Below, piece after piece: positions 1 to 62,389 of a DNA stretch of 62,389 nucleotides. The DNA comes from an uncultured Bacteroides sp. (lineage in GTDB: Bacteria > Bacteroidota > Bacteroidia > Bacteroidales > Bacteroidaceae). Every line of letters starts with the position of its first letter. Position 1 is the first letter of the stretch. The notes under the pieces were generated by a model that searched no databases, was not told the DNA's origin, and saw only the letters and a program-made list of their open reading frames with translations. The translations under genes were made by a program, and so were the position numbers. The stretch is from the NCBI GenBank assembly GCA_947173895.1, contig CAMWGU010000011.1:1-62389 (forward strand), written 5' to 3'.

Positions 1-90
1 TTTCCGGTATCCAATGCCATGACATCTTGTGCCAGATATTCGATCCGTTTGTCTGTGATTTTCTTCGTTCCCGATTTCCCCCTCTTGACA

Positions 91-114
91 GAATGTGTAT
101 CGGGTGGTGGCAAT
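91..114. repeat. 24-bp direct repeat, copy 1
   Basis: This 24-base string recurs identically at 4325-4348 in the same orientation, so the two copies bracket the lipoprotein/NVEALA cassette. Both can be read on the plus strand as the end of a reading frame (residues NVYRVVA, then a stop within a few codons). They may therefore be remnants of the 3' ends of two related, decayed genes rather than recombination sites. In copy 1 that frame is closed by a stop just upstream, so nothing longer survives. Confidence 0.7.
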
Positions 115-116
115 TA

Positions 117-216
117 AATAGGCAGGGGGAGCTGTTGTGAAGTTCTTCCTATTCGGATTGACTATATATTGTGTGCATAAAGGAAATGGATACCAACCGG
201 AAATATCCGCTGACCC
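117..216 (+). mobile_element. Right-end remnant of an ISL3/ISAon1-like insertion sequence
   Basis: The end of a transposase-like frame (VKFFLFGL) followed by the inverted-repeat sequence at 193-216 matches the right end of the larger element at 50767-52091, whose transposase ends VKFFMFRL and is followed by nearly the same terminal sequence. Only the last 100 bases or so survive here and the reading frame is degenerate. The rest of the 1-417 interval holds no gene I can support, apart from the direct repeat and a small hairpin near 319-339. Confidence 0.65.
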
Positions 217-417
217 GTTTTGTCTTTATTGATAAAAATATCAATCTATGTTAAATATGAAGATTCAGACTACCCTTTTCACTAAAACAACTGTCTTTAG
301 GGGCAAAACCTATTTGGATTGCTATTTTGGATAGCAATGAAGAATTTAATAAATATGCACATTATTCATAGGCTATTGCAAATTAATAATATAAGAACTT
401 GAGACAGGGTAAACATT

Positions 418-1282
418 ATGCGACAATTAAGTATGTACATACTATTAATCATATTTCTCGGTTCTTGCAACAACGGGCAGAAAGAAAAGGAGAAACAGAT
501 GCTGCAACTTGTAAACGAATGGCAGGGAAAACAGGTTGTGTTTCCTGAAAATGCTGTCTTTACCCGCTATCTGACAGACACAACCGATTTCCGGATTCCA
601 CAATCGGGATATAAAGTATTGGTATATGTAGATTCTATGGGGTGTGTCGACTGTAAACTCCAACTTTATAAGTGGAAAGAACTGATTGAATATACAGATT
701 CCGTAGCACAAGGGAATGTGCCTTTCTTGTTCTTTTTTCATCCGAAAGACACAACAGATATTAAAATTCTATTAAAACGTGAAAGATTTAATAAACCGGT
801 CTGCATTGATTGGGACGATCAATTAAACAAACTGAATAAGTTTCCGGTAGATAAGGCTTTCCAAACATTTTTATTGGATAAAGATAATAAAGTTTTAGTT
901 TTAGGAAATCCCGTATATAACCCGATGGTGAAAGATTTATATCTGAAACAGCTTACAGGGAAAAACAATTCCAACAAAACCATACCCAAGACAACAGCCG
1001 AAGCCAGCCAAATGGAAATCAATTTAGGCACATTTGGCAAATCAGAAACCAAAGAAACAACTTTAGAAATAAAAAATACAGGGGAAAGTCCCCTCGTAAT
1101 AGTGGACGTAAGCACCACTTGCGGCTGCACGGCAGCCACGTATGAGAAACATCCGAATCCTCCGAGTACAAATCAAGATGACACCGAAAGATACAGGTTT
1201 CTTCGATAAAGTCGTGACGGTCAGGTATAACAGTATGAACAATCAACCTGTCAAAGTGCATGTTAAGGGGAATGCCCGATAA
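418..1282 (+). pseudogene. Lipoprotein with thioredoxin-like and DUF1573 domains, frameshifted
   Basis: The N-terminus is a lipoprotein signal (hydrophobic stretch ending LGSC, lipobox Cys at residue 17). A thioredoxin-like middle carries a CxxC pair (MGCVDC, about residues 75-80). The C-terminal DUF1573 domain shows the hallmark TTCGCTA near residue 235. The frame then breaks between about 1150 and 1170. The expected end of the domain (IKMTPKDTGFFDKV...) continues in another plus-strand frame to a TAA at 1280-1282, so one indel separates an intact domain into two frames. As written, the product would be 263 residues with an aberrant tail. It is the first gene of a plus-strand series of exported proteins. 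A true decay event or a sequencing error would look the same. Confidence 0.75.
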
Positions 1283-1478
1283 CCGGGAAAAGAGAGTTTG
1301 CTACATTCCGCCAAGAATGTATAAACGAACTCCCAGTCTCTATAGAAAGGAGGTATATGATGGTAACATAATCGGAAAAACAGAATAAATTGTTGGTTCA
1401 TTCGACTGTCTGAACTAAATAAGAGTAGGTAAGGATAGAAAATAAAATGAAATTTTAAACATAAGACATTTAGAAATC

Positions 1479-1739
1479 ATGAAAAAGAAAATTATAGGTG
1501 TTATTGTCGTTGTAGCACTCGCTATAACAACAAGTTGGAATTACCAACAGAACAAACAAAGCGCAGAACTCTCAGACTTGACTATTGCCAATGTGGAAGC
1601 ATTAGCAGAAAATGAATCTTCAGAAGTTTTAAGTTGTGAAGGTTTGCTTGGTAGATGTTCTGTAAAATGTTCAAGATGTGGCTTAGATTGGTGGGCTATA
1701 GGCTCAACTCAAAAAGGTATTCATCGTTGTTCTTATTAA
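1479..1739 (+). CDS. NVEALA-family exported small protein
   Basis: This 86-residue protein has a charged start (MKKK), a hydrophobic segment at residues 5-17, and the family's defining NVEALA string at about 38-43. The short C-terminal part is Cys-rich, with five cysteines after residue 50. In Bacteroidetes such NVEALA proteins are small, signal-bearing products of unknown function, commonly encoded beside beta-propeller lipoproteins, as here. By analogy with bacteriocin or natural-product leaders, the NVEALA block could be a processing site, but that is inference. No maturation protease or dedicated transporter is visible nearby. Confidence 0.75.
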   Translation: MKKKIIGVIVVVALAITTSWNYQQNKQSAELSDLTIANVEALAENESSEVLSCEGLLGRCSVKCSRCGLDWWAIGSTQKGIHRCSY

Positions 1740-1751
1740 TTTTTTTATTGC

Positions 1752-1868
1752 TGTCCGATAAAAGTTCTCAAACTACAAGTAACTGGTTAATTGTACGAAA
1801 ATTTCAACAATGGGGCTTGTCCATAAAATAATATTGATAATCAGCCTATTGAATATGTTTATCGGACA
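1752..1868. repeat. Candidate MITE with 11-bp terminal inverted repeats
   Basis: TGTCCGATAAA at 1752-1762 is the exact reverse complement of TTTATCGGACA at 1858-1868, and the 117-bp interval contains no gene. A short non-coding segment with perfect ends in an accessory patch suits a miniature inverted-repeat element. No target duplication is obvious in the flanks, and only one copy is present in this window, so this remains a suggestion. Confidence 0.4.
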
Positions 1869-1915
1869 CCAATATTAATTTTTAATACAACTCTTCTAAT
1901 TTGTTTTTGGTATTT

Positions 1916-2962
1916 ATGAAAAAAATAGCATTATTTCTACTCGTAGTAATTATCACTAGTTGTTCCCGCAAGCATCAAGTTACTTTTAACCCCTCTTTTG
2001 GCAATGAATTGAAAACTGATTTTATATCTTCCTCAATCATTAAATCCGACATGGATTGTCGTTACCCGATTAAACTGGCACTTTTAGATTCTATTTTTGT
2101 TGTTCAAGATCTTGGAGGTGATAAACTTATACAATTATATGATTTGTCAGGGAATTATCTGTCATGCCTCGTAAAACAAGGAGATGCACCCAATGAAATT
2201 CCCAATCTGACTTCTACTTTTTCAGTAGAAAACAATAAAATAGTAGTCTATTCCACGCCTAAAATAGCTGAATATGATCCATTTAAATATCTCAATGCCG
2301 AAAAAGACTTTTGCTTTTCTCATAAAGTAAGCGACAAACTATTTTCTCTTCCCGTTCATTGCGTTAGAAAATTCAATGATTCTTATTTTTTGGAAGGATT
2401 TACCGACCAAATGCGTTTTGCCTTATTCGACAAGGATAGTTCTCTCTATGTATATAAAGAATACCCGCAAATAATAGCAAACGCATCTTCTGAGAAAATC
2501 GCCCAAGTAATGTCTTATGCCTCAAAAATAGCCTTTAGCCCCGATAAACGCTATTGGATACAAGGCTCTTATATCGGTGGTACACTTGAAATATTCCAAT
2601 GGGAAAATAACGAGATAGCATCTATCAAACAAATTTTCATCTACCCACCCGTTTTTGAAGATATGGAGGCAATGGTTTCTTGGGGGAATGATACGACCAT
2701 AGGAGTTGACGATATGTATGCTACCTCAAACTACATTTATATTGTATTGAATGGCACCCAAGGGGCTAATTTGAAAAGTGCGTCACCAGTTGACCCTTTC
2801 AGCAATAAGATAATGGTATTGGATTGGCAGGGCAATTTGGTAAGAAAAATAGAAACTGATTGTATGATTATGGCTTTAACGGTTGATCCGACAGACCAAT
2901 TCTGCCATGTAGTCTCTTTTGAAGCTGAAAATGGGTATGCATTACGGAAAATTTCATTATAA
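1916..2962 (+). CDS. TolB-like/six-bladed beta-propeller lipoprotein
   Basis: The preferred start is the ATG at 1916 (MKKIALFL...) because it begins a standard lipoprotein signal with lipobox ITSC. The in-frame ATG at 1901 only adds MFLVF. The mature protein of about 330 residues has recurring beta-strand segments of the type IVVYSTP, KIMVLDW and YIYIVLN, and resembles the Bacteroidales TolB-like propeller family (PF15869). No catalytic motif is apparent; such proteins are presumed surface or periplasmic binding scaffolds. It follows the NVEALA gene, a recurrent pairing. A short decayed copy of its residues KSDMDCRYPIKLA lies downstream at 3051-3100. Confidence 0.65.
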   Translation: MKKIALFLLVVIITSCSRKHQVTFNPSFGNELKTDFISSSIIKSDMDCRYPIKLALLDSIFVVQDLGGDKLIQLYDLSGNYLSCLVKQGDAPNEIPNLTSTFSVENNKIVVYSTPKIAEYDPFKYLNAEKDFCFSHKVSDKLFSLPVHCVRKFNDSYFLEGFTDQMRFALFDKDSSLYVYKEYPQIIANASSEKIAQVMSYASKIAFSPDKRYWIQGSYIGGTLEIFQWENNEIASIKQIFIYPPVFEDMEAMVSWGNDTTIGVDDMYATSNYIYIVLNGTQGANLKSASPVDPFSNKIMVLDWQGNLVRKIETDCMIMALTVDPTDQFCHVVSFEAENGYALRKISL

Positions 2963-3050
2963 TATAGGATTGAAAGAGAATGGAAGTATCTAATAGCTCC
3001 TTAAGGGCATACACAAAACATCTTTTCAAAATTGGAAGACCGATAATGCA

Positions 3051-3100
3051 AAAATCCGCCATGGATTGTCATTGTCCGATTAAACTGCCAATCTTATTGT
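3051..3100 (+). pseudogene. Fragment of a second TolB-like propeller gene
   Basis: These 50 bases closely match 2041-2090 inside the preceding gene and read as KSAMDCHCPIKLP against KSDMDCRYPIKLA. Nothing recognisable extends on either side. The intergenic spacer therefore carries the scar of a deleted or gene-converted paralogue. Confidence 0.6.
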
Positions 3101-3123
3101 TTAATATAAAATAAATATTCAAC

Positions 3124-4281
3124 ATGAAAATCAACCCCCTTTTTATTTTAGTTCTGTTGTTTTCATTTACAGGTTGTAAGAATGAAAATAAAAACAATGC
3201 TTCCATCACAATTCCCATTGAAAAAGGGAGTATACAGCCAATGTCTCTTTCCGACTATATAGATTCAGTTAAGTATATACCACTAGAGACCCAGAATGAG
3301 AATCTAATTAACCACCTCACAAAAGTTTTCTTTGTAGACGATAAGATTGTGATTGTGGATGGCGAAGAAATGCAGGTGTTATTCTTCGATAGGGACGGAC
3401 GATATTTGTATAAAATAAATGAGCGGGGAGAAGGGCCGGAGGAATATGTAGTGTTGCATACCGTCATGGTAGATAATGAAAAGAATGTGATTGTATATGA
3501 CTCGATGGGGCATAAACTGCTTTATTACACCATTGAAGGAAAATTCCTAAAAGCTGTGACGGGAATTTCAAATAATGCTTTAATTAAGAATATCATCAAT
3601 CTTCCCAATGGCAATTTCTTGTGTTATACCCATGACCAAACTCCGGAAAAAGTAGGCGAGCAGGCTTCCGGCTTGTGGGAAATCGACTCTAATGGTGCAT
3701 TTGTCCGCAGTTATTTCACCTATGAGACATTGTATCCGGTGATATACAATTATGACAATTCAAACCTTCAGACCAATTCCGATGGTGCGATAAGCATATT
3801 GGATATAGTCAATCAGAAGATTCTTCATTTGTGCGACGGTAATCTCACCGAATATTTATCTTTCCACATAGACAATGACAAGCGTAAGGAATATGAAGGC
3901 CTGACATATACCGAAAATGATGATTATAATATGTGTTATTCTTATCAGGAGAAAGGCAACCTTATTTTTACCGAATGGATGGATCCGGAAGAAAAGTTTT
4001 ATACTTCTTATTCAAAGCAAGACGGTAAGTCCATATTGATTTCGAATAAAACTTTTTGGGACGGAAAAGGCAAGATTCCTTTTGGCCGGAAACTGTTTAT
4101 TGATACGAACCTTATCGACATGTTGCTTACCGCTTTTTCAGGATCTGATATATTGGACATGCTTGAAACAGGCCACTTGCAGCAGCAATGTAGAGAACAA
4201 ATAGAAAAAATAGTTGCAGGGAAAAGTGAAACGGAAATCATGGACATGAATCCGGTTTTATTGTTGTTGTATTTAAAATAA
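3124..4281 (+). CDS. Six-bladed beta-propeller lipoprotein
   Basis: The 385-residue product starts with a lipoprotein signal (lipobox FTGC, Cys at residue 18). It then shows the family's characteristic opening (DYIDSVKYIPLET, residues 45-57) and repeated blades such as IVIVDGEEMQVLFFDRDGRYL and GEGPEEY, matching the Bacteroidales six-bladed beta-propeller family (PF17170). It is the last gene of the exported-protein series and reads on the same strand as the NVEALA peptide and the other propeller. Function is unknown; an extracellular or periplasmic binding role is the usual inference. A strong hairpin lies downstream. Confidence 0.8.
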   Translation: MKINPLFILVLLFSFTGCKNENKNNASITIPIEKGSIQPMSLSDYIDSVKYIPLETQNENLINHLTKVFFVDDKIVIVDGEEMQVLFFDRDGRYLYKINERGEGPEEYVVLHTVMVDNEKNVIVYDSMGHKLLYYTIEGKFLKAVTGISNNALIKNIINLPNGNFLCYTHDQTPEKVGEQASGLWEIDSNGAFVRSYFTYETLYPVIYNYDNSNLQTNSDGAISILDIVNQKILHLCDGNLTEYLSFHIDNDKRKEYEGLTYTENDDYNMCYSYQEKGNLIFTEWMDPEEKFYTSYSKQDGKSILISNKTFWDGKGKIPFGRKLFIDTNLIDMLLTAFSGSDILDMLETGHLQQQCREQIEKIVAGKSETEIMDMNPVLLLLYLK

Positions 4282-4324
4282 ATAAAAAGGAGGTGTTGCA
4301 ACAAGAGGTGCATACGTCCAAGGG

Positions 4325-4348
4325 GAATGTGTATCGGGTGGTGGCAAT
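4325..4348. repeat. 24-bp direct repeat, copy 2
   Basis: Identical to 91-114. Here the plus-strand reading (KEVLQQEVHTSKGNVYRVVAM, then stop) stays open for about 22 codons upstream, supporting the idea that both copies are leftover gene 3' ends. Confidence 0.65.
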
Positions 4349-4385
4349 GTAACGGATATAGTTAGTCTTATGCCAATATAAACAA

Positions 4386-4421
4386 CATGCGGGAATGTAT
4401 CCGCAGACACATTCCCGCATG
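4386..4421 (-). terminator. Hairpin terminator downstream of fumarase
   Basis: A perfect 13-bp stem (4386-4398 with 4409-4421) with a 10-nt loop lies 33 bases past the fumarase stop. On the minus strand it is followed by a T-rich run (TTGTTT). It can also end transcripts arriving from the plus-strand propeller gene. Confidence 0.7.
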
Positions 4422-4453
4422 GTTATCATTCACTGCCCGAGGCAGAGAGCCTG

Positions 4454-6097
4454 TCATTTGCAGTTTCCGGCGCAACGAGGCTTCAATTGCTTGAAGAAGT
4501 CATTGCCTTTGTCATCTACCAGGATGAAGGCCGGGAAATCTTCTACCTCAATCTTCCAAACGGCTTCCATTCCCAGTTCGGGATATTCCACACATTCGAT
4601 GCTCTTGATGTTGTTCTGTGCCAGAATAGCGGCCGGACCGCCGATAGAGCCCAAATAGAAACCGCCGTATTTCTTGCAGGCGTCCGTCACCTGCTGACTG
4701 CGGTTACCCTTGGCCAGCATAATCATGCTGCCGCCTTTCGACTGGAACAGATCTACATAGGGATCCATACGTCCTGCGGTAGTGGGACCCATGGAACCGC
4801 AAGCCATGCCGGCGGGAGTCTTTGCCGGACCGGCATAATAGATGGGGTGGTCCTTGATGTACTGGGGCAGCTCTTCGCCACGGTCCAGGCGTTCTTTCAG
4901 CTTGGCATGGGCAATGTCGCGACCCACGATAATCGTTCCGTTCAATGACAGACGGGTAGCTACCGGATACTTGGTCAGTTCCTCCAATATGTTGGCCATA
5001 GGCTGGTTCAGGTCAATCCGAACCACATCGCCCTCGCCGGCTTCGCGAAGTTCCGCCGGAATCAGTTCGCCCGGATTATCGTCCATCTTCTCAATCCAGA
5101 TACCGTCTTTATTGATTTTACACTTGATATTACGGTCGGCCGAACAGGAAACGCCTAAGCCGATGGGACAAGAAGCGCCGTGACGGGGCAAACGGATGAT
5201 GCGGACATCGTGGGCCATGTACTTGCCGCCAAACTGTGCACCCAAGCCAATCTTATAGGCTTCTTCCAATACTTGTTTTTCTAATTCCACGTCGCGGAAA
5301 GCCCGTCCGTACTCATTGCCGGTGGTAGGCAGTTCGTCGTAATAATGTGTAGAAGCCAGCTTGACCGTCAACAGGTTCTTTTCGGCCGATGTGCCGCCAA
5401 TGACAAACGCGATGTGATAAGGAGGACAAGCAGCCGTGCCCAGGGTTTTCATCTTCTCTACCAGGAAAGGTACCAGGGTAGCTGGATTAAGGACGGCTTT
5501 TGTTTCTTGATACAGATATGTCTTGTTGGCCGAACCGCCACCCTTGGTCACACAAAGGAACTTGTATTCCATGCCTTCGGTAGCTTCTAGGTCAATTTGC
5601 GCGGGCAGGTTGCACTTGGTGTTCACTTCGTCATACATATTCAGGGGCGCATTCTGCGAATAGCGGAGGTTTTCTTCCGTATATGTCTTATAGACTCCCA
5701 AAGAAAGAGCTTCCTCGTCGCAATAGCCAGTCCATACCTGCTGGCCTTTTTCACCATGGATGATGGCCGTACCGGTGTCCTGACAGAGGGGCAGCTTGCC
5801 TTTGGCTGCCACTTCCGCATTGCGCAAGAAAGTCAATGCAACGTATTTGTCGTTGTCGCTGGCTTCGGGATCGTTCAGAATCTTTGCCACCTGCTCGTTG
5901 TGCGAACGGCGGAGCAGGAAAGACACATCGCGGAAAGCGGCGTTGGCCATAGCAGTCAGACCTTCTTTCTCGATCTTCAAAATAGGTTTTCCTTCAAACT
6001 CACTGACTGACACGTAGTCCTTAGTCAGCAAATAATACTCGGTTTTATCAGGTCCCAACGGGAACATGTGCTGATAGTGGAACGGAGGTGTTGCCAT
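4454..6097 (-). CDS. fum: Class I (Fe-S) fumarate hydratase
   Basis: The 547 residues have the length and order of the oxygen-sensitive class I fumarases (FumA/FumB type), with fused alpha and beta parts. Candidate [4Fe-4S] ligands are the cysteines in LPLCQDTGT (about residue 103), the GTAACPPY region (about 224) and GASCPIGLG (about 317). The C-terminal beta part shows PAKTPAG and [12 protein letters not shown]. The enzyme interconverts fumarate and malate, which in Bacteroides lies in the reductive branch from oxaloacetate to fumarate and succinate. It is monocistronic, with its own hairpin and a TACCTTTG -7 candidate at 6134-6141. Confidence 0.93.
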
Positions 6098-6133
6098 ATT
6101 AATACTTGTTTTAGTTAAAAGTTATTAGTGTGA

Positions 6134-6141
6134 CAAAGGTA
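6134..6141 (-). promoter_or_regulatory. Candidate -7 box for fumarase
   Basis: On the minus strand this reads TACCTTTG, an exact TAnnTTTG match 37 bases before the fumarase start. A TTG lies roughly 23 bases further upstream, so the -33 element is weak. Confidence 0.5.
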
Positions 6142-6197
6142 GCAACTATTATCGAAAATTTTCCTCAATCGGCATAAAAACTTTCAAGGAATGTCCG

Positions 6198-6205
6198 TAC
6201 CTTTG
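6198..6205 (+). promoter_or_regulatory. Candidate -7 box for the CocE/NonD hydrolase
   Basis: TACCTTTG on the plus strand, 30 bases before the hydrolase ATG, matches TAnnTTTG exactly. No convincing TTTG is found at the right distance. It forms a divergent promoter region with the fumarase box. Confidence 0.45.
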
Positions 6206-6235
6206 CCCACTCATTAAAATAACATCGCATTATAC

Positions 6236-8131
6236 ATGAAAACATTAGGCAAATTATTATTGATTACATCTTTACTTTTATGTTTTTTCGCTCATAAGGG
6301 ATGGTCGCAACACCGGCCCGACAGCATCGAACTCAAACTGAAAGAAATCTACACCAAGCAAGAAGTCATGATTCCTATGCGCGACGGGGTGAAGCTCTAC
6401 ACCGCGGTATACGAACCGAAAGACAACAGCAGCCACCACCCCATCCTGATGCATCGCAGCCCTTACTCTTGCTCGCCCTACGGGGAAGGATTCGACCGCC
6501 ATTTCCGCACCAATCTGAAAAACTATATCGAGCACCGCTATATCATCGTCTTTCAGGACGTGCGCGGACGTCACCACAGCGAAGGGACTTTCGTGCAAGT
6601 GCGCCCCCTCAACAAGAACAAGAAAGGCCGGAAGGACAAGAAGAACATAGACGAGGCTACAGATACGTACGACACCATAGAATGGCTCATCAACAACACG
6701 CATAACAATGGAAACGTGGGGACGTGGGGAATCAGTTACGATGGTTTTTATGCCACCATGACCGCCTCATCTGGACATCCGGCCCTGAAGGCCGTTTCGC
6801 CGCAGGCTCCCGTCACCGATTGGTTCCGTGGAGACGACCGCCATCATAACGGTGCCTTCACGCTGTTGCAAACCACCAATTTCCTGCCCGGACTGGAAGG
6901 ACGACACATGGGCAAGGGAGTGATGAAAGACATTGTGAAAAACGATGTCTATACGGACTTCCTGGCACTGGGGACATTTAAAGATGTGGACGCCTTGGTG
7001 CAAGACAGCACACAGACCTTGTGGAACGACATCAAGGAGCATCCCAACTTTGATACCTTCTGGCAGGAACGAGACGCGCGCACCTCGTGTTACGGGCTGA
7101 AACCCGCCATGCTGGTGGTAGGCGGGCTGTACGATTCGGAAGACTGCTATGGCGCATGGAACCTGTATAAAGCCATCAAGGAACAATCGCCCGAGACTGA
7201 ACTCTACCTGGCCTTCGGTCCCTGGTGGCACGGAGCATGGACGGTACGCGGATTCCAAGGTTTCGGCAACCTGTATTTCGGCAAAAGCACCTCGGCATAT
7301 TACATGGACGAGATAGAATATCCTTTCTTCAGGTACTTCCTGGAAGGAAAAGGGGAAAAGCCCGCGAACAAGGTGAACGTGTTCTACACAGGCGAGAACG
7401 AGTGGCGAACCTATCCGGAATGGCCCATACAGGAAGTGGCCGCCACACCTTATTATATACATGGCAACGGAACGGTATCCACCCAGGCACCGGCCGAAAA
7501 AGAATCTTACTCGGAATACGTCTCGGATATGTCGCGTCCGGTACCTTATACGGCGAATCCTACTACCTACCGCACCAAAGAGTTCATGATAGACGACCAG
7601 CGCTTTGCCACTTCACGCCCCGATGTCATTACTTTCATGACAGAGCCTTTGGTCGACACCCTGACATTGGCCGGCCCGATAGAAGTGGAACTGATAGCCG
7701 CCATCGGCAGCACCGACGCCGATTTCATGGTGAAAGTGATTGATGTCTATCCCGAAAGATTTGCCTATCCTAAGGAGGCACGCGAATACCTGAAGAACAA
7801 TTATCCCATGAGCGGATACCAACTGATGGTACGCGGTGAACTGTTCAGAGGACGCTTCCGCGAAGGATTCGACAATCCCCTGCCTTTTCGCCCGGACGAA
7901 ATCACGCCGGTGAACTATACTCTGTACGACGTGGCGCATACCTTCCTGCCGGGCCACCGACTGATGATTCAGATACAGAGTTCCTGGTTCCCCATTATAG
8001 ACAGGAATCCTCAGAAGTTCATTGACACTTATCACTGCACGGTAGAAGATTTCGTGATGCAGCAAAGGATTAAGATTTACCACCAACAAGGGGCGGCAAG
8101 CCGCGTAGTACTGCCTGTGGTGAGAAAATGA
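6236..8131 (+). CDS. Secreted CocE/NonD-family (X-Pro acyl-peptidase S15-type) hydrolase
   Basis: This is a 631-residue alpha/beta-hydrolase with a cleavable signal (hydrophobic residues 5-20, then GWSQ). The serine nucleophile sits in GISYDG, the acid in a VGGLYDSED context and the base in GPWWHGAW, in the expected order. After about residue 440 the C-terminal jelly-roll typical of X-Pro dipeptidyl-peptidase and cocaine-esterase relatives begins (TLAGPIEVELIA, FLPGHRLMIQI). A periplasmic peptidase or esterase role is likely; the substrate cannot be read from sequence. It is transcribed alone and ends at a shared hairpin with hflX. Confidence 0.85.
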   Translation: MKTLGKLLLITSLLLCFFAHKGWSQHRPDSIELKLKEIYTKQEVMIPMRDGVKLYTAVYEPKDNSSHHPILMHRSPYSCSPYGEGFDRHFRTNLKNYIEHRYIIVFQDVRGRHHSEGTFVQVRPLNKNKKGRKDKKNIDEATDTYDTIEWLINNTHNNGNVGTWGISYDGFYATMTASSGHPALKAVSPQAPVTDWFRGDDRHHNGAFTLLQTTNFLPGLEGRHMGKGVMKDIVKNDVYTDFLALGTFKDVDALVQDSTQTLWNDIKEHPNFDTFWQERDARTSCYGLKPAMLVVGGLYDSEDCYGAWNLYKAIKEQSPETELYLAFGPWWHGAWTVRGFQGFGNLYFGKSTSAYYMDEIEYPFFRYFLEGKGEKPANKVNVFYTGENEWRTYPEWPIQEVAATPYYIHGNGTVSTQAPAEKESYSEYVSDMSRPVPYTANPTTYRTKEFMIDDQRFATSRPDVITFMTEPLVDTLTLAGPIEVELIAAIGSTDADFMVKVIDVYPERFAYPKEAREYLKNNYPMSGYQLMVRGELFRGRFREGFDNPLPFRPDEITPVNYTLYDVAHTFLPGHRLMIQIQSSWFPIIDRNPQKFIDTYHCTVEDFVMQQRIKIYHQQGAASRVVLPVVRK

Positions 8132-8138
8132 CATTTAC

Positions 8139-8175
8139 AGCGAGGGGGGATGCATTTTGACACACCTCCCTCGCT
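8139..8175. terminator. Bidirectional hairpin between hydrolase and hflX
   Basis: The arms AGCGAGGG and CCTCCCTCGCT pair across a short loop, between two convergent stops. There is a T-rich stretch on the plus-strand side (TTTTATTCTT). Confidence 0.55.
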
Positions 8176-8182
8176 CGTAATT

Positions 8183-9439
8183 TTATTCTTCATCGTAAGT
8201 CTGATAAAGGAAGTCATTATACGGATATTTCTGCACATGCAGTTCGCGCACCTTATTATATATAATAGTCTTCAGTTCATCCATGTTTGTTTTCTCGCGG
8301 GCCGAGATAAAGATGCAATTATCATTCAGTTTGGCCATCCATGTCTTCATCAGTTCCTCCAGGGTGATATTTTCCTTGGTCCTTGGCGTCAAGTCATCCT
8401 CTGCCTTCTCTATGTATGTATAAGCGTCTATCTTATTGAATACAATCATAGTCGGCTTTCCTCCTGCTCCCAGGTCGGCCACCGTCTTATCGACCACTGC
8501 TATCTGTTCTTCAAAATCAGGATGAGAGATGTCCACCACATGAATCAGTAAATCCGCTTCACGCACCTCATCCAAGGTGGATTTAAACGAATCGACCAAA
8601 TCGGTAGGCAACTTACGGATGAACCCTACAGTATCTGTCAACAAGAACGGCAGGTTTTCAATAATCACTTTCCTCACCGTGGTATCCAAGGTGGCAAAAA
8701 GCTTGTTCTCTGCAAAGACCTCGCTCTTTGCAAGCAGGTTCATCAGCGTGGATTTACCCACGTTGGTATATCCCACCAAAGCGACACGGATCATGCGCCC
8801 GCGGTTCTTCCGCTGGGTGGATTTCTGTTTGTCAATCTCCACCAGCCGTTCTTTCAGCAGCGACATACGGTTCAAGATGATACGGCGGTCCATTTCCAAC
8901 TGTGTCTCACCCGGTCCGCGCAGTCCCACGGAACCCTTGCCGCCACCGGCTCCGGAACCACCTCCTTGCCGTTCCAAGTGGGTCCACAGCCGTTGCAGTC
9001 GGGGCAACATATACTTGTATTGTGCTAGTTCCACCTGAGTTTTGGCATTTGCCGTCTGGGCACGCATGGCAAAGATGTCCAGAATCAGCGAAGTACGATC
9101 CAATATCTTCACCTTCAGTTCTGCTTCGATATTCCGTATCTGCTTGGCCGACAATTCATCGTCAAAAATCACCATACCGATTTCGCGTTCGTTTTCTTCC
9201 TCCTGTCGGATATATTCTTTGATTTCTTCCAATTTTCCCTTCCCGACATAAGTCACGGAATTGGCTGTGGGCAGTTTTTGGGTGAACCTTCTCACTACCG
9301 TTGCCCCGGCTGTATCCGCTAGAAATTCCAACTCATCCAAGTATTCCTTTGTTTTACGCTCGTCTTGCGTTTGGGTAATCAGTCCCACCAGTACCGCTGT
9401 CTCGACCTGCGCTTCGGATATTACAAATTCTTTCATCAA
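8183..9439 (-). CDS. hflX: GTPase HflX
   Basis: This 418-residue protein has the HflX layout: an N-terminal domain (TVTYVGKGK-type segment near residue 65), a glycine-rich GGGSGAGGGKG linker with the PGETQLEMDRR helix, then the G domain with GYTNVGKST (G1, about residue 224), DTVGF (G3) and NKID (G4). HflX binds the 50S ribosome and acts on stalled or stress-damaged ribosomes. The ATG pair at the start (MMKEF) is preceded by a minus-strand TATATTTG at 9466-9473. It is monocistronic. Confidence 0.95.
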   Translation of the reverse strand: MMKEFVISEAQVETAVLVGLITQTQDERKTKEYLDELEFLADTAGATVVRRFTQKLPTANSVTYVGKGKLEEIKEYIRQEEENEREIGMVIFDDELSAKQIRNIEAELKVKILDRTSLILDIFAMRAQTANAKTQVELAQYKYMLPRLQRLWTHLERQGGGSGAGGGKGSVGLRGPGETQLEMDRRIILNRMSLLKERLVEIDKQKSTQRKNRGRMIRVALVGYTNVGKSTLMNLLAKSEVFAENKLFATLDTTVRKVIIENLPFLLTDTVGFIRKLPTDLVDSFKSTLDEVREADLLIHVVDISHPDFEEQIAVVDKTVADLGAGGKPTMIVFNKIDAYTYIEKAEDDLTPRTKENITLEELMKTWMAKLNDNCIFISAREKTNMDELKTIIYNKVRELHVQKYPYNDFLYQTYDEE

Positions 9440-9475
9440 TCTATCAATCTAAAATAAGTTCGTGACAAATATAAC

Positions 9476-9516
9476 AAAAAGGAGAGTGTCTTTGTTAAAA
9501 ACACTCTCCTTTTTTT
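9476..9516. terminator. Bidirectional rho-independent terminator
   Basis: A 9-bp stem (GGAGAGTGT with ACACTCTCC) is flanked by A5 on the left and T7 on the right, so it would work in both directions. It lies upstream of hflX and most likely ends transcripts running leftward through the hsdS remnants. Confidence 0.75.
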
Positions 9517-9564
9517 ATCGTTCAAAGAATAAAAAAGAACTACTGCAAACTTGTTAGCAGTATA

Positions 9565-9705
9565 TTAAGCACGTCTTTGTTTATCGTAATACTTATTACC
9601 GTAACAATGATTACGATAGTATTCTGGAACGGTGCTTTTAGGCGTACCACCACTACATATATTTGAGCAAATATGCTGTATTTCAATTCTGTTGAACTCT
9701 TCCAT
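9565..9705 (-). pseudogene. N-terminal fragment of a type I restriction specificity gene (hsdS)
   Basis: A 46-codon minus-strand frame reads MEEFNRIEIQHICSN, then the segment SGGTPKSTVPEYY. The GGTP...PEYY pattern is the conserved opening of HsdS target-recognition domains. Homology ends abruptly after PEYY, and the frame runs into palindromic low-complexity sequence and a stop. It follows the HsdS-like C-terminal fragment by 10 bases on the same strand, so the order looks like two tandem hsdS genes collapsed by deletion. No hsdM or hsdR is in the window. A longer overlapping frame (9540-9749) is an out-of-frame artefact. Confidence 0.6.
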
Positions 9706-9715
9706 AAATGAGAAT

Positions 9716-10141
9716 TTAGCTGTTTAAATCGTTCGTTTTCACTTCCCAAAAAACATTCCTTTTGCCGTTTTTGCGCTCGATGATGCCTTTTTCGGTCAAA
9801 TTTACGGTAATGGTCTTTACTGTTCTCTCAGATTTGCCTATATGTACCGCTATTTCTTTTTGCGTGGCTTTAGGCTGTTCTCGTAAGAAATTCAACACTG
9901 CGATTATGTTCTCGTTTGATGTGTTTGCACTTTGAACGTCTTGTTCGGAAGATTCCTTTATAAGCATTGTTCGGTTCTTTAGCTCGTTTTGTTCGGAGAG
10001 AATGAGGTTTCTAAATTCACCGCCTCTGAACGGCTCGAAATCAACAAACCAAGACTTGAACAACGCCTTAGCCTGCTGCTCTAAATTATCATTTGTGCAA
10101 GAATCCAATGTCTTTATAAGCATTGCGATAAATAATAGCAT
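9716..10141 (-). pseudogene. C-terminal HsdS helix fused to a winged-helix domain (remnant)
   Basis: The 141 codons begin inside the conserved HsdS long helix and tail (NLEQQAKALF, KSWFVDFEPF). They continue into a winged-helix domain (ATQKEIAVHIGKSERTVK, then LTEKGIIERKNGKRN) like those at the C-termini of RecG/AlbA_2-type defence ATPases. The apparent start (MLLFIAMLIKTLDS) lies within the HsdS spacer-helix region, so the target-recognition domains are missing. It abuts the permease 3' end (15 bases away). It could still make a small DNA-binding protein, but it is best read as restriction-modification debris. Confidence 0.6.
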
Positions 10142-10156
10142 CCTATTGTTTTCCCG

Positions 10157-11818
10157 TCAGTCTTTTCTCTTTTCTGAAGTCTGTTTCCAGATGCGCATCA
10201 TATAGAATGCACAATGGGTAAATGCAAAGGCAAACGAAATGATAAGCAGGGTCTTGTCTGCTTCCCAGCCGGTGGTTTGCTGGTGCCATAATCCGGTAAT
10301 CACCGAAAGTACGGACAGGGCGATTCCTGTTATGTTCAGCACGGTCAGCCCCTTGCGGCGTTGTACTCCCGGCTCCAGTTTGCTGTGTTTCACTCCATAG
10401 CAGGCATATACGTCCAGTCCTATCAGCATCCATAATACCAGCCTGATCCAAGTGTCGGCCGGCAGAAACAGCATCATGCAGAGGCAGGTGAGGATGCCGA
10501 GGATGGGCACGGCGGGGACAAAGGGAGTCTTGAAGGCGCGGTGCACATCGGGCATGCTTTTACGCACAATCAGTACGGCGGCACAGACTAGTGTGAAGGC
10601 GAACAAAGTTCCTATGCTGGTCATTTCGCCTGCCACGCGTGCCGGGACCAGTGCGGCAAGTCCGCCCACAACTGCCATAAACAGCAGGTTGCTGTGGGCA
10701 GGCGTGCGGTATTTTTCATGAATCTTCGAGAAGAAGGGCGGTAACAGCCCGTCGCGGCTCATGCTGAGGAACACGCGGCTCTGTCCCAGCAACGTCACCA
10801 TGATAACCGAGCAATAGCCGAACAGGATGGCCAGCACGATGGCCCGGTTCAGCCATGGATAGTCCGGATGGATTGCTCCGGCGGCGTCAGCGTGTCCCAT
10901 GTGGTCGATAGCCACGGCAACAGGCGCAATGCCTTGCTGTCCGGCAAATTCCGTGTAGTGGGCAACGCCCGTCATGACGTAAGCAAACGCCATATAAAGA
11001 ATGGTACAAATCAGCAAGGAACCTAGGATGCCGATGGGCATGTCTCGTTTCGGGTTCTTGGTTTCTTGTGCGGCGGTACTGACGGCATCGAAACCCAAGA
11101 AGGCGAAAAATACAATCGCCGCTCCACGCAAGACTCCCGAGAATCCGAATTCTCCCAAGGTGCCTGTATTGGCAGGGATATAGGGTACATAGTTGTCGGT
11201 GTTGATGTATTTCCATCCTAGTACGACGAAAATCAGGATGACGGCCACTTTCAGGAATACGATGAAGCCGTTGAAGATGGAACTGCCTTCCGTTCCGCGA
11301 ATCAGGAAGATGCTCATCAACATCACAATCAGTGCGGCGGGTATGTTTACGATGCCTCCGTCCCATGGGCAGGCGGCAAGCGCGTGAGGGATGTTTATCC
11401 CTACTCCTTCCAGAAAAACAACGAGATATCGGCTCCAGCTGATGCTGACCGTTGTGGCGGCCACCGTATATTCCAATACCAGGTCCCAGCCGATGATCCA
11501 TGCAATGAGTTCGCCCATGGTGGCGTATGAATAGGTATAAGCACTGCCTGCCACGGGTATCATGGAAGCAAACTCGGCATAACACAATCCGGCAAAACAG
11601 CAGCCGATGGCTGCTATGGCAAAAGATAACGTAATGGCAGGACCCGTATATCCTGCGGCTACGGTTCCGGTGATGGAGAACAATCCGGCACCGATGATAA
11701 CACCTACTCCCAATGCCACCAGGCTCCACGGACCCAGTACTCTTTTTAGCGATTTGTTGCCCGACTCATTGGCTTCGGCTTGTAATGCGGCAAAAGGTTT
11801 CTTGATAAATAATCCCAT
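10157..11818 (-). CDS. APC-superfamily amino-acid permease (CAT-like)
   Basis: This 553-residue polytopic membrane protein opens with a short cytoplasmic tail and the APC signature in TM1 (GVGVIIGAGLFSITG, about residues 37-51). It continues with at least twelve hydrophobic segments, the conserved loop FLGFDAVSTAAQETKNP, and extra C-terminal helices as in the cationic amino-acid transporter branch. Proton- or sodium-coupled amino-acid uptake or exchange is expected; the substrate is not evident. A near-consensus promoter stands directly upstream, and the gene appears monocistronic, now followed by hsdS debris. Confidence 0.88.
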   Translation of the reverse strand: MGLFIKKPFAALQAEANESGNKSLKRVLGPWSLVALGVGVIIGAGLFSITGTVAAGYTGPAITLSFAIAAIGCCFAGLCYAEFASMIPVAGSAYTYSYATMGELIAWIIGWDLVLEYTVAATTVSISWSRYLVVFLEGVGINIPHALAACPWDGGIVNIPAALIVMLMSIFLIRGTEGSSIFNGFIVFLKVAVILIFVVLGWKYINTDNYVPYIPANTGTLGEFGFSGVLRGAAIVFFAFLGFDAVSTAAQETKNPKRDMPIGILGSLLICTILYMAFAYVMTGVAHYTEFAGQQGIAPVAVAIDHMGHADAAGAIHPDYPWLNRAIVLAILFGYCSVIMVTLLGQSRVFLSMSRDGLLPPFFSKIHEKYRTPAHSNLLFMAVVGGLAALVPARVAGEMTSIGTLFAFTLVCAAVLIVRKSMPDVHRAFKTPFVPAVPILGILTCLCMMLFLPADTWIRLVLWMLIGLDVYACYGVKHSKLEPGVQRRKGLTVLNITGIALSVLSVITGLWHQQTTGWEADKTLLIISFAFAFTHCAFYMMRIWKQTSEKRKD

Positions 11819-11852
11819 ATCTTTTTATAACGTAGTTAGTGATAATTGCACG

Positions 11853-11884
11853 CAAAGATACGGATTACTGCCTTGAATTACAAA
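11853..11884 (-). promoter_or_regulatory. Bacteroides-type promoter of the APC permease
   Basis: On the minus strand TTTG (11881-11884) is separated by exactly 20 bases from TATCTTTG (11853-11860). This is a full match to the -33/-7 consensus, with the start codon about 35 bases downstream. Confidence 0.75.
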
Positions 11885-11906
11885 TGGTAAACGAAGTCTA
11901 TGGCGA

Positions 11907-13226
11907 TTATTCCAGATATTTCGTGATTCTTCCGCTTAGCTGGAGCAGGGAGATTTCGCAAACTTTGGTGCTGTATTCGGCAGACAGGATACGTTCTTCT
12001 GCGTCAAGCAGGCTCTTTTGCGCTTCACGCATTTCGATGCCCGAGAGGTTTCCCAGCAGATAGCGTTCTTTGGCTATCTCATGGTTTTCGCGGGCTGCCA
12101 CCAAGTTCTGGCGTTCCAGATTCAGCAGGCGCAAGTTGTTGCGATAAGCTTGCCACAGGTTGCTCAGGTCGGCCTTCAGTCCCAGTTCCAGTTGTTCTCT
12201 TGCCAGTTGTGCGTTGCGTATTTGCAGGCTGGCGTTATGTTTCTCACGGCGGCGATTGCCGTCCCATAGGTTGATGCCTACGCTGATTCCTCCGTTCAGT
12301 CCCCAGTTGTTTCTGCGGCTGGTTGCGCTTGTTTCATATTTGTTGAGCGTATAGCCGTAGCCTACGTTCAGTTTTACGTAGGGATAGTTGCGCGACAACA
12401 CTTGCCGATAGTCCAGCCGGGCGATTGTAGTGTTCTGTTCGGCTTTCAGCAGGCTGGCATTGGTAGCAAGAGTGGATTGCCACAGTTCGTCATAATTCAG
12501 TGCGTCATTGACCCGTATGATGGAGTCGTTCACGCGTATCGGCCGGTCCACTTCTTGCACTGCCATCAGTTCGTTCAGATTGATGCGTGAAGTCACCACC
12601 ATTTCTTGCTGTTTCATATATTGTGCACTGTCTGCATTGAAGTCCACTTTGGCTTGTTGGTAGTCCAGGCGCGAGAAATTGCCGACATGGTATCGCTCTT
12701 CTACAATGCGCAGGCGTTCTTTGGACAAGGATACGGCATAACGGAAGTTCTTCAACCGGATTTCCTGTTGCACATAATTATAGTATTCGGCGGTCAGTCC
12801 GGCAATAAAATCTTCAAGGGCGATGCGGGTATTGGTTTCTCCCTGCCTCTCCAGTTCCTGAAGTTTTTTGTGGGTAGTGCTGATACGGAATCCGTCGAAT
12901 AGTGTCCAGTTTACATCCACTCCGGCTCTCAGCGTCTGGTCATAGACATTTCTGTCTTTGGTGGTGATGCCTGTGCTTCGGTTTTTCGTGTCGGTATTGT
13001 CCAGTGTTCCGGTATATCCGGCAGCCAGGTCGAGTGTAGGCAGATAGCCTGCGTTGGCCCGTGTCGCATTGTTATGGTCGATTTGCTCTTCGTTGCGTGT
13101 GATGCGTATGGAGTAATTATTGGCAAGTCCTTCCTCTAGGCATTCTTTCAATGAATAAGGATATTGTGCATGGGCGGAAGCTAGCCATGCGGCGCCGACA
13201 TATAAAGTTATGATGATTCGTTTCAT
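11907..13226 (-). CDS. TolC-family outer-membrane efflux protein
   Basis: A 439-residue protein with a signal peptide (about residues 1-20, ending ASAHA) and two OEP repeats of long amphipathic helices (QAKVDFNADSAQYMKQQEM and EAQKSLLDAEERILS) separated by beta segments (DVNWTLFDGFR, SVGINLWDGNR). It forms the outer-membrane channel of the tripartite pump. Its ATG overlaps the RND stop by 4 bases, and it is the last gene of the operon. Confidence 0.92.
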   Translation of the reverse strand: MKRIIITLYVGAAWLASAHAQYPYSLKECLEEGLANNYSIRITRNEEQIDHNNATRANAGYLPTLDLAAGYTGTLDNTDTKNRSTGITTKDRNVYDQTLRAGVDVNWTLFDGFRISTTHKKLQELERQGETNTRIALEDFIAGLTAEYYNYVQQEIRLKNFRYAVSLSKERLRIVEERYHVGNFSRLDYQQAKVDFNADSAQYMKQQEMVVTSRINLNELMAVQEVDRPIRVNDSIIRVNDALNYDELWQSTLATNASLLKAEQNTTIARLDYRQVLSRNYPYVKLNVGYGYTLNKYETSATSRRNNWGLNGGISVGINLWDGNRRREKHNASLQIRNAQLAREQLELGLKADLSNLWQAYRNNLRLLNLERQNLVAARENHEIAKERYLLGNLSGIEMREAQKSLLDAEERILSAEYSTKVCEISLLQLSGRITKYLE

Positions 13227-16200
13227 ACGGTTTCTGTTTGAGTGTTTCGGTTGGTGGATATGTAACTGTAAATGGCCGGTACGATGTACATGGTCAAGAA
13301 GGTAGATACCAGCATACCTCCTACAACGGCCGTCCCCATGGCGATACGTTGGTTGGCTCCCTCTCCTGTGGCGAATGCCAGCGGGATCAATCCCAGCACT
13401 GTCGAAATGCTTGTCATCAGGATGGGGCGCAAGCGTTGTAGGGCGGCATCGCGTATGGCTTGCATTTTGTTTTCGCCGGCTTCCTGTTTCTGGTTTGCAA
13501 ATTCTACAATCAGAATTCCGTTCTTGGCTACCAGACCTATCAGCATGATGATTCCGATTTGGCTGAATATATTCATGGTGATACCTCCGCTGTACATGAA
13601 TATCAATGCTCCGGCAATGGCCAGTGGGACGGTAAGCATGATGATGAACGGATCTTTGAAGCTTTCGAACTGTGCTGCCAGAATAAGGTAGATCAATACC
13701 AGTGCCAGGATGAAGGCAAACATCAGGCTGGATGAGCTTTCCCGATAGTCTTTGGAGTCTCCGGCCAAAGCGGTGCGGAAGGTCTCGTCCAAAGTTTGAG
13801 CCGCTATTTTGTCCATCTCTTCCAGTCCTTGCCCGATGGTTTTTCCGTCGGCCAGCCCGGCCGATACGGTGGCGGAAATAAATCGGTTGTAGTGATACAA
13901 TTTGGGAGGAGCTACCGATTCGACGAACTCTACCAAGTTGTCTAATTGGATCATTTCTCCTTTGTCACTTCGTATGTAGATGGACTTGATGTTGGCGGGC
14001 GTGTTTCGCTGCTGGCGGTTTATCTGTCCCAGAATCTCATATTGTTTCCCGTTCATGTAGAAGTAGCCCATACGTTGTCCGCTAAGGCCGTATTGCAGTG
14101 TCTCGGCTATGTCGCGTACGCTGGCTCCCATTGTTCCTGCTTTGTCTCGATTGATGCTCACTCTCATTTCAGGGCTGCTGAATTTTAGATCTACGTCTGC
14201 CATCTGGAAAGTAGGATTATCATATACTTTGCTCAGGAAGTCGGGCAATACTTTTTCCAGTTTCTCTATGCTGACGGCCTGCAATACGTATTGCACGGGC
14301 ATGCTTCCTCTTCGTCCGCCGAAGGATGACTGTTGTTGTACGAAAGCACGTGCCTTTGTTTTGTTGCGTATGGCTTGCGAAATACGTTCGGCCACTTCCA
14401 TCTGTGTGTAGTCGCGGTCCTTGATGTCTTTCAGTGTGATGCGTATATTTCCGCTACCGCTGGAGACGCGGGCAGTTACAGACTGGGCGTCGGGGATAAT
14501 GGAGTCTACCAAATCGTTGATGTCTTCCGTGTAGTCGCGGATGTATTCATAACTGGCTCCTTCGGCCGCGCGGGTGTTGATGCTGATTTGCGAACGGTCT
14601 TCCATCGGAGCCATTTCGGCCGGTATCTCTTTCCAAAGCATGCCGATGGCGATCAGCATGATCACGGTGACGGGAATGGACCATATCCGTTTTTTGAGGA
14701 AAGCGTTCAACGAGCGTGCGTATATGCGGTTCAGGCCTTCGAAGAAGGGCTCCGTTTTTTGGTAGAACCAGCCTTGCTTTTCGCGCTTGACCAGCAATTT
14801 GGTTGCCAGCATGGGAGTGAATGTGAGCGCGGCGAACGAGGAGATGATGACCGATCCTGCCATTACGAAACTGAATTCGCGGAACAGGCGGCCGCTGGTT
14901 CCTTCCATGAATACGATGGGAAGGAACACGGCCACCAGGGTGATAGTGGTCGAGATGACGGCAAAAAATATTTCCTTGGCCCCTGCTATGCCTGCTTCGA
15001 ACGGGCGCATGCCTTGTTCTATACGGATGTAGATATTCTCTGTCATGACGATGGCATCGTCTACTACCAGCCCTACGGACAATACGACTGCCAGCATGGT
15101 GAGCACATTGATGGAAAACCCTGCAATGTACATTACGAAGAACGATCCGATAAGCGAGACCGGAATGACGATGCAGGGGATAAGGGTCACCCGCCAGTCA
15201 CGCAAAAACAGGAAGATGATGATGATGACCAGCACGAAGGCCTCGTACACCGTGCTTTTCACTTCGTCGATAGAAGCGCGGATGAACTTGGTATTGTCGA
15301 ATCCGTAGCTGTATTTCACATCGTCGGGCAGGTCTTTCTTCATCTGTTCCATTCGTTGATACACGGCATCGGCTATTTCGATGTGGTTGGCGCCGGGTTG
15401 TGGAATGACAACTACGCCTACCATGGGCACTCCGTTCATTTTCATATAACTTTTGATGTCGGCCGGGCCTAGTTCGGCATAGCCGATGTCGCTGAAACGA
15501 ACCACTCTTCCGCCTACTTCTTTCAGTATGATGTTGTTGAACTCTTGAGCGGTGTGCATCTGTCCCATGGTGCGCAAGGTCAGTTCCACTGTGTTTCCTT
15601 CGATACTTCCCGAGGGAAGTTCGATATTCTCGCTGGTAATGGCGTTCTTTACGTCGACCGGCGTAATGCCGTAGCCGGCCATTTTGGTGGGGTCGAGCCA
15701 CAGGCGCATGGAGTAGCGTTTCTCTCCCCAGATGGAAACACCGCTCACGTCGGAGATGGTCTGTAATTGCTCTTTGACGGTCAGATCGGCTATCTCGCTC
15801 AGTTCCAATAAGGAACGGCTGTCGCTTTGGATGGCTACCATCAGGATGGGTACGGCGTCGGCATCTGCTTTCGACACGGTGGGAGGGTCGCAGTCGCGCG
15901 GCAGGAAACGTTGTGCGCGCGACACTTTGTCGCGCACGTCGTTGGCGGCGGTCTCTAAATCGACGGACAATTCGAATTCCACTGTGATGCGGCATTGTCC
16001 TTGCTGGCTGACGCTGGATAAGGACCGGATGCCCGGAATGCCGTTAATGTTTTGTTCCAAAGGCTCGGTGATCTGATTCTCGATGACATCGGCGTTGGCC
16101 CCCGAGTAACTGCATGTGACAGAAATGATGGGATTGTCTACCGAAGGATATTCGCGGACACCCAGTGTGTTGTAACCGATCAGTCCGAAAAGCAATATGA

Positions 16201-16258
16201 TGATGGTGAGCACGGTGGCAAGTACCGGCCTGCGGATACTAAGTTCGGATATATTCAT
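13223..16258 (-). CDS. RND efflux pump inner-membrane permease (HAE1/AcrB type)
   Basis: This 1011-residue protein has the duplicated RND fold. TM1 (VLATVLTIIILLFGLIGYNTLG) is followed by a large periplasmic porter loop, the proton-relay aspartate pair in VGLVVDDAIVMTENI (about residue 396), a second periplasmic loop, and the C-terminal TM bundle (IGIIMLIGLVAKNGILIVEFAN). It exports drugs, bile components or other amphiphiles using the proton gradient. It sits between the adaptor (15 bases upstream) and TolC (4-base overlap). No repressor gene adjoins, so regulation is not visible. Confidence 0.95.
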   Translation of the reverse strand: MNISELSIRRPVLATVLTIIILLFGLIGYNTLGVREYPSVDNPIISVTCSYSGANADVIENQITEPLEQNINGIPGIRSLSSVSQQGQCRITVEFELSVDLETAANDVRDKVSRAQRFLPRDCDPPTVSKADADAVPILMVAIQSDSRSLLELSEIADLTVKEQLQTISDVSGVSIWGEKRYSMRLWLDPTKMAGYGITPVDVKNAITSENIELPSGSIEGNTVELTLRTMGQMHTAQEFNNIILKEVGGRVVRFSDIGYAELGPADIKSYMKMNGVPMVGVVVIPQPGANHIEIADAVYQRMEQMKKDLPDDVKYSYGFDNTKFIRASIDEVKSTVYEAFVLVIIIIFLFLRDWRVTLIPCIVIPVSLIGSFFVMYIAGFSINVLTMLAVVLSVGLVVDDAIVMTENIYIRIEQGMRPFEAGIAGAKEIFFAVISTTITLVAVFLPIVFMEGTSGRLFREFSFVMAGSVIISSFAALTFTPMLATKLLVKREKQGWFYQKTEPFFEGLNRIYARSLNAFLKKRIWSIPVTVIMLIAIGMLWKEIPAEMAPMEDRSQISINTRAAEGASYEYIRDYTEDINDLVDSIIPDAQSVTARVSSGSGNIRITLKDIKDRDYTQMEVAERISQAIRNKTKARAFVQQQSSFGGRRGSMPVQYVLQAVSIEKLEKVLPDFLSKVYDNPTFQMADVDLKFSSPEMRVSINRDKAGTMGASVRDIAETLQYGLSGQRMGYFYMNGKQYEILGQINRQQRNTPANIKSIYIRSDKGEMIQLDNLVEFVESVAPPKLYHYNRFISATVSAGLADGKTIGQGLEEMDKIAAQTLDETFRTALAGDSKDYRESSSSLMFAFILALVLIYLILAAQFESFKDPFIIMLTVPLAIAGALIFMYSGGITMNIFSQIGIIMLIGLVAKNGILIVEFANQKQEAGENKMQAIRDAALQRLRPILMTSISTVLGLIPLAFATGEGANQRIAMGTAVVGGMLVSTFLTMYIVPAIYSYISTNRNTQTETV

Positions 16259-16273
16259 GGCTTTTTCTTTGGA

Positions 16274-17350
16274 TTAGTTGATGGACTGAAGTGTTACTGG
16301 CATTCCTTTACGCAGTTGCAATGTTCCCGAGGTCAGGATGGTATCTCCGATGGCCAGTCCTTGTATGATTTGTACTTCGGCATCGGTACGTAGCCCTATA
16401 ACTACATCCACAGGTTCTGCCACACCGTTTTGATAAACAAATACTTTGTTTGTACCCATTTCGGGGACGATGGCTTCGGAAGGGATGGCTATGGCATCTT
16501 CTATTTCCTTTTGTTTGAGCTGGATGTTGGCATATCTTCCGGGTAGCAGTTCGCTTTTATGGTTCGGATAGAGGGCGCGTATGGTCAGCGAGTGGGTTTC
16601 CATATCCAGTCCGGACTCGGTGGCATATACTTGTGCCGGATAAGACTCCAGTCTGCCTTCTACCTTGAAATCCAGTTTGGTTCCTTTCTTGATATCTCGC
16701 GCATAACGCTCGGGGACGGCGAATTCTACCTTCAGTGGCGTCACTTTGGTCAGTTTGGCCACTACGGTAGTGGGGGAGGCGTATGCTCCGGCACTGACTT
16801 GCCGCAATCCGATGATACCATCGAAGGGGGCGCGAAGCTCGGTCATGTCGATGCTGGCCTTGATGTGTTCTATGTCCGCATTGAGGGTAGCCAGTTCGGT
16901 CTTTACTTGTTCGTATGCTTCTTTGCTGACCGCATCGCGTTTCAGCAGGGCGTTTTGGCGGAATACACGGTCTTCGGCCAAGGGAATTTGCGCTTCCAGG
17001 CGTTTCAGCTGGGCTTGCAGTTGCCGGTCGTTTACCTTGGCAAGCAGGGTGCCGCGTTTTACCAATGTGCCTTCGGTGAAGAAGATATCGGTTATTTTTC
17101 CGGAAGTCTCGAAGGACAAGTTCACTTCCTCGTCGGGTACCAAGCGTCCGGTGACTTTGATTTCGTCGGTAAGTAAATGAGGTTTGATGACTTGTGCGTT
17201 GACATTCAGTACGCGTTGTCTCTTTTCCTTAGGCATGACATCGGCTTTGGCCAATTCTTTGTTTTCGTGGGGGGTGAATTGATAGATGCCCAGGCCGGCT
17301 AGTCCGGCTCCTATTAATAAGATGATGCTCCATTTGATTCGTTTGTCCAT
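16274..17350 (-). CDS. RND periplasmic adaptor (membrane fusion protein)
   Basis: The 358 residues have a single N-terminal membrane anchor (SIILLIGAGLAGLGIYQF). A split lipoyl/barrel-sandwich part (GKITDIFFTEGTLVKRGTLL near 90 and APFDGIIGLRQVSAGAYAS near 165) flanks a coiled-coil hairpin, followed by a beta-barrel and a membrane-proximal domain. It bridges the pump and the TolC channel. It is the first gene of the adaptor-pump-channel operon. No clean TTTG/TAnnTTTG promoter is seen in front; the upstream leader is A/T-rich. Confidence 0.93.
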   Translation of the reverse strand: MDKRIKWSIILLIGAGLAGLGIYQFTPHENKELAKADVMPKEKRQRVLNVNAQVIKPHLLTDEIKVTGRLVPDEEVNLSFETSGKITDIFFTEGTLVKRGTLLAKVNDRQLQAQLKRLEAQIPLAEDRVFRQNALLKRDAVSKEAYEQVKTELATLNADIEHIKASIDMTELRAPFDGIIGLRQVSAGAYASPTTVVAKLTKVTPLKVEFAVPERYARDIKKGTKLDFKVEGRLESYPAQVYATESGLDMETHSLTIRALYPNHKSELLPGRYANIQLKQKEIEDAIAIPSEAIVPEMGTNKVFVYQNGVAEPVDVVIGLRTDAEVQIIQGLAIGDTILTSGTLQLRKGMPVTLQSIN

Positions 17351-17552
17351 GTGTCTTTTCTATAGTAGATTAATACTAGCTTTTTTTTGTTGATGAATTA
17401 ATTTAATTTAGATTGGAGGCATGATGCCATGGTTTAAATGCCGTGTTCTCTTTTTAATGTTTTTTATAGCTTGTCTTGACGGAGTTTCAGGTACATCCGA
17501 TACTCGTTTTTTTCATCTTAAAGCCCTGAAAAATGCTCGTTCGGTTGCGTCG

Positions 17553-17642
17553 AAAAACACGTACGTATGTGTGAGCCTTCGCGACCGTATGTGTAGGCTT
17601 ACACATACGTACGTGTGGGCCTACACGTACGTACGTGTAAAA
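17553..17642. repeat. ACGT-rich palindromic intergenic element, copy 1
   Basis: It contains nested inverted repeats: a central 10-bp stem CGTATGTGTA/TACACATACG, an adjacent stem ACGTACGTGT/ACACGTACGT, and imperfect outer arms beginning AACACGTACGTATG. The inner string GACCGTATGTGTAGGCTT is shared with the copy at 62335. It lies between the end of the GH120 operon and the efflux operon. Confidence 0.85.
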
Positions 17643-17873
17643 TGCCGTGTTTGTATGCATGAAATGAGACTTCATGTTTGCCGTGTAGACAGACTTGGAA
17701 GTGGTTGATAAATAGTATGTTGTGATGGAGGCGACTCTTTGTTTTGTCCACTGTGGCAGTCCAAAGGGAAGTAGAGAAAACATTCTTAAGAATGGACGAG
17801 GACATCGTTTCTCACCTGAATATATATTGCGTGTGCTTGCAAAAGATGAGGTTGGTCTTTTAATAATCAATAG

Positions 17874-17917
17874 AAAAAGAGGAAGCGTGGCCCGGAAAAA
17901 GGCACTTCCTCTTTTTT
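17874..17917 (-). terminator. Rho-independent terminator of the corrinoid/GH120 operon
   Basis: The arms AAAAAGAGGAAG and CTTCCTCTTTTT pair over a 19-nt loop and have T/A tails on both sides, 29 bases past the GH120 stop on the minus strand. Confidence 0.8.
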
Positions 17918-17945
17918 GAATTTGTGTATGCTCTTGCTTACAGGC

Positions 17946-19841
17946 TTATTTCTTCAGGCTTGGCCACACTTGTATGCGCTTGCCCGAAGGAAGCTTTTCG
18001 ATAGGGCCTACCACCGGAGTGTCAGAGCGCGGATTTCCGAAATAGTCTTTGTCTGGCGAATAAGGCGTTCTGTCCGGATTCTCGAAGGGAAGTCCGGTCA
18101 GTTGGGTAATGCCCAGTCGGTCGGCATCCACCTTCTTACCTTTAAAGGAGGCCAGTTCCTGCAAGTCGATGTCGCTTACCAGATAGACTTCGTCGGCGGT
18201 TTCATCCACTCTCAGGTTCGGGTTGACCGATGGCTCTACCCAGCCTTGCTGTTTGTCTGTCATGGGAAGAGCACCGTTTATGAACAGGTTATCTTCGGCG
18301 GCGATGGGGCGTTTGGAAACGTCGAATACCACTGTCCCGTATTTCAGTTGCTCGTCGCTACCCCCTATGAAGAGGTTGTTATAGTAGCGGTGGTCGCCTT
18401 CGGTAATGGTGCAAATGCCTTTCACTTCCGTGGAATGATTCAGGTGGTAGGGCGTATAGCGCTGGTCGTCCAGCCGGTTGATGTGTCCGGAGAAGAGATT
18501 GTTCACGTAAGCGCCTCCGTCTGTGTTTTCTTGGATAGTACGGGGTGAAAGTGAGATGTTGTTGTCCACCTTGTACGGGCCGTGTGATACTTCAAAGAAC
18601 AAGTCTTGTGCCAGGTTGTCGTACAACAGATTGGAGGAAACCCGGGCTCCTTGTGCCATCCAGTCCAGCCAGATGCCGTAATGTCCGGTGTGGTGGATGC
18701 GGTTGTGATGAATGTAAGTATCTATGGCGCCATGCAGTTTGATGCCGGCCATTTCCGCACCTCCGAACTGCTGTTTTACCAGAATGTTGTAGATGTGGTT
18801 GCCGTATATTTCGCTGAATGCCGCCCCCATGCTGCCACAGATGCCTGTTTGTTCGCAGTCGGAGATGATGTTGTTTCGGACAATGTGCGAGCCTACATGG
18901 TCCTTGCTCCAGCCTCGGCGCAAGGTGTTAAAGATGACTTCGATGTAGTGGGCCGTTCCGTCCAGGCGCTTGTCGTTGCAGTCCAGATTGTGTCCGCTGC
19001 TACGTTCTTTTCCCAAAGTGATGCCGTTGGCGCGTGAGTTCTTGATGACATTGTCTTCAATAATCCATCCTTTACACCAGTGGGTGGCTACCATTCCCAC
19101 CTGTTCGGCGGTAGGGGCTGCCCATTGAGTAGCTGCCTGGCTGATATGGAAACCGCGTATTGTGATGTAGTCCAGTCCTTCGCGTGTAGGATAGAAGCAA
19201 GTGGGTCGTACTGTGACTTCCACTGTCTCCTTGTTCGGGTCGGCGGAACCGAAATTGGCATAGAGGGTGGTATGATTTGCATCCACTTCTGCAAACCAGG
19301 TCAGGGTGCTTCCTTGCGGGTCGCGGATGGTTCGCAGGGTGTCGGGAGTATATACCTTGTCCAGACTGAATGCCTCGTAGAGGGATACATCATTCAGATA
19401 GATGTCGCCGGTGTGGTGATAGCGGTCGGACCAAAGCCAGTCGCCATACAGGCGGTCATTGAACGGATTGTAGTTTCCGAAGAATGTATTGGGAAGCACC
19501 ACTTTCCATACTCCTTTCCCTTTTTTCTCTTTCTTCCAGCCGTTGACCCGTTCGGAGCCTTTGATTTCGGCCTTTTCGCCTTCGGCTGCCCGATACAGGA
19601 TGCGTTTACCTTCGCGCTCACCGCCGCTTAGCGGGTTTACCCATTCACGGTAAGTCCCGTTGTGCACAGTGACGGTATCTCCAGGCAAAGCTTTCTGGGC
19701 TGCCCAGTTGATGGTTTTGAAAGGGGAGGATGCACTGCCGTCGTTGGCATCGCTTCCTGTTACTGATACATGGTATTCCCTGGCAGATAAAGTGCTGCCG
19801 CACAGGCAGAGCAGGGAGATTAAACAGCATATCTTTTTCAT
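17946..19841 (-). CDS. GH120-family glycoside hydrolase (beta-xylosidase-like), exported
   Basis: This 631-residue right-handed beta-helix protein has an N-terminal signal (MKKICCLISLLCLC, ending near STLSA). From memory it follows the characterised GH120 xylosidase XylC along much of its length: YHVSVTGSDANDGSASSPF, NGTYREWVNP, RAAEGEKAEIKGSERV, GSHIVRNN, AGIKLHGAIDTYIHHNRIH. The carboxylates matching XylC's proposed nucleophile and acid/base fall in LDWMAQG (Asp393) and FEVSHGP (Glu417). It is probably a periplasmic exo-xylosidase or related enzyme. It lies 25 bases after a UroD-type methyltransferase gene and appears to be the last member of that operon, an unusual pairing. Confidence 0.82.
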   Translation of the reverse strand: MKKICCLISLLCLCGSTLSAREYHVSVTGSDANDGSASSPFKTINWAAQKALPGDTVTVHNGTYREWVNPLSGGEREGKRILYRAAEGEKAEIKGSERVNGWKKEKKGKGVWKVVLPNTFFGNYNPFNDRLYGDWLWSDRYHHTGDIYLNDVSLYEAFSLDKVYTPDTLRTIRDPQGSTLTWFAEVDANHTTLYANFGSADPNKETVEVTVRPTCFYPTREGLDYITIRGFHISQAATQWAAPTAEQVGMVATHWCKGWIIEDNVIKNSRANGITLGKERSSGHNLDCNDKRLDGTAHYIEVIFNTLRRGWSKDHVGSHIVRNNIISDCEQTGICGSMGAAFSEIYGNHIYNILVKQQFGGAEMAGIKLHGAIDTYIHHNRIHHTGHYGIWLDWMAQGARVSSNLLYDNLAQDLFFEVSHGPYKVDNNISLSPRTIQENTDGGAYVNNLFSGHINRLDDQRYTPYHLNHSTEVKGICTITEGDHRYYNNLFIGGSDEQLKYGTVVFDVSKRPIAAEDNLFINGALPMTDKQQGWVEPSVNPNLRVDETADEVYLVSDIDLQELASFKGKKVDADRLGITQLTGLPFENPDRTPYSPDKDYFGNPRSDTPVVGPIEKLPSGKRIQVWPSLKK

Positions 19842-19866
19842 GGTTTCTTATGGATTATGTATTTCT

Positions 19867-20868
19867 TTAGTTGGAATAGTCTTTTAATGCCCGATAGAAT
19901 GCCTCGATATTGGTTGTCGGAATATGAGGCGGTACGTCGCATCCGGAAGACAGGACGAAGTTGGGATAGGCAGCCGTCTTCTTCAATAGGTGTAGAGTGG
20001 CTTCATACATTTTGTCTGTCGATGCCTGCTGGAACAGTCCCACCGGATCCAGGTTGCCCATGATCAACATGTCGTTAGGAGAATCTTCCAGGGCTTTGAG
20101 CATGTCGATCTTGTTGCCGAAATGTAAAGCACCTGCTCCCGAATGTATCATAGCTTCCGTACAGTGCCCTCCGTTGCCGCAATTGTGCAGAACCAGCAAG
20201 AAATTATCGTCTTGTATTTCCTCGGCTATGCATCGTATATAAGGTGACGAATAGTTGTCACAATCTTCATTGGAGATTAAGCCGGCCACCGGATCGGCCA
20301 TGATGACTCCGTCTACTCCGGTTTCTTTAATGGCGCGGCAATATTCCATCATGAACTCGGTACACTTGTTCAGTAACAGATGTACAGTATCCGGCTCCAT
20401 GAACATGGCTATCATGATTTCCGACATACCGTAGAGCCGTGCAGCTAATGAAAACGGACCGATACATCCGGCAAATACGGGTTTGTCTGTTATCGTTTCG
20501 GCTACTAGCCGGTCGGCTTTCAGGTATTCTCGGATGCGTCCGCTGTCCAAGGAAGGAACGGATAGGTTTCGGACAGCTTCCGCGTTGCTTACCAGTGGCC
20601 GGACTACATTGGGGACATCGTCTTCGGGAAAGTCGATCTCAGCACCGAAAGCTTCGGCTTCGACGGTCAGGTCCATGATGGCTGTCGAGGCCGAAGCCGG
20701 GTAGGTTTCATTCAACTTGCAGATGGCTTCGGCGTGTATTGTTCCGTTAGTCACCGCTTCTTTTACAGTCTTTCCACACAGCTCGATACCCGGATGTGTC
20801 ATGATGGGTATTACAAGCCGTGTTTTGCCTAATAGGGCGTTTTTTATCCATTGATTGAAGTGATTCAT
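19867..20868 (-). CDS. UroD-fold cobalamin-dependent methyltransferase (MtaA/CmuA-like)
   Basis: The 333 residues are a uroporphyrinogen-decarboxylase-fold protein, but the genomic setting and zinc-type ligands point to corrinoid methyl transfer rather than haem synthesis. Those ligands are His and Cys in VLHNCGN (about residues 233-237) and a later Cys in SSGCDVPP (about residue 313). In MtaA-like enzymes this fold moves methyl groups between a corrinoid protein and a thiol or pterin acceptor. Five bases separate it from the reactivation gene. It is shorter than, and distinct from, the second UroD-fold protein upstream, so the two may handle donor and acceptor. Which does which is not known. 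Confidence 0.8.
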   Translation of the reverse strand: MNHFNQWIKNALLGKTRLVIPIMTHPGIELCGKTVKEAVTNGTIHAEAICKLNETYPASASTAIMDLTVEAEAFGAEIDFPEDDVPNVVRPLVSNAEAVRNLSVPSLDSGRIREYLKADRLVAETITDKPVFAGCIGPFSLAARLYGMSEIMIAMFMEPDTVHLLLNKCTEFMMEYCRAIKETGVDGVIMADPVAGLISNEDCDNYSSPYIRCIAEEIQDDNFLLVLHNCGNGGHCTEAMIHSGAGALHFGNKIDMLKALEDSPNDMLIMGNLDPVGLFQQASTDKMYEATLHLLKKTAAYPNFVLSSGCDVPPHIPTTNIEAFYRALKDYSN

Positions 20869-20873
20869 TGTCT

Positions 20874-21557
20874 TTATTTTCTTTTTTTGCGCTTATAGCA
20901 TGTTTCCAAATTGCAATAGCGGCAGCCATATACCTTTTCGTTGACTTGAGGGCCTATACCTATCAGACCGCTGATAGATTTTTCGGGAGTCATCAGGCAT
21001 ACATCGGACAAGCGGATACCGCAGGGATTTCCTCCCATTTGGGCGAACAAGTTTTTTTGTTCTGTCAGCGGCCAGCCACAGTATCCCGGGCTGAAACGGT
21101 GAGTGTGTTTCAGAGGATGTATCTGTTGTTTCAGAAAGAATTCCATCCGATCGCCGACGGCTTCTACCAGCAGTGTTCCTATGACATCGGCAATGAAACA
21201 ACACAGTATGTCGTCTTGTGGGCTGAAACTCTTCTGAAACTGCTGGAAATCTTCACCCGCCGTTGCTGTGAATAAGGCGAAGCTTTCGGAACCTGTCAGC
21301 AAAGAACCCAGTATCTTGCCTACGCCAAATTGTGCTCCATTGTTCAAAACAACTGTATCGTTGCACATTTTTCCCTTTTCCACAAGGAAGGTGCAGGAAG
21401 GGGCGGCAAGCGCTTTTACTTCTTCCAGCATAGAGGCGATGAGAGTTGCCACTTCTGCTTTCGGCTCCACTTTTCCATAGCCCATTTCGTGTAGGACGTT
21501 TTCCGGAGTGAGCGGCAGGGATGAAGCATCAATAGCGTATGAGTGAATCATGGTCAA
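20874..21557 (-). CDS. Protein with a MetH-activation-type domain (corrinoid reactivation)
   Basis: This 227-residue protein resembles the stand-alone 'vitamin B12-dependent methionine synthase activation' domain. The RFSPGYCGWPL segment (about residues 153-163) matches the family's hallmark, followed by GIRLSDVCLMTPEKSISGLIG. It ends with a Cys cluster CRYCNLETC that could bind a metal or Fe-S centre. Such proteins are thought to help return oxidised Co(II) corrinoid to the active state. Its start overlaps the stop of the corrinoid carrier gene by 4 bases, so translation is likely coupled. Confidence 0.8.
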   Translation of the reverse strand: MTMIHSYAIDASSLPLTPENVLHEMGYGKVEPKAEVATLIASMLEEVKALAAPSCTFLVEKGKMCNDTVVLNNGAQFGVGKILGSLLTGSESFALFTATAGEDFQQFQKSFSPQDDILCCFIADVIGTLLVEAVGDRMEFFLKQQIHPLKHTHRFSPGYCGWPLTEQKNLFAQMGGNPCGIRLSDVCLMTPEKSISGLIGIGPQVNEKVYGCRYCNLETCYKRKKRK

Positions 21558-22189
21558 GCTGAAACTAAAGTCCGTGCCAAGGTAACTGCAGCATTTGCAT
21601 TTTCGCTATATCCGTCTGCCCCAATCTGATGGGCAAAGGCTTCCGATACCGGAGCACCTCCGATCATGACTTTCACCTGCTGTCGGATTCCCTCTTCTTC
21701 CAGTGCTTGTATGACTTTCTGCATATAATGCATAGTGGTAGTCAGTAAAGCCGACAGGCAGACAATCTGTGCATGGTGTTCTTTGACTGCGGCAACAAAT
21801 TTGTCCGAAGAGATGTCGGAACCCAGATTGACGACCTTGAATCCGCATCCTTCCAGCATGGAAGCCACTAAATTCTTTCCGATGTCGTGCAAGTCGCCTT
21901 TTACCGTTCCGATAACGACGGTTCCCAAACTGGTTGTCCCCGATTGGGCCATGTGAGGTTTTACAATGTCCAAGGCGCCTTTCATGGCGCGTGCAGACAT
22001 CAGCAATTCAGGAACAAAAGCCTTTCCTTCTTCAAAGCGTTTGCCGATTTCCTGCATGGCTTTGGACATGTGTTCATTGATGATGACCTGTGGCTCTATT
22101 TGTTCTTCCATCGCTTCTTGTGTTATAGACTTTGCCACATTTAGGTTTCCTTCTACTATTGCTTTATATAATTCTTGTAAATCTGCCAT
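21554..22189 (-). CDS. Corrinoid (B12-binding) protein, MtaC-like
   Basis: The 211 residues comprise an N-terminal four-helix cap (residues 1-85) and a Rossmann-like B12 domain. The lower-ligand motif is DLHDIG at residues 99-104 (His101), followed by SALLTTTM and GGAPVSEAFA, the usual cobalamin-loop signatures. It carries the methyl group between two methyltransferases. It sits between the two UroD-fold genes and the reactivation gene. Confidence 0.93.
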   Translation of the reverse strand: MADLQELYKAIVEGNLNVAKSITQEAMEEQIEPQVIINEHMSKAMQEIGKRFEEGKAFVPELLMSARAMKGALDIVKPHMAQSGTTSLGTVVIGTVKGDLHDIGKNLVASMLEGCGFKVVNLGSDISSDKFVAAVKEHHAQIVCLSALLTTTMHYMQKVIQALEEEGIRQQVKVMIGGAPVSEAFAHQIGADGYSENANAAVTLARTLVSA

Positions 22190-22198
22190 ATATTTAAA

Positions 22199-23455
22199 TT
22201 ATAGAGTTTTTAGTTCATTGAGTGTATTCATTAGAGCAACTACATTTTCTATCGGAACATTGGCCTGGATGTTATGGACGGCATTGAAGATGAAACCACC
22301 GTCACGGCCTAATATTTCGCATTGTTTCAATACGTGCGAGCGGATTTCTTCCGGTGTGCCGTCAGGTAGGATACGTTGCGTGTCGATGCCTCCTCCCCAG
22401 AATGTCAAGTCCTTGCCGAATTCTTTTTTCAAGAAGGTGCTGTCCATGTCTTTGGCGTTTATCTGAACCGGGTTCAAAATGTCGAATCCGGCTTCTATCA
22501 GTCCTGGAATGATGGGTACAACCGCGCCGCATGTATGCTTGAAGACCTTCCAAGTGGTATGCTGGTGTATCCAGTCGTTCAGGCGCTTATGGTAAGGAAG
22601 CCACAACTCTCTGTAGGTATCCAGTGAACAGAATTGTGAGTTCTGTGTACCGAAATCGGTTCCACAAGTGAAGACTACATCTACATTGTTGCCGATGGCC
22701 TGCCACAGGCGAGAGTAATTTTGGATGGCGATTTCGGTCTGTTTGTCAAACAGCTCATGGACGAACTCTTTGCGCATCACGGTGGACATGTACCATTCGG
22801 AAACGTTGCGTACTCCCTTGGGATCTTTCAACCCCATGCCCGGAATAAATGCCACATCACCCAAGGCTGTTCCGCCAAAGCTGGCGATGACGGCTTTGCC
22901 GGTACCGGCTGCTTTTTGTGATGCCTGGACAAAATGTTGTAAGTCTTCATCGGACAAAGAACCGTATTCTTCCAGATTGTCTTCTGCTTTGAGTTGGTCA
23001 TCGTCCACGAAGTGTTGCCGTTCTACTGCGTCTATGAAATAACAGTTGGAAGGCATAACAGCACTGGGTGGAAATGTACGGTCGCCTTTGGCATAAATAT
23101 AAACGTCGCCTTCTTTGTCCGGAGTCAGGTCGATACCGGAGGCTATCATTACTTCTTGTCCCCACGGTGTGCGTTGCTGGTGTAATTGCGATTCGTCTAT
23201 GTCGAACATGTTGCGAGGACCGAATACGGAGACACAGTCTATTCCGAGGGCTTCTTGTAAGTCTGCCTCTACTTCACCCAGCATCTGGAACGGTTCGATG
23301 ATGCGTACCGGATGTTTCTCCAAACCATAATAATCTCTCAGAGATTCCACTACTTTGCAGTGGATGCCTGTCACAGATGTTGATCCGAAATCTATGGGGA
23401 TTCGGTCGGGGCTTTGATGATTCAAAGCTGTTTTTACTCTTTCTCTTGATGTCAT
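22199..23455 (-). CDS. UroD-fold methyltransferase, first gene of the corrinoid operon
   Basis: I take the ATG at 23455 (MTSRERVKTALNHQ). An upstream in-frame start at 23656 would add 67 residues running through the promoter and into the divergent AraC gene. The 418-residue protein has the UroD fold with RERVKTALNHQSPDRIPID at the front and a metal-type FKHTCGAV motif near residue 305. Proteins like this occur in O-, N- or S-demethylase systems as substrate methyltransferases. The methyl donor cannot be named from sequence. A matching promoter and an inverted-repeat operator candidate lie directly upstream. Confidence 0.8.
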   Translation of the reverse strand: MTSRERVKTALNHQSPDRIPIDFGSTSVTGIHCKVVESLRDYYGLEKHPVRIIEPFQMLGEVEADLQEALGIDCVSVFGPRNMFDIDESQLHQQRTPWGQEVMIASGIDLTPDKEGDVYIYAKGDRTFPPSAVMPSNCYFIDAVERQHFVDDDQLKAEDNLEEYGSLSDEDLQHFVQASQKAAGTGKAVIASFGGTALGDVAFIPGMGLKDPKGVRNVSEWYMSTVMRKEFVHELFDKQTEIAIQNYSRLWQAIGNNVDVVFTCGTDFGTQNSQFCSLDTYRELWLPYHKRLNDWIHQHTTWKVFKHTCGAVVPIIPGLIEAGFDILNPVQINAKDMDSTFLKKEFGKDLTFWGGGIDTQRILPDGTPEEIRSHVLKQCEILGRDGGFIFNAVHNIQANVPIENVVALMNTLNELKTL

Positions 23456-23476
23456 TCTAAGTTGTTTTTTATGGTA

Positions 23477-23507
23477 CAAAATTACGTGTCTTTTGGGTAT
23501 TGGCAAA
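23477..23507 (-). promoter_or_regulatory. Promoter of the corrinoid methyltransferase operon
   Basis: The minus-strand TTTG at 23504-23507 is 19 bases from TAATTTTG at 23477-23484, a full Bacteroides consensus, with the start codon 21 bases further on. Confidence 0.75.
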
Positions 23508-23526
23508 TAGCATATTTTTGCCAATA
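23498..23526. promoter_or_regulatory. Inverted-repeat operator candidate for the AraC regulator
   Basis: TATTGGCAAA (23498-23507) and TTTGCCAATA (23517-23526) are perfect 10-bp inverted arms with a 9-nt spacer. The left arm covers the -33 element of the corrinoid operon, and the palindrome lies between the two divergent promoters, where the adjacent AraC protein would be expected to act. Confidence 0.55.
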
Positions 23527-23558
23527 TGTTATCTTTTTCTTGCTTTTTGGGGACAGAC

Positions 23559-23589
23559 TTTGATATTTCGAATATTTCAGTTAATTTTG
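23559..23589 (+). promoter_or_regulatory. Promoter of the AraC-family gene
   Basis: TTTG at 23559-23562, a 19-base spacer and TAATTTTG at 23582-23589 fit the Bacteroides consensus; the ATG follows 26 bases later. It is back-to-back with the corrinoid operon promoter. Confidence 0.7.
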
Positions 23590-23615
23590 TTTGCAGATAG
23601 AACGGCTTGTAGCGT

Positions 23616-24506
23616 ATGGCAAAGATAGAACTTGGCTTTGAAGGAGAACGGTTCATTTATATACCCAATCTTCAGATTAACTTGATGGAGGACAGTCCAT
23701 TGACCAACGATTTGTATATCTATTCATTAGGATATTTTTTCCATGCGGCGCATCATTACATTAATCGTCCCGATGGATGTAACGAATTTCTGTTTATTTA
23801 TTGCAAAGGCGGGTGCGGTTGGATTGAATTGTATGGAAAAAGGCAAAAGCTGGAACCCAATCAGTTCATTATTCTTCCTAAGGATGTCCCTCATAGCTAT
23901 TGGGCGGATGAGGAGGACCCTTGGACCATTTATTGGATACATTTCAGGGGGAGCAAGGCTTCTATTTTCTCAAAGGATTTCGACCGTCCCACAACGGTGG
24001 AGCCTTCTGCCTTGTCGCGCATCGAAGAGCGGTTGGATTTATTCGAGGAGATATTCTTTGTATTGAACGAAAGTTTGTCCATCAATCATTTGCATTATGC
24101 CAATCTTTGTTTTGCCCATTTCCTGGCTTCTTTTCTTTTTATAGATGTGTATCGAAACAAGTTCAGGCGCAAGGAATATTCGGAGAATGTTATCAAAAGA
24201 GTTATCCACTACATGAACGAGAATATAGAGAATAACTTGAAGCTGAAAGACTTGACTCTTTTTTCCGGCTATTCGGAGTCTTATCTCTATCGTAAGTTTG
24301 TGAAAGAAACGGGACATGCTCCTATGGATTATTATATGCGTCTGAAGATGGACAAAGCTTGCAAGCTACTTATCCAGACTGATATGAAAATTAATCAGAT
24401 AGCTTGTAAGTTGGGATTCCGTGAACCGCAGTATTTCTCGCGTACTTTTTCGAACATCATGGGTCTTTCGGCAAAGGAATTCCGGCAACAGAATTTCCGG
24501 TTATAA
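23616..24506 (+). CDS. AraC-family transcriptional regulator
   Basis: The 296 residues have an N-terminal cupin ligand domain (GGCGWIELYGKRQKL and FIILPKDVPHSYW, about residues 62-97). The C-terminal double helix-turn-helix spans about 197-293, with LKDLTLFSGYSESYLYRKFVK and INQIACKLGFREPQYFSRTF. It is transcribed divergently from the corrinoid/GH120 operon and shares its control region, so it most likely senses a small sugar-like or methylated compound and controls that operon. The effector is unknown. Confidence 0.9.
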   Translation: MAKIELGFEGERFIYIPNLQINLMEDSPLTNDLYIYSLGYFFHAAHHYINRPDGCNEFLFIYCKGGCGWIELYGKRQKLEPNQFIILPKDVPHSYWADEEDPWTIYWIHFRGSKASIFSKDFDRPTTVEPSALSRIEERLDLFEEIFFVLNESLSINHLHYANLCFAHFLASFLFIDVYRNKFRRKEYSENVIKRVIHYMNENIENNLKLKDLTLFSGYSESYLYRKFVKETGHAPMDYYMRLKMDKACKLLIQTDMKINQIACKLGFREPQYFSRTFSNIMGLSAKEFRQQNFRL

Positions 24507-24521
24507 GGGGGGGTGCTATGC

Positions 24522-24621
24522 CATCTAAAAACACGTACGTACGTGTGAGGCCACGCGGGCGTATGTGTAGCCCTACACATACGCCCGCGTAGGCCTACGC
24601 ATACGTACGTGTTTTTAGATG
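24522..24621. repeat. ACGT-rich palindromic intergenic element, copy 2 (most symmetrical)
   Basis: The 100-bp element has perfect 19-bp outer arms (24522-24540 and 24603-24621). The inner hairpin CGCGGGCGTATGTGTAG/CTACACATACGCCCGCG is a perfect 17-bp stem with a 2-nt loop. The intervening segments also pair imperfectly (GAGGCC/GGCCTA). It lies between convergent genes (AraC and the M28 peptidase), so it could act as a terminator, a nucleoprotein site or a mobile repeat. Confidence 0.9.
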
Positions 24622-24653
24622 CGGCGGTAGGGGTGTTTTTACGCTTTTAAACG

Positions 24654-24709
24654 ACCGATTCGCAGGCTCCGAACGCATCATTTCGGTATATTCGGATCTG
24701 CGAATCGGT
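24654..24709. repeat. Second hairpin in the AraC/M28 convergent spacer
   Basis: ACCGATTCGCAG at 24654-24665 and CTGCGAATCGGT at 24698-24709 are perfect 12-bp arms, and the stem continues imperfectly inward (CTCCGAA with TTCGGAT). It is unrelated in sequence to the adjacent ACGT-rich element. No poly-T tail adjoins, so simple terminator function is uncertain. Confidence 0.6.
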
Positions 24710-24754
24710 TGGGAGGCGAGGACACAAAAACCGGTCCTCATCCTGTGGGGGAGT

Positions 24755-25774
24755 TTAATAATTCTGTTCGTTTGCCAGTTTCCACATGGCCAGGAAAGAG
24801 GCCTTGGTGATGTCCACTATTTTCAGCCAGTTTATCTTGTGGGTTTCGTCTCCAGGCTGGTGATAGTCCGGATGTCCGTTGGTGTGATACCATATAATAG
24901 GTATACCTAGTTTAGCAAAACTTCCGTTGTCGCTTCCTCCCACCGGGTTATCCCATGCCCTGTAGTCGGGCGATAGTTGCAGGCGATAGTCCTCGATGTC
25001 CTTTTTCAGCCAGTCGCCAAAGGCCTGATGGGCGGCCGTATAGAAGTAAACCACTTGGTTGGGATTGCTTTCATCGTTGTTACGTCCTATCATGTCATAG
25101 TTCAGATAGCCTTTTACTTTTTTTATCTCCGGATAGTTCATGGTGAAATAGCGTGAGCCTAGCAATCCTTTTTCTTCACCATCCCAAAAAGCGAAAATGA
25201 CGGTCCGCTCCGGTTGTTCGCCTGTAGCGAGGAAGGCACGTGCCACCTGTAATACGGCTTGTACGCCCGATGCGTTGTCGTCCGCCCCGTTGTATATCTG
25301 GTCTCCTTCCAAGGTGGGGTCATAGCCTAGGTGGTCGTAATGTGCTCCGATAACGACAATTTCGTTGGGATTCTTTCCTTCTATCTTGCCCAGTATGTTG
25401 CGCAGGGCCAGTTTCTGGTGTACCGTCTTTTTAAGTTCAGCGATCGAGTCGGGATGCACTTGCCAGCGTTTTCCTTTTACTTGGCGTTCGGCGTGATATA
25501 CATCGAACGGCTGTACGTATTCATCGGTCAACGGTTTGATGCCCATTTGCTTCAGGCAAGAAATGATGTAGTTTCCCGCAATGCGTCCGCCTTTCCATCC
25601 GGCCTCGCGTCCTTCCAGTTCGTCGCATGCCAAAAAGCCGATATGTGCTTCGGCGGTGGCGCGGTTTATTGTTTCTACTCCTTTTTTCTCGGGAGCCACT
25701 TTCTTGGGCGAAGCGGCATACAGTGTGGTGGTGCATAAAGCAAGCAATGCAATGGCTATGAAATGTTTTTTCAT
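24755..25774 (-). CDS. M28-family metallopeptidase, exported
   Basis: The 339 residues have a signal peptide (IALLALCTTTLYAA) and the M28 di-zinc ligands in order: His in IGAHYDHLG, Asp in YNGADDNASG, Glu-Glu in FWDGEEKG, Asp in NYDMIGRN and His in WYHTNGHPDYH. It is likely a periplasmic aminopeptidase. A GDETHKIN tail segment is typical of Bacteroidales members. Fifteen bases separate it from rsgA upstream, so they may be co-transcribed. Confidence 0.92.
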   Translation of the reverse strand: MKKHFIAIALLALCTTTLYAASPKKVAPEKKGVETINRATAEAHIGFLACDELEGREAGWKGGRIAGNYIISCLKQMGIKPLTDEYVQPFDVYHAERQVKGKRWQVHPDSIAELKKTVHQKLALRNILGKIEGKNPNEIVVIGAHYDHLGYDPTLEGDQIYNGADDNASGVQAVLQVARAFLATGEQPERTVIFAFWDGEEKGLLGSRYFTMNYPEIKKVKGYLNYDMIGRNNDESNPNQVVYFYTAAHQAFGDWLKKDIEDYRLQLSPDYRAWDNPVGGSDNGSFAKLGIPIIWYHTNGHPDYHQPGDETHKINWLKIVDITKASFLAMWKLANEQNY

Positions 25775-25789
25775 AAAATGGTTGTTTTT

Positions 25790-26722
25790 TTAGTAAGCGG
25801 CGCGATACTTTCCTTCTTCCTTGTCTTCCAGCATGTTCAGATATGAAGTATAGCGTGACTCGCTGATTAAGTGTTTCTCCACCGCATCGCGTACGGCACA
25901 ACCCGGCTCATGCCTGTGGGTGCAGTTTCCGTATTTGCAATGGGCGGAATATTTAAATATCTCTTTAAAATAGTGTCCCACTTCTTCTTCTTCCATGTCG
26001 AACGTCCCGAAGCCTTTAATGCCCGGTGTGTCAATCAGGTATCCTCCTCCCTCGACGGGATACATTTCGGAAAAGGTGGTGGTGTGCATGCCTTTATTAT
26101 GATAATCGGAGATTTCGCCGGTTTTCAACGTCTGTTCCGGCAGGATGGCGTTTATCAATGTCGATTTGCCCACTCCCGAATTGCCGGAAAACAGCGTAAC
26201 GTTTCCTGCCAGCTCTTTCTTCACTTCATCTATGCCTGTATGATGAAGGGCGGAGACTTTGAAACAAGGATAGCCGATGTATGTGTACAGGTCGATCAAG
26301 GCGTTCATATAGTGGGTGTCATCTTCGTTGTATTTGTCAATCTTGTTGAATATCAGTTTGACAGGTACCCGATAGGCTTCTGCCGTGGCCAGGAAACGAT
26401 CGATGAAGATAGTGGAAGTTTCGGGATAGTTGACAGTGACAATCAGCATGCATTGGTCCAGGTTTGCGGCCAGTATGTGCGATTGTTTGGAAAGGTTAGA
26501 GGCGCGTCGGATGATATAGTTCTTCCGGTCTTCTATTTCGCTGATGAAAGCGGTTCCTTCGTTGTTGGTAATGATTTGCACATGGTCTCCTACGGCAATG
26601 GGATTGGTGCTCCGTATTCCCTTCAAGCGGAAATTTCCTTTGATCTTGCATTCAATGACCGTTCCGTCCTCAGTCTTGACAAGATACCAGCTTCCTGTGT
26701 TTTTTATTACTAATCCTTTCAT
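25790..26722 (-). CDS. rsgA: Ribosome small subunit-dependent GTPase RsgA
   Basis: I choose the ATG at 26722 ([13 protein letters not shown]) because it begins the OB-fold domain; an in-frame ATG at 26776 would prepend 18 unrelated residues. The 310-residue protein has the circularly permuted GTPase order: NKID (G4) precedes [10 protein letters not shown] (G1) and DTPGIKG (G3). A zinc knuckle ([14 protein letters not shown]) closes the protein. It assists 30S maturation. Confidence 0.94.
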
Positions 26723-26812
26723 AAAGTGAAGATGAAGAATGAAAAAACGAGTCTGTCCGATGCTTGTTTCCGTCATGCTTGTCTTTTCATTCTCCAGATT
26801 TCTATGGTTTTA

Positions 26813-27373
26813 TTAAACCGTCATTATTTCTTTGTCTTTCTCGGCCAGCAATTCTTCGATCTTAGCGATGTATTTGTCGTGTACTTTTTGAAGTTTGGCT
26901 TCCGTATTCTTTTGTTCATCTTCGGGCATACCTTCTTTTACTGCCTTTTTCAGTGCGTCTATCGCGTCGCGGCGTGCATTTCGTATGCTTACCTTTGCGG
27001 TTTCGCCTTCTGCCTTGCACTGTTTGGCCAGTTGTTTACGCCGTTCTTCAGTCAATGGAGGAATGCCCAGGCGGATAATCTCACCGTTGTTTTCGGGGGT
27101 GATGCCCAGATCGGAATCCATAATTGCCTTTTCAATGATGCGGAACATGCTTTTATCCCATGGCTTGATGGCGATGCTGCGTGCATCGGGGGTAGTAACT
27201 GCGGCTACATTGTTGATGGGAACCATGCTTCCGTAAGAGTCAACCCGGATGCCGTCCAGCAGTCGGGTGCTGGCTTTTCCTGCACGGATGTGTGCCAAGG
27301 ACTCTTCTAAATACATGACGGCCATATCCATTTTCTCTTGTGCTTCGTTGATGCAAGTCTTTGCGTCTGTCAT
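26813..27373 (-). CDS. frr: Ribosome recycling factor
   Basis: At 186 residues it is the usual family length. It starts with a helix of the RRF type ([24 protein letters not shown]), has the [10 protein letters not shown] hinge region and the conserved RNARRDA segment near residue 130, and ends in a long charged helix. It releases ribosomes after termination together with EF-G. It precedes rsgA by 90 bases on the same strand. Confidence 0.96.
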
Positions 27374-27417
27374 ACTGTTTTGTTATTTAAGTTATTAATC
27401 ATTCGTTTTAAGTGAAA

Positions 27418-27448
27418 CAAAAGTAATTTATTTTTTGATTATCTGCAA
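27418..27448 (-). promoter_or_regulatory. Promoter of frr
   Basis: On the minus strand TTG (27446-27448) is followed after 20 bases by TACTTTTG (27418-27425); the frr ATG is about 45 bases downstream. Confidence 0.65.
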
Positions 27449-27621
27449 TAAAAGGGGAATGATTTTATGTCTCGAACAGCCATTTCCGCATTGAAATTAC
27501 GGTGTGGATGCTTCTGTACGGTACCGGTCCGGCTCTGTAATTTTTGTGCTGTCGGTATTGTCGGTACACGTCTTTCAATATGTCGTTGCTGAAACGATAC
27601 TGCCTCCGTTGGCTGATGCAG

Positions 27622-27669
27622 GCGGCTTCATGTGCCAACGAAGCCAATTGCGTTGGCACTCGAAGCCGC
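27622..27669. repeat. 19-bp inverted repeat downstream of pyrH
   Basis: GCGGCTTCATGTGCCAACG and CGTTGGCACTCGAAGCCGC pair with two mismatches over a 10-nt loop. A T-rich tail follows only on the plus strand (TTTCCTTTTT). It may stop pyrH transcripts or be a dispersed element. Confidence 0.65.
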
Positions 27670-27718
27670 TTTCCTTTTTAAGCGCTTTGGATTGGCGGAT
27701 GAGTTATGATAATTAAAA

Positions 27719-28429
27719 TCAGTTGTGCACCAGCGTTCCGATGTTTTCACCGCTCATCACTTTCTTCAGGTTGCCTACGGTGTCCATATCAAAGACGATG
27801 ATGGGCAGGTTGTTTTCCTTGCACATACAGGTTGCCGTGAGGTCCATCACTTTCAGACCGCGTTTCAGTACTTCGTCGTATGTGATGTCGTCGAATTTCG
27901 TGGCGGTGGGATCTTTCTCCGGATCGGCCGTATAAATTCCGTCTACGCGTGTACCTTTCAGCATGACGTCAGCCTCTATTTCGATGCCGCGTAGTGACGA
28001 TCCGGTGTCTGTGGTGAAAAACGGGTTCCCTGTTCCGGCCGACATGATTACGATCTCTCCGTTTTCCATGGCTTCGATGGCTTTCCATTTGCTGTAGAAC
28101 TCGCCAATTGGTTCCATGCGAATGGCTGTCAGTACGCGTGCTTTGGCTCCTGCTGCTCCTAGTGCGGAACTCAGTCCCAGGCTGTTGATGACGGTTGCCA
28201 GCATTCCCATCTGGTCTCCTTTCACACGGTCGAATCCTTTAGAGGCTCCGCTTAGTCCGCGGAAGATATTTCCGCCACCGATTACAATGCCTATTTGCAC
28301 ACCCATGTCGTGTATTTCCTTGATTTGCTGGGCATATTCGCTCAGGCGTTTTTCATCGATACCATATTGCTTCTCGCCCATTAGGCTTTCACCGCTCAGT
28401 TTCAGTAGAATTCTTTTAAATCTTGCCAT
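27719..28429 (-). CDS. pyrH: UMP kinase
   Basis: This 236-residue protein is of the amino-acid-kinase fold: RILLKLSGESLMG at the N-terminus, GIVIGGGNIFRG (about residues 47-58), DQMGMLATVINSL and the nucleotide-binding TGNPFFTTDTG segment. It phosphorylates UMP to UDP. A minus-strand TACCTTTG at 28454-28461 lies about 25 bases upstream and is the likely -7 box. Confidence 0.95.
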   Translation of the reverse strand: MARFKRILLKLSGESLMGEKQYGIDEKRLSEYAQQIKEIHDMGVQIGIVIGGGNIFRGLSGASKGFDRVKGDQMGMLATVINSLGLSSALGAAGAKARVLTAIRMEPIGEFYSKWKAIEAMENGEIVIMSAGTGNPFFTTDTGSSLRGIEIEADVMLKGTRVDGIYTADPEKDPTATKFDDITYDEVLKRGLKVMDLTATCMCKENNLPIIVFDMDTVGNLKKVMSGENIGTLVHN

Positions 28430-28721
28430 ATCGTTTTGCTTTTTAGTTTAGGGCAAAGGTATATAAAAAAACATTCTTTTTCGTTCGGTGTATAAGAAAA
28501 CTTGGCGTTTATAGAGGGAATGTCGGGAAAATGAGGAGTTTTACTTCGGCGGAATAGGTGGAATGCTTTTCTTTTTTGGGAAGAGCATTAAAAAGAACCG
28601 GATGGTAGGGGGCATGTAAATTCGTCTGGAAGCGTCCCGATTTTGTCGCCGTGTTTTTTTATAGCGAACTTTGTTATCGGAAGCGATAGGGCTTGATGGG
28701 AATAAAAAGGGTATCGCATAG
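28430..28721. other. 292-bp spacer between the MATE gene and pyrH
   Basis: Apart from the pyrH -7 candidate at its left end (28454-28461, minus strand), I see no gene or strong structure. Short overlapping frames here lack family features. Confidence 0.5.
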
Positions 28722-30056
28722 TCATTTTTGTCTGGTGCGGATTGTTGGGTGGAAGCCCAATACGGTTCGTCCCATGATGCCTTGTACCACCCCACGCAGC
28801 AGGAGGTAGATGATGAATGCCATCCACAGTGCGTGGTTGCCCATAGATTCTCGGAAACCATAGTAGGTCAGGAAGAAGCTGGCGGCAGCTATGGTCATGG
28901 CTTTCAGCATCAGGTAGGTAGCTGTTGCTCCAATAAAGATTCCGTCGAACAGAAAGGCGGAGAAACCGGCCAATGGGATGGCAAGCACCCAATAGAAGTA
29001 GCTTTCGGATGCCTGAATGACAGCATTATCGTCGGTCAGCAGTCCAAGGAAGGACTGGCCTCCTGTGGCGTATAGCAGGGTGAAGGCGAGCGATATTCCC
29101 GTGCCCCAGCCGAATAGTTGTCTTACGGTCTGCCGGAGGGATTGCTTGTCTTGTGCTCCGATGTGTTTTCCGGTCAATGCCTCTCCGGCGTAAGCAAATC
29201 CGTCCATGATGTAGGAGAACAGGGTGAACAGTTGCATCAGCAGGGTGTTTACCGCTAATACCACTTCACCTTGTGCTGCACCTGCCGAGGTGAAGAAGAC
29301 TGTGACTGCCACCAGGCAGATGGTCCGTAAAAAGATGTCTCGATTTACTTGGAAAAAGCGGAACATGGCTTGCCGGTCGAACAAGGCTTTTCGGTTAATC
29401 TGTCTTGGCAGTCTGCCATAGTGTCGCATCCATAGCAATACGGCTATGAAGAGTCCTGCATATTGGGCTGTCAGGGTGCCGATGGCCACTCCTTCTATTT
29501 TCAGTCCCATGCCGTAGACCAGCAGAAGGCTGACTGCAATATTGACCAAGTTCTGGGTAATGGCTATATACATGGGGAAGCGTGAGTTCTGCATGCCTAT
29601 AAACCATCCGGCAAAGCTGTAAAGTCCCAGTACGGCAGGGGCTCCCCAGATACAGATACGGAAATACCGACTTGCCAGATGTTCTACTTCTCCGTTGGTT
29701 TGGATAAAGGTGAAGGCGATTCTTTCTATGGGGTATTGCAGAAGCAGCAGCAAGCCTGCGATGCATAGCCCTGCTCCGGTCGAGCGAAGCAGCAATCTGA
29801 CGGTCTCGTCCGTATCGTGCCTGCCATACGCTTGCGAGGTCATGCCGCTGGTTCCCATTCTCAGAAAGCCGAAGACCCAATAAATGATATTGAACAGCAT
29901 GCCGCCTACGGCTATGGCTCCGATATAGGAGGCAGATCCTAGGTGGCCTGTGATGGTGACATCTACCAGTCCCAACAGAGGGACTGTGATATTCGATACG
30001 ATGGAAGGCAGTGCTATCCGGAGTATGTCTCGGTTACCTTTGTTCAGTTGGATCAT
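28722..30056 (-). CDS. MATE-family efflux transporter (DinF-like)
   Basis: The start at 30056 (MIQLNKGNRDILRIALPSI) gives 444 residues, the family length. A longer frame from 30320 would add 88 non-homologous residues that overlap birA out of frame. Twelve hydrophobic segments are arranged as two halves. The first helix has the usual IALPSIVSNITVPLLGLVDVTI pattern and the loop HLGSASYIGAIAVG. It is a cation-coupled exporter of drugs or metabolites. It follows birA by 5 bases as the last gene of the yraN-mmcQ-birA operon. Confidence 0.9.
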   Translation of the reverse strand: MIQLNKGNRDILRIALPSIVSNITVPLLGLVDVTITGHLGSASYIGAIAVGGMLFNIIYWVFGFLRMGTSGMTSQAYGRHDTDETVRLLLRSTGAGLCIAGLLLLLQYPIERIAFTFIQTNGEVEHLASRYFRICIWGAPAVLGLYSFAGWFIGMQNSRFPMYIAITQNLVNIAVSLLLVYGMGLKIEGVAIGTLTAQYAGLFIAVLLWMRHYGRLPRQINRKALFDRQAMFRFFQVNRDIFLRTICLVAVTVFFTSAGAAQGEVVLAVNTLLMQLFTLFSYIMDGFAYAGEALTGKHIGAQDKQSLRQTVRQLFGWGTGISLAFTLLYATGGQSFLGLLTDDNAVIQASESYFYWVLAIPLAGFSAFLFDGIFIGATATYLMLKAMTIAAASFFLTYYGFRESMGNHALWMAFIIYLLLRGVVQGIMGRTVLGFHPTIRTRQK

Positions 30057-30061
30057 GTCGG

Positions 30062-30811
30062 TTATAAAATGTAGTACACTTCTTTGAATACATATCGGCG
30101 GATATGTCTGTTGCTGTCTTCCAACAGCAGGTGTCCGTCGGCTTCCACTCCGGCTATGCGGGCAGTGAATTCCCCTTCGGTATCCGCATAGCGGTGCATG
30201 CCTTCCCGGCGGAAGAGTGCATGCAGGTAGTTCCGGACGATGGTGTCTTGTTCTCCTTTTTGCACAGCTTGGTAATAGGTCTTTATCCGTTGCATGATAT
30301 GTGCCAATATTTGTTCGCAATCGTGTTCATTTCCGGTGATTTGTTTCAGCGATACCGGATTGGGAGCATTGCTGCGGAATGTGCTTTGGTTGATATTCAG
30401 CCCTATTCCCGCAATGGTGCGTCCTATGTGCATTCCGTTCAAGTCGTTCTCTATCAGCATGCCGCCTATTTTCTTATCCTTCCAATAGATGTCGTTGGGC
30501 CATTTGATGGAGACGTAGTCTGTCCATTGCTCCAAGGTTTCTTTGACGGCTAGTGAGATGAGTTGTGAAAGGATAAACTGCTTTCGGGCTTCTAGAAAAG
30601 TGGGATATAGCACGAAACTGAAGAGCAGGTTTTTTCCTTTTTCCGATTCCCAGCTGTTACCGCGTTGGCCTTTTCCGGCTGTCTGGAAATCGGCCTGCAC
30701 TACTGTAAATTCGTCTATATCCTCTTGGTCGCTCCAGTGAATTAAGTAATTGTTGGTGGAGTCGGTTTCCGGAATGTGCGATAAAGTAAAAAAATCAGCA
30801 CAATTCATCAT
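30062..30811 (-). CDS. birA: Biotin--[acetyl-CoA-carboxylase] ligase, catalytic-domain form
   Basis: The 249 residues begin at the catalytic domain (ETDSTNNYL, residues 15-23) without an N-terminal DNA-binding domain, so it is a ligase but not a repressor. The biotin/ATP loop GKGQRGNSW, then KWPNDIYW, KIGGMLIE and GIGLNIN are intact. It biotinylates carboxylase carrier subunits. Its start overlaps the MmcQ-like stop by 17 bases. Confidence 0.94.
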   Translation of the reverse strand: MMNCADFFTLSHIPETDSTNNYLIHWSDQEDIDEFTVVQADFQTAGKGQRGNSWESEKGKNLLFSFVLYPTFLEARKQFILSQLISLAVKETLEQWTDYVSIKWPNDIYWKDKKIGGMLIENDLNGMHIGRTIAGIGLNINQSTFRSNAPNPVSLKQITGNEHDCEQILAHIMQRIKTYYQAVQKGEQDTIVRNYLHALFRREGMHRYADTEGEFTARIAGVEADGHLLLEDSNRHIRRYVFKEVYYIL

Positions 30812-31151
30812 ATTCCTTTTTCAGTTTACGGGTGAATTTCTTTAAGACCTCTTCGTATGAATGGTCAATCAGTTTCATAATCAGTGGGGCGTCTATATCC
30901 CCTTTCAGTGATACCTGGTTCCAATGTTTCTTGTTGAAATGATAGGCTCCTTCAATACCTGCATGATATTCCCTCAGTTCCAGTGCATATTCTGGGTCAC
31001 ACTTCAAGCATATCCATTCGGGATTGTCTAGTCCGACACAAGCATACATTTTCCCCATCACTTTGAAAACCAAAGTGACATTATCAAAAGGAAATTCCTC
31101 GGTAGTGGCTTTCTTTTTGATGCAGTAGTCGCGTATTGTTTCTATATCCAT
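30795..31151 (-). CDS. MmcQ/YjbR-family protein
   Basis: The 118-residue protein fits the MmcQ/YjbR double-wing fold: an opening helix with TIRDYCIKKKATTEEFPFD, then LVFKVMGKMYACV, ICLKCDP and HWNQVSL. Members are predicted DNA-binding but the role is not established. It is co-directional with yraN (21-base gap) and overlaps birA. Confidence 0.88.
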   Translation of the reverse strand: MDIETIRDYCIKKKATTEEFPFDNVTLVFKVMGKMYACVGLDNPEWICLKCDPEYALELREYHAGIEGAYHFNKKHWNQVSLKGDIDAPLIMKLIDHSYEEVLKKFTRKLKKEYDELC

Positions 31152-31172
31152 ATATAATATAAGGTATAAAGA

Positions 31173-31538
31173 TTACCATATCGGAGGATAAAAAGCTTCT
31201 TCGATATGCTCGATGGCGTAAGGGGGCTTTTCTCCTACCACGGTGACGATATCAAAGCGTACCGGCAAATCCACCGGAAACTTGCGCAGGTAGGCATCGG
31301 TCGAGGCTATGATCCGTCGGATTTTCTTGTTTGTTACCGCTTCTTCCGGATTGCCATACTGTGTGTTTCTGCGGGTCTTTACTTCTACGATGACCAATTC
31401 ATTTTGATGTTCGGCAATAATATCCAACTCTTTCTTGCCGCAATGCCAGTTCCTGTGTCGGATGATATAGCCTTTCCTCATCAGGTATGCGACAGCAGCT
31501 TCTTCCCCTTCCTTGCCTAATTCATTGTGTTGTGCCAT
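31173..31538 (-). CDS. YraN/UPF0102 family protein
   Basis: The start at 31538 (MAQHNELGKEGEEAAV) gives 121 residues. The nuclease-like core is visible: ELDIIAEHQNELVIVEVKTR carries the Asp and Glu-x-Lys of the restriction-endonuclease fold, after a NWHCGKKE segment. The family is widespread and of uncertain function. It is the first gene of a four-gene operon ending in the MATE transporter and has a good promoter. Confidence 0.9.
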   Translation of the reverse strand: MAQHNELGKEGEEAAVAYLMRKGYIIRHRNWHCGKKELDIIAEHQNELVIVEVKTRRNTQYGNPEEAVTNKKIRRIIASTDAYLRKFPVDLPVRFDIVTVVGEKPPYAIEHIEEAFYPPIW

Positions 31539-31554
31539 CCTTTGTTTTTTTTTG

Positions 31555-31585
31555 CAAATGTACGGTTTTTGCAGCAATATGCCAA
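31555..31585 (-). promoter_or_regulatory. Promoter of the yraN operon
   Basis: The minus-strand TTG (31583-31585) is followed after 20 bases by TACATTTG (31555-31562); the ATG at 31538 lies 16 bases beyond the -7 box. Confidence 0.6.
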
Positions 31586-31679
31586 GTCCTGTTTCTTTGT
31601 TTCGAATGTCGTGAAAGAATTGTGTAGCTATGGAAATACTTTTTATGAATTGTTTCCTGTAAATATGTCTGTCGTAAAG

Positions 31680-31711
31680 TTTGCTTTTTTACAAAAGTTC
31701 CTCTACTTTTG
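31680..31711 (+). promoter_or_regulatory. Promoter of the small gene upstream of tadA
   Basis: TTTG (31680-31683), a 20-base spacer and TACTTTTG (31704-31711) form a full consensus. The -7 box ends only 7 bases before the ATG at 31719, implying an almost leaderless transcript or a later true start. Confidence 0.65.
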
Positions 31712-31718
31712 CATAAGT

Positions 31719-31952
31719 ATGGCGAATAATGGAAAAAAGAGAGTAAAGGTGCCGGCATTTACTCCTAAACGCAAACAGCGTATGGTTTGCTTGATGAGTG
31801 AGGAAGAAGTGCGGATTGTGGATTGTTATCTTAAAAAATACAAGATAACCAATAAAGCACGTTGGTTGCGTGAGACGGTATTGACTTTTATTCATCAAAA
31901 GATGGAGGAGGATTATCCCACTTTGTTTAAAGAACATGACATGCGAAGATAA
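31719..31952 (+). CDS. Small basic protein of unknown function
   Basis: This is a 77-residue lysine/arginine-rich protein (MANNGKKRVKVPAF...) with a C-terminal helical part (SEEEVRIVDCYLKKYKI, then KARWLRETVLTFIHQ) reminiscent of ribbon-helix-helix or small DNA-binding proteins, but I do not recognise a family. The start is uncertain: the promoter sits so close that the in-frame ATGs at 31782 or 31794 are alternatives. Two bases separate it from tadA, so the two are almost certainly co-transcribed. Confidence 0.6.
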   Translation: MANNGKKRVKVPAFTPKRKQRMVCLMSEEEVRIVDCYLKKYKITNKARWLRETVLTFIHQKMEEDYPTLFKEHDMRR

Positions 31953-31954
31953 AG

Positions 31955-32389
31955 ATGGCAGATGATATCTATTATATGAAGCAAGCCTTGCTGGAAGCAG
32001 AGAAAGCAGCCAGGCAAGGAGAAGTGCCGGTTGGAGCGATAGTGGTTTGTCGCGACCGTATCATTGGACGTGGTCATAATTTGACGGAAACATTGAATGA
32101 TGTGACTGCTCATGCTGAAATGCAGGCTCTGACGGCAGCAGCCAATACGTTAGGTGGAAAATACTTGAACGAGTGTACGCTATATGTCACCGTAGAACCT
32201 TGTGTGATGTGTGCCGGGGCTATAGCCTGGGCGCAGACAGGACGGCTTGTTTTTGGAACAGAAGATTCTAAGCGTGGGTATCAAAGGTATGCTCCCAATG
32301 CATTGCATCCAAAAACAATGGTTGTGAAAGGAATGCTTGCCGATGAATGTGCCCAGTTGATGAAAGATTTCTTTAAAAAGAAACGATAG
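31955..32389 (+). CDS. tadA: tRNA-specific adenosine deaminase TadA
   Basis: The 144 residues carry the zinc deaminase motifs HAE (residues 53-55) and PCVMC (82-86), with the TadA-type context VPVGAIVV and GAIAWAQ. It converts A34 to inosine in tRNA-Arg. It marks the last core gene before the defence island; the 110-base gap to the convergent STAND gene holds no obvious terminator. Confidence 0.92.
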   Translation: MADDIYYMKQALLEAEKAARQGEVPVGAIVVCRDRIIGRGHNLTETLNDVTAHAEMQALTAAANTLGGKYLNECTLYVTVEPCVMCAGAIAWAQTGRLVFGTEDSKRGYQRYAPNALHPKTMVVKGMLADECAQLMKDFFKKKR

Positions 32390-32499
32390 TAGTTTATTTT
32401 ACCTCCTCAAATGTAAACTATGCTAAAAATCAGTTCGTTATACAAATATGTCTATTGGTAATAATAGATAAAAATAATGATTGATAGATAAAATTCATC

Positions 32500-35400
32500 T
32501 TATTGTTGTCCCGATCTATCTTGTTTGTGCTTTGGAGATGTATCTGAAATATGCATAGGTTGGATTTCTACAATGTTTCCATCTTCAAATGAATAGGCAC
32601 CAGATAAGTCATAGTTTTTCCCTAAATTTTGATAATTATTTTTCATCCTCAATGACTTCTCGCCGAATGAATAGTATACAAGGGTATATCCAAAATCAGC
32701 AAGGTATTTTACTATATAGTCTTTTCGTATAGCTAAGCCTCTTAATTTTTCAATCCGAATGTTTACAGACACTATTTCATTGTTAGAAATAGCTCTTACT
32801 ACACCTCTCTCTGCTGTGTATAATTTCAGATACTCCATAATATGATGATTTGGTGCACAAACTTCACGAAGCAATGTCTTGGATTCGTCTAAGCCGAAAA
32901 CGTTTTCTTGCAATTGGGCTTCATATGACAATTGCAAAGTAAAACCAGGTCCTTCGTGTCTATGTTTCTTTTCCCATTCATCTCGTTGCCGAATATAGGT
33001 TTCAGCCCAAGGATATTCGTTCCACAAATAATCCGTACTTCCGTTTCTACATTCTGGCATCCATCTCCCATGGAAATTCTGTTCTTTAGCCCATCCCTTG
33101 TAGGCACTCAATTCCTCTTTCTTAATGAAACCTGCATTAGAATAAAGAAAAAGATCTTTAATTGTGCCATCTATAACTTCCGTTTCATGCCCATCATAGC
33201 ACATAAGTATCACCCACTCTCCATCAGTCTCGTCTTTCAACAATAACCGTGGAGCAGGCAATGGAAATACATTATCCATCCACGTTTTATTATCAATATC
33301 ATCCACTTCCTCTAATGAATCGACATTGAAATGTATCAAATCGTCTTCTTTCTCATTTGTAATTGTTGGGTCTATTGTGGAATATTCACGAGTAAACCAT
33401 GGGTAAGGTTGTGCTGCCATATCTTTTTGTTTTGGAATATTTGAACTAAAATACCTGTCTTTAGACACAGAACAATAGTCACATAGTAATGCATCTGTCT
33501 TATGCAAAGCCATCCAAAGATATTTTTTACCAAAACGTTCCATTTTATTGTCATATCTTGATTGGTTATATATATCCTTGTCCAAATCTCCAAGTTCATC
33601 ATCCCAACCATATTCGTTCATAATGATATTTGCCATTATATTTCTAATGTCTTGCAAAGGAATTGATAGATACTCATTACCTTCCCTCTTATAGAATACG
33701 GGGCTGTCGCTATAAGAATTAGAGCCAAGTATATATCTGTTAAAATCTGAAAAACCGCATAATGTGTAATACAATCTTTCAGAACCATCAGACGAACCAA
33801 AAAAAGTTTTATCGTCATCCAATCGTGATGATATTGAGGAATAAGGATTCTCTGTCATGAAGGGGATTTTTATTTTTCCCAAAAAAGTATTGTCCCCATT
33901 TAAGTAATCCGCATATTGTAAAATCAACATTGTCCATTGTCTGACTAATATATTGGACGGAGCTTGTCCTTCTGTATAAAATACAGCAAGCAGCATACTT
34001 GCAATATCAGCACATTCCATGGTATCTCTCTTTCTCAACAAATGGCCGTAAATAGCGCACACTATTATTTCTACAACATACAAGTCATTACACTGTGCAA
34101 ATAGTTCTATGGCATCCCGTGCGGATTGTGGATATCTGTCGAACAATGCGACCAAATGCCTTAACAACCTTCCTCTGACAAAGGGATGGGTAGATGTGCA
34201 CATCCACCCCAACAATATTAAATATTTGTGAGTGTCTTTTTCTGTTATATCTATCTCAATAAAGCCATCTACTTTATAATACGAAAAATAGTTGAATATA
34301 CCGTTTACTGCCGTCGTCCATTTTTTGTCTCTTATGGATATTTTTTCGTTCATCAGTTTCTTATGTGCCATAAAGAATACTTCTTTTGGCAATATGGTTA
34401 GTAAATTACGCAATATACCTAATGAGAAAACCTGTTGTTCTACCATCCACCTGAATACTAAATCATTGTTGCTTGTACGATAATGCAGGCTATCGAACAA
34501 GATGTTCAACAGATTCTGATGTGCAAGCAAATCCCTATTCAACAATTCTGGCATAAGCGACCATTCCGAAAGTAAGGCGGCAAGGAAACGCCTGTACAGA
34601 AAATGTTGCTTACATTCCGACTTCTCTATCACAAAATCCACTTTTGCATCATTCTTCATTTTGCATTTACAAAAAGCGTCAGCCATTAGAAAGTCACCTA
34701 TCTTTTGGAACCCAAACATTAGTCTTTCACCATCCATTCCAGTTTCCAGCAAAAGATTCTCTTTAATAGTCCAATATAGTAGACTACTACTCCATGTCCT
34801 GTTTCGGCATAATTGGTCTGCATAAAATCTAGCCTTTTCTCTTGGTACATCCTGACATGAATTATAGAACAGTGAATACATTGCCAGTTTGTCCAACAAC
34901 TTTCCTGTCACATTTCGGTGAGGATCTTCGTCAACTCCATCTGAAACCGTAATATTCCTATAACCTATATACTTTCGATAAAGTTCTATATAAGAAAAAT
35001 CACGTTCCATAAAACTAAAGTCCTGATTCACAACCTGACAGAAAATATTTAGAAACAGTGGATTTGTGAATTCCCTCAGAAAACGGTTACGAATAGAACC
35101 ATCTTCATCCTTTATCTTGTAATGGACAAAGTATTTCCCAGTCGCTTCATGTACGCGTGAACCAAATCCCTCCATAGACGCTTGTTCCCAATTCCCAAAA
35201 ATACTAGAAGATTCAAAGTCTCCATTTCTGTATGTAACGATTACACGCAGATTCTTTAATTCATTTACCTTTGACTCCACGTTTCTTAACGCTGTATTCC
35301 AAAAAACATCTGTTGCACCCTCGTTGATGGCATCAATGAGGATGAGGGCGTTTGAATGTTGTTCTTCCATAGCATCATCCAAATCTTCCAACGATTTGCT

Positions 35401-36558
35401 CTCCATTCCTGACATTCTTATCAATTGCGATTCAAAGTCTTCATGTGGGTTGAACTTGCTGCCAAACAATAGATACACATTCATTTGTTGGGATAAACGT
35501 CGAGCTGTTGCACACATATAGTGAGTCTTGCCCATACCTGCCTCTGCATTAATCACCAGTAATTTGCTCTGACAATAGTGCATTAGCTCAATGTCTGCTC
35601 CGAATTTAGGAAATTCTTCTTGAAAGAAGTTTGTTGGGTAGCCTTTATTAGATTTATCTTTATCATAATTGGCATATATGTTCTCTAGCAAATAATAAAA
35701 TTCCACATAATTTCCACGTGTATATTTAGGTATGCGACTACATATATAATCTGTTGACAAAGCAAGGCTTTCCAACTTTGCCAATCGCTCATAGAGTGCA
35801 TTTTGTACTTCCTTTACTGCAAACAAATCGATTTTATCATCCAACTCTTTGTTTGCAATATGCAAATCTTCATTATATCTCAGAGCTGCATATCCAATAG
35901 CCTTTTTCACCTGTCTTTGACTTGTCCCCCTTCCTAATGGGGAGAAATCCTCACTCTGCCAATCCTCTGACACAGCCACTCCATGTTGCCTTAACTGTTT
36001 TTTGAGACTTAGAATGGAACAATAGCCAAGACAACCTGACAACTGTTTCAACGTGATACCAATCACAGACCCCATCTCGTTCAATACAGGTGACCCCGAG
36101 AATCCCTTGTACGAATTTAAGGCGAGTGAGTCGGTTCTGACAACAGCTGTATCATAGTCTTTTCTTGTCGTGCCAATCCTGTCACATACGTCAATGGAAA
36201 TCAAGTCCTCTCCACGTCCCAATTCTTGAGGATAACCTACGATACTCAAAGTTCTGTCTTCATTAAATATAGTGGCCAAGAGAGCCAGATACTGGCGATG
36301 CACATTGCCGCTTATCCTTAACAATACGACATCTATTGGATCTTCATTCACTCCGAGTTCTTCCACTTGACAGCTTATAATAGATGTTTCTATTATGATT
36401 CGCACATCGTCGCCACTTACTTCATGATCGACTACAATATGGCGGGCTGTTAACAAGGTGTTCTCCGACACAAAGAACGCTGTACCTCTATTATTTCCAC
36501 ATTGTACTGAAACTATCGCCGAATACAGTGTCTTTCTTTGTTCAACAGGAAACTTCAT
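32500..36558 (-). CDS. Trypsin-like protease-STAND NTPase fusion (Avs1-like antiviral sensor)
   Basis: This 1352-residue protein has three visible parts. Residues 1-190 form a trypsin-like serine protease with an apparently intact triad: His40 in LLTARHIVV, Asp76 in DPIDVVLL and Ser154 in GFSGSP. Residues about 325-560 form a P-loop NTPase of STAND type, with Walker A EAGMGKT (Lys344), Walker B ALILIDAINEG (Asp409) and a sensor-like VIVTYRNGD near 440. The remainder is a long, mostly helical C-terminal sensor region ending in a beta-rich tail, with no family I can name. The overlapping upstream MBL gene completes the composition known from AVAST type 1, whose STAND proteins detect phage proteins. 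The gene looks AT-rich compared with the R-M genes before it. The specific Avs1 assignment is inference. Confidence 0.75.
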   Translation of the reverse strand: MKFPVEQRKTLYSAIVSVQCGNNRGTAFFVSENTLLTARHIVVDHEVSGDDVRIIIETSIISCQVEELGVNEDPIDVVLLRISGNVHRQYLALLATIFNEDRTLSIVGYPQELGRGEDLISIDVCDRIGTTRKDYDTAVVRTDSLALNSYKGFSGSPVLNEMGSVIGITLKQLSGCLGYCSILSLKKQLRQHGVAVSEDWQSEDFSPLGRGTSQRQVKKAIGYAALRYNEDLHIANKELDDKIDLFAVKEVQNALYERLAKLESLALSTDYICSRIPKYTRGNYVEFYYLLENIYANYDKDKSNKGYPTNFFQEEFPKFGADIELMHYCQSKLLVINAEAGMGKTHYMCATARRLSQQMNVYLLFGSKFNPHEDFESQLIRMSGMESKSLEDLDDAMEEQHSNALILIDAINEGATDVFWNTALRNVESKVNELKNLRVIVTYRNGDFESSSIFGNWEQASMEGFGSRVHEATGKYFVHYKIKDEDGSIRNRFLREFTNPLFLNIFCQVVNQDFSFMERDFSYIELYRKYIGYRNITVSDGVDEDPHRNVTGKLLDKLAMYSLFYNSCQDVPREKARFYADQLCRNRTWSSSLLYWTIKENLLLETGMDGERLMFGFQKIGDFLMADAFCKCKMKNDAKVDFVIEKSECKQHFLYRRFLAALLSEWSLMPELLNRDLLAHQNLLNILFDSLHYRTSNNDLVFRWMVEQQVFSLGILRNLLTILPKEVFFMAHKKLMNEKISIRDKKWTTAVNGIFNYFSYYKVDGFIEIDITEKDTHKYLILLGWMCTSTHPFVRGRLLRHLVALFDRYPQSARDAIELFAQCNDLYVVEIIVCAIYGHLLRKRDTMECADIASMLLAVFYTEGQAPSNILVRQWTMLILQYADYLNGDNTFLGKIKIPFMTENPYSSISSRLDDDKTFFGSSDGSERLYYTLCGFSDFNRYILGSNSYSDSPVFYKREGNEYLSIPLQDIRNIMANIIMNEYGWDDELGDLDKDIYNQSRYDNKMERFGKKYLWMALHKTDALLCDYCSVSKDRYFSSNIPKQKDMAAQPYPWFTREYSTIDPTITNEKEDDLIHFNVDSLEEVDDIDNKTWMDNVFPLPAPRLLLKDETDGEWVILMCYDGHETEVIDGTIKDLFLYSNAGFIKKEELSAYKGWAKEQNFHGRWMPECRNGSTDYLWNEYPWAETYIRQRDEWEKKHRHEGPGFTLQLSYEAQLQENVFGLDESKTLLREVCAPNHHIMEYLKLYTAERGVVRAISNNEIVSVNIRIEKLRGLAIRKDYIVKYLADFGYTLVYYSFGEKSLRMKNNYQNLGKNYDLSGAYSFEDGNIVEIQPMHISDTSPKHKQDRSGQQ

Positions 36559-37717
36559 AGCTATTTTCGCTTTTTTTAATTTTGAAATTCAGCATGTCTT
36601 TCTCTTCATCGGAAAGTTCGACCAGCTTCTTCAGCAATTTATTCGGCTTGTTGTATCTTATCTCTCGGTATTGTACGTCATCTGGCAAATCGGTTGTTAT
36701 TATTCGACCCAAAGTCTGCAGACTCGGTGCTTTTCCCGAGCCACCAGTAAAGAAGTACATTTCACTGTCCGCCACCTTTATTAATTCTTTTGATGTGCTG
36801 TGCGCACTGCCGTGATGTGACACCTTTATCAAATCAAAGAGAATAGGCTTTTCTTCATTCGGATAGTTTTTTCTTATAGCTGTTGCAACTTGGGAAGGGT
36901 CAGCATCGCCCATGAAGAGAACTTTATGATTTTGATATTCCCACACGAATGCGATTGAAGCTACATTGTTTTCACTCATCTTCAAGAGAGGCTCTTCAGC
37001 ATATCTCTTCAATGTCGTCCTATTTATCTCCTTACTGCTGATGTACTCCTCCGTCTCCTCCATCTCGTTAAGTTCGGCAATCCGCATCAACGCCTCATAG
37101 ATGGTCTCCTCTTTCTTAAAATCCTCAATCTTCTGCTTGTACAGATTTTGCCAGAACAACTTACGGTATTTCACATCCAACTTATCCAATGCATCATTTG
37201 AAGGCGATAAAAATACAATTTTGCCCATGTTATGGTCAAGTATGATTGGGGAAGACTCGTCCGTGATATATTCTCGTTGCCAGACTTTCGCCCATGATTC
37301 ATTCTCCAGAATACACTCCGCAAGGGTCACAGCTTTCTTTTCATTGATGTTCTGGTTTATCATGTCGACAACAACAGGCAGCTCACAATAAATGTTTTTC
37401 ACATTCTCTTTCATCTGTTCGCTCCAATCACAAAAATTGCCCGTTATCCTCTGATAACAGTTGTAGAGAATGTGCTTTATCGAAATCTCTTTGTTCTGAC
37501 GAAGCATTGTCACAAGGCCATCTATATGGTCGTTGTCAATATGCGTAGCTATTAAATAGTCAATCTTACCTCCCAATTCATTCTCTATAAAATCACCTAT
37601 TTCAGGTTTATACTGCCCACAATCAACCATTATGCTAATTGTGTGGTCTTCATCTTTAATAACAAAGAAAATGCAATCGCCCGCTCCGCAAGAAAAAGTT
37701 TTGAATGTATATTTCAT
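36542..37717 (-). CDS. ComEC/Rec2-like metallo-beta-lactamase-fold protein
   Basis: The start at 37717 (MKYTFKTFSCGAGDC) is preferred; an ATG at 37726 adds three residues. The approximately 390-residue protein has the MBL metal motif in the ComEC-like form THIDNDH (about residues 58-64), a later Asp in LFMGDADPS and His in VSHHGSAHS, so the di-metal site looks intact. There is no signal or membrane segment, so it acts in the cytoplasm. Its stop lies 17 bases inside the protease-STAND gene, implying translational coupling. In AVAST type 1 an MBL protein accompanies the protease and STAND components, which fits. Its substrate is unknown. Confidence 0.82.
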   Translation of the reverse strand: MKYTFKTFSCGAGDCIFFVIKDEDHTISIMVDCGQYKPEIGDFIENELGGKIDYLIATHIDNDHIDGLVTMLRQNKEISIKHILYNCYQRITGNFCDWSEQMKENVKNIYCELPVVVDMINQNINEKKAVTLAECILENESWAKVWQREYITDESSPIILDHNMGKIVFLSPSNDALDKLDVKYRKLFWQNLYKQKIEDFKKEETIYEALMRIAELNEMEETEEYISSKEINRTTLKRYAEEPLLKMSENNVASIAFVWEYQNHKVLFMGDADPSQVATAIRKNYPNEEKPILFDLIKVSHHGSAHSTSKELIKVADSEMYFFTGGSGKAPSLQTLGRIITTDLPDDVQYREIRYNKPNKLLKKLVELSDEEKDMLNFKIKKSENSYEVSC

Positions 37718-37764
37718 AGGTGTCACTACATTTGCTGTAAAATTATTCTCTTGAAAATAAATGT

Positions 37765-40700
37765 CTATTCAGCATTTACAATATTCATCAGCTCATCGAA
37801 ACTATCCACCTTGCCATACTTGATTTGTGAGGATGATAGTTGGTCGAAGAGTTTTTCGGCACAAGCTATTTTGCCTTTCTCTATTCCACGTAAATCGAGG
37901 GACGACATACTGCCTTTGGTTTCCGCTACGAAATAGACGTGCTTCACACTACCTTCCTGAAAGGCTATTGCCCAGTCTGGAGAGTAGTTGCCTACGGGTG
38001 TGGGTATATGGAAGCCTTTGGGCAGTTTAGCATACACTACCACTTCCTTGGCTGTGTCAAGACGCTGTACGAACTTGCGCTCCACACTCTCTGCGGCATT
38101 ACCGTCGGTGAAGACATAATCGACAATGCTCTTCTTGCCTTCGTAAGCCTTGTCCATGGAGGTGTGCTTCTCCTGGGTGAAGATGTCGCTGGAGTATTCG
38201 CCATCTACTTGGTTGTAGCTGATATGATCGACAATGATGGTGGCTTTCTGCTCCATGATTAGCCTTGACACTTTGCGGATGAACTCCTCGGGATTCATCT
38301 TGTAGAGATCGAACTTCATGGGGCGGATTTTCGAAAGGATGGTTGCCACCGTCCTGCGGGTCAGCTTGGTGTTGGCACCTATCTTGCCCAACAGATCATA
38401 CTTCACTGTGCTTACCACATCGGTGTGCATCATGTTGTGGTCTGCCGTGTCCTCGTGGAGCATGTGCCCGTGTTCTATGTCCTCGTGGGTGAGTCGGTCT
38501 TTCTGCTCACCGCGCGTTACCACATAGCTCAGTCGTGCTACGTTCAGTTCATTATTAATAGCCGCAACAGCTTTGCTGATAAGCTCCTCGCTGTCGAAAT
38601 CAACCGTGTAGGCATATTTGTGGTTGATGCGGTGCCACAGTTCCTGAAACTCCTTTTTGGCGAAGTTGTCGTTGAGCTTGTTCTCCGGAGTCTGCGGTTT
38701 ACTGCCGTCGTCTATCATGTCATCAAGAGCCTTCGGGTCGAAGATGCTCTGCACACGCTTATACACCTGTTCGGTATAGGGTTGCAGGTCATCGTCCAAC
38801 GGCTTCAACGTGCCGTCTTGCAGGTCGGTATGGAACAGTTCCGTCACCTCTCCGCTCTTGGTGATATAGCCGTTCATGCGCAACTGGAAATAGATGTCCT
38901 GTGCCTCGGCGGTAGTCACGGTGTGCTTCGTGCCGTCGGGTAGGATGAATATCTTGCCTGTAAAGAACTCCATATCGGCACGCAACGGACGGTCGTATAG
39001 GTCGGCACGGATGTCTTTCTGCAGGTCGCTGACGAATGAGGCATAGCCCTCACTCGCTATCACCGTCAGACGGTTTACCTTGTGTACCTCGTCGGGCAGT
39101 ACGTCGCCATCCTGTCTGATGCCACGGCTGTCCACACAGAGGCGCAAGCCGCGTCCCACTTCCTGCCTCTTCTGGCTGATGCTGTTCGACTGGCGAAGCG
39201 AACAAATCTGGAACACATTGGGGTTGTCCCATCCCTCGCGCAGTGCCGAGTGGGAGAAGATGAAGCGCACAGGCTCGTCAAGACTCAGCAGACGTTCCTT
39301 GTTCTTTAGGATAAGGTCGTAGGCAGAGATGTCATCGGCTGTGTCAGAGCCTCGTTTGGTCTCGCTGTTCACTGCACGGCCTTTCTTGTCGATGGAGAAG
39401 TAGCCCGTGTGGGTGTCCTTTACGGCGATGCTGCCCAAATAAGCCATGTAGTCGGGATTGAACATATTTTGCTGTTCATTCAGCTCCGCCATATACTCCT
39501 GCTCGAATATCTCGCCATAGCGTCCCAACAGTTGCTGCCCGTCCTCGTCGTATTGGCGGTAGTTCGCCACCTCGTCAATGAAGAAGAGCGACAGGCATTT
39601 GATGCTACGCTTGAACAGGGCAGCCTCCTTGCGGAAATGTGCCTTGATGGTCTCGCGTATCTGTATGCGTGCCTTGTGGTCGGCAGTCACGTTGCCCACC
39701 ACATCTTTTATATATAAGGTAGTGCCATTGCCGAAGGTGATGCTGCTGCGTGAGGGTTGCAGGGTATCTACATGTATATCCGTCACCACATATCCCTTGT
39801 ACTGCTCCATCTGCCCCGATAGGAAATAGAGGTCGTCACCTTCCGAGATGTTCTTGTAGTCACGCTTGATGTTGCCCGACTTATTCTGTATCTCCATCTC
39901 CATGCGAGCCTGCGGTGACTTGTCCTTGGAGAGGATGATGTCGGAGAGGTAGAGGTAGCCGTCCGTACCCTTCAGGTTCCTCAGTTCAAAGCCCACCACC
40001 TCTATTTTCTTCACCAACTTCTGGTTGTAGGCATCCAGTGCGTCAAGCACATACACGGGGTTGTGCGTCTCCTTGTGCGTGGCGGAGTAGTTGAGCGTGA
40101 AGAGCGGGTTGAAGCGTGCCAATGCCGTCTGCGTGGCTGCGCCTCCCATCTTCTGCGGTTCGTCGAGAATGATGATGGGGCGGTTGGCTGCAATCACGTC
40201 GATAGGTCGGCGCGAGCGGAACGAGTCGCGCTTGTCGTAGATGATGCGTGCCGCCTTGTTGTTGGCACCCTCTTTCAACGAGGTGTTGAAAGCTTGGGTG
40301 TTGATGATCATCACACTGATGTCGGCACTCTGTGAGAAAGTGTCGATGTCACCGAGACTGTCGGAGTTATAAATGAAGTAGCGTGCCTTCTTTCCATAGA
40401 TTTCCATGAAATGATCTGTGGTTATATCAAAGCTCTTCTTCACGCCCTCACGGATAGCAACGCTGGGCACCACCACGATGAACTTTGTCCAGCTGTAGCG
40501 TTTGTTCAGTTCAAAGAGGGTCTTGATATAGACGTAAGTCTTTCCAGTACCAGTTTCCATCTCCACATCGAGCTGGCAGTGACCGAGTTTCTTCACCACG
40601 TCGTTAGAGAGGTGGATGTTGCTTTCGGTCTGTATCTGATGGATGTTCTTCAGCAACGTATCTTCATCGAGCACCACTTCACCGTTTTTATAACCTGTAT

Positions 40701-40884
40701 CCTCTTCGTCGTACTCAAACTCCTTCACTTCCACACGTTTGCCACCTTGCTCCACATACACCTTGCCATGGTCTATCTTGTATTCCAGCAGACCGAGGTT
40801 GGGCTGTCCGTCGAACACGCGCACTACGTTCTCCACGGCATCCGTCTGATATTGTTGTATTTTGAATTTCAGTTTCATAATCAT
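37765..40884 (-). CDS. res: Type III restriction enzyme Res subunit (helicase-nuclease)
   Basis: The 1039 residues begin with a superfamily 2 helicase: METGTGKTY at about residues 109-117, LDEPQKMG around 240-247, SATHKE, and late motifs including QKRQEVGRGLRL. A C-terminal PD-(D/E)xK nuclease shows Asp in SPDWAIAF (about 970) and AETKG (Glu988, Lys990). Together with Mod it should cut DNA with two unmodified, inversely oriented sites after ATP-driven communication. It follows RhuM by 6 bases and precedes the MBL gene by about 47. Composition is richer in G+C than the MBL/STAND pair. Confidence 0.92.
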   Translation of the reverse strand: MIMKLKFKIQQYQTDAVENVVRVFDGQPNLGLLEYKIDHGKVYVEQGGKRVEVKEFEYDEEDTGYKNGEVVLDEDTLLKNIHQIQTESNIHLSNDVVKKLGHCQLDVEMETGTGKTYVYIKTLFELNKRYSWTKFIVVVPSVAIREGVKKSFDITTDHFMEIYGKKARYFIYNSDSLGDIDTFSQSADISVMIINTQAFNTSLKEGANNKAARIIYDKRDSFRSRRPIDVIAANRPIIILDEPQKMGGAATQTALARFNPLFTLNYSATHKETHNPVYVLDALDAYNQKLVKKIEVVGFELRNLKGTDGYLYLSDIILSKDKSPQARMEMEIQNKSGNIKRDYKNISEGDDLYFLSGQMEQYKGYVVTDIHVDTLQPSRSSITFGNGTTLYIKDVVGNVTADHKARIQIRETIKAHFRKEAALFKRSIKCLSLFFIDEVANYRQYDEDGQQLLGRYGEIFEQEYMAELNEQQNMFNPDYMAYLGSIAVKDTHTGYFSIDKKGRAVNSETKRGSDTADDISAYDLILKNKERLLSLDEPVRFIFSHSALREGWDNPNVFQICSLRQSNSISQKRQEVGRGLRLCVDSRGIRQDGDVLPDEVHKVNRLTVIASEGYASFVSDLQKDIRADLYDRPLRADMEFFTGKIFILPDGTKHTVTTAEAQDIYFQLRMNGYITKSGEVTELFHTDLQDGTLKPLDDDLQPYTEQVYKRVQSIFDPKALDDMIDDGSKPQTPENKLNDNFAKKEFQELWHRINHKYAYTVDFDSEELISKAVAAINNELNVARLSYVVTRGEQKDRLTHEDIEHGHMLHEDTADHNMMHTDVVSTVKYDLLGKIGANTKLTRRTVATILSKIRPMKFDLYKMNPEEFIRKVSRLIMEQKATIIVDHISYNQVDGEYSSDIFTQEKHTSMDKAYEGKKSIVDYVFTDGNAAESVERKFVQRLDTAKEVVVYAKLPKGFHIPTPVGNYSPDWAIAFQEGSVKHVYFVAETKGSMSSLDLRGIEKGKIACAEKLFDQLSSSQIKYGKVDSFDELMNIVNAE

Positions 40885-40890
40885 AATGAT

Positions 40891-41922
40891 TTATTCAATC
40901 TCTATTGTCGGAGCGTCACCATCGGAGAGACGGTCAAAATCGGAACGGAAGAGGCGGTCTTGGATGACACGATACTTCTCAAACTCCGACTCAGCAAACT
41001 CCTTGGCATATTCAGCTGTAATTTTGCCGGCATCCTGTAGCACCTCACGGTCTGTAGCATTCAAGAATATGTCTATACGCTTTTCCCAATCTTCCATTGT
41101 CATGGGGATATGACGCTCTGCCATATCCTTGGCTATGTCAAGATAGGCATTTACAAGCCTTCCCATAGCTTGCAACTCGTTTTCCCGCAAATAATTCTTG
41201 GCAATGGAAACGTCAGTCTTGATAATCTTACCATTTGGCGCCTTTGCCCAAGTGGTCAGTCCCATGTGCTCTTTCTCAGCATTTGCACGCTCTACGATGA
41301 GTTCCGCCGCAGTATGCCCATGTACGGCATAGTGCATCTTGTTCTGCACTTTCTTGAAAAACCTGCGTGTCGTGGGGGCATCCTTGTTGTAGTCTATTGC
41401 TGTGGCATAAATATCAGTCAGCTTTTGGTAAAAGTTACGCTCTGACAAACGTATCTCGCGTATCTCCTCCAATAATTGTTCAAAGTAATCTACATTGATG
41501 AACGAGCCGTTCTCCATACGCTTCTTATCGACAATGTATCCACGTATGGAAAACTGACGTATGACGTAGGTACACCATTGCCGGAATTGCGTGGCGCGGA
41601 TGGAATTGACGCGATAACCCACAGAGATGATAGCATCGAGATTGTAGAACATTGTGTTACGTGTAACCTGTCGATCGCCCTCTTTTTGAACTGCCGAGAT
41701 TTTCTCGGTAGTTGCTTCTCTGATTAGTTCCCCACTCTCGTATATATTCTTCAAATGCAAACCTATATTGTCGGTTGAACAATCAAAGAGTGTAGCCATC
41801 GCTTTTTGCGTAGCCCAAACATTCTCATCTTTGTAAAGCACCTGTATGCCATCTTCCTTGCCTGTTGCCACAAAGGTAAGGAACTCTGCCGTACTGTTTC
41901 TTATTTCAAATTTCTTTGCCAT
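40891..41922 (-). CDS. RhuM-family protein
   Basis: This 343-residue protein matches the RhuM family, described originally from a Salmonella pathogenicity island. It has the N-terminal Fic-adjacent-type segment VWATQKAMATLFDCSTDNIGLH and the central YNLDAIISVGYRVNS, RATQFRQW and VIRQFSIRGYIVD. The function is not established, but such genes are frequent inside type I and III R-M operons, as here between mod and res (6-base gaps on both sides). It may regulate or modulate R-M activity; that is inference. Confidence 0.85.
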   Translation of the reverse strand: MAKKFEIRNSTAEFLTFVATGKEDGIQVLYKDENVWATQKAMATLFDCSTDNIGLHLKNIYESGELIREATTEKISAVQKEGDRQVTRNTMFYNLDAIISVGYRVNSIRATQFRQWCTYVIRQFSIRGYIVDKKRMENGSFINVDYFEQLLEEIREIRLSERNFYQKLTDIYATAIDYNKDAPTTRRFFKKVQNKMHYAVHGHTAAELIVERANAEKEHMGLTTWAKAPNGKIIKTDVSIAKNYLRENELQAMGRLVNAYLDIAKDMAERHIPMTMEDWEKRIDIFLNATDREVLQDAGKITAEYAKEFAESEFEKYRVIQDRLFRSDFDRLSDGDAPTIEIE

Positions 41923-41928
41923 GGTCTT

Positions 41929-43818
41929 CTACAAGATTTTAGTTACAGTATCGGGAGAATAGGTCTTGAAGAGTTGCTCGAAGTTTGTGGCGGTGCTGTC
42001 GTTGGCCATGGAGGTGTCGCGAAGCACGGCATAGAGGGGATGCATCTTGGCGATAGTGGTTACCACCTCATCAGTCACGTCCTTGTCGAAACAAGCCACG
42101 AGATAACCGTCTGCCACATTGTAGATGGTCTTGCCTGCCACTACCTCTGTCGCAATCTTGCTGTCGAGCATGGCACCCAACTCCAGCATCACCTGGAAGA
42201 GCAGGTCTTCTGCCGTGCGGTCGGACTTCACGTTATTCACCAATAAGAATATGTCGGCTTGACTGATATCCTTAGGAGTGTAGTAGATGCCCTCCATATT
42301 GGTGCTATCCAACTTCAAGACACGGAAACCAGTGTCGAGGTCTTGCGTTGTCAATGGACTGTCTTCCTTTATCTTCTTGCCGGCACGACGGATGCGTTCT
42401 TTGCCTATCTCGCAAATGGTTTTATAACCAGCCTTATATGCTTCGCTTTTCTCATCTGTCAGTTCGGGTAGCTGCACCATGATAAACTTGCGATTGCCTC
42501 CGTCTTCAGCATTAAGTTGCATCACGGCATGGGCGGTGGTGGCGGAGCCAGAAAAGAAATCCAATACTACAAAATCATTATCTGGTGAGTTGTTAATTTG
42601 TAATGCCAAAAGTTTTTGAATCAAAGAGACTGGTTTAGTAAAATCAAATATACTTTTTCCATCAAATAACCTACGAACTTCTTTAGTGCCATCTTGATTA
42701 AAGGGACCTGACATTAATGAAAGAGGCTTTCCTCTTCTTATTTTACCTCGTTCGTCTTTAAGATAGGCTTTGGAACGTACTGAATATGTTCCATCTTTTT
42801 GTAGGTTAAATTCAACTTCATTGTTGTCAATAGCAGTTTGTAGCCTATCTTGAGACCACACCCATTGTTTCCTTGGCAAGATTACCACTCCGTTATGTTC
42901 GATAGGATACATCAAATTAGGTCTATCACCTAAACTATTAGTCATCAATGGTTGGGTCATGTATCCTCCCCTTATAGAATACTTTTCATCTCTTTTCGAA
43001 TATACAGATTGACTTTCCTCATCTAATTCTGAAGTGATATCTAAAATTTTCTTTTTGGAATAGCAAAGAATATATTCATGTACACTTATAAAACCTACAG
43101 TATAAGCACCTGCACCATATTTGTTTTTCCAAACGATGGTTTCTATTCTATTTTCTTCTCCGAATATCTCATCACATACTCTTTTAAGGTTTTCCAGCTC
43201 GTTGTCATCAATCGAAATAAATATCACTCCATCATCCGTCAGCAAGTCTCTTGCCACTTTCAGACGCGGATAAATCATATTGAGCCAGTCGGTATGGAAA
43301 CGCCCATTGCTCTCGGTATTTGTAACGAGACGGTTGCCCTGCTCGTCAAACTGCCCGGAGTTGGCGAGGTATTCGGCAGAAGACTCAGCAAAGTCATCCT
43401 CATAGACAAAGTCGTTGCCCGTGTTATAAGGCGGGTCGATATAAATCATCTTCACCTTGTGGAGATAGGTCTCTTTCAGGCATTTCAGCACGTCGAGGTT
43501 GTCGCCCTCGATGTAGAGGTTCTGCGTGTTGTCGAAATCCACGCTCTCCTCACGGCAGGGACGCAATGCGGCATTGACAGGCGAGTTGGCGAGCAGGATA
43601 GCCTTCTTCTTATCAGGCCAAGTAAACTGATAGCGTTCCTCACGTCCGCTGATAATGACATCCGAGAGGTTCTGCTGCAACTTCTCGAAATCCACCTTGC
43701 GCACCAGTTCCCCTGTGCGCTCGTCAATCGTCTCTGTCACACAGTCAGGAAAGAGCGACTGAATCTTTCCAATATTCTCTTGCACCCCATTGGTGCTCTG
43801 CATTCTGAGTTTATCCAT
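41929..43818 (-). CDS. mod: Type III DNA methyltransferase Mod subunit
   Basis: The 629 residues are a beta-class N6-adenine methyltransferase: DPPYNTG (motif IV) at residues 128-134 comes first, and the AdoMet motif LDFFSGSA (419-426) after the target-recognition region. It modifies one strand of an asymmetric site and gives specificity to Res. The middle segment (about residues 225-415, 42576-43146) is markedly AT-rich compared with the flanks, suggesting that the recognition domain was swapped by recombination. The start overlaps nothing, but the DUF4238 gene ends 2 bases before it. No simple-sequence phase-variation tract is visible. Confidence 0.93.
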   Translation of the reverse strand: MDKLRMQSTNGVQENIGKIQSLFPDCVTETIDERTGELVRKVDFEKLQQNLSDVIISGREERYQFTWPDKKKAILLANSPVNAALRPCREESVDFDNTQNLYIEGDNLDVLKCLKETYLHKVKMIYIDPPYNTGNDFVYEDDFAESSAEYLANSGQFDEQGNRLVTNTESNGRFHTDWLNMIYPRLKVARDLLTDDGVIFISIDDNELENLKRVCDEIFGEENRIETIVWKNKYGAGAYTVGFISVHEYILCYSKKKILDITSELDEESQSVYSKRDEKYSIRGGYMTQPLMTNSLGDRPNLMYPIEHNGVVILPRKQWVWSQDRLQTAIDNNEVEFNLQKDGTYSVRSKAYLKDERGKIRRGKPLSLMSGPFNQDGTKEVRRLFDGKSIFDFTKPVSLIQKLLALQINNSPDNDFVVLDFFSGSATTAHAVMQLNAEDGGNRKFIMVQLPELTDEKSEAYKAGYKTICEIGKERIRRAGKKIKEDSPLTTQDLDTGFRVLKLDSTNMEGIYYTPKDISQADIFLLVNNVKSDRTAEDLLFQVMLELGAMLDSKIATEVVAGKTIYNVADGYLVACFDKDVTDEVVTTIAKMHPLYAVLRDTSMANDSTATNFEQLFKTYSPDTVTKIL

Positions 43819-43820
43819 TG

Positions 43821-44768
43821 TTATATAATTCTTATTTCTTTAATATTCATATCAATAGGAGCATTATATGAAAAAACATATTTTTTTGCATAAAGCAACC
43901 TTCGAGAATTCAAATGCTCAAGAAAATCTTTGGTCACTTCTCCAAAATAACCATCTAATCTATCAAATTTTGAGAAATATCGTTTATCCCAAATGACTAA
44001 CATTAGATTTGGAGTTAATGGAAATGATGTTTCTACGCCATATCGTGTTAATCCTAAGCATTCATTTCTCTCACAAATATTATCAGCATGTCCAAAAGCG
44101 ACTATTGGACTATCTGAAGTATAAAATGAATTTGTTGAAGAATAAAAGAAACTCCAATAATTATTACACAATTGATTGGAGAATGTGTTAACCAATTCTT
44201 CATTAAGATATGTTGACTTTGCATGATTTACCACCTGATCTACCGAAGCTACAATGTCTAACTTTGCAATATCAGGATTATTTAGTTCTTTCGAGAGACC
44301 ATAAGTAAATAGCCGAATCATTTTCGGCATAACAGAGTCAAACATTTCATTGTTTTGTTTCCTAACTTCTGGTAACCTCATATATTGAATTGCTATATGT
44401 TTAGCAATTTCCTTTCTTTCATGTTCTGCTAATAAGAAGTTCTTTATTTTTTTCTCCAAACAAAATTGTATGCGATTATTTATTCCACTTAATATGGAAG
44501 AAAATGACAATTCTACATTTTTGGCAAAGTAATCTAATTCTATTGACAATTTATTGATGTCACTTTGGCTATTCCTTTTTAAATATTCATCACTAATAGA
44601 ATAGAAATAGTTTTCACCGCATACCTTTTCTACACTTGTCTTTACTTGTTTCTTTGATTTGAGAATATAAGTGTGCAAATACCATGAGTTATTACCTTCA
44701 TGGGCAAATTGCCTCAAATAACATTGAGGAACATAATGATGATATTTGTGAGCTTCACCTTTTGCCAT
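43821..44768 (-). CDS. DUF4238 domain protein
   Basis: The 315 residues start with the family's signature HHYVPQCYLRQFA (residues 10-22) and continue with SVEKVCGENYFYS. Such proteins are scattered in accessory regions, and their activity is unknown. The gene looks AT-rich, unlike its neighbours, begins 14 bases inside the DUF4391 gene and ends 2 bases before mod. It therefore looks like a recently inserted passenger that preserved the operon's tight spacing. An additional anti-phage function is possible but unproven. Confidence 0.78.
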   Translation of the reverse strand: MAKGEAHKYHHYVPQCYLRQFAHEGNNSWYLHTYILKSKKQVKTSVEKVCGENYFYSISDEYLKRNSQSDINKLSIELDYFAKNVELSFSSILSGINNRIQFCLEKKIKNFLLAEHERKEIAKHIAIQYMRLPEVRKQNNEMFDSVMPKMIRLFTYGLSKELNNPDIAKLDIVASVDQVVNHAKSTYLNEELVNTFSNQLCNNYWSFFYSSTNSFYTSDSPIVAFGHADNICERNECLGLTRYGVETSFPLTPNLMLVIWDKRYFSKFDRLDGYFGEVTKDFLEHLNSRRLLYAKKYVFSYNAPIDMNIKEIRII

Positions 44769-45414
44769 ATTGCTTGTTCTTTAATTCTGTAAGTTGTTTG
44801 TGTAGCAAGAACTTCTTTTGAGGTTGTGGTTCTACTGCGATTTTCTTTTCCAAAGCTACTATTTCTTTCTGCAAGGCTTCTTGTTTGGAAGTCTGCTCGA
44901 TTGCCTCTTTAAGTTTTGGGGCATCAGAGGTAATGAGCGTTTCGGCTATTTGTCGAACCAACGATTCATACAGACCATCCATCGTGTGATGATGTAAGTT
45001 GACGGTCATATCTTGTGGTGACATCCACGGAGAGCGATAAGTGCGAATGACTTTGTATTGCAGTTCGGAATTGCCACTTACCGCCTGCTTGTAGTTGATG
45101 AGCATGCAGACCTCTTCCTCATATTTTAGGATAAAGAGCAGGTGACGAGGCATCATCTTGTCGATGAAAACAAAGATGTCATCAGGACATTCCTTGTCTT
45201 TCAGCGGCACGACAAAAACGACTATCTCGTGAACATCAAGCCCATCAGCAATGTTCAGCGTAGAGGGTGCCAGTTTGGCAAACCATTCTATGCTGACCAC
45301 ATCACGAGTGAAGTGTTCTTTCATCCGTGCATTAGCCCCCAGCTTGTCTATGAAAGTCCGCTTGGGAACTATCCTGTTGACCCTCGTTGAGGGTGGGAAG
45401 AGGTGTTGTATCAT
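44755..45414 (-). CDS. DUF4391 domain protein of the type III R-M cluster
   Basis: I take the ATG at 45414 (MIQHLFPPSTRVNRIVPK), two bases after the AlbA_2 stop; an alternative at 45444 would overlap that gene by 28 bases. The 219-residue product matches DUF4391 (YRSPWMSPQDMTVNL near the middle, LYESLVRQIAE) and ends in a charged helical tail. DUF4391 genes accompany helicase and type III R-M genes in many bacteria, but no activity has been assigned to my knowledge. Confidence 0.8.
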   Translation of the reverse strand: MIQHLFPPSTRVNRIVPKRTFIDKLGANARMKEHFTRDVVSIEWFAKLAPSTLNIADGLDVHEIVVFVVPLKDKECPDDIFVFIDKMMPRHLLFILKYEEEVCMLINYKQAVSGNSELQYKVIRTYRSPWMSPQDMTVNLHHHTMDGLYESLVRQIAETLITSDAPKLKEAIEQTSKQEALQKEIVALEKKIAVEPQPQKKFLLHKQLTELKNKQYGKR

Positions 45415-45416
45415 AT

Positions 45417-46895
45417 TTACTCTAATGGTTTTAAGATTACCCAACGCCCATTCTTACGACCACCTTCACGGGCAATAATGCCCTTTGCTTGGAGGTCTGC
45501 GAGATCACGTTTGACAGTTCTTTGTATGCTACTTTCCTTTTGGGACATCTTTTGGGACATCTTTTGGGACATCTTTTGGGACATCTTTTGGGACGTTATT
45601 GTGCAATCCTCTTCTATCATAGACAATATATCTGCCTGTCTATCAGAGATTTCTATTGTGCAGTCTTTTATGCAATCTTTTGTATCATCTTTTGGGACAT
45701 CTTTAGTGCCATTCGCATTATAATCCGGCCTTTTGAATGTCACAGTCACGAAATAACCGTCCGTTGTCCATGTGGGAGTCTCGACATTACGGTAGGCACA
45801 AGCATCGGTGATGCGTTTCACGCCTGAGCCCCATTTCTCAATGTATGAAGTACTGTAAAGCACATTGGCAATGAGTTTGTTGTGTGGATTGGAACTGTGC
45901 GGCTGGGTGATGTTCTCGGCAGTGAGGGGAGGCACGAGATAGCCTGTATTGGTAATCTCGATGCGGTCGTCGTAGATAGCCAAATAGATAGGCAGACAAT
46001 AGCGGCCCCACTCGCGGTGACATAGGCTATTCAAGATACTTTCGCGCAACGCCTCGGCAGGCACTTCCAACCATTCGTCACGTATCAGACCTACTACCTT
46101 GCCGTGCATACTGAGGTGCTTGCGAAAGAAGTTCATCGCCTCGTTGAGCAGCACGAAGATATTACCTTCTGCCTGTTGGGAGTCGATAAACTCATTCTTG
46201 TCTGTACCACGGAAACGTGCCAGACTTATGGAGAGTTGCAGGTACATACCTGTTTCTTTAGTGAACAGTGCCGTTGCAGCATTCAGCAGTTTATTGCCGT
46301 CGAGCAATTTCCATTTGTCCAAAATGTCCTTGATAGGTTCGGTCATGGCGCTCTCCGGCATACGTCCACGCTCCACGCCGAGACGTACCACACCACGAAT
46401 CAGATTCTCGTCGAGTGAGTCAATACTCTTGAAATCAGAAGGCTGACGCTCCCAAGCGAAGAAGTCGGGCTTGCTTTGGCGCAGGCGCAGGTCGAACATA
46501 TCACAAGGCATTTCCTTGGTAGTGCTTTCCACCCGATAATAAGGGCAGCCATGGTAGGTGTAGGGTATGTTTCCCCATAACCAAGCGTCAAAGTGCATGG
46601 CTATCACTTTCTGGTTTGGACGGTCAGGAATGTCAATATATTCTACACGTACATCTACCTGTGGCTCCAAATAACTCAGAGCCTGTGCTATCTCACGCTG
46701 GGTGTTGTCCGTCACCTCCTGACCAAGTATCTTCAAGGATGAGGGTGTTACTCCAAAGATGAGCCATCCGCCTTCGGTGTTCAGAAAGGCACAAGCCGAA
46801 TGCATGCCGTCTTTCAACTCGCCCGTTGTCTTCTTCAGTTCCAACTGGCGGTGCTCGTCATTTTGAATCAATATCTGTAATTCCTCGTATGTCAT
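45417..46895 (-). CDS. AlbA_2/Schlafen-type ATP-binding protein with winged helix and KMSQ repeat linker
   Basis: The 492 residues carry an N-terminal AlbA_2 (Schlafen-related) domain (HRQLELKKTTGEL, residues 16-28; FLNTEGGWLIFGV). A HATPase-like region follows (RESILNSLCHREWGR and IYDDRIEITNTGYL, about 285-325), then a linker containing four tandem KMSQ units (about 438-454), and a C-terminal winged helix (IQRTVKRDLADLQAKGIIARE). The linker is encoded by a 12-bp tandem array, so its length could vary without frameshift. It lies between the helicase (6-base gap) and DUF4391. It is a putative DNA-binding ATPase of the defence cluster; the exact role is unknown. Confidence 0.82.
   Translation of the reverse strand: MTYEELQILIQNDEHRQLELKKTTGELKDGMHSACAFLNTEGGWLIFGVTPSSLKILGQEVTDNTQREIAQALSYLEPQVDVRVEYIDIPDRPNQKVIAMHFDAWLWGNIPYTYHGCPYYRVESTTKEMPCDMFDLRLRQSKPDFFAWERQPSDFKSIDSLDENLIRGVVRLGVERGRMPESAMTEPIKDILDKWKLLDGNKLLNAATALFTKETGMYLQLSISLARFRGTDKNEFIDSQQAEGNIFVLLNEAMNFFRKHLSMHGKVVGLIRDEWLEVPAEALRESILNSLCHREWGRYCLPIYLAIYDDRIEITNTGYLVPPLTAENITQPHSSNPHNKLIANVLYSTSYIEKWGSGVKRITDACAYRNVETPTWTTDGYFVTVTFKRPDYNANGTKDVPKDDTKDCIKDCTIEISDRQADILSMIEEDCTITSQKMSQKMSQKMSQKMSQKESSIQRTVKRDLADLQAKGIIAREGGRKNGRWVILKPLE
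45539..45595. repeat. 12-bp coding minisatellite
   Basis: Four full plus one partial copy of TTTGGGACATCT occur in direct tandem, on the minus strand encoding repeated SQKM/KMSQ. A lone related unit appears near 45682-45695. Because 12 is a multiple of three, copy-number change would only alter linker length. Confidence 0.9.
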
Positions 46896-46901
46896 ATTTC
46901 G

Positions 46902-49900
46902 CTACTTTATTATCAAAAAGGTTATCAACTCGAAATCATCCAGACCTTTAATCTCTCCACTTAGGGCTGTTGTCTCGCCTTCGGAGAAAAGACTTTCTAT
47001 GTCTGATTCCTGTTTTATGGTTACGATGCTGTCAATTGCAGCATGTAGAAGACGGCTATAATGCTTCATATCACCTCCGTCCTTTGTCTCACGGTTCACC
47101 GCAGTACAAAGAGCATGGTCATACTCTTTCTTATCACGACATACGGTACGCATGATGTCGAGCAACTGCTTGGGATGCAAGTGGTCACAAATCACCTCTC
47201 TGTCATTAGAAAGATAAACCATATAGAAAGGATGAAGCAGATTCTTGTGGTCGATGTTCACGGAATTGTTTCTGTTCTTCAACACGAACATCACTCCAGG
47301 CTTGGCAAGAGACGAACTGCCTACCACGGCATTCAGGCCGAAGGGAGCGTGTTCTATATCGGGATGCTCTTTGAGATAACTCAACAGGTCAAGTCGGAAC
47401 TCATTGAGTCCCAAGTCCATGATATTGATGCCTGTGTCCATGTCCTCGATGTCCATCACCTCATTCTGTAGTTTCTTCAACTGTCCGAGCCGATATTCAA
47501 GGTCTGCCTCTTCACCGATACTCAATGGGTTGCCCGTACCGGCGGCCGTGAGGATGGTGGCTTTCATACGGCTCTCCACACGTCCTTTCAGTTGGATATA
47601 GTCATCCAGTTCCATGTCGGGCCAGTAGTTTACCAACTGTATCTGCTTGTTCTTTGAACCGATACGGTCGATACGTCCGAACCGCTGTATGATGCGGACT
47701 GGATTCCAGTGTATGTCGTAGTTGATGAGATAGTCGCAGTCCTGCAAGTTCTGTCCTTCGCTGATACAGTCGGTGGCAATGAGTATGTCTATTTCTTCCT
47801 TGGCATCAGGATAAATGGCTGCACGGTCTTTAGAAAGTGGCGAGAAATAGGTGAGGATATTGTTGAAACTCAATGGAAACTTATTGATGGTGCAACGTCC
47901 TTCGGTGGAACCCGTAATTAACGCCGTATTCAATCCGCAGTCGTTCTTGATGGTGCCAGCCAATTGTTCGTAAAGATAGTTGGCGGTGTCGGAAAAAGCG
48001 GTGAATATCAACGCCTTCTTGTTATCGCCATTGATGGGATGCTCAAACTTGTCTTTCAAGTCAGCGAGAAGCATTTGCAGTTTGCTGTCGTGCATCGGAG
48101 TAATGTCTTTGAGCATCAACAGCAGGAGTTCCAGACGTTCGAGGTCTGCCGACAAATCCCTGCGCCAACTGACATAATCCATATCGGCGAGACTAATCTT
48201 TGACTTCTTTGTGGCGAAGGGAACGGTGTCGCCATACTCGAAGTCCAACTCTGCCACCAATCCGAAAGCATCCACAGAGGCTGAACCATGCTTATCGTCG
48301 TAGTCATCAATCACGCGGATGGTCTCACGGATATACTCACTGATACGTGTCAGTGTGAGGCGGAAAGAGTTGACAGAACTTTCCAGGCGTTTCAGCAGAT
48401 TGGTGGCCATCAGTTTGCGCAATCCCTTCTCTCTGCCGTCTATGGAGAGTCCTTCTCCTTCATAATCTATCGAATAGGTACCCTTGGCACTGTCAAAGAG
48501 ATAGAGCGACGGGGTATAGATAGAGAGATTGAGCGAATTGAGCTGTTCGGCAATGTCGCTGAAATTGATGGCACTGTCCAAGTTGGTAAGACTCGGACGG
48601 CGGGACAGCGGGACAAGACGCTTGGGAAACTCGCCAATGTCCTTCGTGTCGTAGTACTTCACGATATGACTGCGGCTGCGGGCAATGGTCACTGCATCAA
48701 GCAACTGGAAGAAGTCGAAGTGCAGGCTGGAAAGGAGTTTTTCAGTTGTACGCTGTTCTGACGGAAGTTTCGCCCACTTGTTGTAGGCGGTTTGCGCATT
48801 TCGGAATACCTCGTCCACATTGCGGTCCAAGTCGAGTGCGTCATCAATGTTCTCCGTGCGTCCCTCGTATGCCAGTTGAAGCTGGTTCTTCAAGTCGTTG
48901 AAACGATTGTCGACAGGGGTGGCACTAAGCATCAGCACCTTAGTCTTGACACCCGAACGGATTACCTTGTTCATCAGACGCTGATAACGATTCTCCTTCT
49001 TGAAACCCGTCTCTTCCTCTTCGTCATCATCAATATTGCCTCCATTGCGGAAGTTATGGCTTTCGTCAATCACAATCAGGTCGTAGTTGCCCCAATTGAT
49101 ATGCTCCAAATCCAGTCCGTTGCTCGTGCCACGGTCTCTGGAAAGGTCGGAATGGAAGAGAATGTCGTAGCGCAAGCGGTCGGCGGCAATGGGATTGTTC
49201 TTGTAGTTGGCACGGAAGGTATGCCAGTTGTCGTTCAGTTTCTTCGGACACAGCACAAGTACCGACTTATTGCGGTTTTCATAATACTTTACCACCGCCA
49301 ACGCAGTAAAGGTTTTACCCAGTCCCACACTGTCGGCAAGGATGCAGCCGTTATATCGTTCCAACTTATTGATGATGGCAAGTGCGGCATCCTTCTGGAA
49401 ATTGTATAGTTTGTTCCAGATGACACTGTTCTTGAAACCAGTGCGCTCATTGGGCAGCACATCCTCGGATATGTCTTCCAAAAACTCATTGAAAATATTG
49501 TAAAGCGCGAGGAAATAGATGTATTCCGGGGCATTCTCCTGATATACGGTGTCAATGTACTCCAGCACACGGTCGGTAACGTCAGAGAATTTTTCCGTAT
49601 TCTCCCATTGCTCATTGAAGATAGAGAGGTATGCCTCCGCTGTAGGCGAGGAAAGAACGTTGACGATGTTATAGACCTCGTTGCCCCTTTCGCATCCTAT
49701 CTGTGTGGTGGTAAACTCATTGAACGGCAGATAGACATGAGACATGTCCTGCCCTTGCACATGGAGGAAGCCACCCATCTGCTCCTGAGAGAAATTGGAA
49801 CGGAACTTCACTTTTCGCCTTATCCAGTCGGCACATTCCTTGGCAATGGCTTTCTGCGAGAGCTGGTTGCGCAGACGAATCTCAAAGTCAGTGCCATAGA

Positions 49901-50159
49901 GATTGCGCTCACGGTTGAGTTTAGGAATATAGAACTCCCTCTTTTCCTTCTTTGCCTTATCCTTGATAAAGGTGGGAGAGGTAAAAATGAACCTTAGTTC
50001 ATCTATCTGTTCCAATTCTGCTTTCAGAGTTTCGTAGGCATAGATGGAAAAAGAAGCGGCAGCAATAGATATACGAGGCTGCGCTGACAACCTCTGTCTG
50101 AGGTCATCAACTACTCTCTCTGTTATATTGTTTATTAACTTCGGCAGCTCCATTGTCAA
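46902..50159 (-). CDS. SNF2-type helicase with degenerate PLD-like N-terminal domain
   Basis: The 1085 residues open with a PLD-like domain (SIAAASFSIYAYETLKAEL; LRFIFTSPTF), but the HxKxxxxD catalytic signature is not recognisable. A SNF2/superfamily 2 helicase follows: DSVGLGKT (276-283), DESH (365-368), LSATPVDN, and the late QRFGRIDRIGS. It probably translocates on DNA. With the neighbouring ATPase, methyltransferase and Res genes it resembles helicase-methylase-ATPase type defence loci. Whether it works with Mod/Res or forms a separate system with the AlbA_2 and DUF4391 proteins is unclear. Confidence 0.85.
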   Translation of the reverse strand: MTMELPKLINNITERVVDDLRQRLSAQPRISIAAASFSIYAYETLKAELEQIDELRFIFTSPTFIKDKAKKEKREFYIPKLNRERNLYGTDFEIRLRNQLSQKAIAKECADWIRRKVKFRSNFSQEQMGGFLHVQGQDMSHVYLPFNEFTTTQIGCERGNEVYNIVNVLSSPTAEAYLSIFNEQWENTEKFSDVTDRVLEYIDTVYQENAPEYIYFLALYNIFNEFLEDISEDVLPNERTGFKNSVIWNKLYNFQKDAALAIINKLERYNGCILADSVGLGKTFTALAVVKYYENRNKSVLVLCPKKLNDNWHTFRANYKNNPIAADRLRYDILFHSDLSRDRGTSNGLDLEHINWGNYDLIVIDESHNFRNGGNIDDDEEEETGFKKENRYQRLMNKVIRSGVKTKVLMLSATPVDNRFNDLKNQLQLAYEGRTENIDDALDLDRNVDEVFRNAQTAYNKWAKLPSEQRTTEKLLSSLHFDFFQLLDAVTIARSRSHIVKYYDTKDIGEFPKRLVPLSRRPSLTNLDSAINFSDIAEQLNSLNLSIYTPSLYLFDSAKGTYSIDYEGEGLSIDGREKGLRKLMATNLLKRLESSVNSFRLTLTRISEYIRETIRVIDDYDDKHGSASVDAFGLVAELDFEYGDTVPFATKKSKISLADMDYVSWRRDLSADLERLELLLLMLKDITPMHDSKLQMLLADLKDKFEHPINGDNKKALIFTAFSDTANYLYEQLAGTIKNDCGLNTALITGSTEGRCTINKFPLSFNNILTYFSPLSKDRAAIYPDAKEEIDILIATDCISEGQNLQDCDYLINYDIHWNPVRIIQRFGRIDRIGSKNKQIQLVNYWPDMELDDYIQLKGRVESRMKATILTAAGTGNPLSIGEEADLEYRLGQLKKLQNEVMDIEDMDTGINIMDLGLNEFRLDLLSYLKEHPDIEHAPFGLNAVVGSSSLAKPGVMFVLKNRNNSVNIDHKNLLHPFYMVYLSNDREVICDHLHPKQLLDIMRTVCRDKKEYDHALCTAVNRETKDGGDMKHYSRLLHAAIDSIVTIKQESDIESLFSEGETTALSGEIKGLDDFELITFLIIK

Positions 50160-50173
50160 ACCTTTTTTGTTAT

Positions 50174-50428
50174 CTATAACGTAAACTCCTTTGGCAACTT
50201 GATGTAAGTCGCATTTTCATTCCGTGAAGACCACAACAGCTCTTTTACATCCACTTCCAATACCTCCGCTATCTTCAACAGCATTTCCAGCGAAGGCTGT
50301 GCATTGTTGGTACACCACTTGGAGACAGTGGCCTGATCTTTATTCAACTGTTCTGCCAGCCATTTGCCTGTACGCTTCTTTTCTACTAGTACGATTTTTA
50401 ATCGATTGATGTCTTTGTTTGATGCCAT
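50174..50428 (-). CDS. XRE-family helix-turn-helix regulator
   Basis: The ATG at 50428 gives 84 residues; a TTG at 50437 would add three. The HTH_XRE fold is clear: KWLAEQLNKDQATVSKWCTN (about residues 22-41), followed by PSLEMLLKIAEVLEVDVKEL. It is the first gene of the defence operon, 14 bases ahead of the helicase, with the operon promoter immediately upstream. Autoregulation of the whole operon is the natural inference, as for controller proteins of R-M systems. Confidence 0.88.
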   Translation of the reverse strand: MASNKDINRLKIVLVEKKRTGKWLAEQLNKDQATVSKWCTNNAQPSLEMLLKIAEVLEVDVKELLWSSRNENATYIKLPKEFTL

Positions 50429-50457
50429 GATGCGCAAAAAAAATCTTGTTACAGAAG

Positions 50458-50491
50458 CAAAAGTAATAAATATATTTTAATAACATTCAAA
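50458..50491 (-). promoter_or_regulatory. Promoter of the ten-gene defence operon
   Basis: The minus-strand TTTG (50488-50491), a 22-base spacer and TACTTTTG (50458-50465) lie 30 bases before the XRE start. The segment is very AT-rich. It is the only consensus-like promoter I found for the operon. Confidence 0.6.
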
Positions 50492-50585
50492 ACAATATGT
50501 AATATTACAAATAAATTTGCGAATAAGGCAAATAATTGTATTGTAATGGTCAACAAATATGATTAGTGAGTCCCATTTTGATTAT

Positions 50586-50766
50586 TTAGAATACTTTTTT
50601 CAGCTTCGATATCCATTTACTTTTTGAGAAACTTTCAAAAGAGGCGACTCTGTTTTCGTTTCTTAATATGGTGTTTTCCTGCTCCAATTTGGCGATTCTT
50701 TCTGTAAGCATCTGCTTTTTGTCAGTCAATAATTGTGCTTTATGTTTCTGTTCTGTGAGTATATAT
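50586..50766 (-). pseudogene. Coiled-coil gene 3' fragment interrupted by the insertion sequence
   Basis: A minus-strand frame of 60 codons (LTEQKHKAQLLTDKKQ, then LEQENTILRNENR, ending WISKLKKVF and TAA at 50586-50588) is open right up to the left inverted repeat of the IS. It has a coiled-coil character with good codon structure, so it is the end of a gene whose beginning was removed. The missing part is not found beyond the IS, implying deletion as well as insertion. I do not recognise the family. Confidence 0.55.
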
Positions 50767-50833
50767 GGGTCAGCGGATATTTCCAGTTGGTCGTTCTTTC
50801 TTTTACATTATATTTTTTACCTTTGCGGCATGA

Positions 50834-51040
50834 AACCTGATCATCTCCTATGGTTTCGGCGCTTATCATGTCATTCAAGATTATCCGCTTCGGGGTCGTC
50901 CGACCTATCTTCATGTGCGTAAACGTAAATGGCTTGACAAGTCATCCAATGAGATCTTCAGTTACGATTGGGATTTATCGGAATTTGAGGGTACACGGCT
51001 CAACGAAGAGTTTGTGCTTTTTTTAAAAGAAGGAGATTGA
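50834..51040 (+). pseudogene. ISAon1-type transposase N-terminal-region protein, 5'-truncated
   Basis: The frame contains IQDYPLRGRPTYLHVRKRKW and WDLSEFEGTRLNEEFVLFLKE, typical of the short first ORF of ISAon1-like elements. The usual N-terminus is missing, and the frame opens after a stop at 50831 without a good start. Confidence 0.65.
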
Positions 51041-52055
51041 GTCCACTCCTGTCAGCATCTGCACTTTGGCGGAACGTTACGGTGTAAAAAGGCAGACCCT
51101 GCGCAAACAATACAAGGAAAAGCTCAGCAATTACCGTAAGTGGTCTCAACTGGAGCATGCGCACGATTATATTCTTTATCCTGAAAACATAGGAGAAAAC
51201 CTTTCTTTGGATGAGACTTGTCTGAGCAACGGTGATGTCTATACCATTCTGACCAATAAGGCAGCCAAAGGACGTAAAGGCGCTTTGGTTACAATGGTCC
51301 GTGGAGTGGGCACGGACTCGGTAAGCGGTATCTTACGCAAACTTCCGCATAAGAAGCGTTTGTCAGTCAAGACAGTCACCACCGATTTATCCTCGACCAT
51401 GATGCTGACAGTCAGAAAGGCCTTTCCGGCGGCCAAGCTGATCAATGATCGGTTTCATGTGCAGCAGCTCATGTCGGAAGCTGTTGACCAGTTAAGAATA
51501 TGTTATCGCTGGGAAGTTCTTGATGCGGAGAACCAGGCCATCAAAAAGCATCGTCAAAAGAGGAAGGAGGCAAAGAACCAAGCGGAAAAGGACAGCATTG
51601 GGAAGTGAGAACCGGAAAGAATGGAAAATGGGGAAACTTTGCCGCAGATACTGAGTAGAAGCAAACACATCATATTGAAGCACTGGAGTAAATGGAATGA
51701 GCAGCAAACCGCCCGGGCTGCTATTCTCTTTGACAGATTCCCGAAACTACAGGAAGGCTATAGCCTTAGCATGAAATTGACGGAAATCTTCAACAAAAAA
51801 TCCAAGCCTGACAAGGCGAGACTGGATTTGGCCAGATGGTACAATGAAGTGGAGAAGTTTGACTGTCTGGAATTCAACAAGGTGCTTGATACGTTTTCAA
51901 ACCATAGCACCACTATCATTAACTATTTTGAAAAACGGCTGACAAATGCGTCTGCGGAATCTTTCAATGTAAAAATAAAGGCGTTTAGAAGTCAGTTGAG
52001 AGGAGTGACTGATGTAAAGTTCTTCATGTTCAGATTGGCTACATTGTATGCTTAG
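51027..52055 (+). pseudogene. ISL3-family DDE transposase with in-frame stop
   Basis: Two stretches in one frame (to 51608 and from 51609) are separated by a single TGA at 51606-51608, so the gene is broken by a nonsense codon. The DDE catalytic core is visible: LSLDETCLS (first Asp), TTDLSSTM (second Asp) and NDRFHVQQL. The C-terminal half carries the family's ANAxSFN-type motif (TNASAESFNVKIKAFR) with the final Glu. Translation would probably need frameshifting from the preceding short frame. It is inactive as written. Confidence 0.8.
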
Positions 52056-52155
52056 AGGAAATGGATACAACCGGAAATATCCGCTGATCCAAAAGAGTGC
52101 AACTCATTGAGCCACACTTATTTTTACTATTTATCGTTTCGGATAGTTATCTATC

Positions 52156-52449
52156 TTACTTCACCTCCTCATAATCCACATATTCTCCTTCGTCATCATC
52201 GAAGATTTTCTTTCGACCGTTTGATGAATGAGAGTGCTTTCGTGATGTGGCAGAAGAATAGGTGGTTTCTGTAAAATTATCATTATAGCTATTGTAAGTA
52301 CTTCTCTTTTCCTGTCTTTCAGAACCGAAAGAAGTTTCAAATGTGTTTCTGCCTATTCCAAATATCTTTAGAATTTTACTCAGTATAGCAAAGCCGATAA
52401 AGATAATCAGCAAAAAAGGTATAAGTATAAAAACTAAAACTCCAAACAT
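52156..52449 (-). CDS. DUF4834 small membrane protein
   Basis: The 97-residue protein has one strong N-terminal membrane helix (LVFILIPFLLIIFIGFAIL) followed by a polar, Ser/Asn-rich tail ending in an acidic DDDEGEYVDYEE, as in the Bacteroidales DUF4834 family. It lies 51 bases after pssA on the same strand. Its role is unknown. Confidence 0.75.
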   Translation of the reverse strand: MFGVLVFILIPFLLIIFIGFAILSKILKIFGIGRNTFETSFGSERQEKRSTYNSYNDNFTETTYSSATSRKHSHSSNGRKKIFDDDEGEYVDYEEVK

Positions 52450-52500
52450 AGCAATTCTTTTTTATATGTTACATTACAACAACTGTGCCACGCTTATTGT

Positions 52501-53208
52501 TTACGTTCTTTTTTTAGTTAAAAGAGATAGCATGATATACCAAAGGATGATGGCGGCAAAACCACTCACTCTTAGACATACCAATAAAGGAATGCAGACA
52601 ATGAGGAAAAGATAGCTGATTTTGTTTTGTTTCCAATTTAAGCTCTTGAACTTTAATGAAAACATGGGAATCTCTGCCACTAACAGAAAGGACATGACTA
52701 CTACCAAAATGAACAGATAAAGTGCATTGAAAGAGTCGGAGGTCAGAAAAGAGTGTGCTCCTACTGTCAATGAACCCCAGAATAATGCGTTGGCAGGAGT
52801 GGGCATGCCTATAAAAGTATTGCTCTGACGTGGGTCAATATTGAACTTACCCAAGCGTAAAGCGGAAAATACGGATATTAGAAATGCCGTATAAGGCATA
52901 TAGTTGGCAACGGGAATAAGAAATTCGGGATAGTACACTTCTTTGAATAATGAGAAAACAATGGCAGAAGGGGCGAATCCGAATGTGATATCATCTGCTA
53001 ATGAATCTAATTCTTTTCCCAAAGAACTGGAAACCTTGAATAAACGTGCCAACATTCCATCGAAGAAATCGAATACGGCACCTGCAATGATAAAGGAAAT
53101 AGCTAAATTATAGTTTCCGTTAAAGGCCATAACACTAGCAATGCAACCTGAGAATAAATTACAGCAGGTGATAGTGTTAGGAATATGACGTGTGATGTTG
53201 TTGGTCAT
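52501..53208 (-). CDS. pssA: CDP-diacylglycerol--serine O-phosphatidyltransferase
   Basis: The 235-residue polytopic protein has the CDP-alcohol phosphotransferase motif DGMLAR...G...D...D (about residues 49-72, DFFDGMLARLFK and ELDSLADD) among several hydrophobic segments. It makes phosphatidylserine. It follows the decarboxylase gene by 4 bases, so phosphatidylserine synthesis and decarboxylation are co-expressed. Confidence 0.94.
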   Translation of the reverse strand: MTNNITRHIPNTITCCNLFSGCIASVMAFNGNYNLAISFIIAGAVFDFFDGMLARLFKVSSSLGKELDSLADDITFGFAPSAIVFSLFKEVYYPEFLIPVANYMPYTAFLISVFSALRLGKFNIDPRQSNTFIGMPTPANALFWGSLTVGAHSFLTSDSFNALYLFILVVVMSFLLVAEIPMFSLKFKSLNWKQNKISYLFLIVCIPLLVCLRVSGFAAIILWYIMLSLLTKKRT

Positions 53209-53212
53209 TTGG

Positions 53213-53899
53213 TTATTTTAGTTTTGCAATGACAGTTTCGTTTCCTATGGTTGCTTGTCCCATTTTGACACAGACTTTGGTGCCTAATGGCAGATAGACA
53301 TCTACGCGTGAACCAAATTTTATGAAACCCATGTGTTCGTCAATGTAGCAATCTTCTCCAGCTTCGGCATAAGTTACGATACGACGTGCAATGGCTCCGG
53401 CTATTTGGCGTGCCATGACTGTATGTCCTTCAGGTGTTTCAATTACTACCATGGAGCGTTCGTTTTCCGTACTTGCTTTGGGAAGCCAAGCTTTCATGAA
53501 TTTGCCGTTATGATGATCTACATATTTCACCACTCCGTCTACAGGATACCAATTGGCATGTACGTTGACTATACTCATGAAAATGGAAATCATTAACCGA
53601 CGATCGTGGAAATATTCATGCTCATCCACTTCTTCTATGACTACTATCTTGCCATCGGCCGGTGCTACTACTATTTTTTCGGTATCGTGCTCGAACAATC
53701 GGATAGGACAACGGAAAAAGTTGACCATTAACAAATAAACAATAATACTTACCGTGGCAAATATATAAAATGGTATTTTGCATTCAATTCCCCAAAATAA
53801 CAGGGCGTTGAGTCCAATCAATAGGATGGCACTGGCAATTAATATGCTTGTTCCTTCTCTATGTAGTCTTATTTTCTTTAATTTCTTTAGTCGGCTCAT
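53213..53899 (-). CDS. psd: Phosphatidylserine decarboxylase family protein
   Basis: The start at 53899 ([18 protein letters not shown]) gives 228 residues. The short Psd type is indicated by two N-terminal membrane segments, [17 protein letters not shown] near the centre and the self-cleavage site [10 protein letters not shown] (Gly-Ser, about residue 195), which generates the pyruvoyl group. It converts phosphatidylserine to phosphatidylethanolamine. It is the first gene of the psd-pssA-DUF4834 operon. Confidence 0.94.
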
Positions 53900-53923
53900 G
53901 ATTGTATAAAAACAATTATCGTG

Positions 53924-53955
53924 CAAAAATAAACTTATTTTAAAGAATCTGCAAA
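53924..53955 (-). promoter_or_regulatory. Promoter of the psd-pssA operon
   Basis: The minus-strand TTTG (53952-53955), a 20-base spacer and TATTTTTG (53924-53931) fully match the consensus, 25 bases before the psd start. Confidence 0.75.
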
Positions 53956-54091
53956 TAAAAAAGATGAGAATTGCCTATTTTGTTTCCATTTAAGATAAAA
54001 AAAGAGAATGTTAATAACTTCTTTCACTTCTTCTTGCTGGTTTTGCGGAAGCGAAGTATCTTTAGAAAATTTTTCTAGAAGAACAGAGATT

Positions 54092-57000
54092 ATGCAGGAT
54101 TTTGTCCATTTACATGTTCATACCCAATATTCCATCCTTGATGGGCAGGCATCTATTCCACGTCTGGTAGATAAGGCTATGGCCGACGGCATGAAAGGTA
54201 TAGCCGTTACAGATCATGGTGATATGTTCGGCATCAAGGAATTCTTTAACTATGTGAATAAGAAGAACGGAGGTACGAAGGGTGAGATAAAAGAATTGAA
54301 AAAAAAAATAGCCGGCCTTGAAAAGGGGACGGTGGAATGTGAGAACCTTGAGGCGGAGTTGGCTGAATGTAGAGAAAGGTTGGAAGCAGCAGAGAAGAAG
54401 TTGTTTAAGCCTATTTTCGGATGCGAAATGTATGTGGCGCGTCGCCGTTTGTTCAATAAGGAAGGAAAAAATGACCAAAGTGGTTATCATTTGGTAGTAC
54501 TTGCTAAAAATGAGAAAGGCTATCACAACCTCATCAAGTTGGTGTCGAAAGCTTGGACCGACGGATTTTATATGCGTCCGCGTACTGACCGGGTGGAACT
54601 GGAGAAATATCATGAAGGGCTGATTGTATGTACGGCCTGTATCGCTGGAGAAGTGCCAAGGAATATCATTGCCGGAAAATACGAAGAGGCGGAAGAGGCC
54701 ATACAATGGTACAAACGTGTATTTGGGGATGATTTTTATCTGGAATTGCAGCGTCATAAGGCAACAGTTGCAAAGGCGAATCATGAAGCTTATCGGTTGC
54801 AACAGATTGCCAACGAAAAACTGATAGAATATTCTAAAAAGTTCAATGTCAAGTTGGTGTGTACGAACGACGTCCATTTTGTGGACGAGGAAAATGCCGA
54901 AGCGCATGATCGGTTGATCTGCTTGAGTACGGGTAAAGATCTGGATGATCCCAACCGTATGCTATATTCTAAGCAAGAGTGGATGAAGACGCGTGCTGAA
55001 ATGAATGAAGTGTTTGCCGATGTACCCGAAGCTTTATCAAATACTGTGGATATTTGTGATCAGGTGGAATTTTATAGCATTGATCATGCGCCGATCATGC
55101 CTACCTTTGTCATCCCGGAGGAGTTTGGAACGGAAGAAGAATATCGGAAAAAATACACAGAGAAAGACTTGTTTGACGAGTTTACCCGAGATGAGAATGG
55201 CAATGTGGTGATGGAGGAGGATGCAGCTAACGCCAAGATTGAAAAGCTAGGAGGGTATGAAAAACTTTATCGTATTAAACTGGAAGCCGATTACTTGAAG
55301 AAACTGGCTCTGGAGGGGGCACACAAACGTTATGGCAACGTGTTGACTGAAGAGGTGGAGGAACGGATAAATTTTGAACTTCATATCATGAAAACCATGG
55401 GTTTCCCAGGCTACTTCCTGATTGTGCAGGACTTTATCCGCGCCGCCCGTGAGGAACTTGATGTGTCGGTGGGGCCGGGACGTGGGTCGGCGGCAGGTTC
55501 TGCTGTGGCATATTGTTTGGGAATAACTCAAATAGATCCAATCGCGTATGATCTGCTGTTCGAGCGATTCTTGAATCCGGACCGTATCTCATTGCCGGAT
55601 ATTGATGTGGATTTTGATGACGATGGACGAGGAAGGGTGCTAAACTGGGTGACGGAAAAATATGGCCAGGAAAAAGTGGCACATATCATTACGTATGGCA
55701 CAATGGCAACCAAACTAGCCATTAAGGACGTAGCACGGGTTCAGAAACTGCCTTTATCGGAGTCCGACCGTTTGTGTAAACTGATTCCGGATAAAATACC
55801 CGATAAGAAAATGAATCTGCCGAATGCCATAGCCTATGTGCCCGAATTGCAGGCAGCGGAAGTATCTACTGACCCAATTTTGCGTGATACCATAAAATAT
55901 GCAAAGATGCTGGAAGGGAATGTACGCAACACGGGCGTACACGCATGCGGTACTATTATTTGTAGGGATGATATTACGGATTGGGTACCTGTAAGTACGG
56001 CGGATGATAAAGAAACCGGCGAGAAAATGTTGGTAACCCAGTATGAAGGGTCGGTTATCGAAGATACGGGACTGATCAAAATGGACTTTTTAGGCCTGAA
56101 GACCCTCTCCATTATTAAAGAGGCGATAGAGAATATAAAGCATAGCAAAGGTATTGTGCTGAATATTGACGAGGTGGACATTCAAGACGCGCCTACTTAT
56201 GCCCTTTACAGTGAAGGGAGAACGATTGGTACGTTTCAGTTTGAATCTGCCGGTATGCAGAAGTACTTGCGTGAGCTTCAGCCCAGTACGTTTGAAGACC
56301 TGATTGCTATGAACGCCCTTTATCGACCGGGACCTATGGATTACATCCCCGATTTTATTGATCGTAAACACGGGCGTAAACCTATTGAGTACGATATTCC
56401 TGTCATGGAGAAGTATCTGAAAGATACCTATGGCATTACCGTTTATCAAGAGCAGGTCATGCTTTTGTCCCGTTTGCTGGCCGACTTTACTCGAGGAGAG
56501 TCAGATGCCTTGCGTAAGGCGATGGGTAAAAAACTGAGAGACAAGTTGGATCACATGAAGCCTAAGTTTATCGAAGGTGGACGAAAGAACGGACATGATC
56601 CGAAAGTGCTTGAGAAAATCTGGGCGGACTGGGAGAAGTTTGCTTCCTATGCATTCAATAAATCGCATGCCACTTGTTATTCATGGGTAGCCTATCAGAC
56701 AGCTTTCCTGAAAGCGAACTATCCGGCGGAATACATGGCGGCTACGATGAGCCGGAATATTTCGAATATTACGGAAATAACCAAATTGATGGATGAGAGC
56801 AAGGCGACAGGTATTATGACGAAAGGACCGGATGTGAACGAAAGTTTCCTGAAGTTCTCAGTCAATAAGAAAGGAGATATACGTTTTGGGCTGGGAGCCA
56901 TCAAAGGAGTAGGGGAAAGTGCTGTGTTGTCTATTCTGGAAGAAAGAGAGAAAAACGGAGTTTACAAAGACATCTTCGATTTTGTACAGCGTGTTAATTT

Positions 57001-57889
57001 GTCATCATGCAACCGTAAGAATATAGAAAATCTGGCTTTAGCAGGAGCTTTCGACACGTTGCCGGGAATCAAACGTGAGGACTTTTTTGCCAAGAATGCC
57101 AAAGACGAGACTTTTGTCGAGGTGTTGGTGAGATATGGTAATAAGTACCAGATGGATAAAGCTGCTGCTGTCCATTCGTTGTTCGGGGGAGAGAACCAAG
57201 TAGAAATTGCCACACCCGAAATTATCTCCGCTCCGGCATGGGGAGACTTGGAACGACTGAATAAAGAACGTGATTTGGTGGGAATTTATCTTTCTGCTCA
57301 TCCATTGGATGAATATGCGGTCATTCTGGAGAACGTATGCACCACTCGCTTGGTGGAACTTGTCGATCTGACACCTTTACAAAATAAGGACTTGACGATG
57401 GGGGGTATTGTGACGGCAATTCGTGAAGGATATACTAAGACGGGAAAACCATACGGCATTGCTAAGTTGGAGGATTACTCAGGATCGGCTGAATTTGCTT
57501 TTTTTGGGAATGATTGGGTAGAAAAGAAGAACTTTTTTATGGTTGGAATGTTCTTGTTCATGAGAGGAAAATGTCAGCCTAAGCAATGGAGGCAAGAGGA
57601 ATGGGAGGTGAAAATCAACACCATCGAACTGTTGCCTGAGATAAAAGAAAAAGTTATTGAGAAATTGACTGTGCTGGCTCCTTTGTCGGCGCTGGATGAA
57701 GAGATGATAACAGAATTTTCCACACTGATAAAGGAAAGCCCCGGAAATACGGAGCTGCATTTTCATGTGATGGATGAAGATGGACAAATGTATGTCAATC
57801 TCATGTCGCGTACGATGAAGATTTCGGTTCAAAAAAATATTATGGCATATTTAAAGAGCCAACCTCATCTTTCATATAAAATTAATTAG
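54092..57889 (+). CDS. dnaE: DNA polymerase III alpha subunit
   Basis: The start at 54092 (MQDFVHLHVHTQYSILDG) begins the PHP domain; an upstream in-frame ATG at 54008 would add 28 non-homologous residues. The 1265-residue protein has PHP motifs, the polymerase core with GPGRGSAAGSAV and the catalytic LPDIDVDFDDDGRG, the FNKSHATCYSWVAYQ segment, a helix-hairpin-helix region and a C-terminal OB fold (LTMGGIVTAIREGYTK). It is the main replicative polymerase. An insertion rich in Glu/Lys sits in the PHP region (about residues 63-100). Confidence 0.96.
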   Translation: MQDFVHLHVHTQYSILDGQASIPRLVDKAMADGMKGIAVTDHGDMFGIKEFFNYVNKKNGGTKGEIKELKKKIAGLEKGTVECENLEAELAECRERLEAAEKKLFKPIFGCEMYVARRRLFNKEGKNDQSGYHLVVLAKNEKGYHNLIKLVSKAWTDGFYMRPRTDRVELEKYHEGLIVCTACIAGEVPRNIIAGKYEEAEEAIQWYKRVFGDDFYLELQRHKATVAKANHEAYRLQQIANEKLIEYSKKFNVKLVCTNDVHFVDEENAEAHDRLICLSTGKDLDDPNRMLYSKQEWMKTRAEMNEVFADVPEALSNTVDICDQVEFYSIDHAPIMPTFVIPEEFGTEEEYRKKYTEKDLFDEFTRDENGNVVMEEDAANAKIEKLGGYEKLYRIKLEADYLKKLALEGAHKRYGNVLTEEVEERINFELHIMKTMGFPGYFLIVQDFIRAAREELDVSVGPGRGSAAGSAVAYCLGITQIDPIAYDLLFERFLNPDRISLPDIDVDFDDDGRGRVLNWVTEKYGQEKVAHIITYGTMATKLAIKDVARVQKLPLSESDRLCKLIPDKIPDKKMNLPNAIAYVPELQAAEVSTDPILRDTIKYAKMLEGNVRNTGVHACGTIICRDDITDWVPVSTADDKETGEKMLVTQYEGSVIEDTGLIKMDFLGLKTLSIIKEAIENIKHSKGIVLNIDEVDIQDAPTYALYSEGRTIGTFQFESAGMQKYLRELQPSTFEDLIAMNALYRPGPMDYIPDFIDRKHGRKPIEYDIPVMEKYLKDTYGITVYQEQVMLLSRLLADFTRGESDALRKAMGKKLRDKLDHMKPKFIEGGRKNGHDPKVLEKIWADWEKFASYAFNKSHATCYSWVAYQTAFLKANYPAEYMAATMSRNISNITEITKLMDESKATGIMTKGPDVNESFLKFSVNKKGDIRFGLGAIKGVGESAVLSILEEREKNGVYKDIFDFVQRVNLSSCNRKNIENLALAGAFDTLPGIKREDFFAKNAKDETFVEVLVRYGNKYQMDKAAAVHSLFGGENQVEIATPEIISAPAWGDLERLNKERDLVGIYLSAHPLDEYAVILENVCTTRLVELVDLTPLQNKDLTMGGIVTAIREGYTKTGKPYGIAKLEDYSGSAEFAFFGNDWVEKKNFFMVGMFLFMRGKCQPKQWRQEEWEVKINTIELLPEIKEKVIEKLTVLAPLSALDEEMITEFSTLIKESPGNTELHFHVMDEDGQMYVNLMSRTMKISVQKNIMAYLKSQPHLSYKIN

Positions 57890-57897
57890 TATATTTG
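57890..57897 (+). promoter_or_regulatory. Candidate -7 box for trxA
   Basis: TATATTTG begins directly after the dnaE stop and lies 35 bases before the trxA ATG. The -33 region is not clear. Confidence 0.45.
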
Positions 57898-57932
57898 CGA
57901 TAACATTTAGAAAACAATTAAATAGAATCATT

Positions 57933-58247
57933 ATGGCAGTAGAAATTAAAGATAGCAATTTTGAAGAATTGCTGGCGTCAGGAAAACCTGTGGTAGTTGA
58001 CTTTTGGGCAACATGGTGCGGACCTTGTAAAAAGATAGCTCCGGATATTGAGGCGCTTGCCGAACAATATAAGGATCAAGTTCTGATTGGAAAATGTGAT
58101 GTAGACGATAATGATGAGTTGACCAGCCGCTTCGGAGTGCGCAATATCCCGACGGTGCTTTTCATAAAGGACGGCGAAGTGAAAGAAAAAACCGTAGGAG
58201 CGGTTACCAAAGCCCAATTAGAGGAAAAAGTAAAATCATTGCTGTAA
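57933..58247 (+). CDS. trxA: Thioredoxin
   Basis: The 104 residues with the active site WCGPC (28-32), the cis-proline segment RNIPTVLF and the usual length identify a cytosolic thioredoxin. It lies 43 bases after dnaE and 36 before a small acidic-protein gene on the same strand. Confidence 0.95.
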   Translation: MAVEIKDSNFEELLASGKPVVVDFWATWCGPCKKIAPDIEALAEQYKDQVLIGKCDVDDNDELTSRFGVRNIPTVLFIKDGEVKEKTVGAVTKAQLEEKVKSLL

Positions 58248-58283
58248 TAAAAAAATAGATTCACCCCTTTAATATGTACGACT

Positions 58284-58619
58284 ATGGGAATGGAGAATGA
58301 TTTCTTGTTAGAAGATGAGGACGATCAGAAAACAATAGAGTTTATTCAGGGTTATCTGCCTCAAGAACTGAAAGATAAATTCACGGAGGATGATTTGTAT
58401 TACATCCTCGATGTGATTGTGGATTATTATACTTCCAGCGGTTGCCTTGATGCGCAGCCGGATGAAGAAGGGTATATCAATATCGATCAGGATGAGATTG
58501 TGAAGTATATCGTACAGGAGGCAAAGAAGGACGGAATGGGACCGTATGATCCCGATGAAGTGTTTTTCGTTGTCCAGGGGGAGATGGAATACGGCAATTC
58601 GTTAGGGCAGGTAGATTAA
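58284..58619 (+). CDS. Small acidic protein of unknown function
   Basis: This 111-residue protein is strongly acidic and mostly helical (DEDDQKTIEFIQGYLPQELKDKF, DDLYYILDVIVDYY, VKYIVQEAKKDG). It is soluble, with no signal or membrane segment. It follows trxA closely and ends at a strong terminator. It looks like a conserved Bacteroidales protein, but I cannot assign a domain. Confidence 0.75.
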   Translation: MGMENDFLLEDEDDQKTIEFIQGYLPQELKDKFTEDDLYYILDVIVDYYTSSGCLDAQPDEEGYINIDQDEIVKYIVQEAKKDGMGPYDPDEVFFVVQGEMEYGNSLGQVD

Positions 58620-58732
58620 GTGCCTGTTTTTGCAATTTTGTGATCGTTGTTGATGATTTCATTCAGCACAAGAGTCAAGCATTGATTTTGGCGAAGCGAA
58701 TTTTTAGTTGAGGTTCATTCGTCTTTAGATGC

Positions 58733-58780
58733 AATAAAAAGAACCATATCAAACTATGTTTTGATATGGTTCTTTTTATT
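58733..58780. terminator. Bidirectional rho-independent terminator
   Basis: The arms AATAAAAAGAACCATATCAAA and its complement pair almost perfectly over a 5-nt loop, with A- and T-rich ends on both strands, between convergent genes. Confidence 0.9.
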
Positions 58781-58801
58781 GTTATTTGTTTTCTTGGAGG
58801 C

Positions 58802-59023
58802 TCAAATCATGCTTTGCACATGCAAAAAGAAATAAATTCCTGTAGCTATCATTAATAATCCTAACGCGGCATAAAAGAGGCGTGCTCGTGGTCGCCCTGT
58901 GTTCTTGACCACAAATTGTGTGTTGTGTGCGCTAAAGAACCAGTCCCAGTCGAATAGGGATGCCAGTACAGCCAACAGCCCCGCACCTACAAATATGGAT
59001 TGTATGAGATAATGCATTCCCAT
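58802..59023 (-). CDS. Imm17-like small membrane protein
   Basis: I take the ATG at 59023 (MGMHYLIQSIFVGAG), which avoids overlap with tsaE; an upstream ATG at 59098 would overlap it by 41 bases. The 73-residue product has two hydrophobic helices (LIQSIFVGAGLLAVLASLF and LFYAALGLLMIATGIYFFL) around a polar loop with DWDWFF and GRPRARLFY. It resembles proteins annotated as Immunity protein 17, but no toxin gene is nearby. A general membrane role is as likely as immunity. Confidence 0.6.
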   Translation of the reverse strand: MGMHYLIQSIFVGAGLLAVLASLFDWDWFFSAHNTQFVVKNTGRPRARLFYAALGLLMIATGIYFFLHVQSMI

Positions 59024-59057
59024 GTCTTTGATATATTTTTGGGGAGGAGGGGTGTCT

Positions 59058-59492
59058 TTATTGTCCGGCCGTTTCGAAGTGCAGGCTTCTGTTTCCATCG
59101 GGCTCTTCCTTTATTTCCACTTTCACCGCGTTGCCCGGTAGCACTTCTTCTATCAGTTCGGGCCATTCGATGAAACAAAGGGCACCGCTATAGAAGTAAT
59201 CTTCATATCCCATGTCGTATACTTCGTCCAGTTTCTTGATGCGATAGAAATCGAAGTGATAGATCAGTTCGCCGGTTTCATCGGAACGGTATTCGTTGAC
59301 GATGGCAAATGTAGGCGAGTTGATAACGTCTGTCACGCCCAGTTCTTCGCATACGGCTTTGATAAATGTTGTTTTGCCGGCTCCCATCTTTCCATAAAAA
59401 GCGAAAACGGTATTGTCGTCCATGGCTGCTATGAATTGTCGGGCAGCGTCGTGGATAGAGTCTAAAGAATTGATTTTAATTTCCATGTCCAT
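59058..59492 (-). CDS. tsaE: tRNA threonylcarbamoyladenosine biosynthesis ATPase TsaE
   Basis: The 144 residues have Walker [10 protein letters not shown] (about residues 34-42), the switch-like [19 protein letters not shown] and the terminal CFIEWPE. It powers t6A37 formation with TsaB and TsaD. Its start lies 17 bases inside the end of the permease gene. Confidence 0.94.
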
Positions 59493-60327
59493 TCGTTTGA
59501 TTTGTTTTCTTTTGTTTGCAAAGGTACATGCTTTTCCCTATTTTGCAAAACGTATAGATCAGGATTGAGAAAAAGATGATGGCTGCACCCGAAGGTACTT
59601 GCAACTTATAAGAAAGGAGCAGGCCGCCCAAGCAGCTTGCATAGCCTATGGCAACAGAACTCCAGATAATCCGTTTAAAACTATGGGTAAACAGGTTGGC
59701 GGTCATTTGAGGGAGGGTCAGCAAGGAAATGGCAAGCACGATTCCCACCATGCGGAGACATGACACGATGGTCAGTGCGATGAACATCATCAGCATATAC
59801 TCGAACAGGGCCACAGGCAGGCGTTGGGAGCGGGCGAATTCGCGGTCGAAGGCTATACAGACAATGGGGTTCAGAAAGAACGTGAAAAACAGTATCAGCA
59901 GGATGGAAAGGAGGGCAAGTAGTATGATGTCGGCCGGCGTAATGGTCAGGATGTTGCCAAATAAAAAGGCGGACAGGTCGGGGGTAAATCCCGGAGCCAG
60001 AAAACTGAAGATGATGCCTACGGCCATGCCGGCTGTCCAGAATACGGCGATGGCGGAGTCTTCGCGCATGTCTTTCCGCTTGCTCAACCATTCTACGCCG
60101 AAGGCCGAGAGTACGGCAAATAGGGCAGCCGACAGCAAGGGAGGGATGCCTGCATATAGTCCCAGGCCGATTCCTCCAAATGAGGCGTGGGTGATGCCGC
60201 CACTGATGAAGACCAGGCGTCGTGTCACGATGTATGTGCCGATAATGCCACAGGCGATGCTGGCAAACAGGCTTCCCAGCAGGGCATGGCGGAAAAATGT
60301 ATATTGCAAAAGTTCTAATAGGTCCAT
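59476..60327 (-). CDS. ZnuB-type metal ABC transporter permease
   Basis: The 283-residue protein has about eight hydrophobic segments and the ABC-3 family pattern: [21 protein letters not shown] near residue 40, [11 protein letters not shown] in the cytoplasmic loop, then [17 protein letters not shown]. It imports zinc, manganese or iron-type ions in partnership with an ATPase and a binding protein, neither of which is encoded here. It overlaps tsaE by 17 bases, so the two are co-translated despite unrelated roles. Confidence 0.9.
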
Positions 60328-60391
60328 GGTGATTATTCTTTTACTCCTGAAGCGGCGGGAAATCGGTTTGGCTATATCATCCCAAACGAGA

Positions 60392-60811
60392 TTATCTGAA
60401 CCGGCGTTCGCCTACAATCAGGAAAAGTTCGTCTTTCAGTTCGTCGGGAAGTTCTATACCACGCAGTTGCAGGCTGCGGCTCCAGCCGGCCACTTCGTCT
60501 TCTTGGCAAGTGTACATGATCTCCCGGAATTCTTCTATCTCGTTGTCGTTGTAACTGTCTGACGGGCGACCACGGAAGCGGTCCAGTTCTTCGTCGTCGT
60601 AATATTCTATGTTCTTACTGACGGCGGCCAGCAGGCTTTCTTTCTCGCACGTTTCGTGCTGTCCGCAACATTCTGCGTCCGCTTCCACTATTTCGGGGGC
60701 GGACTCTAATTCTCCATTCTTTATTTTCTTTTGTATCTGCCGGTTGTGTAAAACTCCCACAGCCATGGCTATGGCTGCCAGAATGATCAGACTGATAATT
60801 AGTATGAGCAT
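60392..60811 (-). CDS. Membrane-anchored protein of unknown function
   Basis: The 139 residues begin with a single membrane helix (LILIISLIILAAIAMAVGVL). An acidic soluble part follows, with a Cys/His-containing patch (DAECCGQHETCEKE) and the segments YYDDEELDRFRGR and EIEEFREIMYTCQEDEV. It appears to be a conserved Bacteroidales protein. It lies 4 bases after aroA and is probably co-transcribed with it; function is unknown. Confidence 0.75.
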   Translation of the reverse strand: MLILIISLIILAAIAMAVGVLHNRQIQKKIKNGELESAPEIVEADAECCGQHETCEKESLLAAVSKNIEYYDDEELDRFRGRPSDSYNDNEIEEFREIMYTCQEDEVAGWSRSLQLRGIELPDELKDELFLIVGERRFR

Positions 60812-60815
60812 GACT

Positions 60816-62042
60816 TTATACCTCCTCTATCGTAAAACCGGCTTTTTGTAAATCGTCCCAATAATGGGGATAGGATTTTGATACAACATGCGGGTTGTTG
60901 ATTCGTATTGCGGACATGGCCACACAGGCCGGGGCAAATGCCATGGCCATACGGTGGTCTTCGTACGTGTCGATGGCTGCGTCTGTTTTCGGTTCGCATC
61001 GTTCGCCTTCCCACGACAGCGTGTGCCCGTCGGTTTCGTGAAGCACGTATCCCAGTTTTTTCATTTCCGCTATCAGGGCGGCCATGCGGTCGGTTTCTTT
61101 TATTTTCAGACTTTGCAATCCGGAGAAACGGAAAGGGATATTCATTAATGCGCAAGTCACCACAAAGGTTTGTGCCAGATCGGGTTGATCGATGAAATTG
61201 TAATCCACATGTCGGGCCGGGCGTCCTGTTTTTCTCAATCTCACGGATTGGTCTTCATAAAGGGTCTCTACTCCCAGTTGTTCGAAAAGTTTGGCCACTT
61301 GGCTGTCGCCCTGATGGCTTGTCTTGAACAATCCGGGCAGGACCACTTCCGCTTGGGCGGAAAGGGCTACCAGCTGATACCAGTAGGAGGCTGCGCTCCA
61401 ATCGCTTTCCACATAAAAGGGGACGGACTGATAGGGGTGCGGTTCTACCCTGAGTTGCTGTTCGTTGGTCCATCCGGCTTGCGCTCCGAAGTCGTTCATC
61501 AGTTGTAGCGTGAGGTTGATGTAAGGGCGGGATATGATTTCGCCTGTCAGTGTGATGGTGAGTCCGTGGCTCAGTACGGGGGCTATCATCAGCAGGGCGG
61601 AGATGTATTGTGAGCTGACGTTTCCCGGCAGGCTGATCGTGTCTTTTTCCAGCGGGTGTCCGGTGATGCGCAGGGGGGGGAATCCGTCTTGCCCTGTGTA
61701 TGTTATTTCTGCTCCCAGTTCTCGCAAGGCATTGACCAGCACTTGGATAGGCCGCTGTTGCATGCGCTGTGTGCCGGTGATGGTCCGTGTGCCGGGAGCA
61801 ACCGACAGGTAGGCGGTGAGAAAGCGCATGGCTGTTCCGGCTGCCATGATGTCTATGGTTTCTTGGCCGTCGTTCAAGGCGCGGATCATGACTTGGGTGT
61901 CATCGCAATCGGACAGGTTTTCGGGACGGAATGTGCCGTTGGCCAGTGCGTTGATGATGAGTACACGGTTGCTGATGCTCTTGGAAGAGGGGAGCTGGAT
62001 GGTTGTATGTATGTGGGCGGGTGCCGTTACTTTTATTTGCAT
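60816..62042 (-). CDS. aroA: 3-phosphoshikimate 1-carboxyvinyltransferase (EPSP synthase)
   Basis: The 408 residues are somewhat shorter than the enterobacterial enzyme but contain the substrate motifs LPSSKSISNR (residues 18-27), GTAMRFLTAY, KIKETDRMAAL and YEDHRMAMAF. It joins shikimate-3-phosphate with phosphoenolpyruvate in aromatic amino-acid synthesis. A minus-strand TAACTTTG at 62072-62079 is its likely -7 box. Confidence 0.94.
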   Translation of the reverse strand: MQIKVTAPAHIHTTIQLPSSKSISNRVLIINALANGTFRPENLSDCDDTQVMIRALNDGQETIDIMAAGTAMRFLTAYLSVAPGTRTITGTQRMQQRPIQVLVNALRELGAEITYTGQDGFPPLRITGHPLEKDTISLPGNVSSQYISALLMIAPVLSHGLTITLTGEIISRPYINLTLQLMNDFGAQAGWTNEQQLRVEPHPYQSVPFYVESDWSAASYWYQLVALSAQAEVVLPGLFKTSHQGDSQVAKLFEQLGVETLYEDQSVRLRKTGRPARHVDYNFIDQPDLAQTFVVTCALMNIPFRFSGLQSLKIKETDRMAALIAEMKKLGYVLHETDGHTLSWEGERCEPKTDAAIDTYEDHRMAMAFAPACVAMSAIRINNPHVVSKSYPHYWDDLQKAGFTIEEV

Positions 62043-62389
62043 TATACCTTATATATTATGTATTGATGTTGCAAAGTTAGGAATATTATCTTAATACTTG
62101 GTGGATTAGTGTTTAAAAAAAGAAAATCGGGAATGCAATATGCGCTTCTCCGGTTTTTGGCGTGGGCGTATAATGGTGTGTGGTTATAACTATTGAGTCT
62201 GGCTAATTGTCTTTCCTTTTGTGCTGTTTCTTTTGGGGCTTTTTGTTGATGTAACTTGCTTGTTATCAGTGTTTATTATGTTTCTTTCGCATGGCGGGAG
62301 GGAGGTGCTTGGCGGGAGGTGCCGTCTTGCCGTGAAACACGTACGTACGTGTGAGCCTTTGCGACCGTATGTGTAGGCTTACACGTACG
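62043..62389. other. 347-bp region upstream of aroA
   Basis: It contains the aroA -7 candidate (62072-62079, minus strand) and, at the window edge, the start of the third palindromic element. I see no gene in between; the stretch 62100-62330 is unremarkable. Confidence 0.6.
62335..62389. repeat. ACGT-rich palindromic intergenic element, copy 3 (cut by window end)
   Basis: It begins with AAACACGTACGTACGTGTGAG as in copy 2 and continues with GCGACCGTATGTGTAGGCTT, nearly identical to copy 1 at 17580-17599. The right half lies outside the window. Confidence 0.85.

Follow-up and report, generated by a model that had tools for sequence, protein, structure and literature searches.

The window, a 62,389-nt stretch of DNA from an uncultured Bacteroides sp., contains a clean insertion between tadA and pssA. 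Homology to relatives stops at about position 32409 and picks up again at about 52370, and the two flanking genes adjoin each other in all eight genus relatives checked. Within the insert, positions 32500–50428 of the minus strand hold ten ORFs in the order XRE, helicase, AlbA_2, DUF4391, DUF4238, Mod, RhuM, Res, MBL and STAND. All ten lie where the initial annotation had placed them, and its name for each was confirmed with Pfam (in the same order: HTH_3; SNF2-rel_dom and Helicase_C; SLFN_AlbA_2 and HATPase_c_4; DUF4391; DUF4238; N6_N4_Mtase; Virulence_RhuM; ResIII and RE_endonuc; Lactamase_B; Trypsin_2), with NACHT also matched in the STAND protein below the Pfam cut-off. An ISL3-family element sits between pssA and the operon promoter, as a neighbour outside the system. 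The features are as follows.

32410..52369, no strand: whole inserted segment, about 19.96 kb, without counterpart in the eight genus relatives checked
32500..36558, minus strand: 1352-aa fusion of a trypsin-like protease with an Avs2-like STAND sensor; lies after res as cargo (Trypsin_2; PADLOC and NCBIfam Avs2 models)
36542..37726, minus strand: putative MBL-fold gated pro-nuclease, 394 aa from a GTG start, with an ATG at 37717; cargo after res (LmuA-MBL and Avs1a models)
37040..37042, minus strand: I229 codon, predicted second cleavage site (I/V in 14 of 15 aligned MBLs)
37346..37348, minus strand: I127 codon, predicted first cleavage site (I/V in 14 of 15 aligned MBLs)
37765..40884, minus strand: Res, type III restriction helicase-nuclease; core (PADLOC REase_III, E 3.8e-286; RE_endonuc, ResIII)
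40891..41922, minus strand: RhuM-family gene; cargo between mod and res (Virulence_RhuM, E 1.3e-106; PADLOC PDC-S05)
41929..43818, minus strand: Mod, type III methyltransferase; core (PADLOC MTase_III, E 1.7e-229; N6_N4_Mtase)
43821..44768, minus strand: DUF4238 gene; cargo between DUF4391 and mod (Pfam DUF4238, E 4.4e-43; GC 29.7%)
44755..45444, minus strand: DUF4391 gene; core (Pfam DUF4391, E 1.3e-38; all 33 ordered relatives have it)
45417..46895, minus strand: SLFN_AlbA_2 and HATPase_c_4 gene; cargo between helicase and DUF4391 (Pfam)
46902..50159, minus strand: PLD-like/SNF2 helicase, HKD motif missing; core (PADLOC C3a139 HKD+Snf2, E 2.7e-121)
50174..50428, minus strand: XRE/Cro-type regulator gene (HTH_3)
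50458..50491, minus strand: Bacteroidales-type promoter, -33 TTTG and -7 TACTTTTG, a perfect match to the motif
50766..52091, plus strand: ISL3-family insertion sequence with interrupted transposase (24-nt inverted repeats; DDE_Tnp_ISL3 in two ORFs)

The genes are separated by gaps of 14 nt (XRE/helicase), 6 nt (helicase/AlbA_2, Mod/RhuM and RhuM/Res) and 2 nt (DUF4238/Mod), or overlap by 14 nt (DUF4391/DUF4238), 17 nt (MBL/STAND) and 28 nt (AlbA_2/DUF4391 with a TTG start; a 2-nt gap if an internal ATG is used). The widest gap in the operon, between Res and MBL, is 38 nt with the GTG start or 47 nt with the ATG start. As proposed earlier, one promoter stands before the XRE gene: a perfect match to TTTG-N22-TACTTTTG, which we take to be the Bacteroidales motif, lies at 50491–50458, 29 nt ahead of the XRE ATG, with 0.019 such matches expected by chance in the 322-nt upstream stretch (shuffles). 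Over 32300–50900 of this strand there are two perfect matches against 0.32 expected, the other one inside RhuM. A separate promoter for the MBL/STAND pair was looked for in the res/MBL gap, where neither a Bacteroidales match at up to one mismatch nor, on the minus strand, a listed sigma-70-like or terminator-like site was found; these 38–47 nt could harbour a promoter of a different type. Judged from this layout, the ten genes probably share a single transcript. Of 34 operons, five have an XRE relative ahead of the helicase.

Mod is an N6/N4 methyltransferase of the type III family and Res an SF2 helicase with a C-terminal endonuclease domain. With all expected domains in place, they are type III restriction-modification (R-M) proteins with predicted methylation and restriction activity, which bears out the expanded type III operon of the initial annotation. 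Along 37767–40884, res is 87% identical in DNA to a relative (L096), the similarity stopping in the stop codon. The order helicase-DUF4391-Mod-Res is kept in 33 of the 34 operons that have helicase and Res, the presence of these two being the basis of selection. Compared with type III R-M as known, the core here additionally includes the helicase and DUF4391, and four positions are taken by defence cargo. BREX-related type 2 systems (PMC12839542) were rejected as a match, given that the helicase is without an HKD nuclease at its N-terminus; in the helicase family only two of 35 members carry HxKx4D in the first 330 aa, and the window's helicase is among the 33 that do not.

The four cargo positions (helicase/DUF4391, DUF4391/mod, mod/res and after res) are all filled in the window. 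Across the ordered operons, 28 of 33 hold cargo, in 8, 18, 17 and 12 operons by position, for a total of 72 ORFs of at least 90 aa in 52 clusters, some short ones of which may not be genes. The families include Gabija, TIR, Abi_C, AbiGi, Fic, Schlafen and SIR2, and AlbA_2 genes recur between mod and res in three operons (L103, L109 and L131). Among 50 candidates picked mostly by size and run against Pfam, 26 scored above cut-off for abortive-infection, toxin, nuclease or named defence families, and 24 had no clear defence assignment. Cores that are 86–96% identical in DNA differ in cargo, with breakpoints falling at gene ends: a RhuM gene lies between mod and res in L220 and is absent from the closely related operon of L115, a gene between helicase and DUF4391 is present in L121 and absent in L098, and L104 and L106 have different contents between DUF4391 and mod. 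Behind res we found complete systems, namely Gabija in L115 and, by DNA identity, L220, as well as a Dsr2-like SIR2 gene (L216) and a GmrSD-type pair (L132). The operon is larger than plain R-M, as annotated, and independent defence genes lie inside it or flush with it; exchangeable cargo is the rule here, invisible from the window alone. We consider it likely that the window shows one natural version of a modular Bacteroidales type III restriction operon with a fixed core.

The cargo after res is the Avs-type MBL/protease-STAND module that had been annotated as closing the operon. The MBL gene overlaps by 17 nt the downstream gene, in which a protease is joined to a defence protein, and in 14 of 14 other loci an MBL gene likewise stands directly upstream of a trypsin-STAND gene. 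The HxDxDH motif is invariant in 12 of 12 MBL sequences, as are the protease residues H40/D76/S154, Walker A and the Walker B DAxNE in seven of seven aligned STAND sequences. In the AlphaFold model of the MBL protein, segments 93–101, 111–129 and 192–231 are of low confidence; the second contains I127 and the third I229, giving two predicted disordered loops with a conserved isoleucine each. Both isoleucines align with those of two annotated Avs1a proteins, and the sole exception at these positions is L140, with Thr at both. The closest PDB fold is the ComEC MBL domain (9ic4), and the MBL scores best with the LmuA model. We infer that proteolysis would turn the MBL into a DNase.

The label 'Avs1-like' fits the effector pair; the sensor is Avs2-like by the PADLOC and NCBIfam models and by PDB 9o4e (Avs2; E 8.6e-29), which makes the pair a chimera of Avs1 and Avs2. 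With AVAST type 1 it shares an MBL gene and a protease-STAND gene; its MBL reaches 180.6 bits against the NCBIfam Avs1a equivalog cut-off of 420, and its STAND, at 1352 aa against about 1930 aa, matches Avs1b only in the protease domain (residues 13–210, 54.2 bits, with the cut-off at 1500), as did BLASTP with one Avs1b. Avs1c, a small downstream protein of 82 and 88 aa in two references and present at reference loci L146 and L147, was not found in the window, where only about 110 nt separate the STAND stop from tadA. With AVAST type 2 it shares the STAND core and C-terminal sensor (318.7 bits, best stretch 297–950, against a full-length equivalog cut-off of 1000), and it differs in its N-terminal effector, a trypsin-like protease predicted to act via a second protein. 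Lamassu carries an SMC-like LmuB beside its effector; it was rejected, with no SMC or LmuB among the matches listed (Pfam for all ten genes, PADLOC for nine, for three of these the best 25 matches). Nuclease-protease pairs are known in Avs1, Lamassu, Hachiman and DRT, and experiments are reported in which such pairs are activated by proteolysis and an Avs1 by terminase (PMC12799240). The window's MBL resembles those pairs in its two loops with a conserved isoleucine each; its sensor is of the Avs2 kind, not Avs1b, and it is placed behind a type III res.

The composite of R-M and MBL/STAND pair is not a conserved system; what is conserved is the helicase-DUF4391-Mod-Res core. The pair occurs without a Res, Mod or helicase homologue in the stretch examined at all 14 other loci, which is the independent distribution named at the outset as evidence against a composite, and no conserved synteny with res/mod was found: the pair is present in none of 52 related res contexts, a count that is not absolute, given that 16 of the 55 family Res places are left out and in three contexts the sequence following res is shorter than 1.5 kb. 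In the eight family genomes where trypsin-STAND is matched in full, no Res match was found at E 1e-60; against about 1.25 expected by chance, this means no association, yet no significant avoidance. The res/MBL pairing was found in one genome only and may therefore be transient, and the contrast in GC between res (51.4%) and MBL and STAND (39.7% and 37.5%) points to separate origins.

These distributions bear on how the two halves relate. A dedicated two-layer system, in which the STAND guards the restriction complex or is triggered by DNA fragments or by restriction failure, as PrrC is upon EcoprrI inhibition, would fit the shared strand, the junction without promoter or terminator match, the recurrence of cargo in the same operon and the precedent of PrrC with a type I system (PMC3710099, PMC12707154). 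We regard it as quite improbable: the pair and the core are distributed separately, their GC differs, and in PMC12799240 the tested Avs1 and Hachiman pairs protect without an R-M partner. We saw no sign of functional dependence between the halves, and the suggestion that they were selected to cooperate is not supported. Somewhat less improbable, though still unlikely, is that the pair merely landed behind res in a defence island, with neither shared expression nor a selected position. Its independent distribution, the GC contrast and the widest gap of the operon at this junction agree with such chance neighbourhood, but the strand is the same, the gap is short and without promoter match at up to one mismatch, and the pattern recurs: same-strand ORFs of at least 90 aa lie within 60 nt of res in 12 of 33 operons, counted in this operon type only, including Gabija twice and the Dsr2-like gene. 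That helicase, AlbA_2, DUF4391, DUF4238 and RhuM form one extended type III machine, all of them required for restriction, is very doubtful; the genes overlap or nearly so, but AlbA_2, DUF4238 and RhuM come and go where DUF4391 is constant, and in 16 of 52 contexts the fetched stretch holds Mod and Res but lacks a helicase, some of these stretches being cut by contig ends.

Layered defence, as first suggested, is kept as a working idea. The best reading, in which we have reasonable confidence, is that restriction acts first and that an autonomous abortive module, probably on the same transcript, serves as backup. The transcript, probably under the XRE regulator, would yield Mod, which would protect host DNA, and unmodified phage DNA would be cut by Res with Mod, perhaps with help from the helicase. 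If phage genes were expressed anyway, the STAND would bind a late phage protein and oligomerise. The large terminase subunit, which Avs2 binds, is the most likely ligand, in view of about 25% identity to Avs2 proteins. The trypsin-like domain would then cut the MBL at two sites, behind I127 and behind I229. The general DNase set free in this way would destroy DNA and stop the infection along with the cell. At the level of the operon, unrelated defence genes would be gained, lost and swapped at the four positions, most simply by exchange through the core genes.

Effectors that are embedded in type I R-M, BREX and Hma operons, or serve there as backup, have been described before. Cases are PrrC and TgvAB, both in type I R-M, the GmrSD of Hma and the BREX backup effectors (PMC3710099, PMC11411939, PMC12839542). 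They too lie in an R-M-like operon and act independently or as backup; here the core is type III, with differences mapped at gene ends and at four positions. An RptR-controlled type I R-M island likewise has a small regulator first, then R-M genes and an independent toxin system, DarTG2, embedded between them, in an hsdS/hsdR gap called a potential recombination hotspot for defence systems; the part of that account available describes one embedded position in a type I system (PMC12255303), compared with four in a type III system here. The portions of the literature accessible to our search held no account of a type III operon with four cargo positions readable from related cores of differing content.

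Going further, the core operon may be a dedicated docking platform, a tentative idea that we hold possible but not probable, in which recombination would use the conserved genes as handles. Whole abortive systems (Gabija, Avs-type, SIR2, TIR, Abi) would move like cassettes in and out of the four fixed positions, all under one regulated promoter. If so, cargo would be expressed only along with the restriction enzyme, at a toxicity and timing matched to restriction failure. Apart from this idea, the gated-nuclease pairs gain another kind of sensor through the protease-Avs2 chimera, for which cuts are predicted at I127 and I229. Natural matched pairs with the same core and with or without one cargo gene (L115/L220 for RhuM, L098/L121 for the gene before DUF4391) allow a direct test of whether sharing an operon with a restriction enzyme improves abortive defence, or is only a means of travel and expression.

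The ten genes lie on the minus strand at the positions first assigned to them, and profile searches upheld every gene name in the order XRE, helicase, AlbA_2, DUF4391, DUF4238, Mod, RhuM, Res, MBL and protease-STAND. The reported intergenic gaps also agree with our open reading frame (ORF) calls; res and the MBL gene are the furthest apart, by 38 nt if the latter starts at a GTG and by 47 nt if it starts at the ATG. The features of the locus are:

32500..50428, minus strand: ten-gene operon
43821-44768, minus strand: DUF4238 gene
45537-45594, within the AlbA_2 gene: perfect 12-nt tandem repeat, 4.8 copies
50491-50458, minus strand: promoter match TTTG-N22-TACTTTTG
50766-52091: ISL3-family insertion sequence with an interrupted transposase and 24-nt inverted repeats (50766-50789 and 52068-52091), approximately 275 nt before the operon promoter

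Promoters of Bacteroidales carry a -33/-7 motif, and the proposed promoter before the XRE gene is a perfect match to it, where 0.019 perfect sites are expected by shuffling the 322 nt upstream of that gene. In the res/MBL gap the motif is absent at up to one mismatch, and the site scan lists no sigma-70-like or terminator-like site there on the minus strand. Among the operons of relatives, an XRE-like gene precedes the helicase in 5 of 34, so the regulator is not a constant part of the operon; the strict or relaxed motif stands before the helicase in 11 of 34, and hence a common promoter is not demonstrated. In all eight genus relatives examined tadA adjoins pssA, and the two closest have 204 and 207 nt between the homologous blocks. 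Homology of the window to its relatives ends at about 32409 and restarts at about 52370, which means that approximately 19.96 kb, namely the operon and the ISL3-family element, has been inserted. The window holds no tRNA that could have served as insertion site, and no known RNA element reaches the gathering score between 27000 and 55000. The DUF4238 gene has a GC content of 29.7% versus 44–51% for mod and res, which suggests separate acquisition. The repeat within AlbA_2 is translated as a run of MSQK tetrapeptides; given that its 12-nt unit is in frame, changes in copy number would alter the length and leave the gene intact.

We compared 52 contexts of related res genes (37 from the family and 15 from the order sample), 49 of which extend at least 1.5 kb behind res. 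Left out were 16 of the 55 family places with Res, for the most part fragmentary or weak matches, and G603 among the 16 other genomes with Res in the order sample. A helicase is also present in 34 of the 52 contexts, and in 33 of these 34 the order is helicase, DUF4391, Mod and Res, with DUF4391 in all 33; L218, with its core genes in a different order, was left out of the position counts. Other genes, here called cargo, occupy four positions: between helicase and DUF4391 (8/33), between DUF4391 and mod (18/33), between mod and res (17/33), and no more than 60 nt behind res in the same orientation (12/33). In total, 28 of the 33 operons bear cargo, amounting to 72 ORFs of at least 90 aa in 52 clusters, and one (L105) has all four positions occupied, as in the window. 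Of 35 helicase family members, 33, among them that of the window, have a PLD-like domain without the HKD motif, and an active HKD nuclease is rejected for the window's helicase. Our guess is that helicase and DUF4391 might support restriction by translocation or remodelling; a literature search for DUF4391 turned up one paper. No relative of the helicase was found on viral contigs with six peptide patterns.

For 50 cargo candidates, picked mostly by size, partly from outside the 33 operons and including a few located beyond 60 nt from the end of res (L096, L109 and L121) or in contexts without helicase, Pfam places 26 above cut-off in abortive-infection, toxin, nuclease or named defence families. 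These include Abi_C, AbiJ, AbiGi, AbiEii, TIR, Fic, SLFN_AlbA_2, YhcG, PLD, T5orf172, SIR2, OLD-TOPRIM, UvrD and GmrSD. The other 24 include DUFs, TPR, KAP, a metallophosphatase, ATPases, below-cut-off matches and proteins without a family, among them one leuS gene (not cargo) and one DUF4391 (a core gene). Two genes behind res in L115 are GajA and GajB (PADLOC E 3.2e-140 and 2e-95), with near-identical copies in L220; the gene that follows res in L216 resembles Dsr2, and L132 has a pair of the GmrSD/HEC-06 type. The res of L096 is followed by a metallophosphatase-type protein 97 nt off and an nSTAND-type protein, a set that differs from the window's.

DNA comparison of oriented loci for the 18 longest-matching pairs shows that the core blocks are kept and the contents between them differ, with breakpoints at or near gene ends. 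L115 and L220, from different families, are 92–96% identical across a 13-kb stretch that takes in the Gabija genes (L115 2638-16017), but a RhuM gene separates mod from res in L220 only; the likeness of this stretch across families points to a recent transfer. Loci L098 and L121 have 95% identical helicases, and L121 carries an additional gene before DUF4391. With cores 86–89% identical, L104 and L106 carry different genes ahead of mod, one for a 391-aa protein and the other for a TIR protein; a further difference is a 908-aa gene preceding RhuM. The window and L096 are 87% identical over the res gene, and the block ends in the res stop codon. In most of the 18 pairs a break also falls within the central part of mod, which presumably recognizes the target. 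The cargo differences would fit homologous exchange within core genes.

The composite itself is not conserved across Bacteroidales: searches of 301 family and 393 order genomes, the genome_contigs collection and viral contigs did not find it. The MBL-fold protein (P0002) and the trypsin-like protease/STAND protein (P0001) recur as a pair 14 further times (eight in the 301 family genomes, five in genome_contigs and one on a faecal contig; weaker partial STAND matches in family genomes were left out), always with the MBL gene directly upstream. Beside none of these 14 (stretches of 5.6 to 24 kb) did BLAST match Res, Mod or helicase; some have other defence-type genes (RloB, HipA and YhcG) nearby. 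Conversely, no MBL/STAND match occurs in the 52 res contexts. This is the independent distribution that, together with a separate promoter, the initial annotation had regarded as speaking against its proposal. A Res match at E 1e-60 is found in none of the eight pair-carrying family genomes, with about 1.25 expected, which means no association yet no significant avoidance either. Given the separate distribution and the GC difference (res 51.4%, MBL 39.7%, STAND 37.5%), the pair appears to act as a mobile unit that is in the window by happenstance. A pair of the same kind, with res and mod absent nearby, lies at 8797-14176 of L138, taken as the gut commensal Phocaeicola vulgatus ATCC 8482. Three more distant STAND loci lack a trypsin match (L033, L034 and L035); L033 and L035 have no MBL neighbour, and in L034 (12815-18296) an MBL homologue (25% identity) lies downstream of the STAND gene, not upstream.

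The trypsin-like domain of P0001 is intact (H40, D76 and S154, assigned by position), and this triad, the Walker A motif and DAxNE are invariant in all seven aligned sequences. C-terminal to the protease it matches Avs2 (PADLOC E 1.1e-104; NCBIfam 318.7 bits against a cut-off of 1000; PDB 9o4e Avs2), with 24–25% identity to annotated plasmid-borne Avs2 proteins. The initial label, Avs1-like, does not hold as a system assignment, given that Avs1b matches the protease part only and Avs1c is absent at the locus. By analogy with its homologues, P0001 may sense terminase. Among five papers from our literature search, none combines the terms Avs2 and trypsin-like.

P0002 matches LmuA-MBL and Avs1a models (PADLOC, NCBIfam); Lamassu, its best PADLOC score, is ruled out because LmuB is absent. 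According to Tuck et al., such MBL proteins are pro-nucleases that two disordered insertions keep shut; each insertion has a conserved isoleucine at which the partner protease opens the protein. The authors liken their nuclease to one from natural competence (PMC12799240). The best PDB fold match of P0002 is the ComEC MBL domain, and no solved structure matches it by sequence at E 0.01. Its AlphaFold model (mean pLDDT 77.2, pTM 0.79, 12 sequences) falls below pLDDT 50 at 93-101, 111-129 and 192-231; the latter two segments hold I127 and I229, whose counterparts in two annotated Avs1a proteins are also isoleucines. The proteolysis and DNase action proposed for P0002 are carried over from homologues. 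Across 15 MBL sequences, predicted cleavage site 1 (I127) is I in 12, V in two and T in one, and site 2 (I229) is I in 11, V in three and T in one. Both threonines belong to the MBL of L140 (8797-9987), which suggests that its partner protease may have an altered specificity.

Embedded defences are reportedly the subject of a preprint by Payne et al., known to us through citing papers. Judging by the available parts of the sources, multi-pronged R-M operons that include RhuM, DOC and PrrC were put forward in 2013 (PMC3710099), and operons resembling type III, some of them encoding HKD domains, have been described (PMC2292703). Type I systems have been reported with TgvAB (PMC11411939) and, in Pseudomonas islands, with PrrC (PMC12629846) embedded in them. 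BREX and related systems carry nucleases as a backup, among them Schlafen, HEPN and OLD proteins (PMC12839542), and in a review PrrC and PARIS figure as guardians of R-M, and accessory genes are noted as coupled to R-M loci (PMC12707154). The closest precedent for the layout is an E. coli island that begins with a small repressor gene and has DarTG2 embedded at a potential recombination hotspot, although the host system there is type I (PMC12255303). We found no description of a type III operon of this kind in titles and abstract openings, mostly outside subscription journals.

The original observation is confirmed, and the part of its interpretation that stands is that layered defence within one operon is likely; the composite, however, is a single outcome among many combinations of cargo. 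What our analysis itself contributes is the evidence from gene content, motifs and loops, from distribution and from differences in cargo. The specific pairing with an MBL/STAND module is of modest interest, and it is the arrangement of four cargo positions in the type III core that merits attention.
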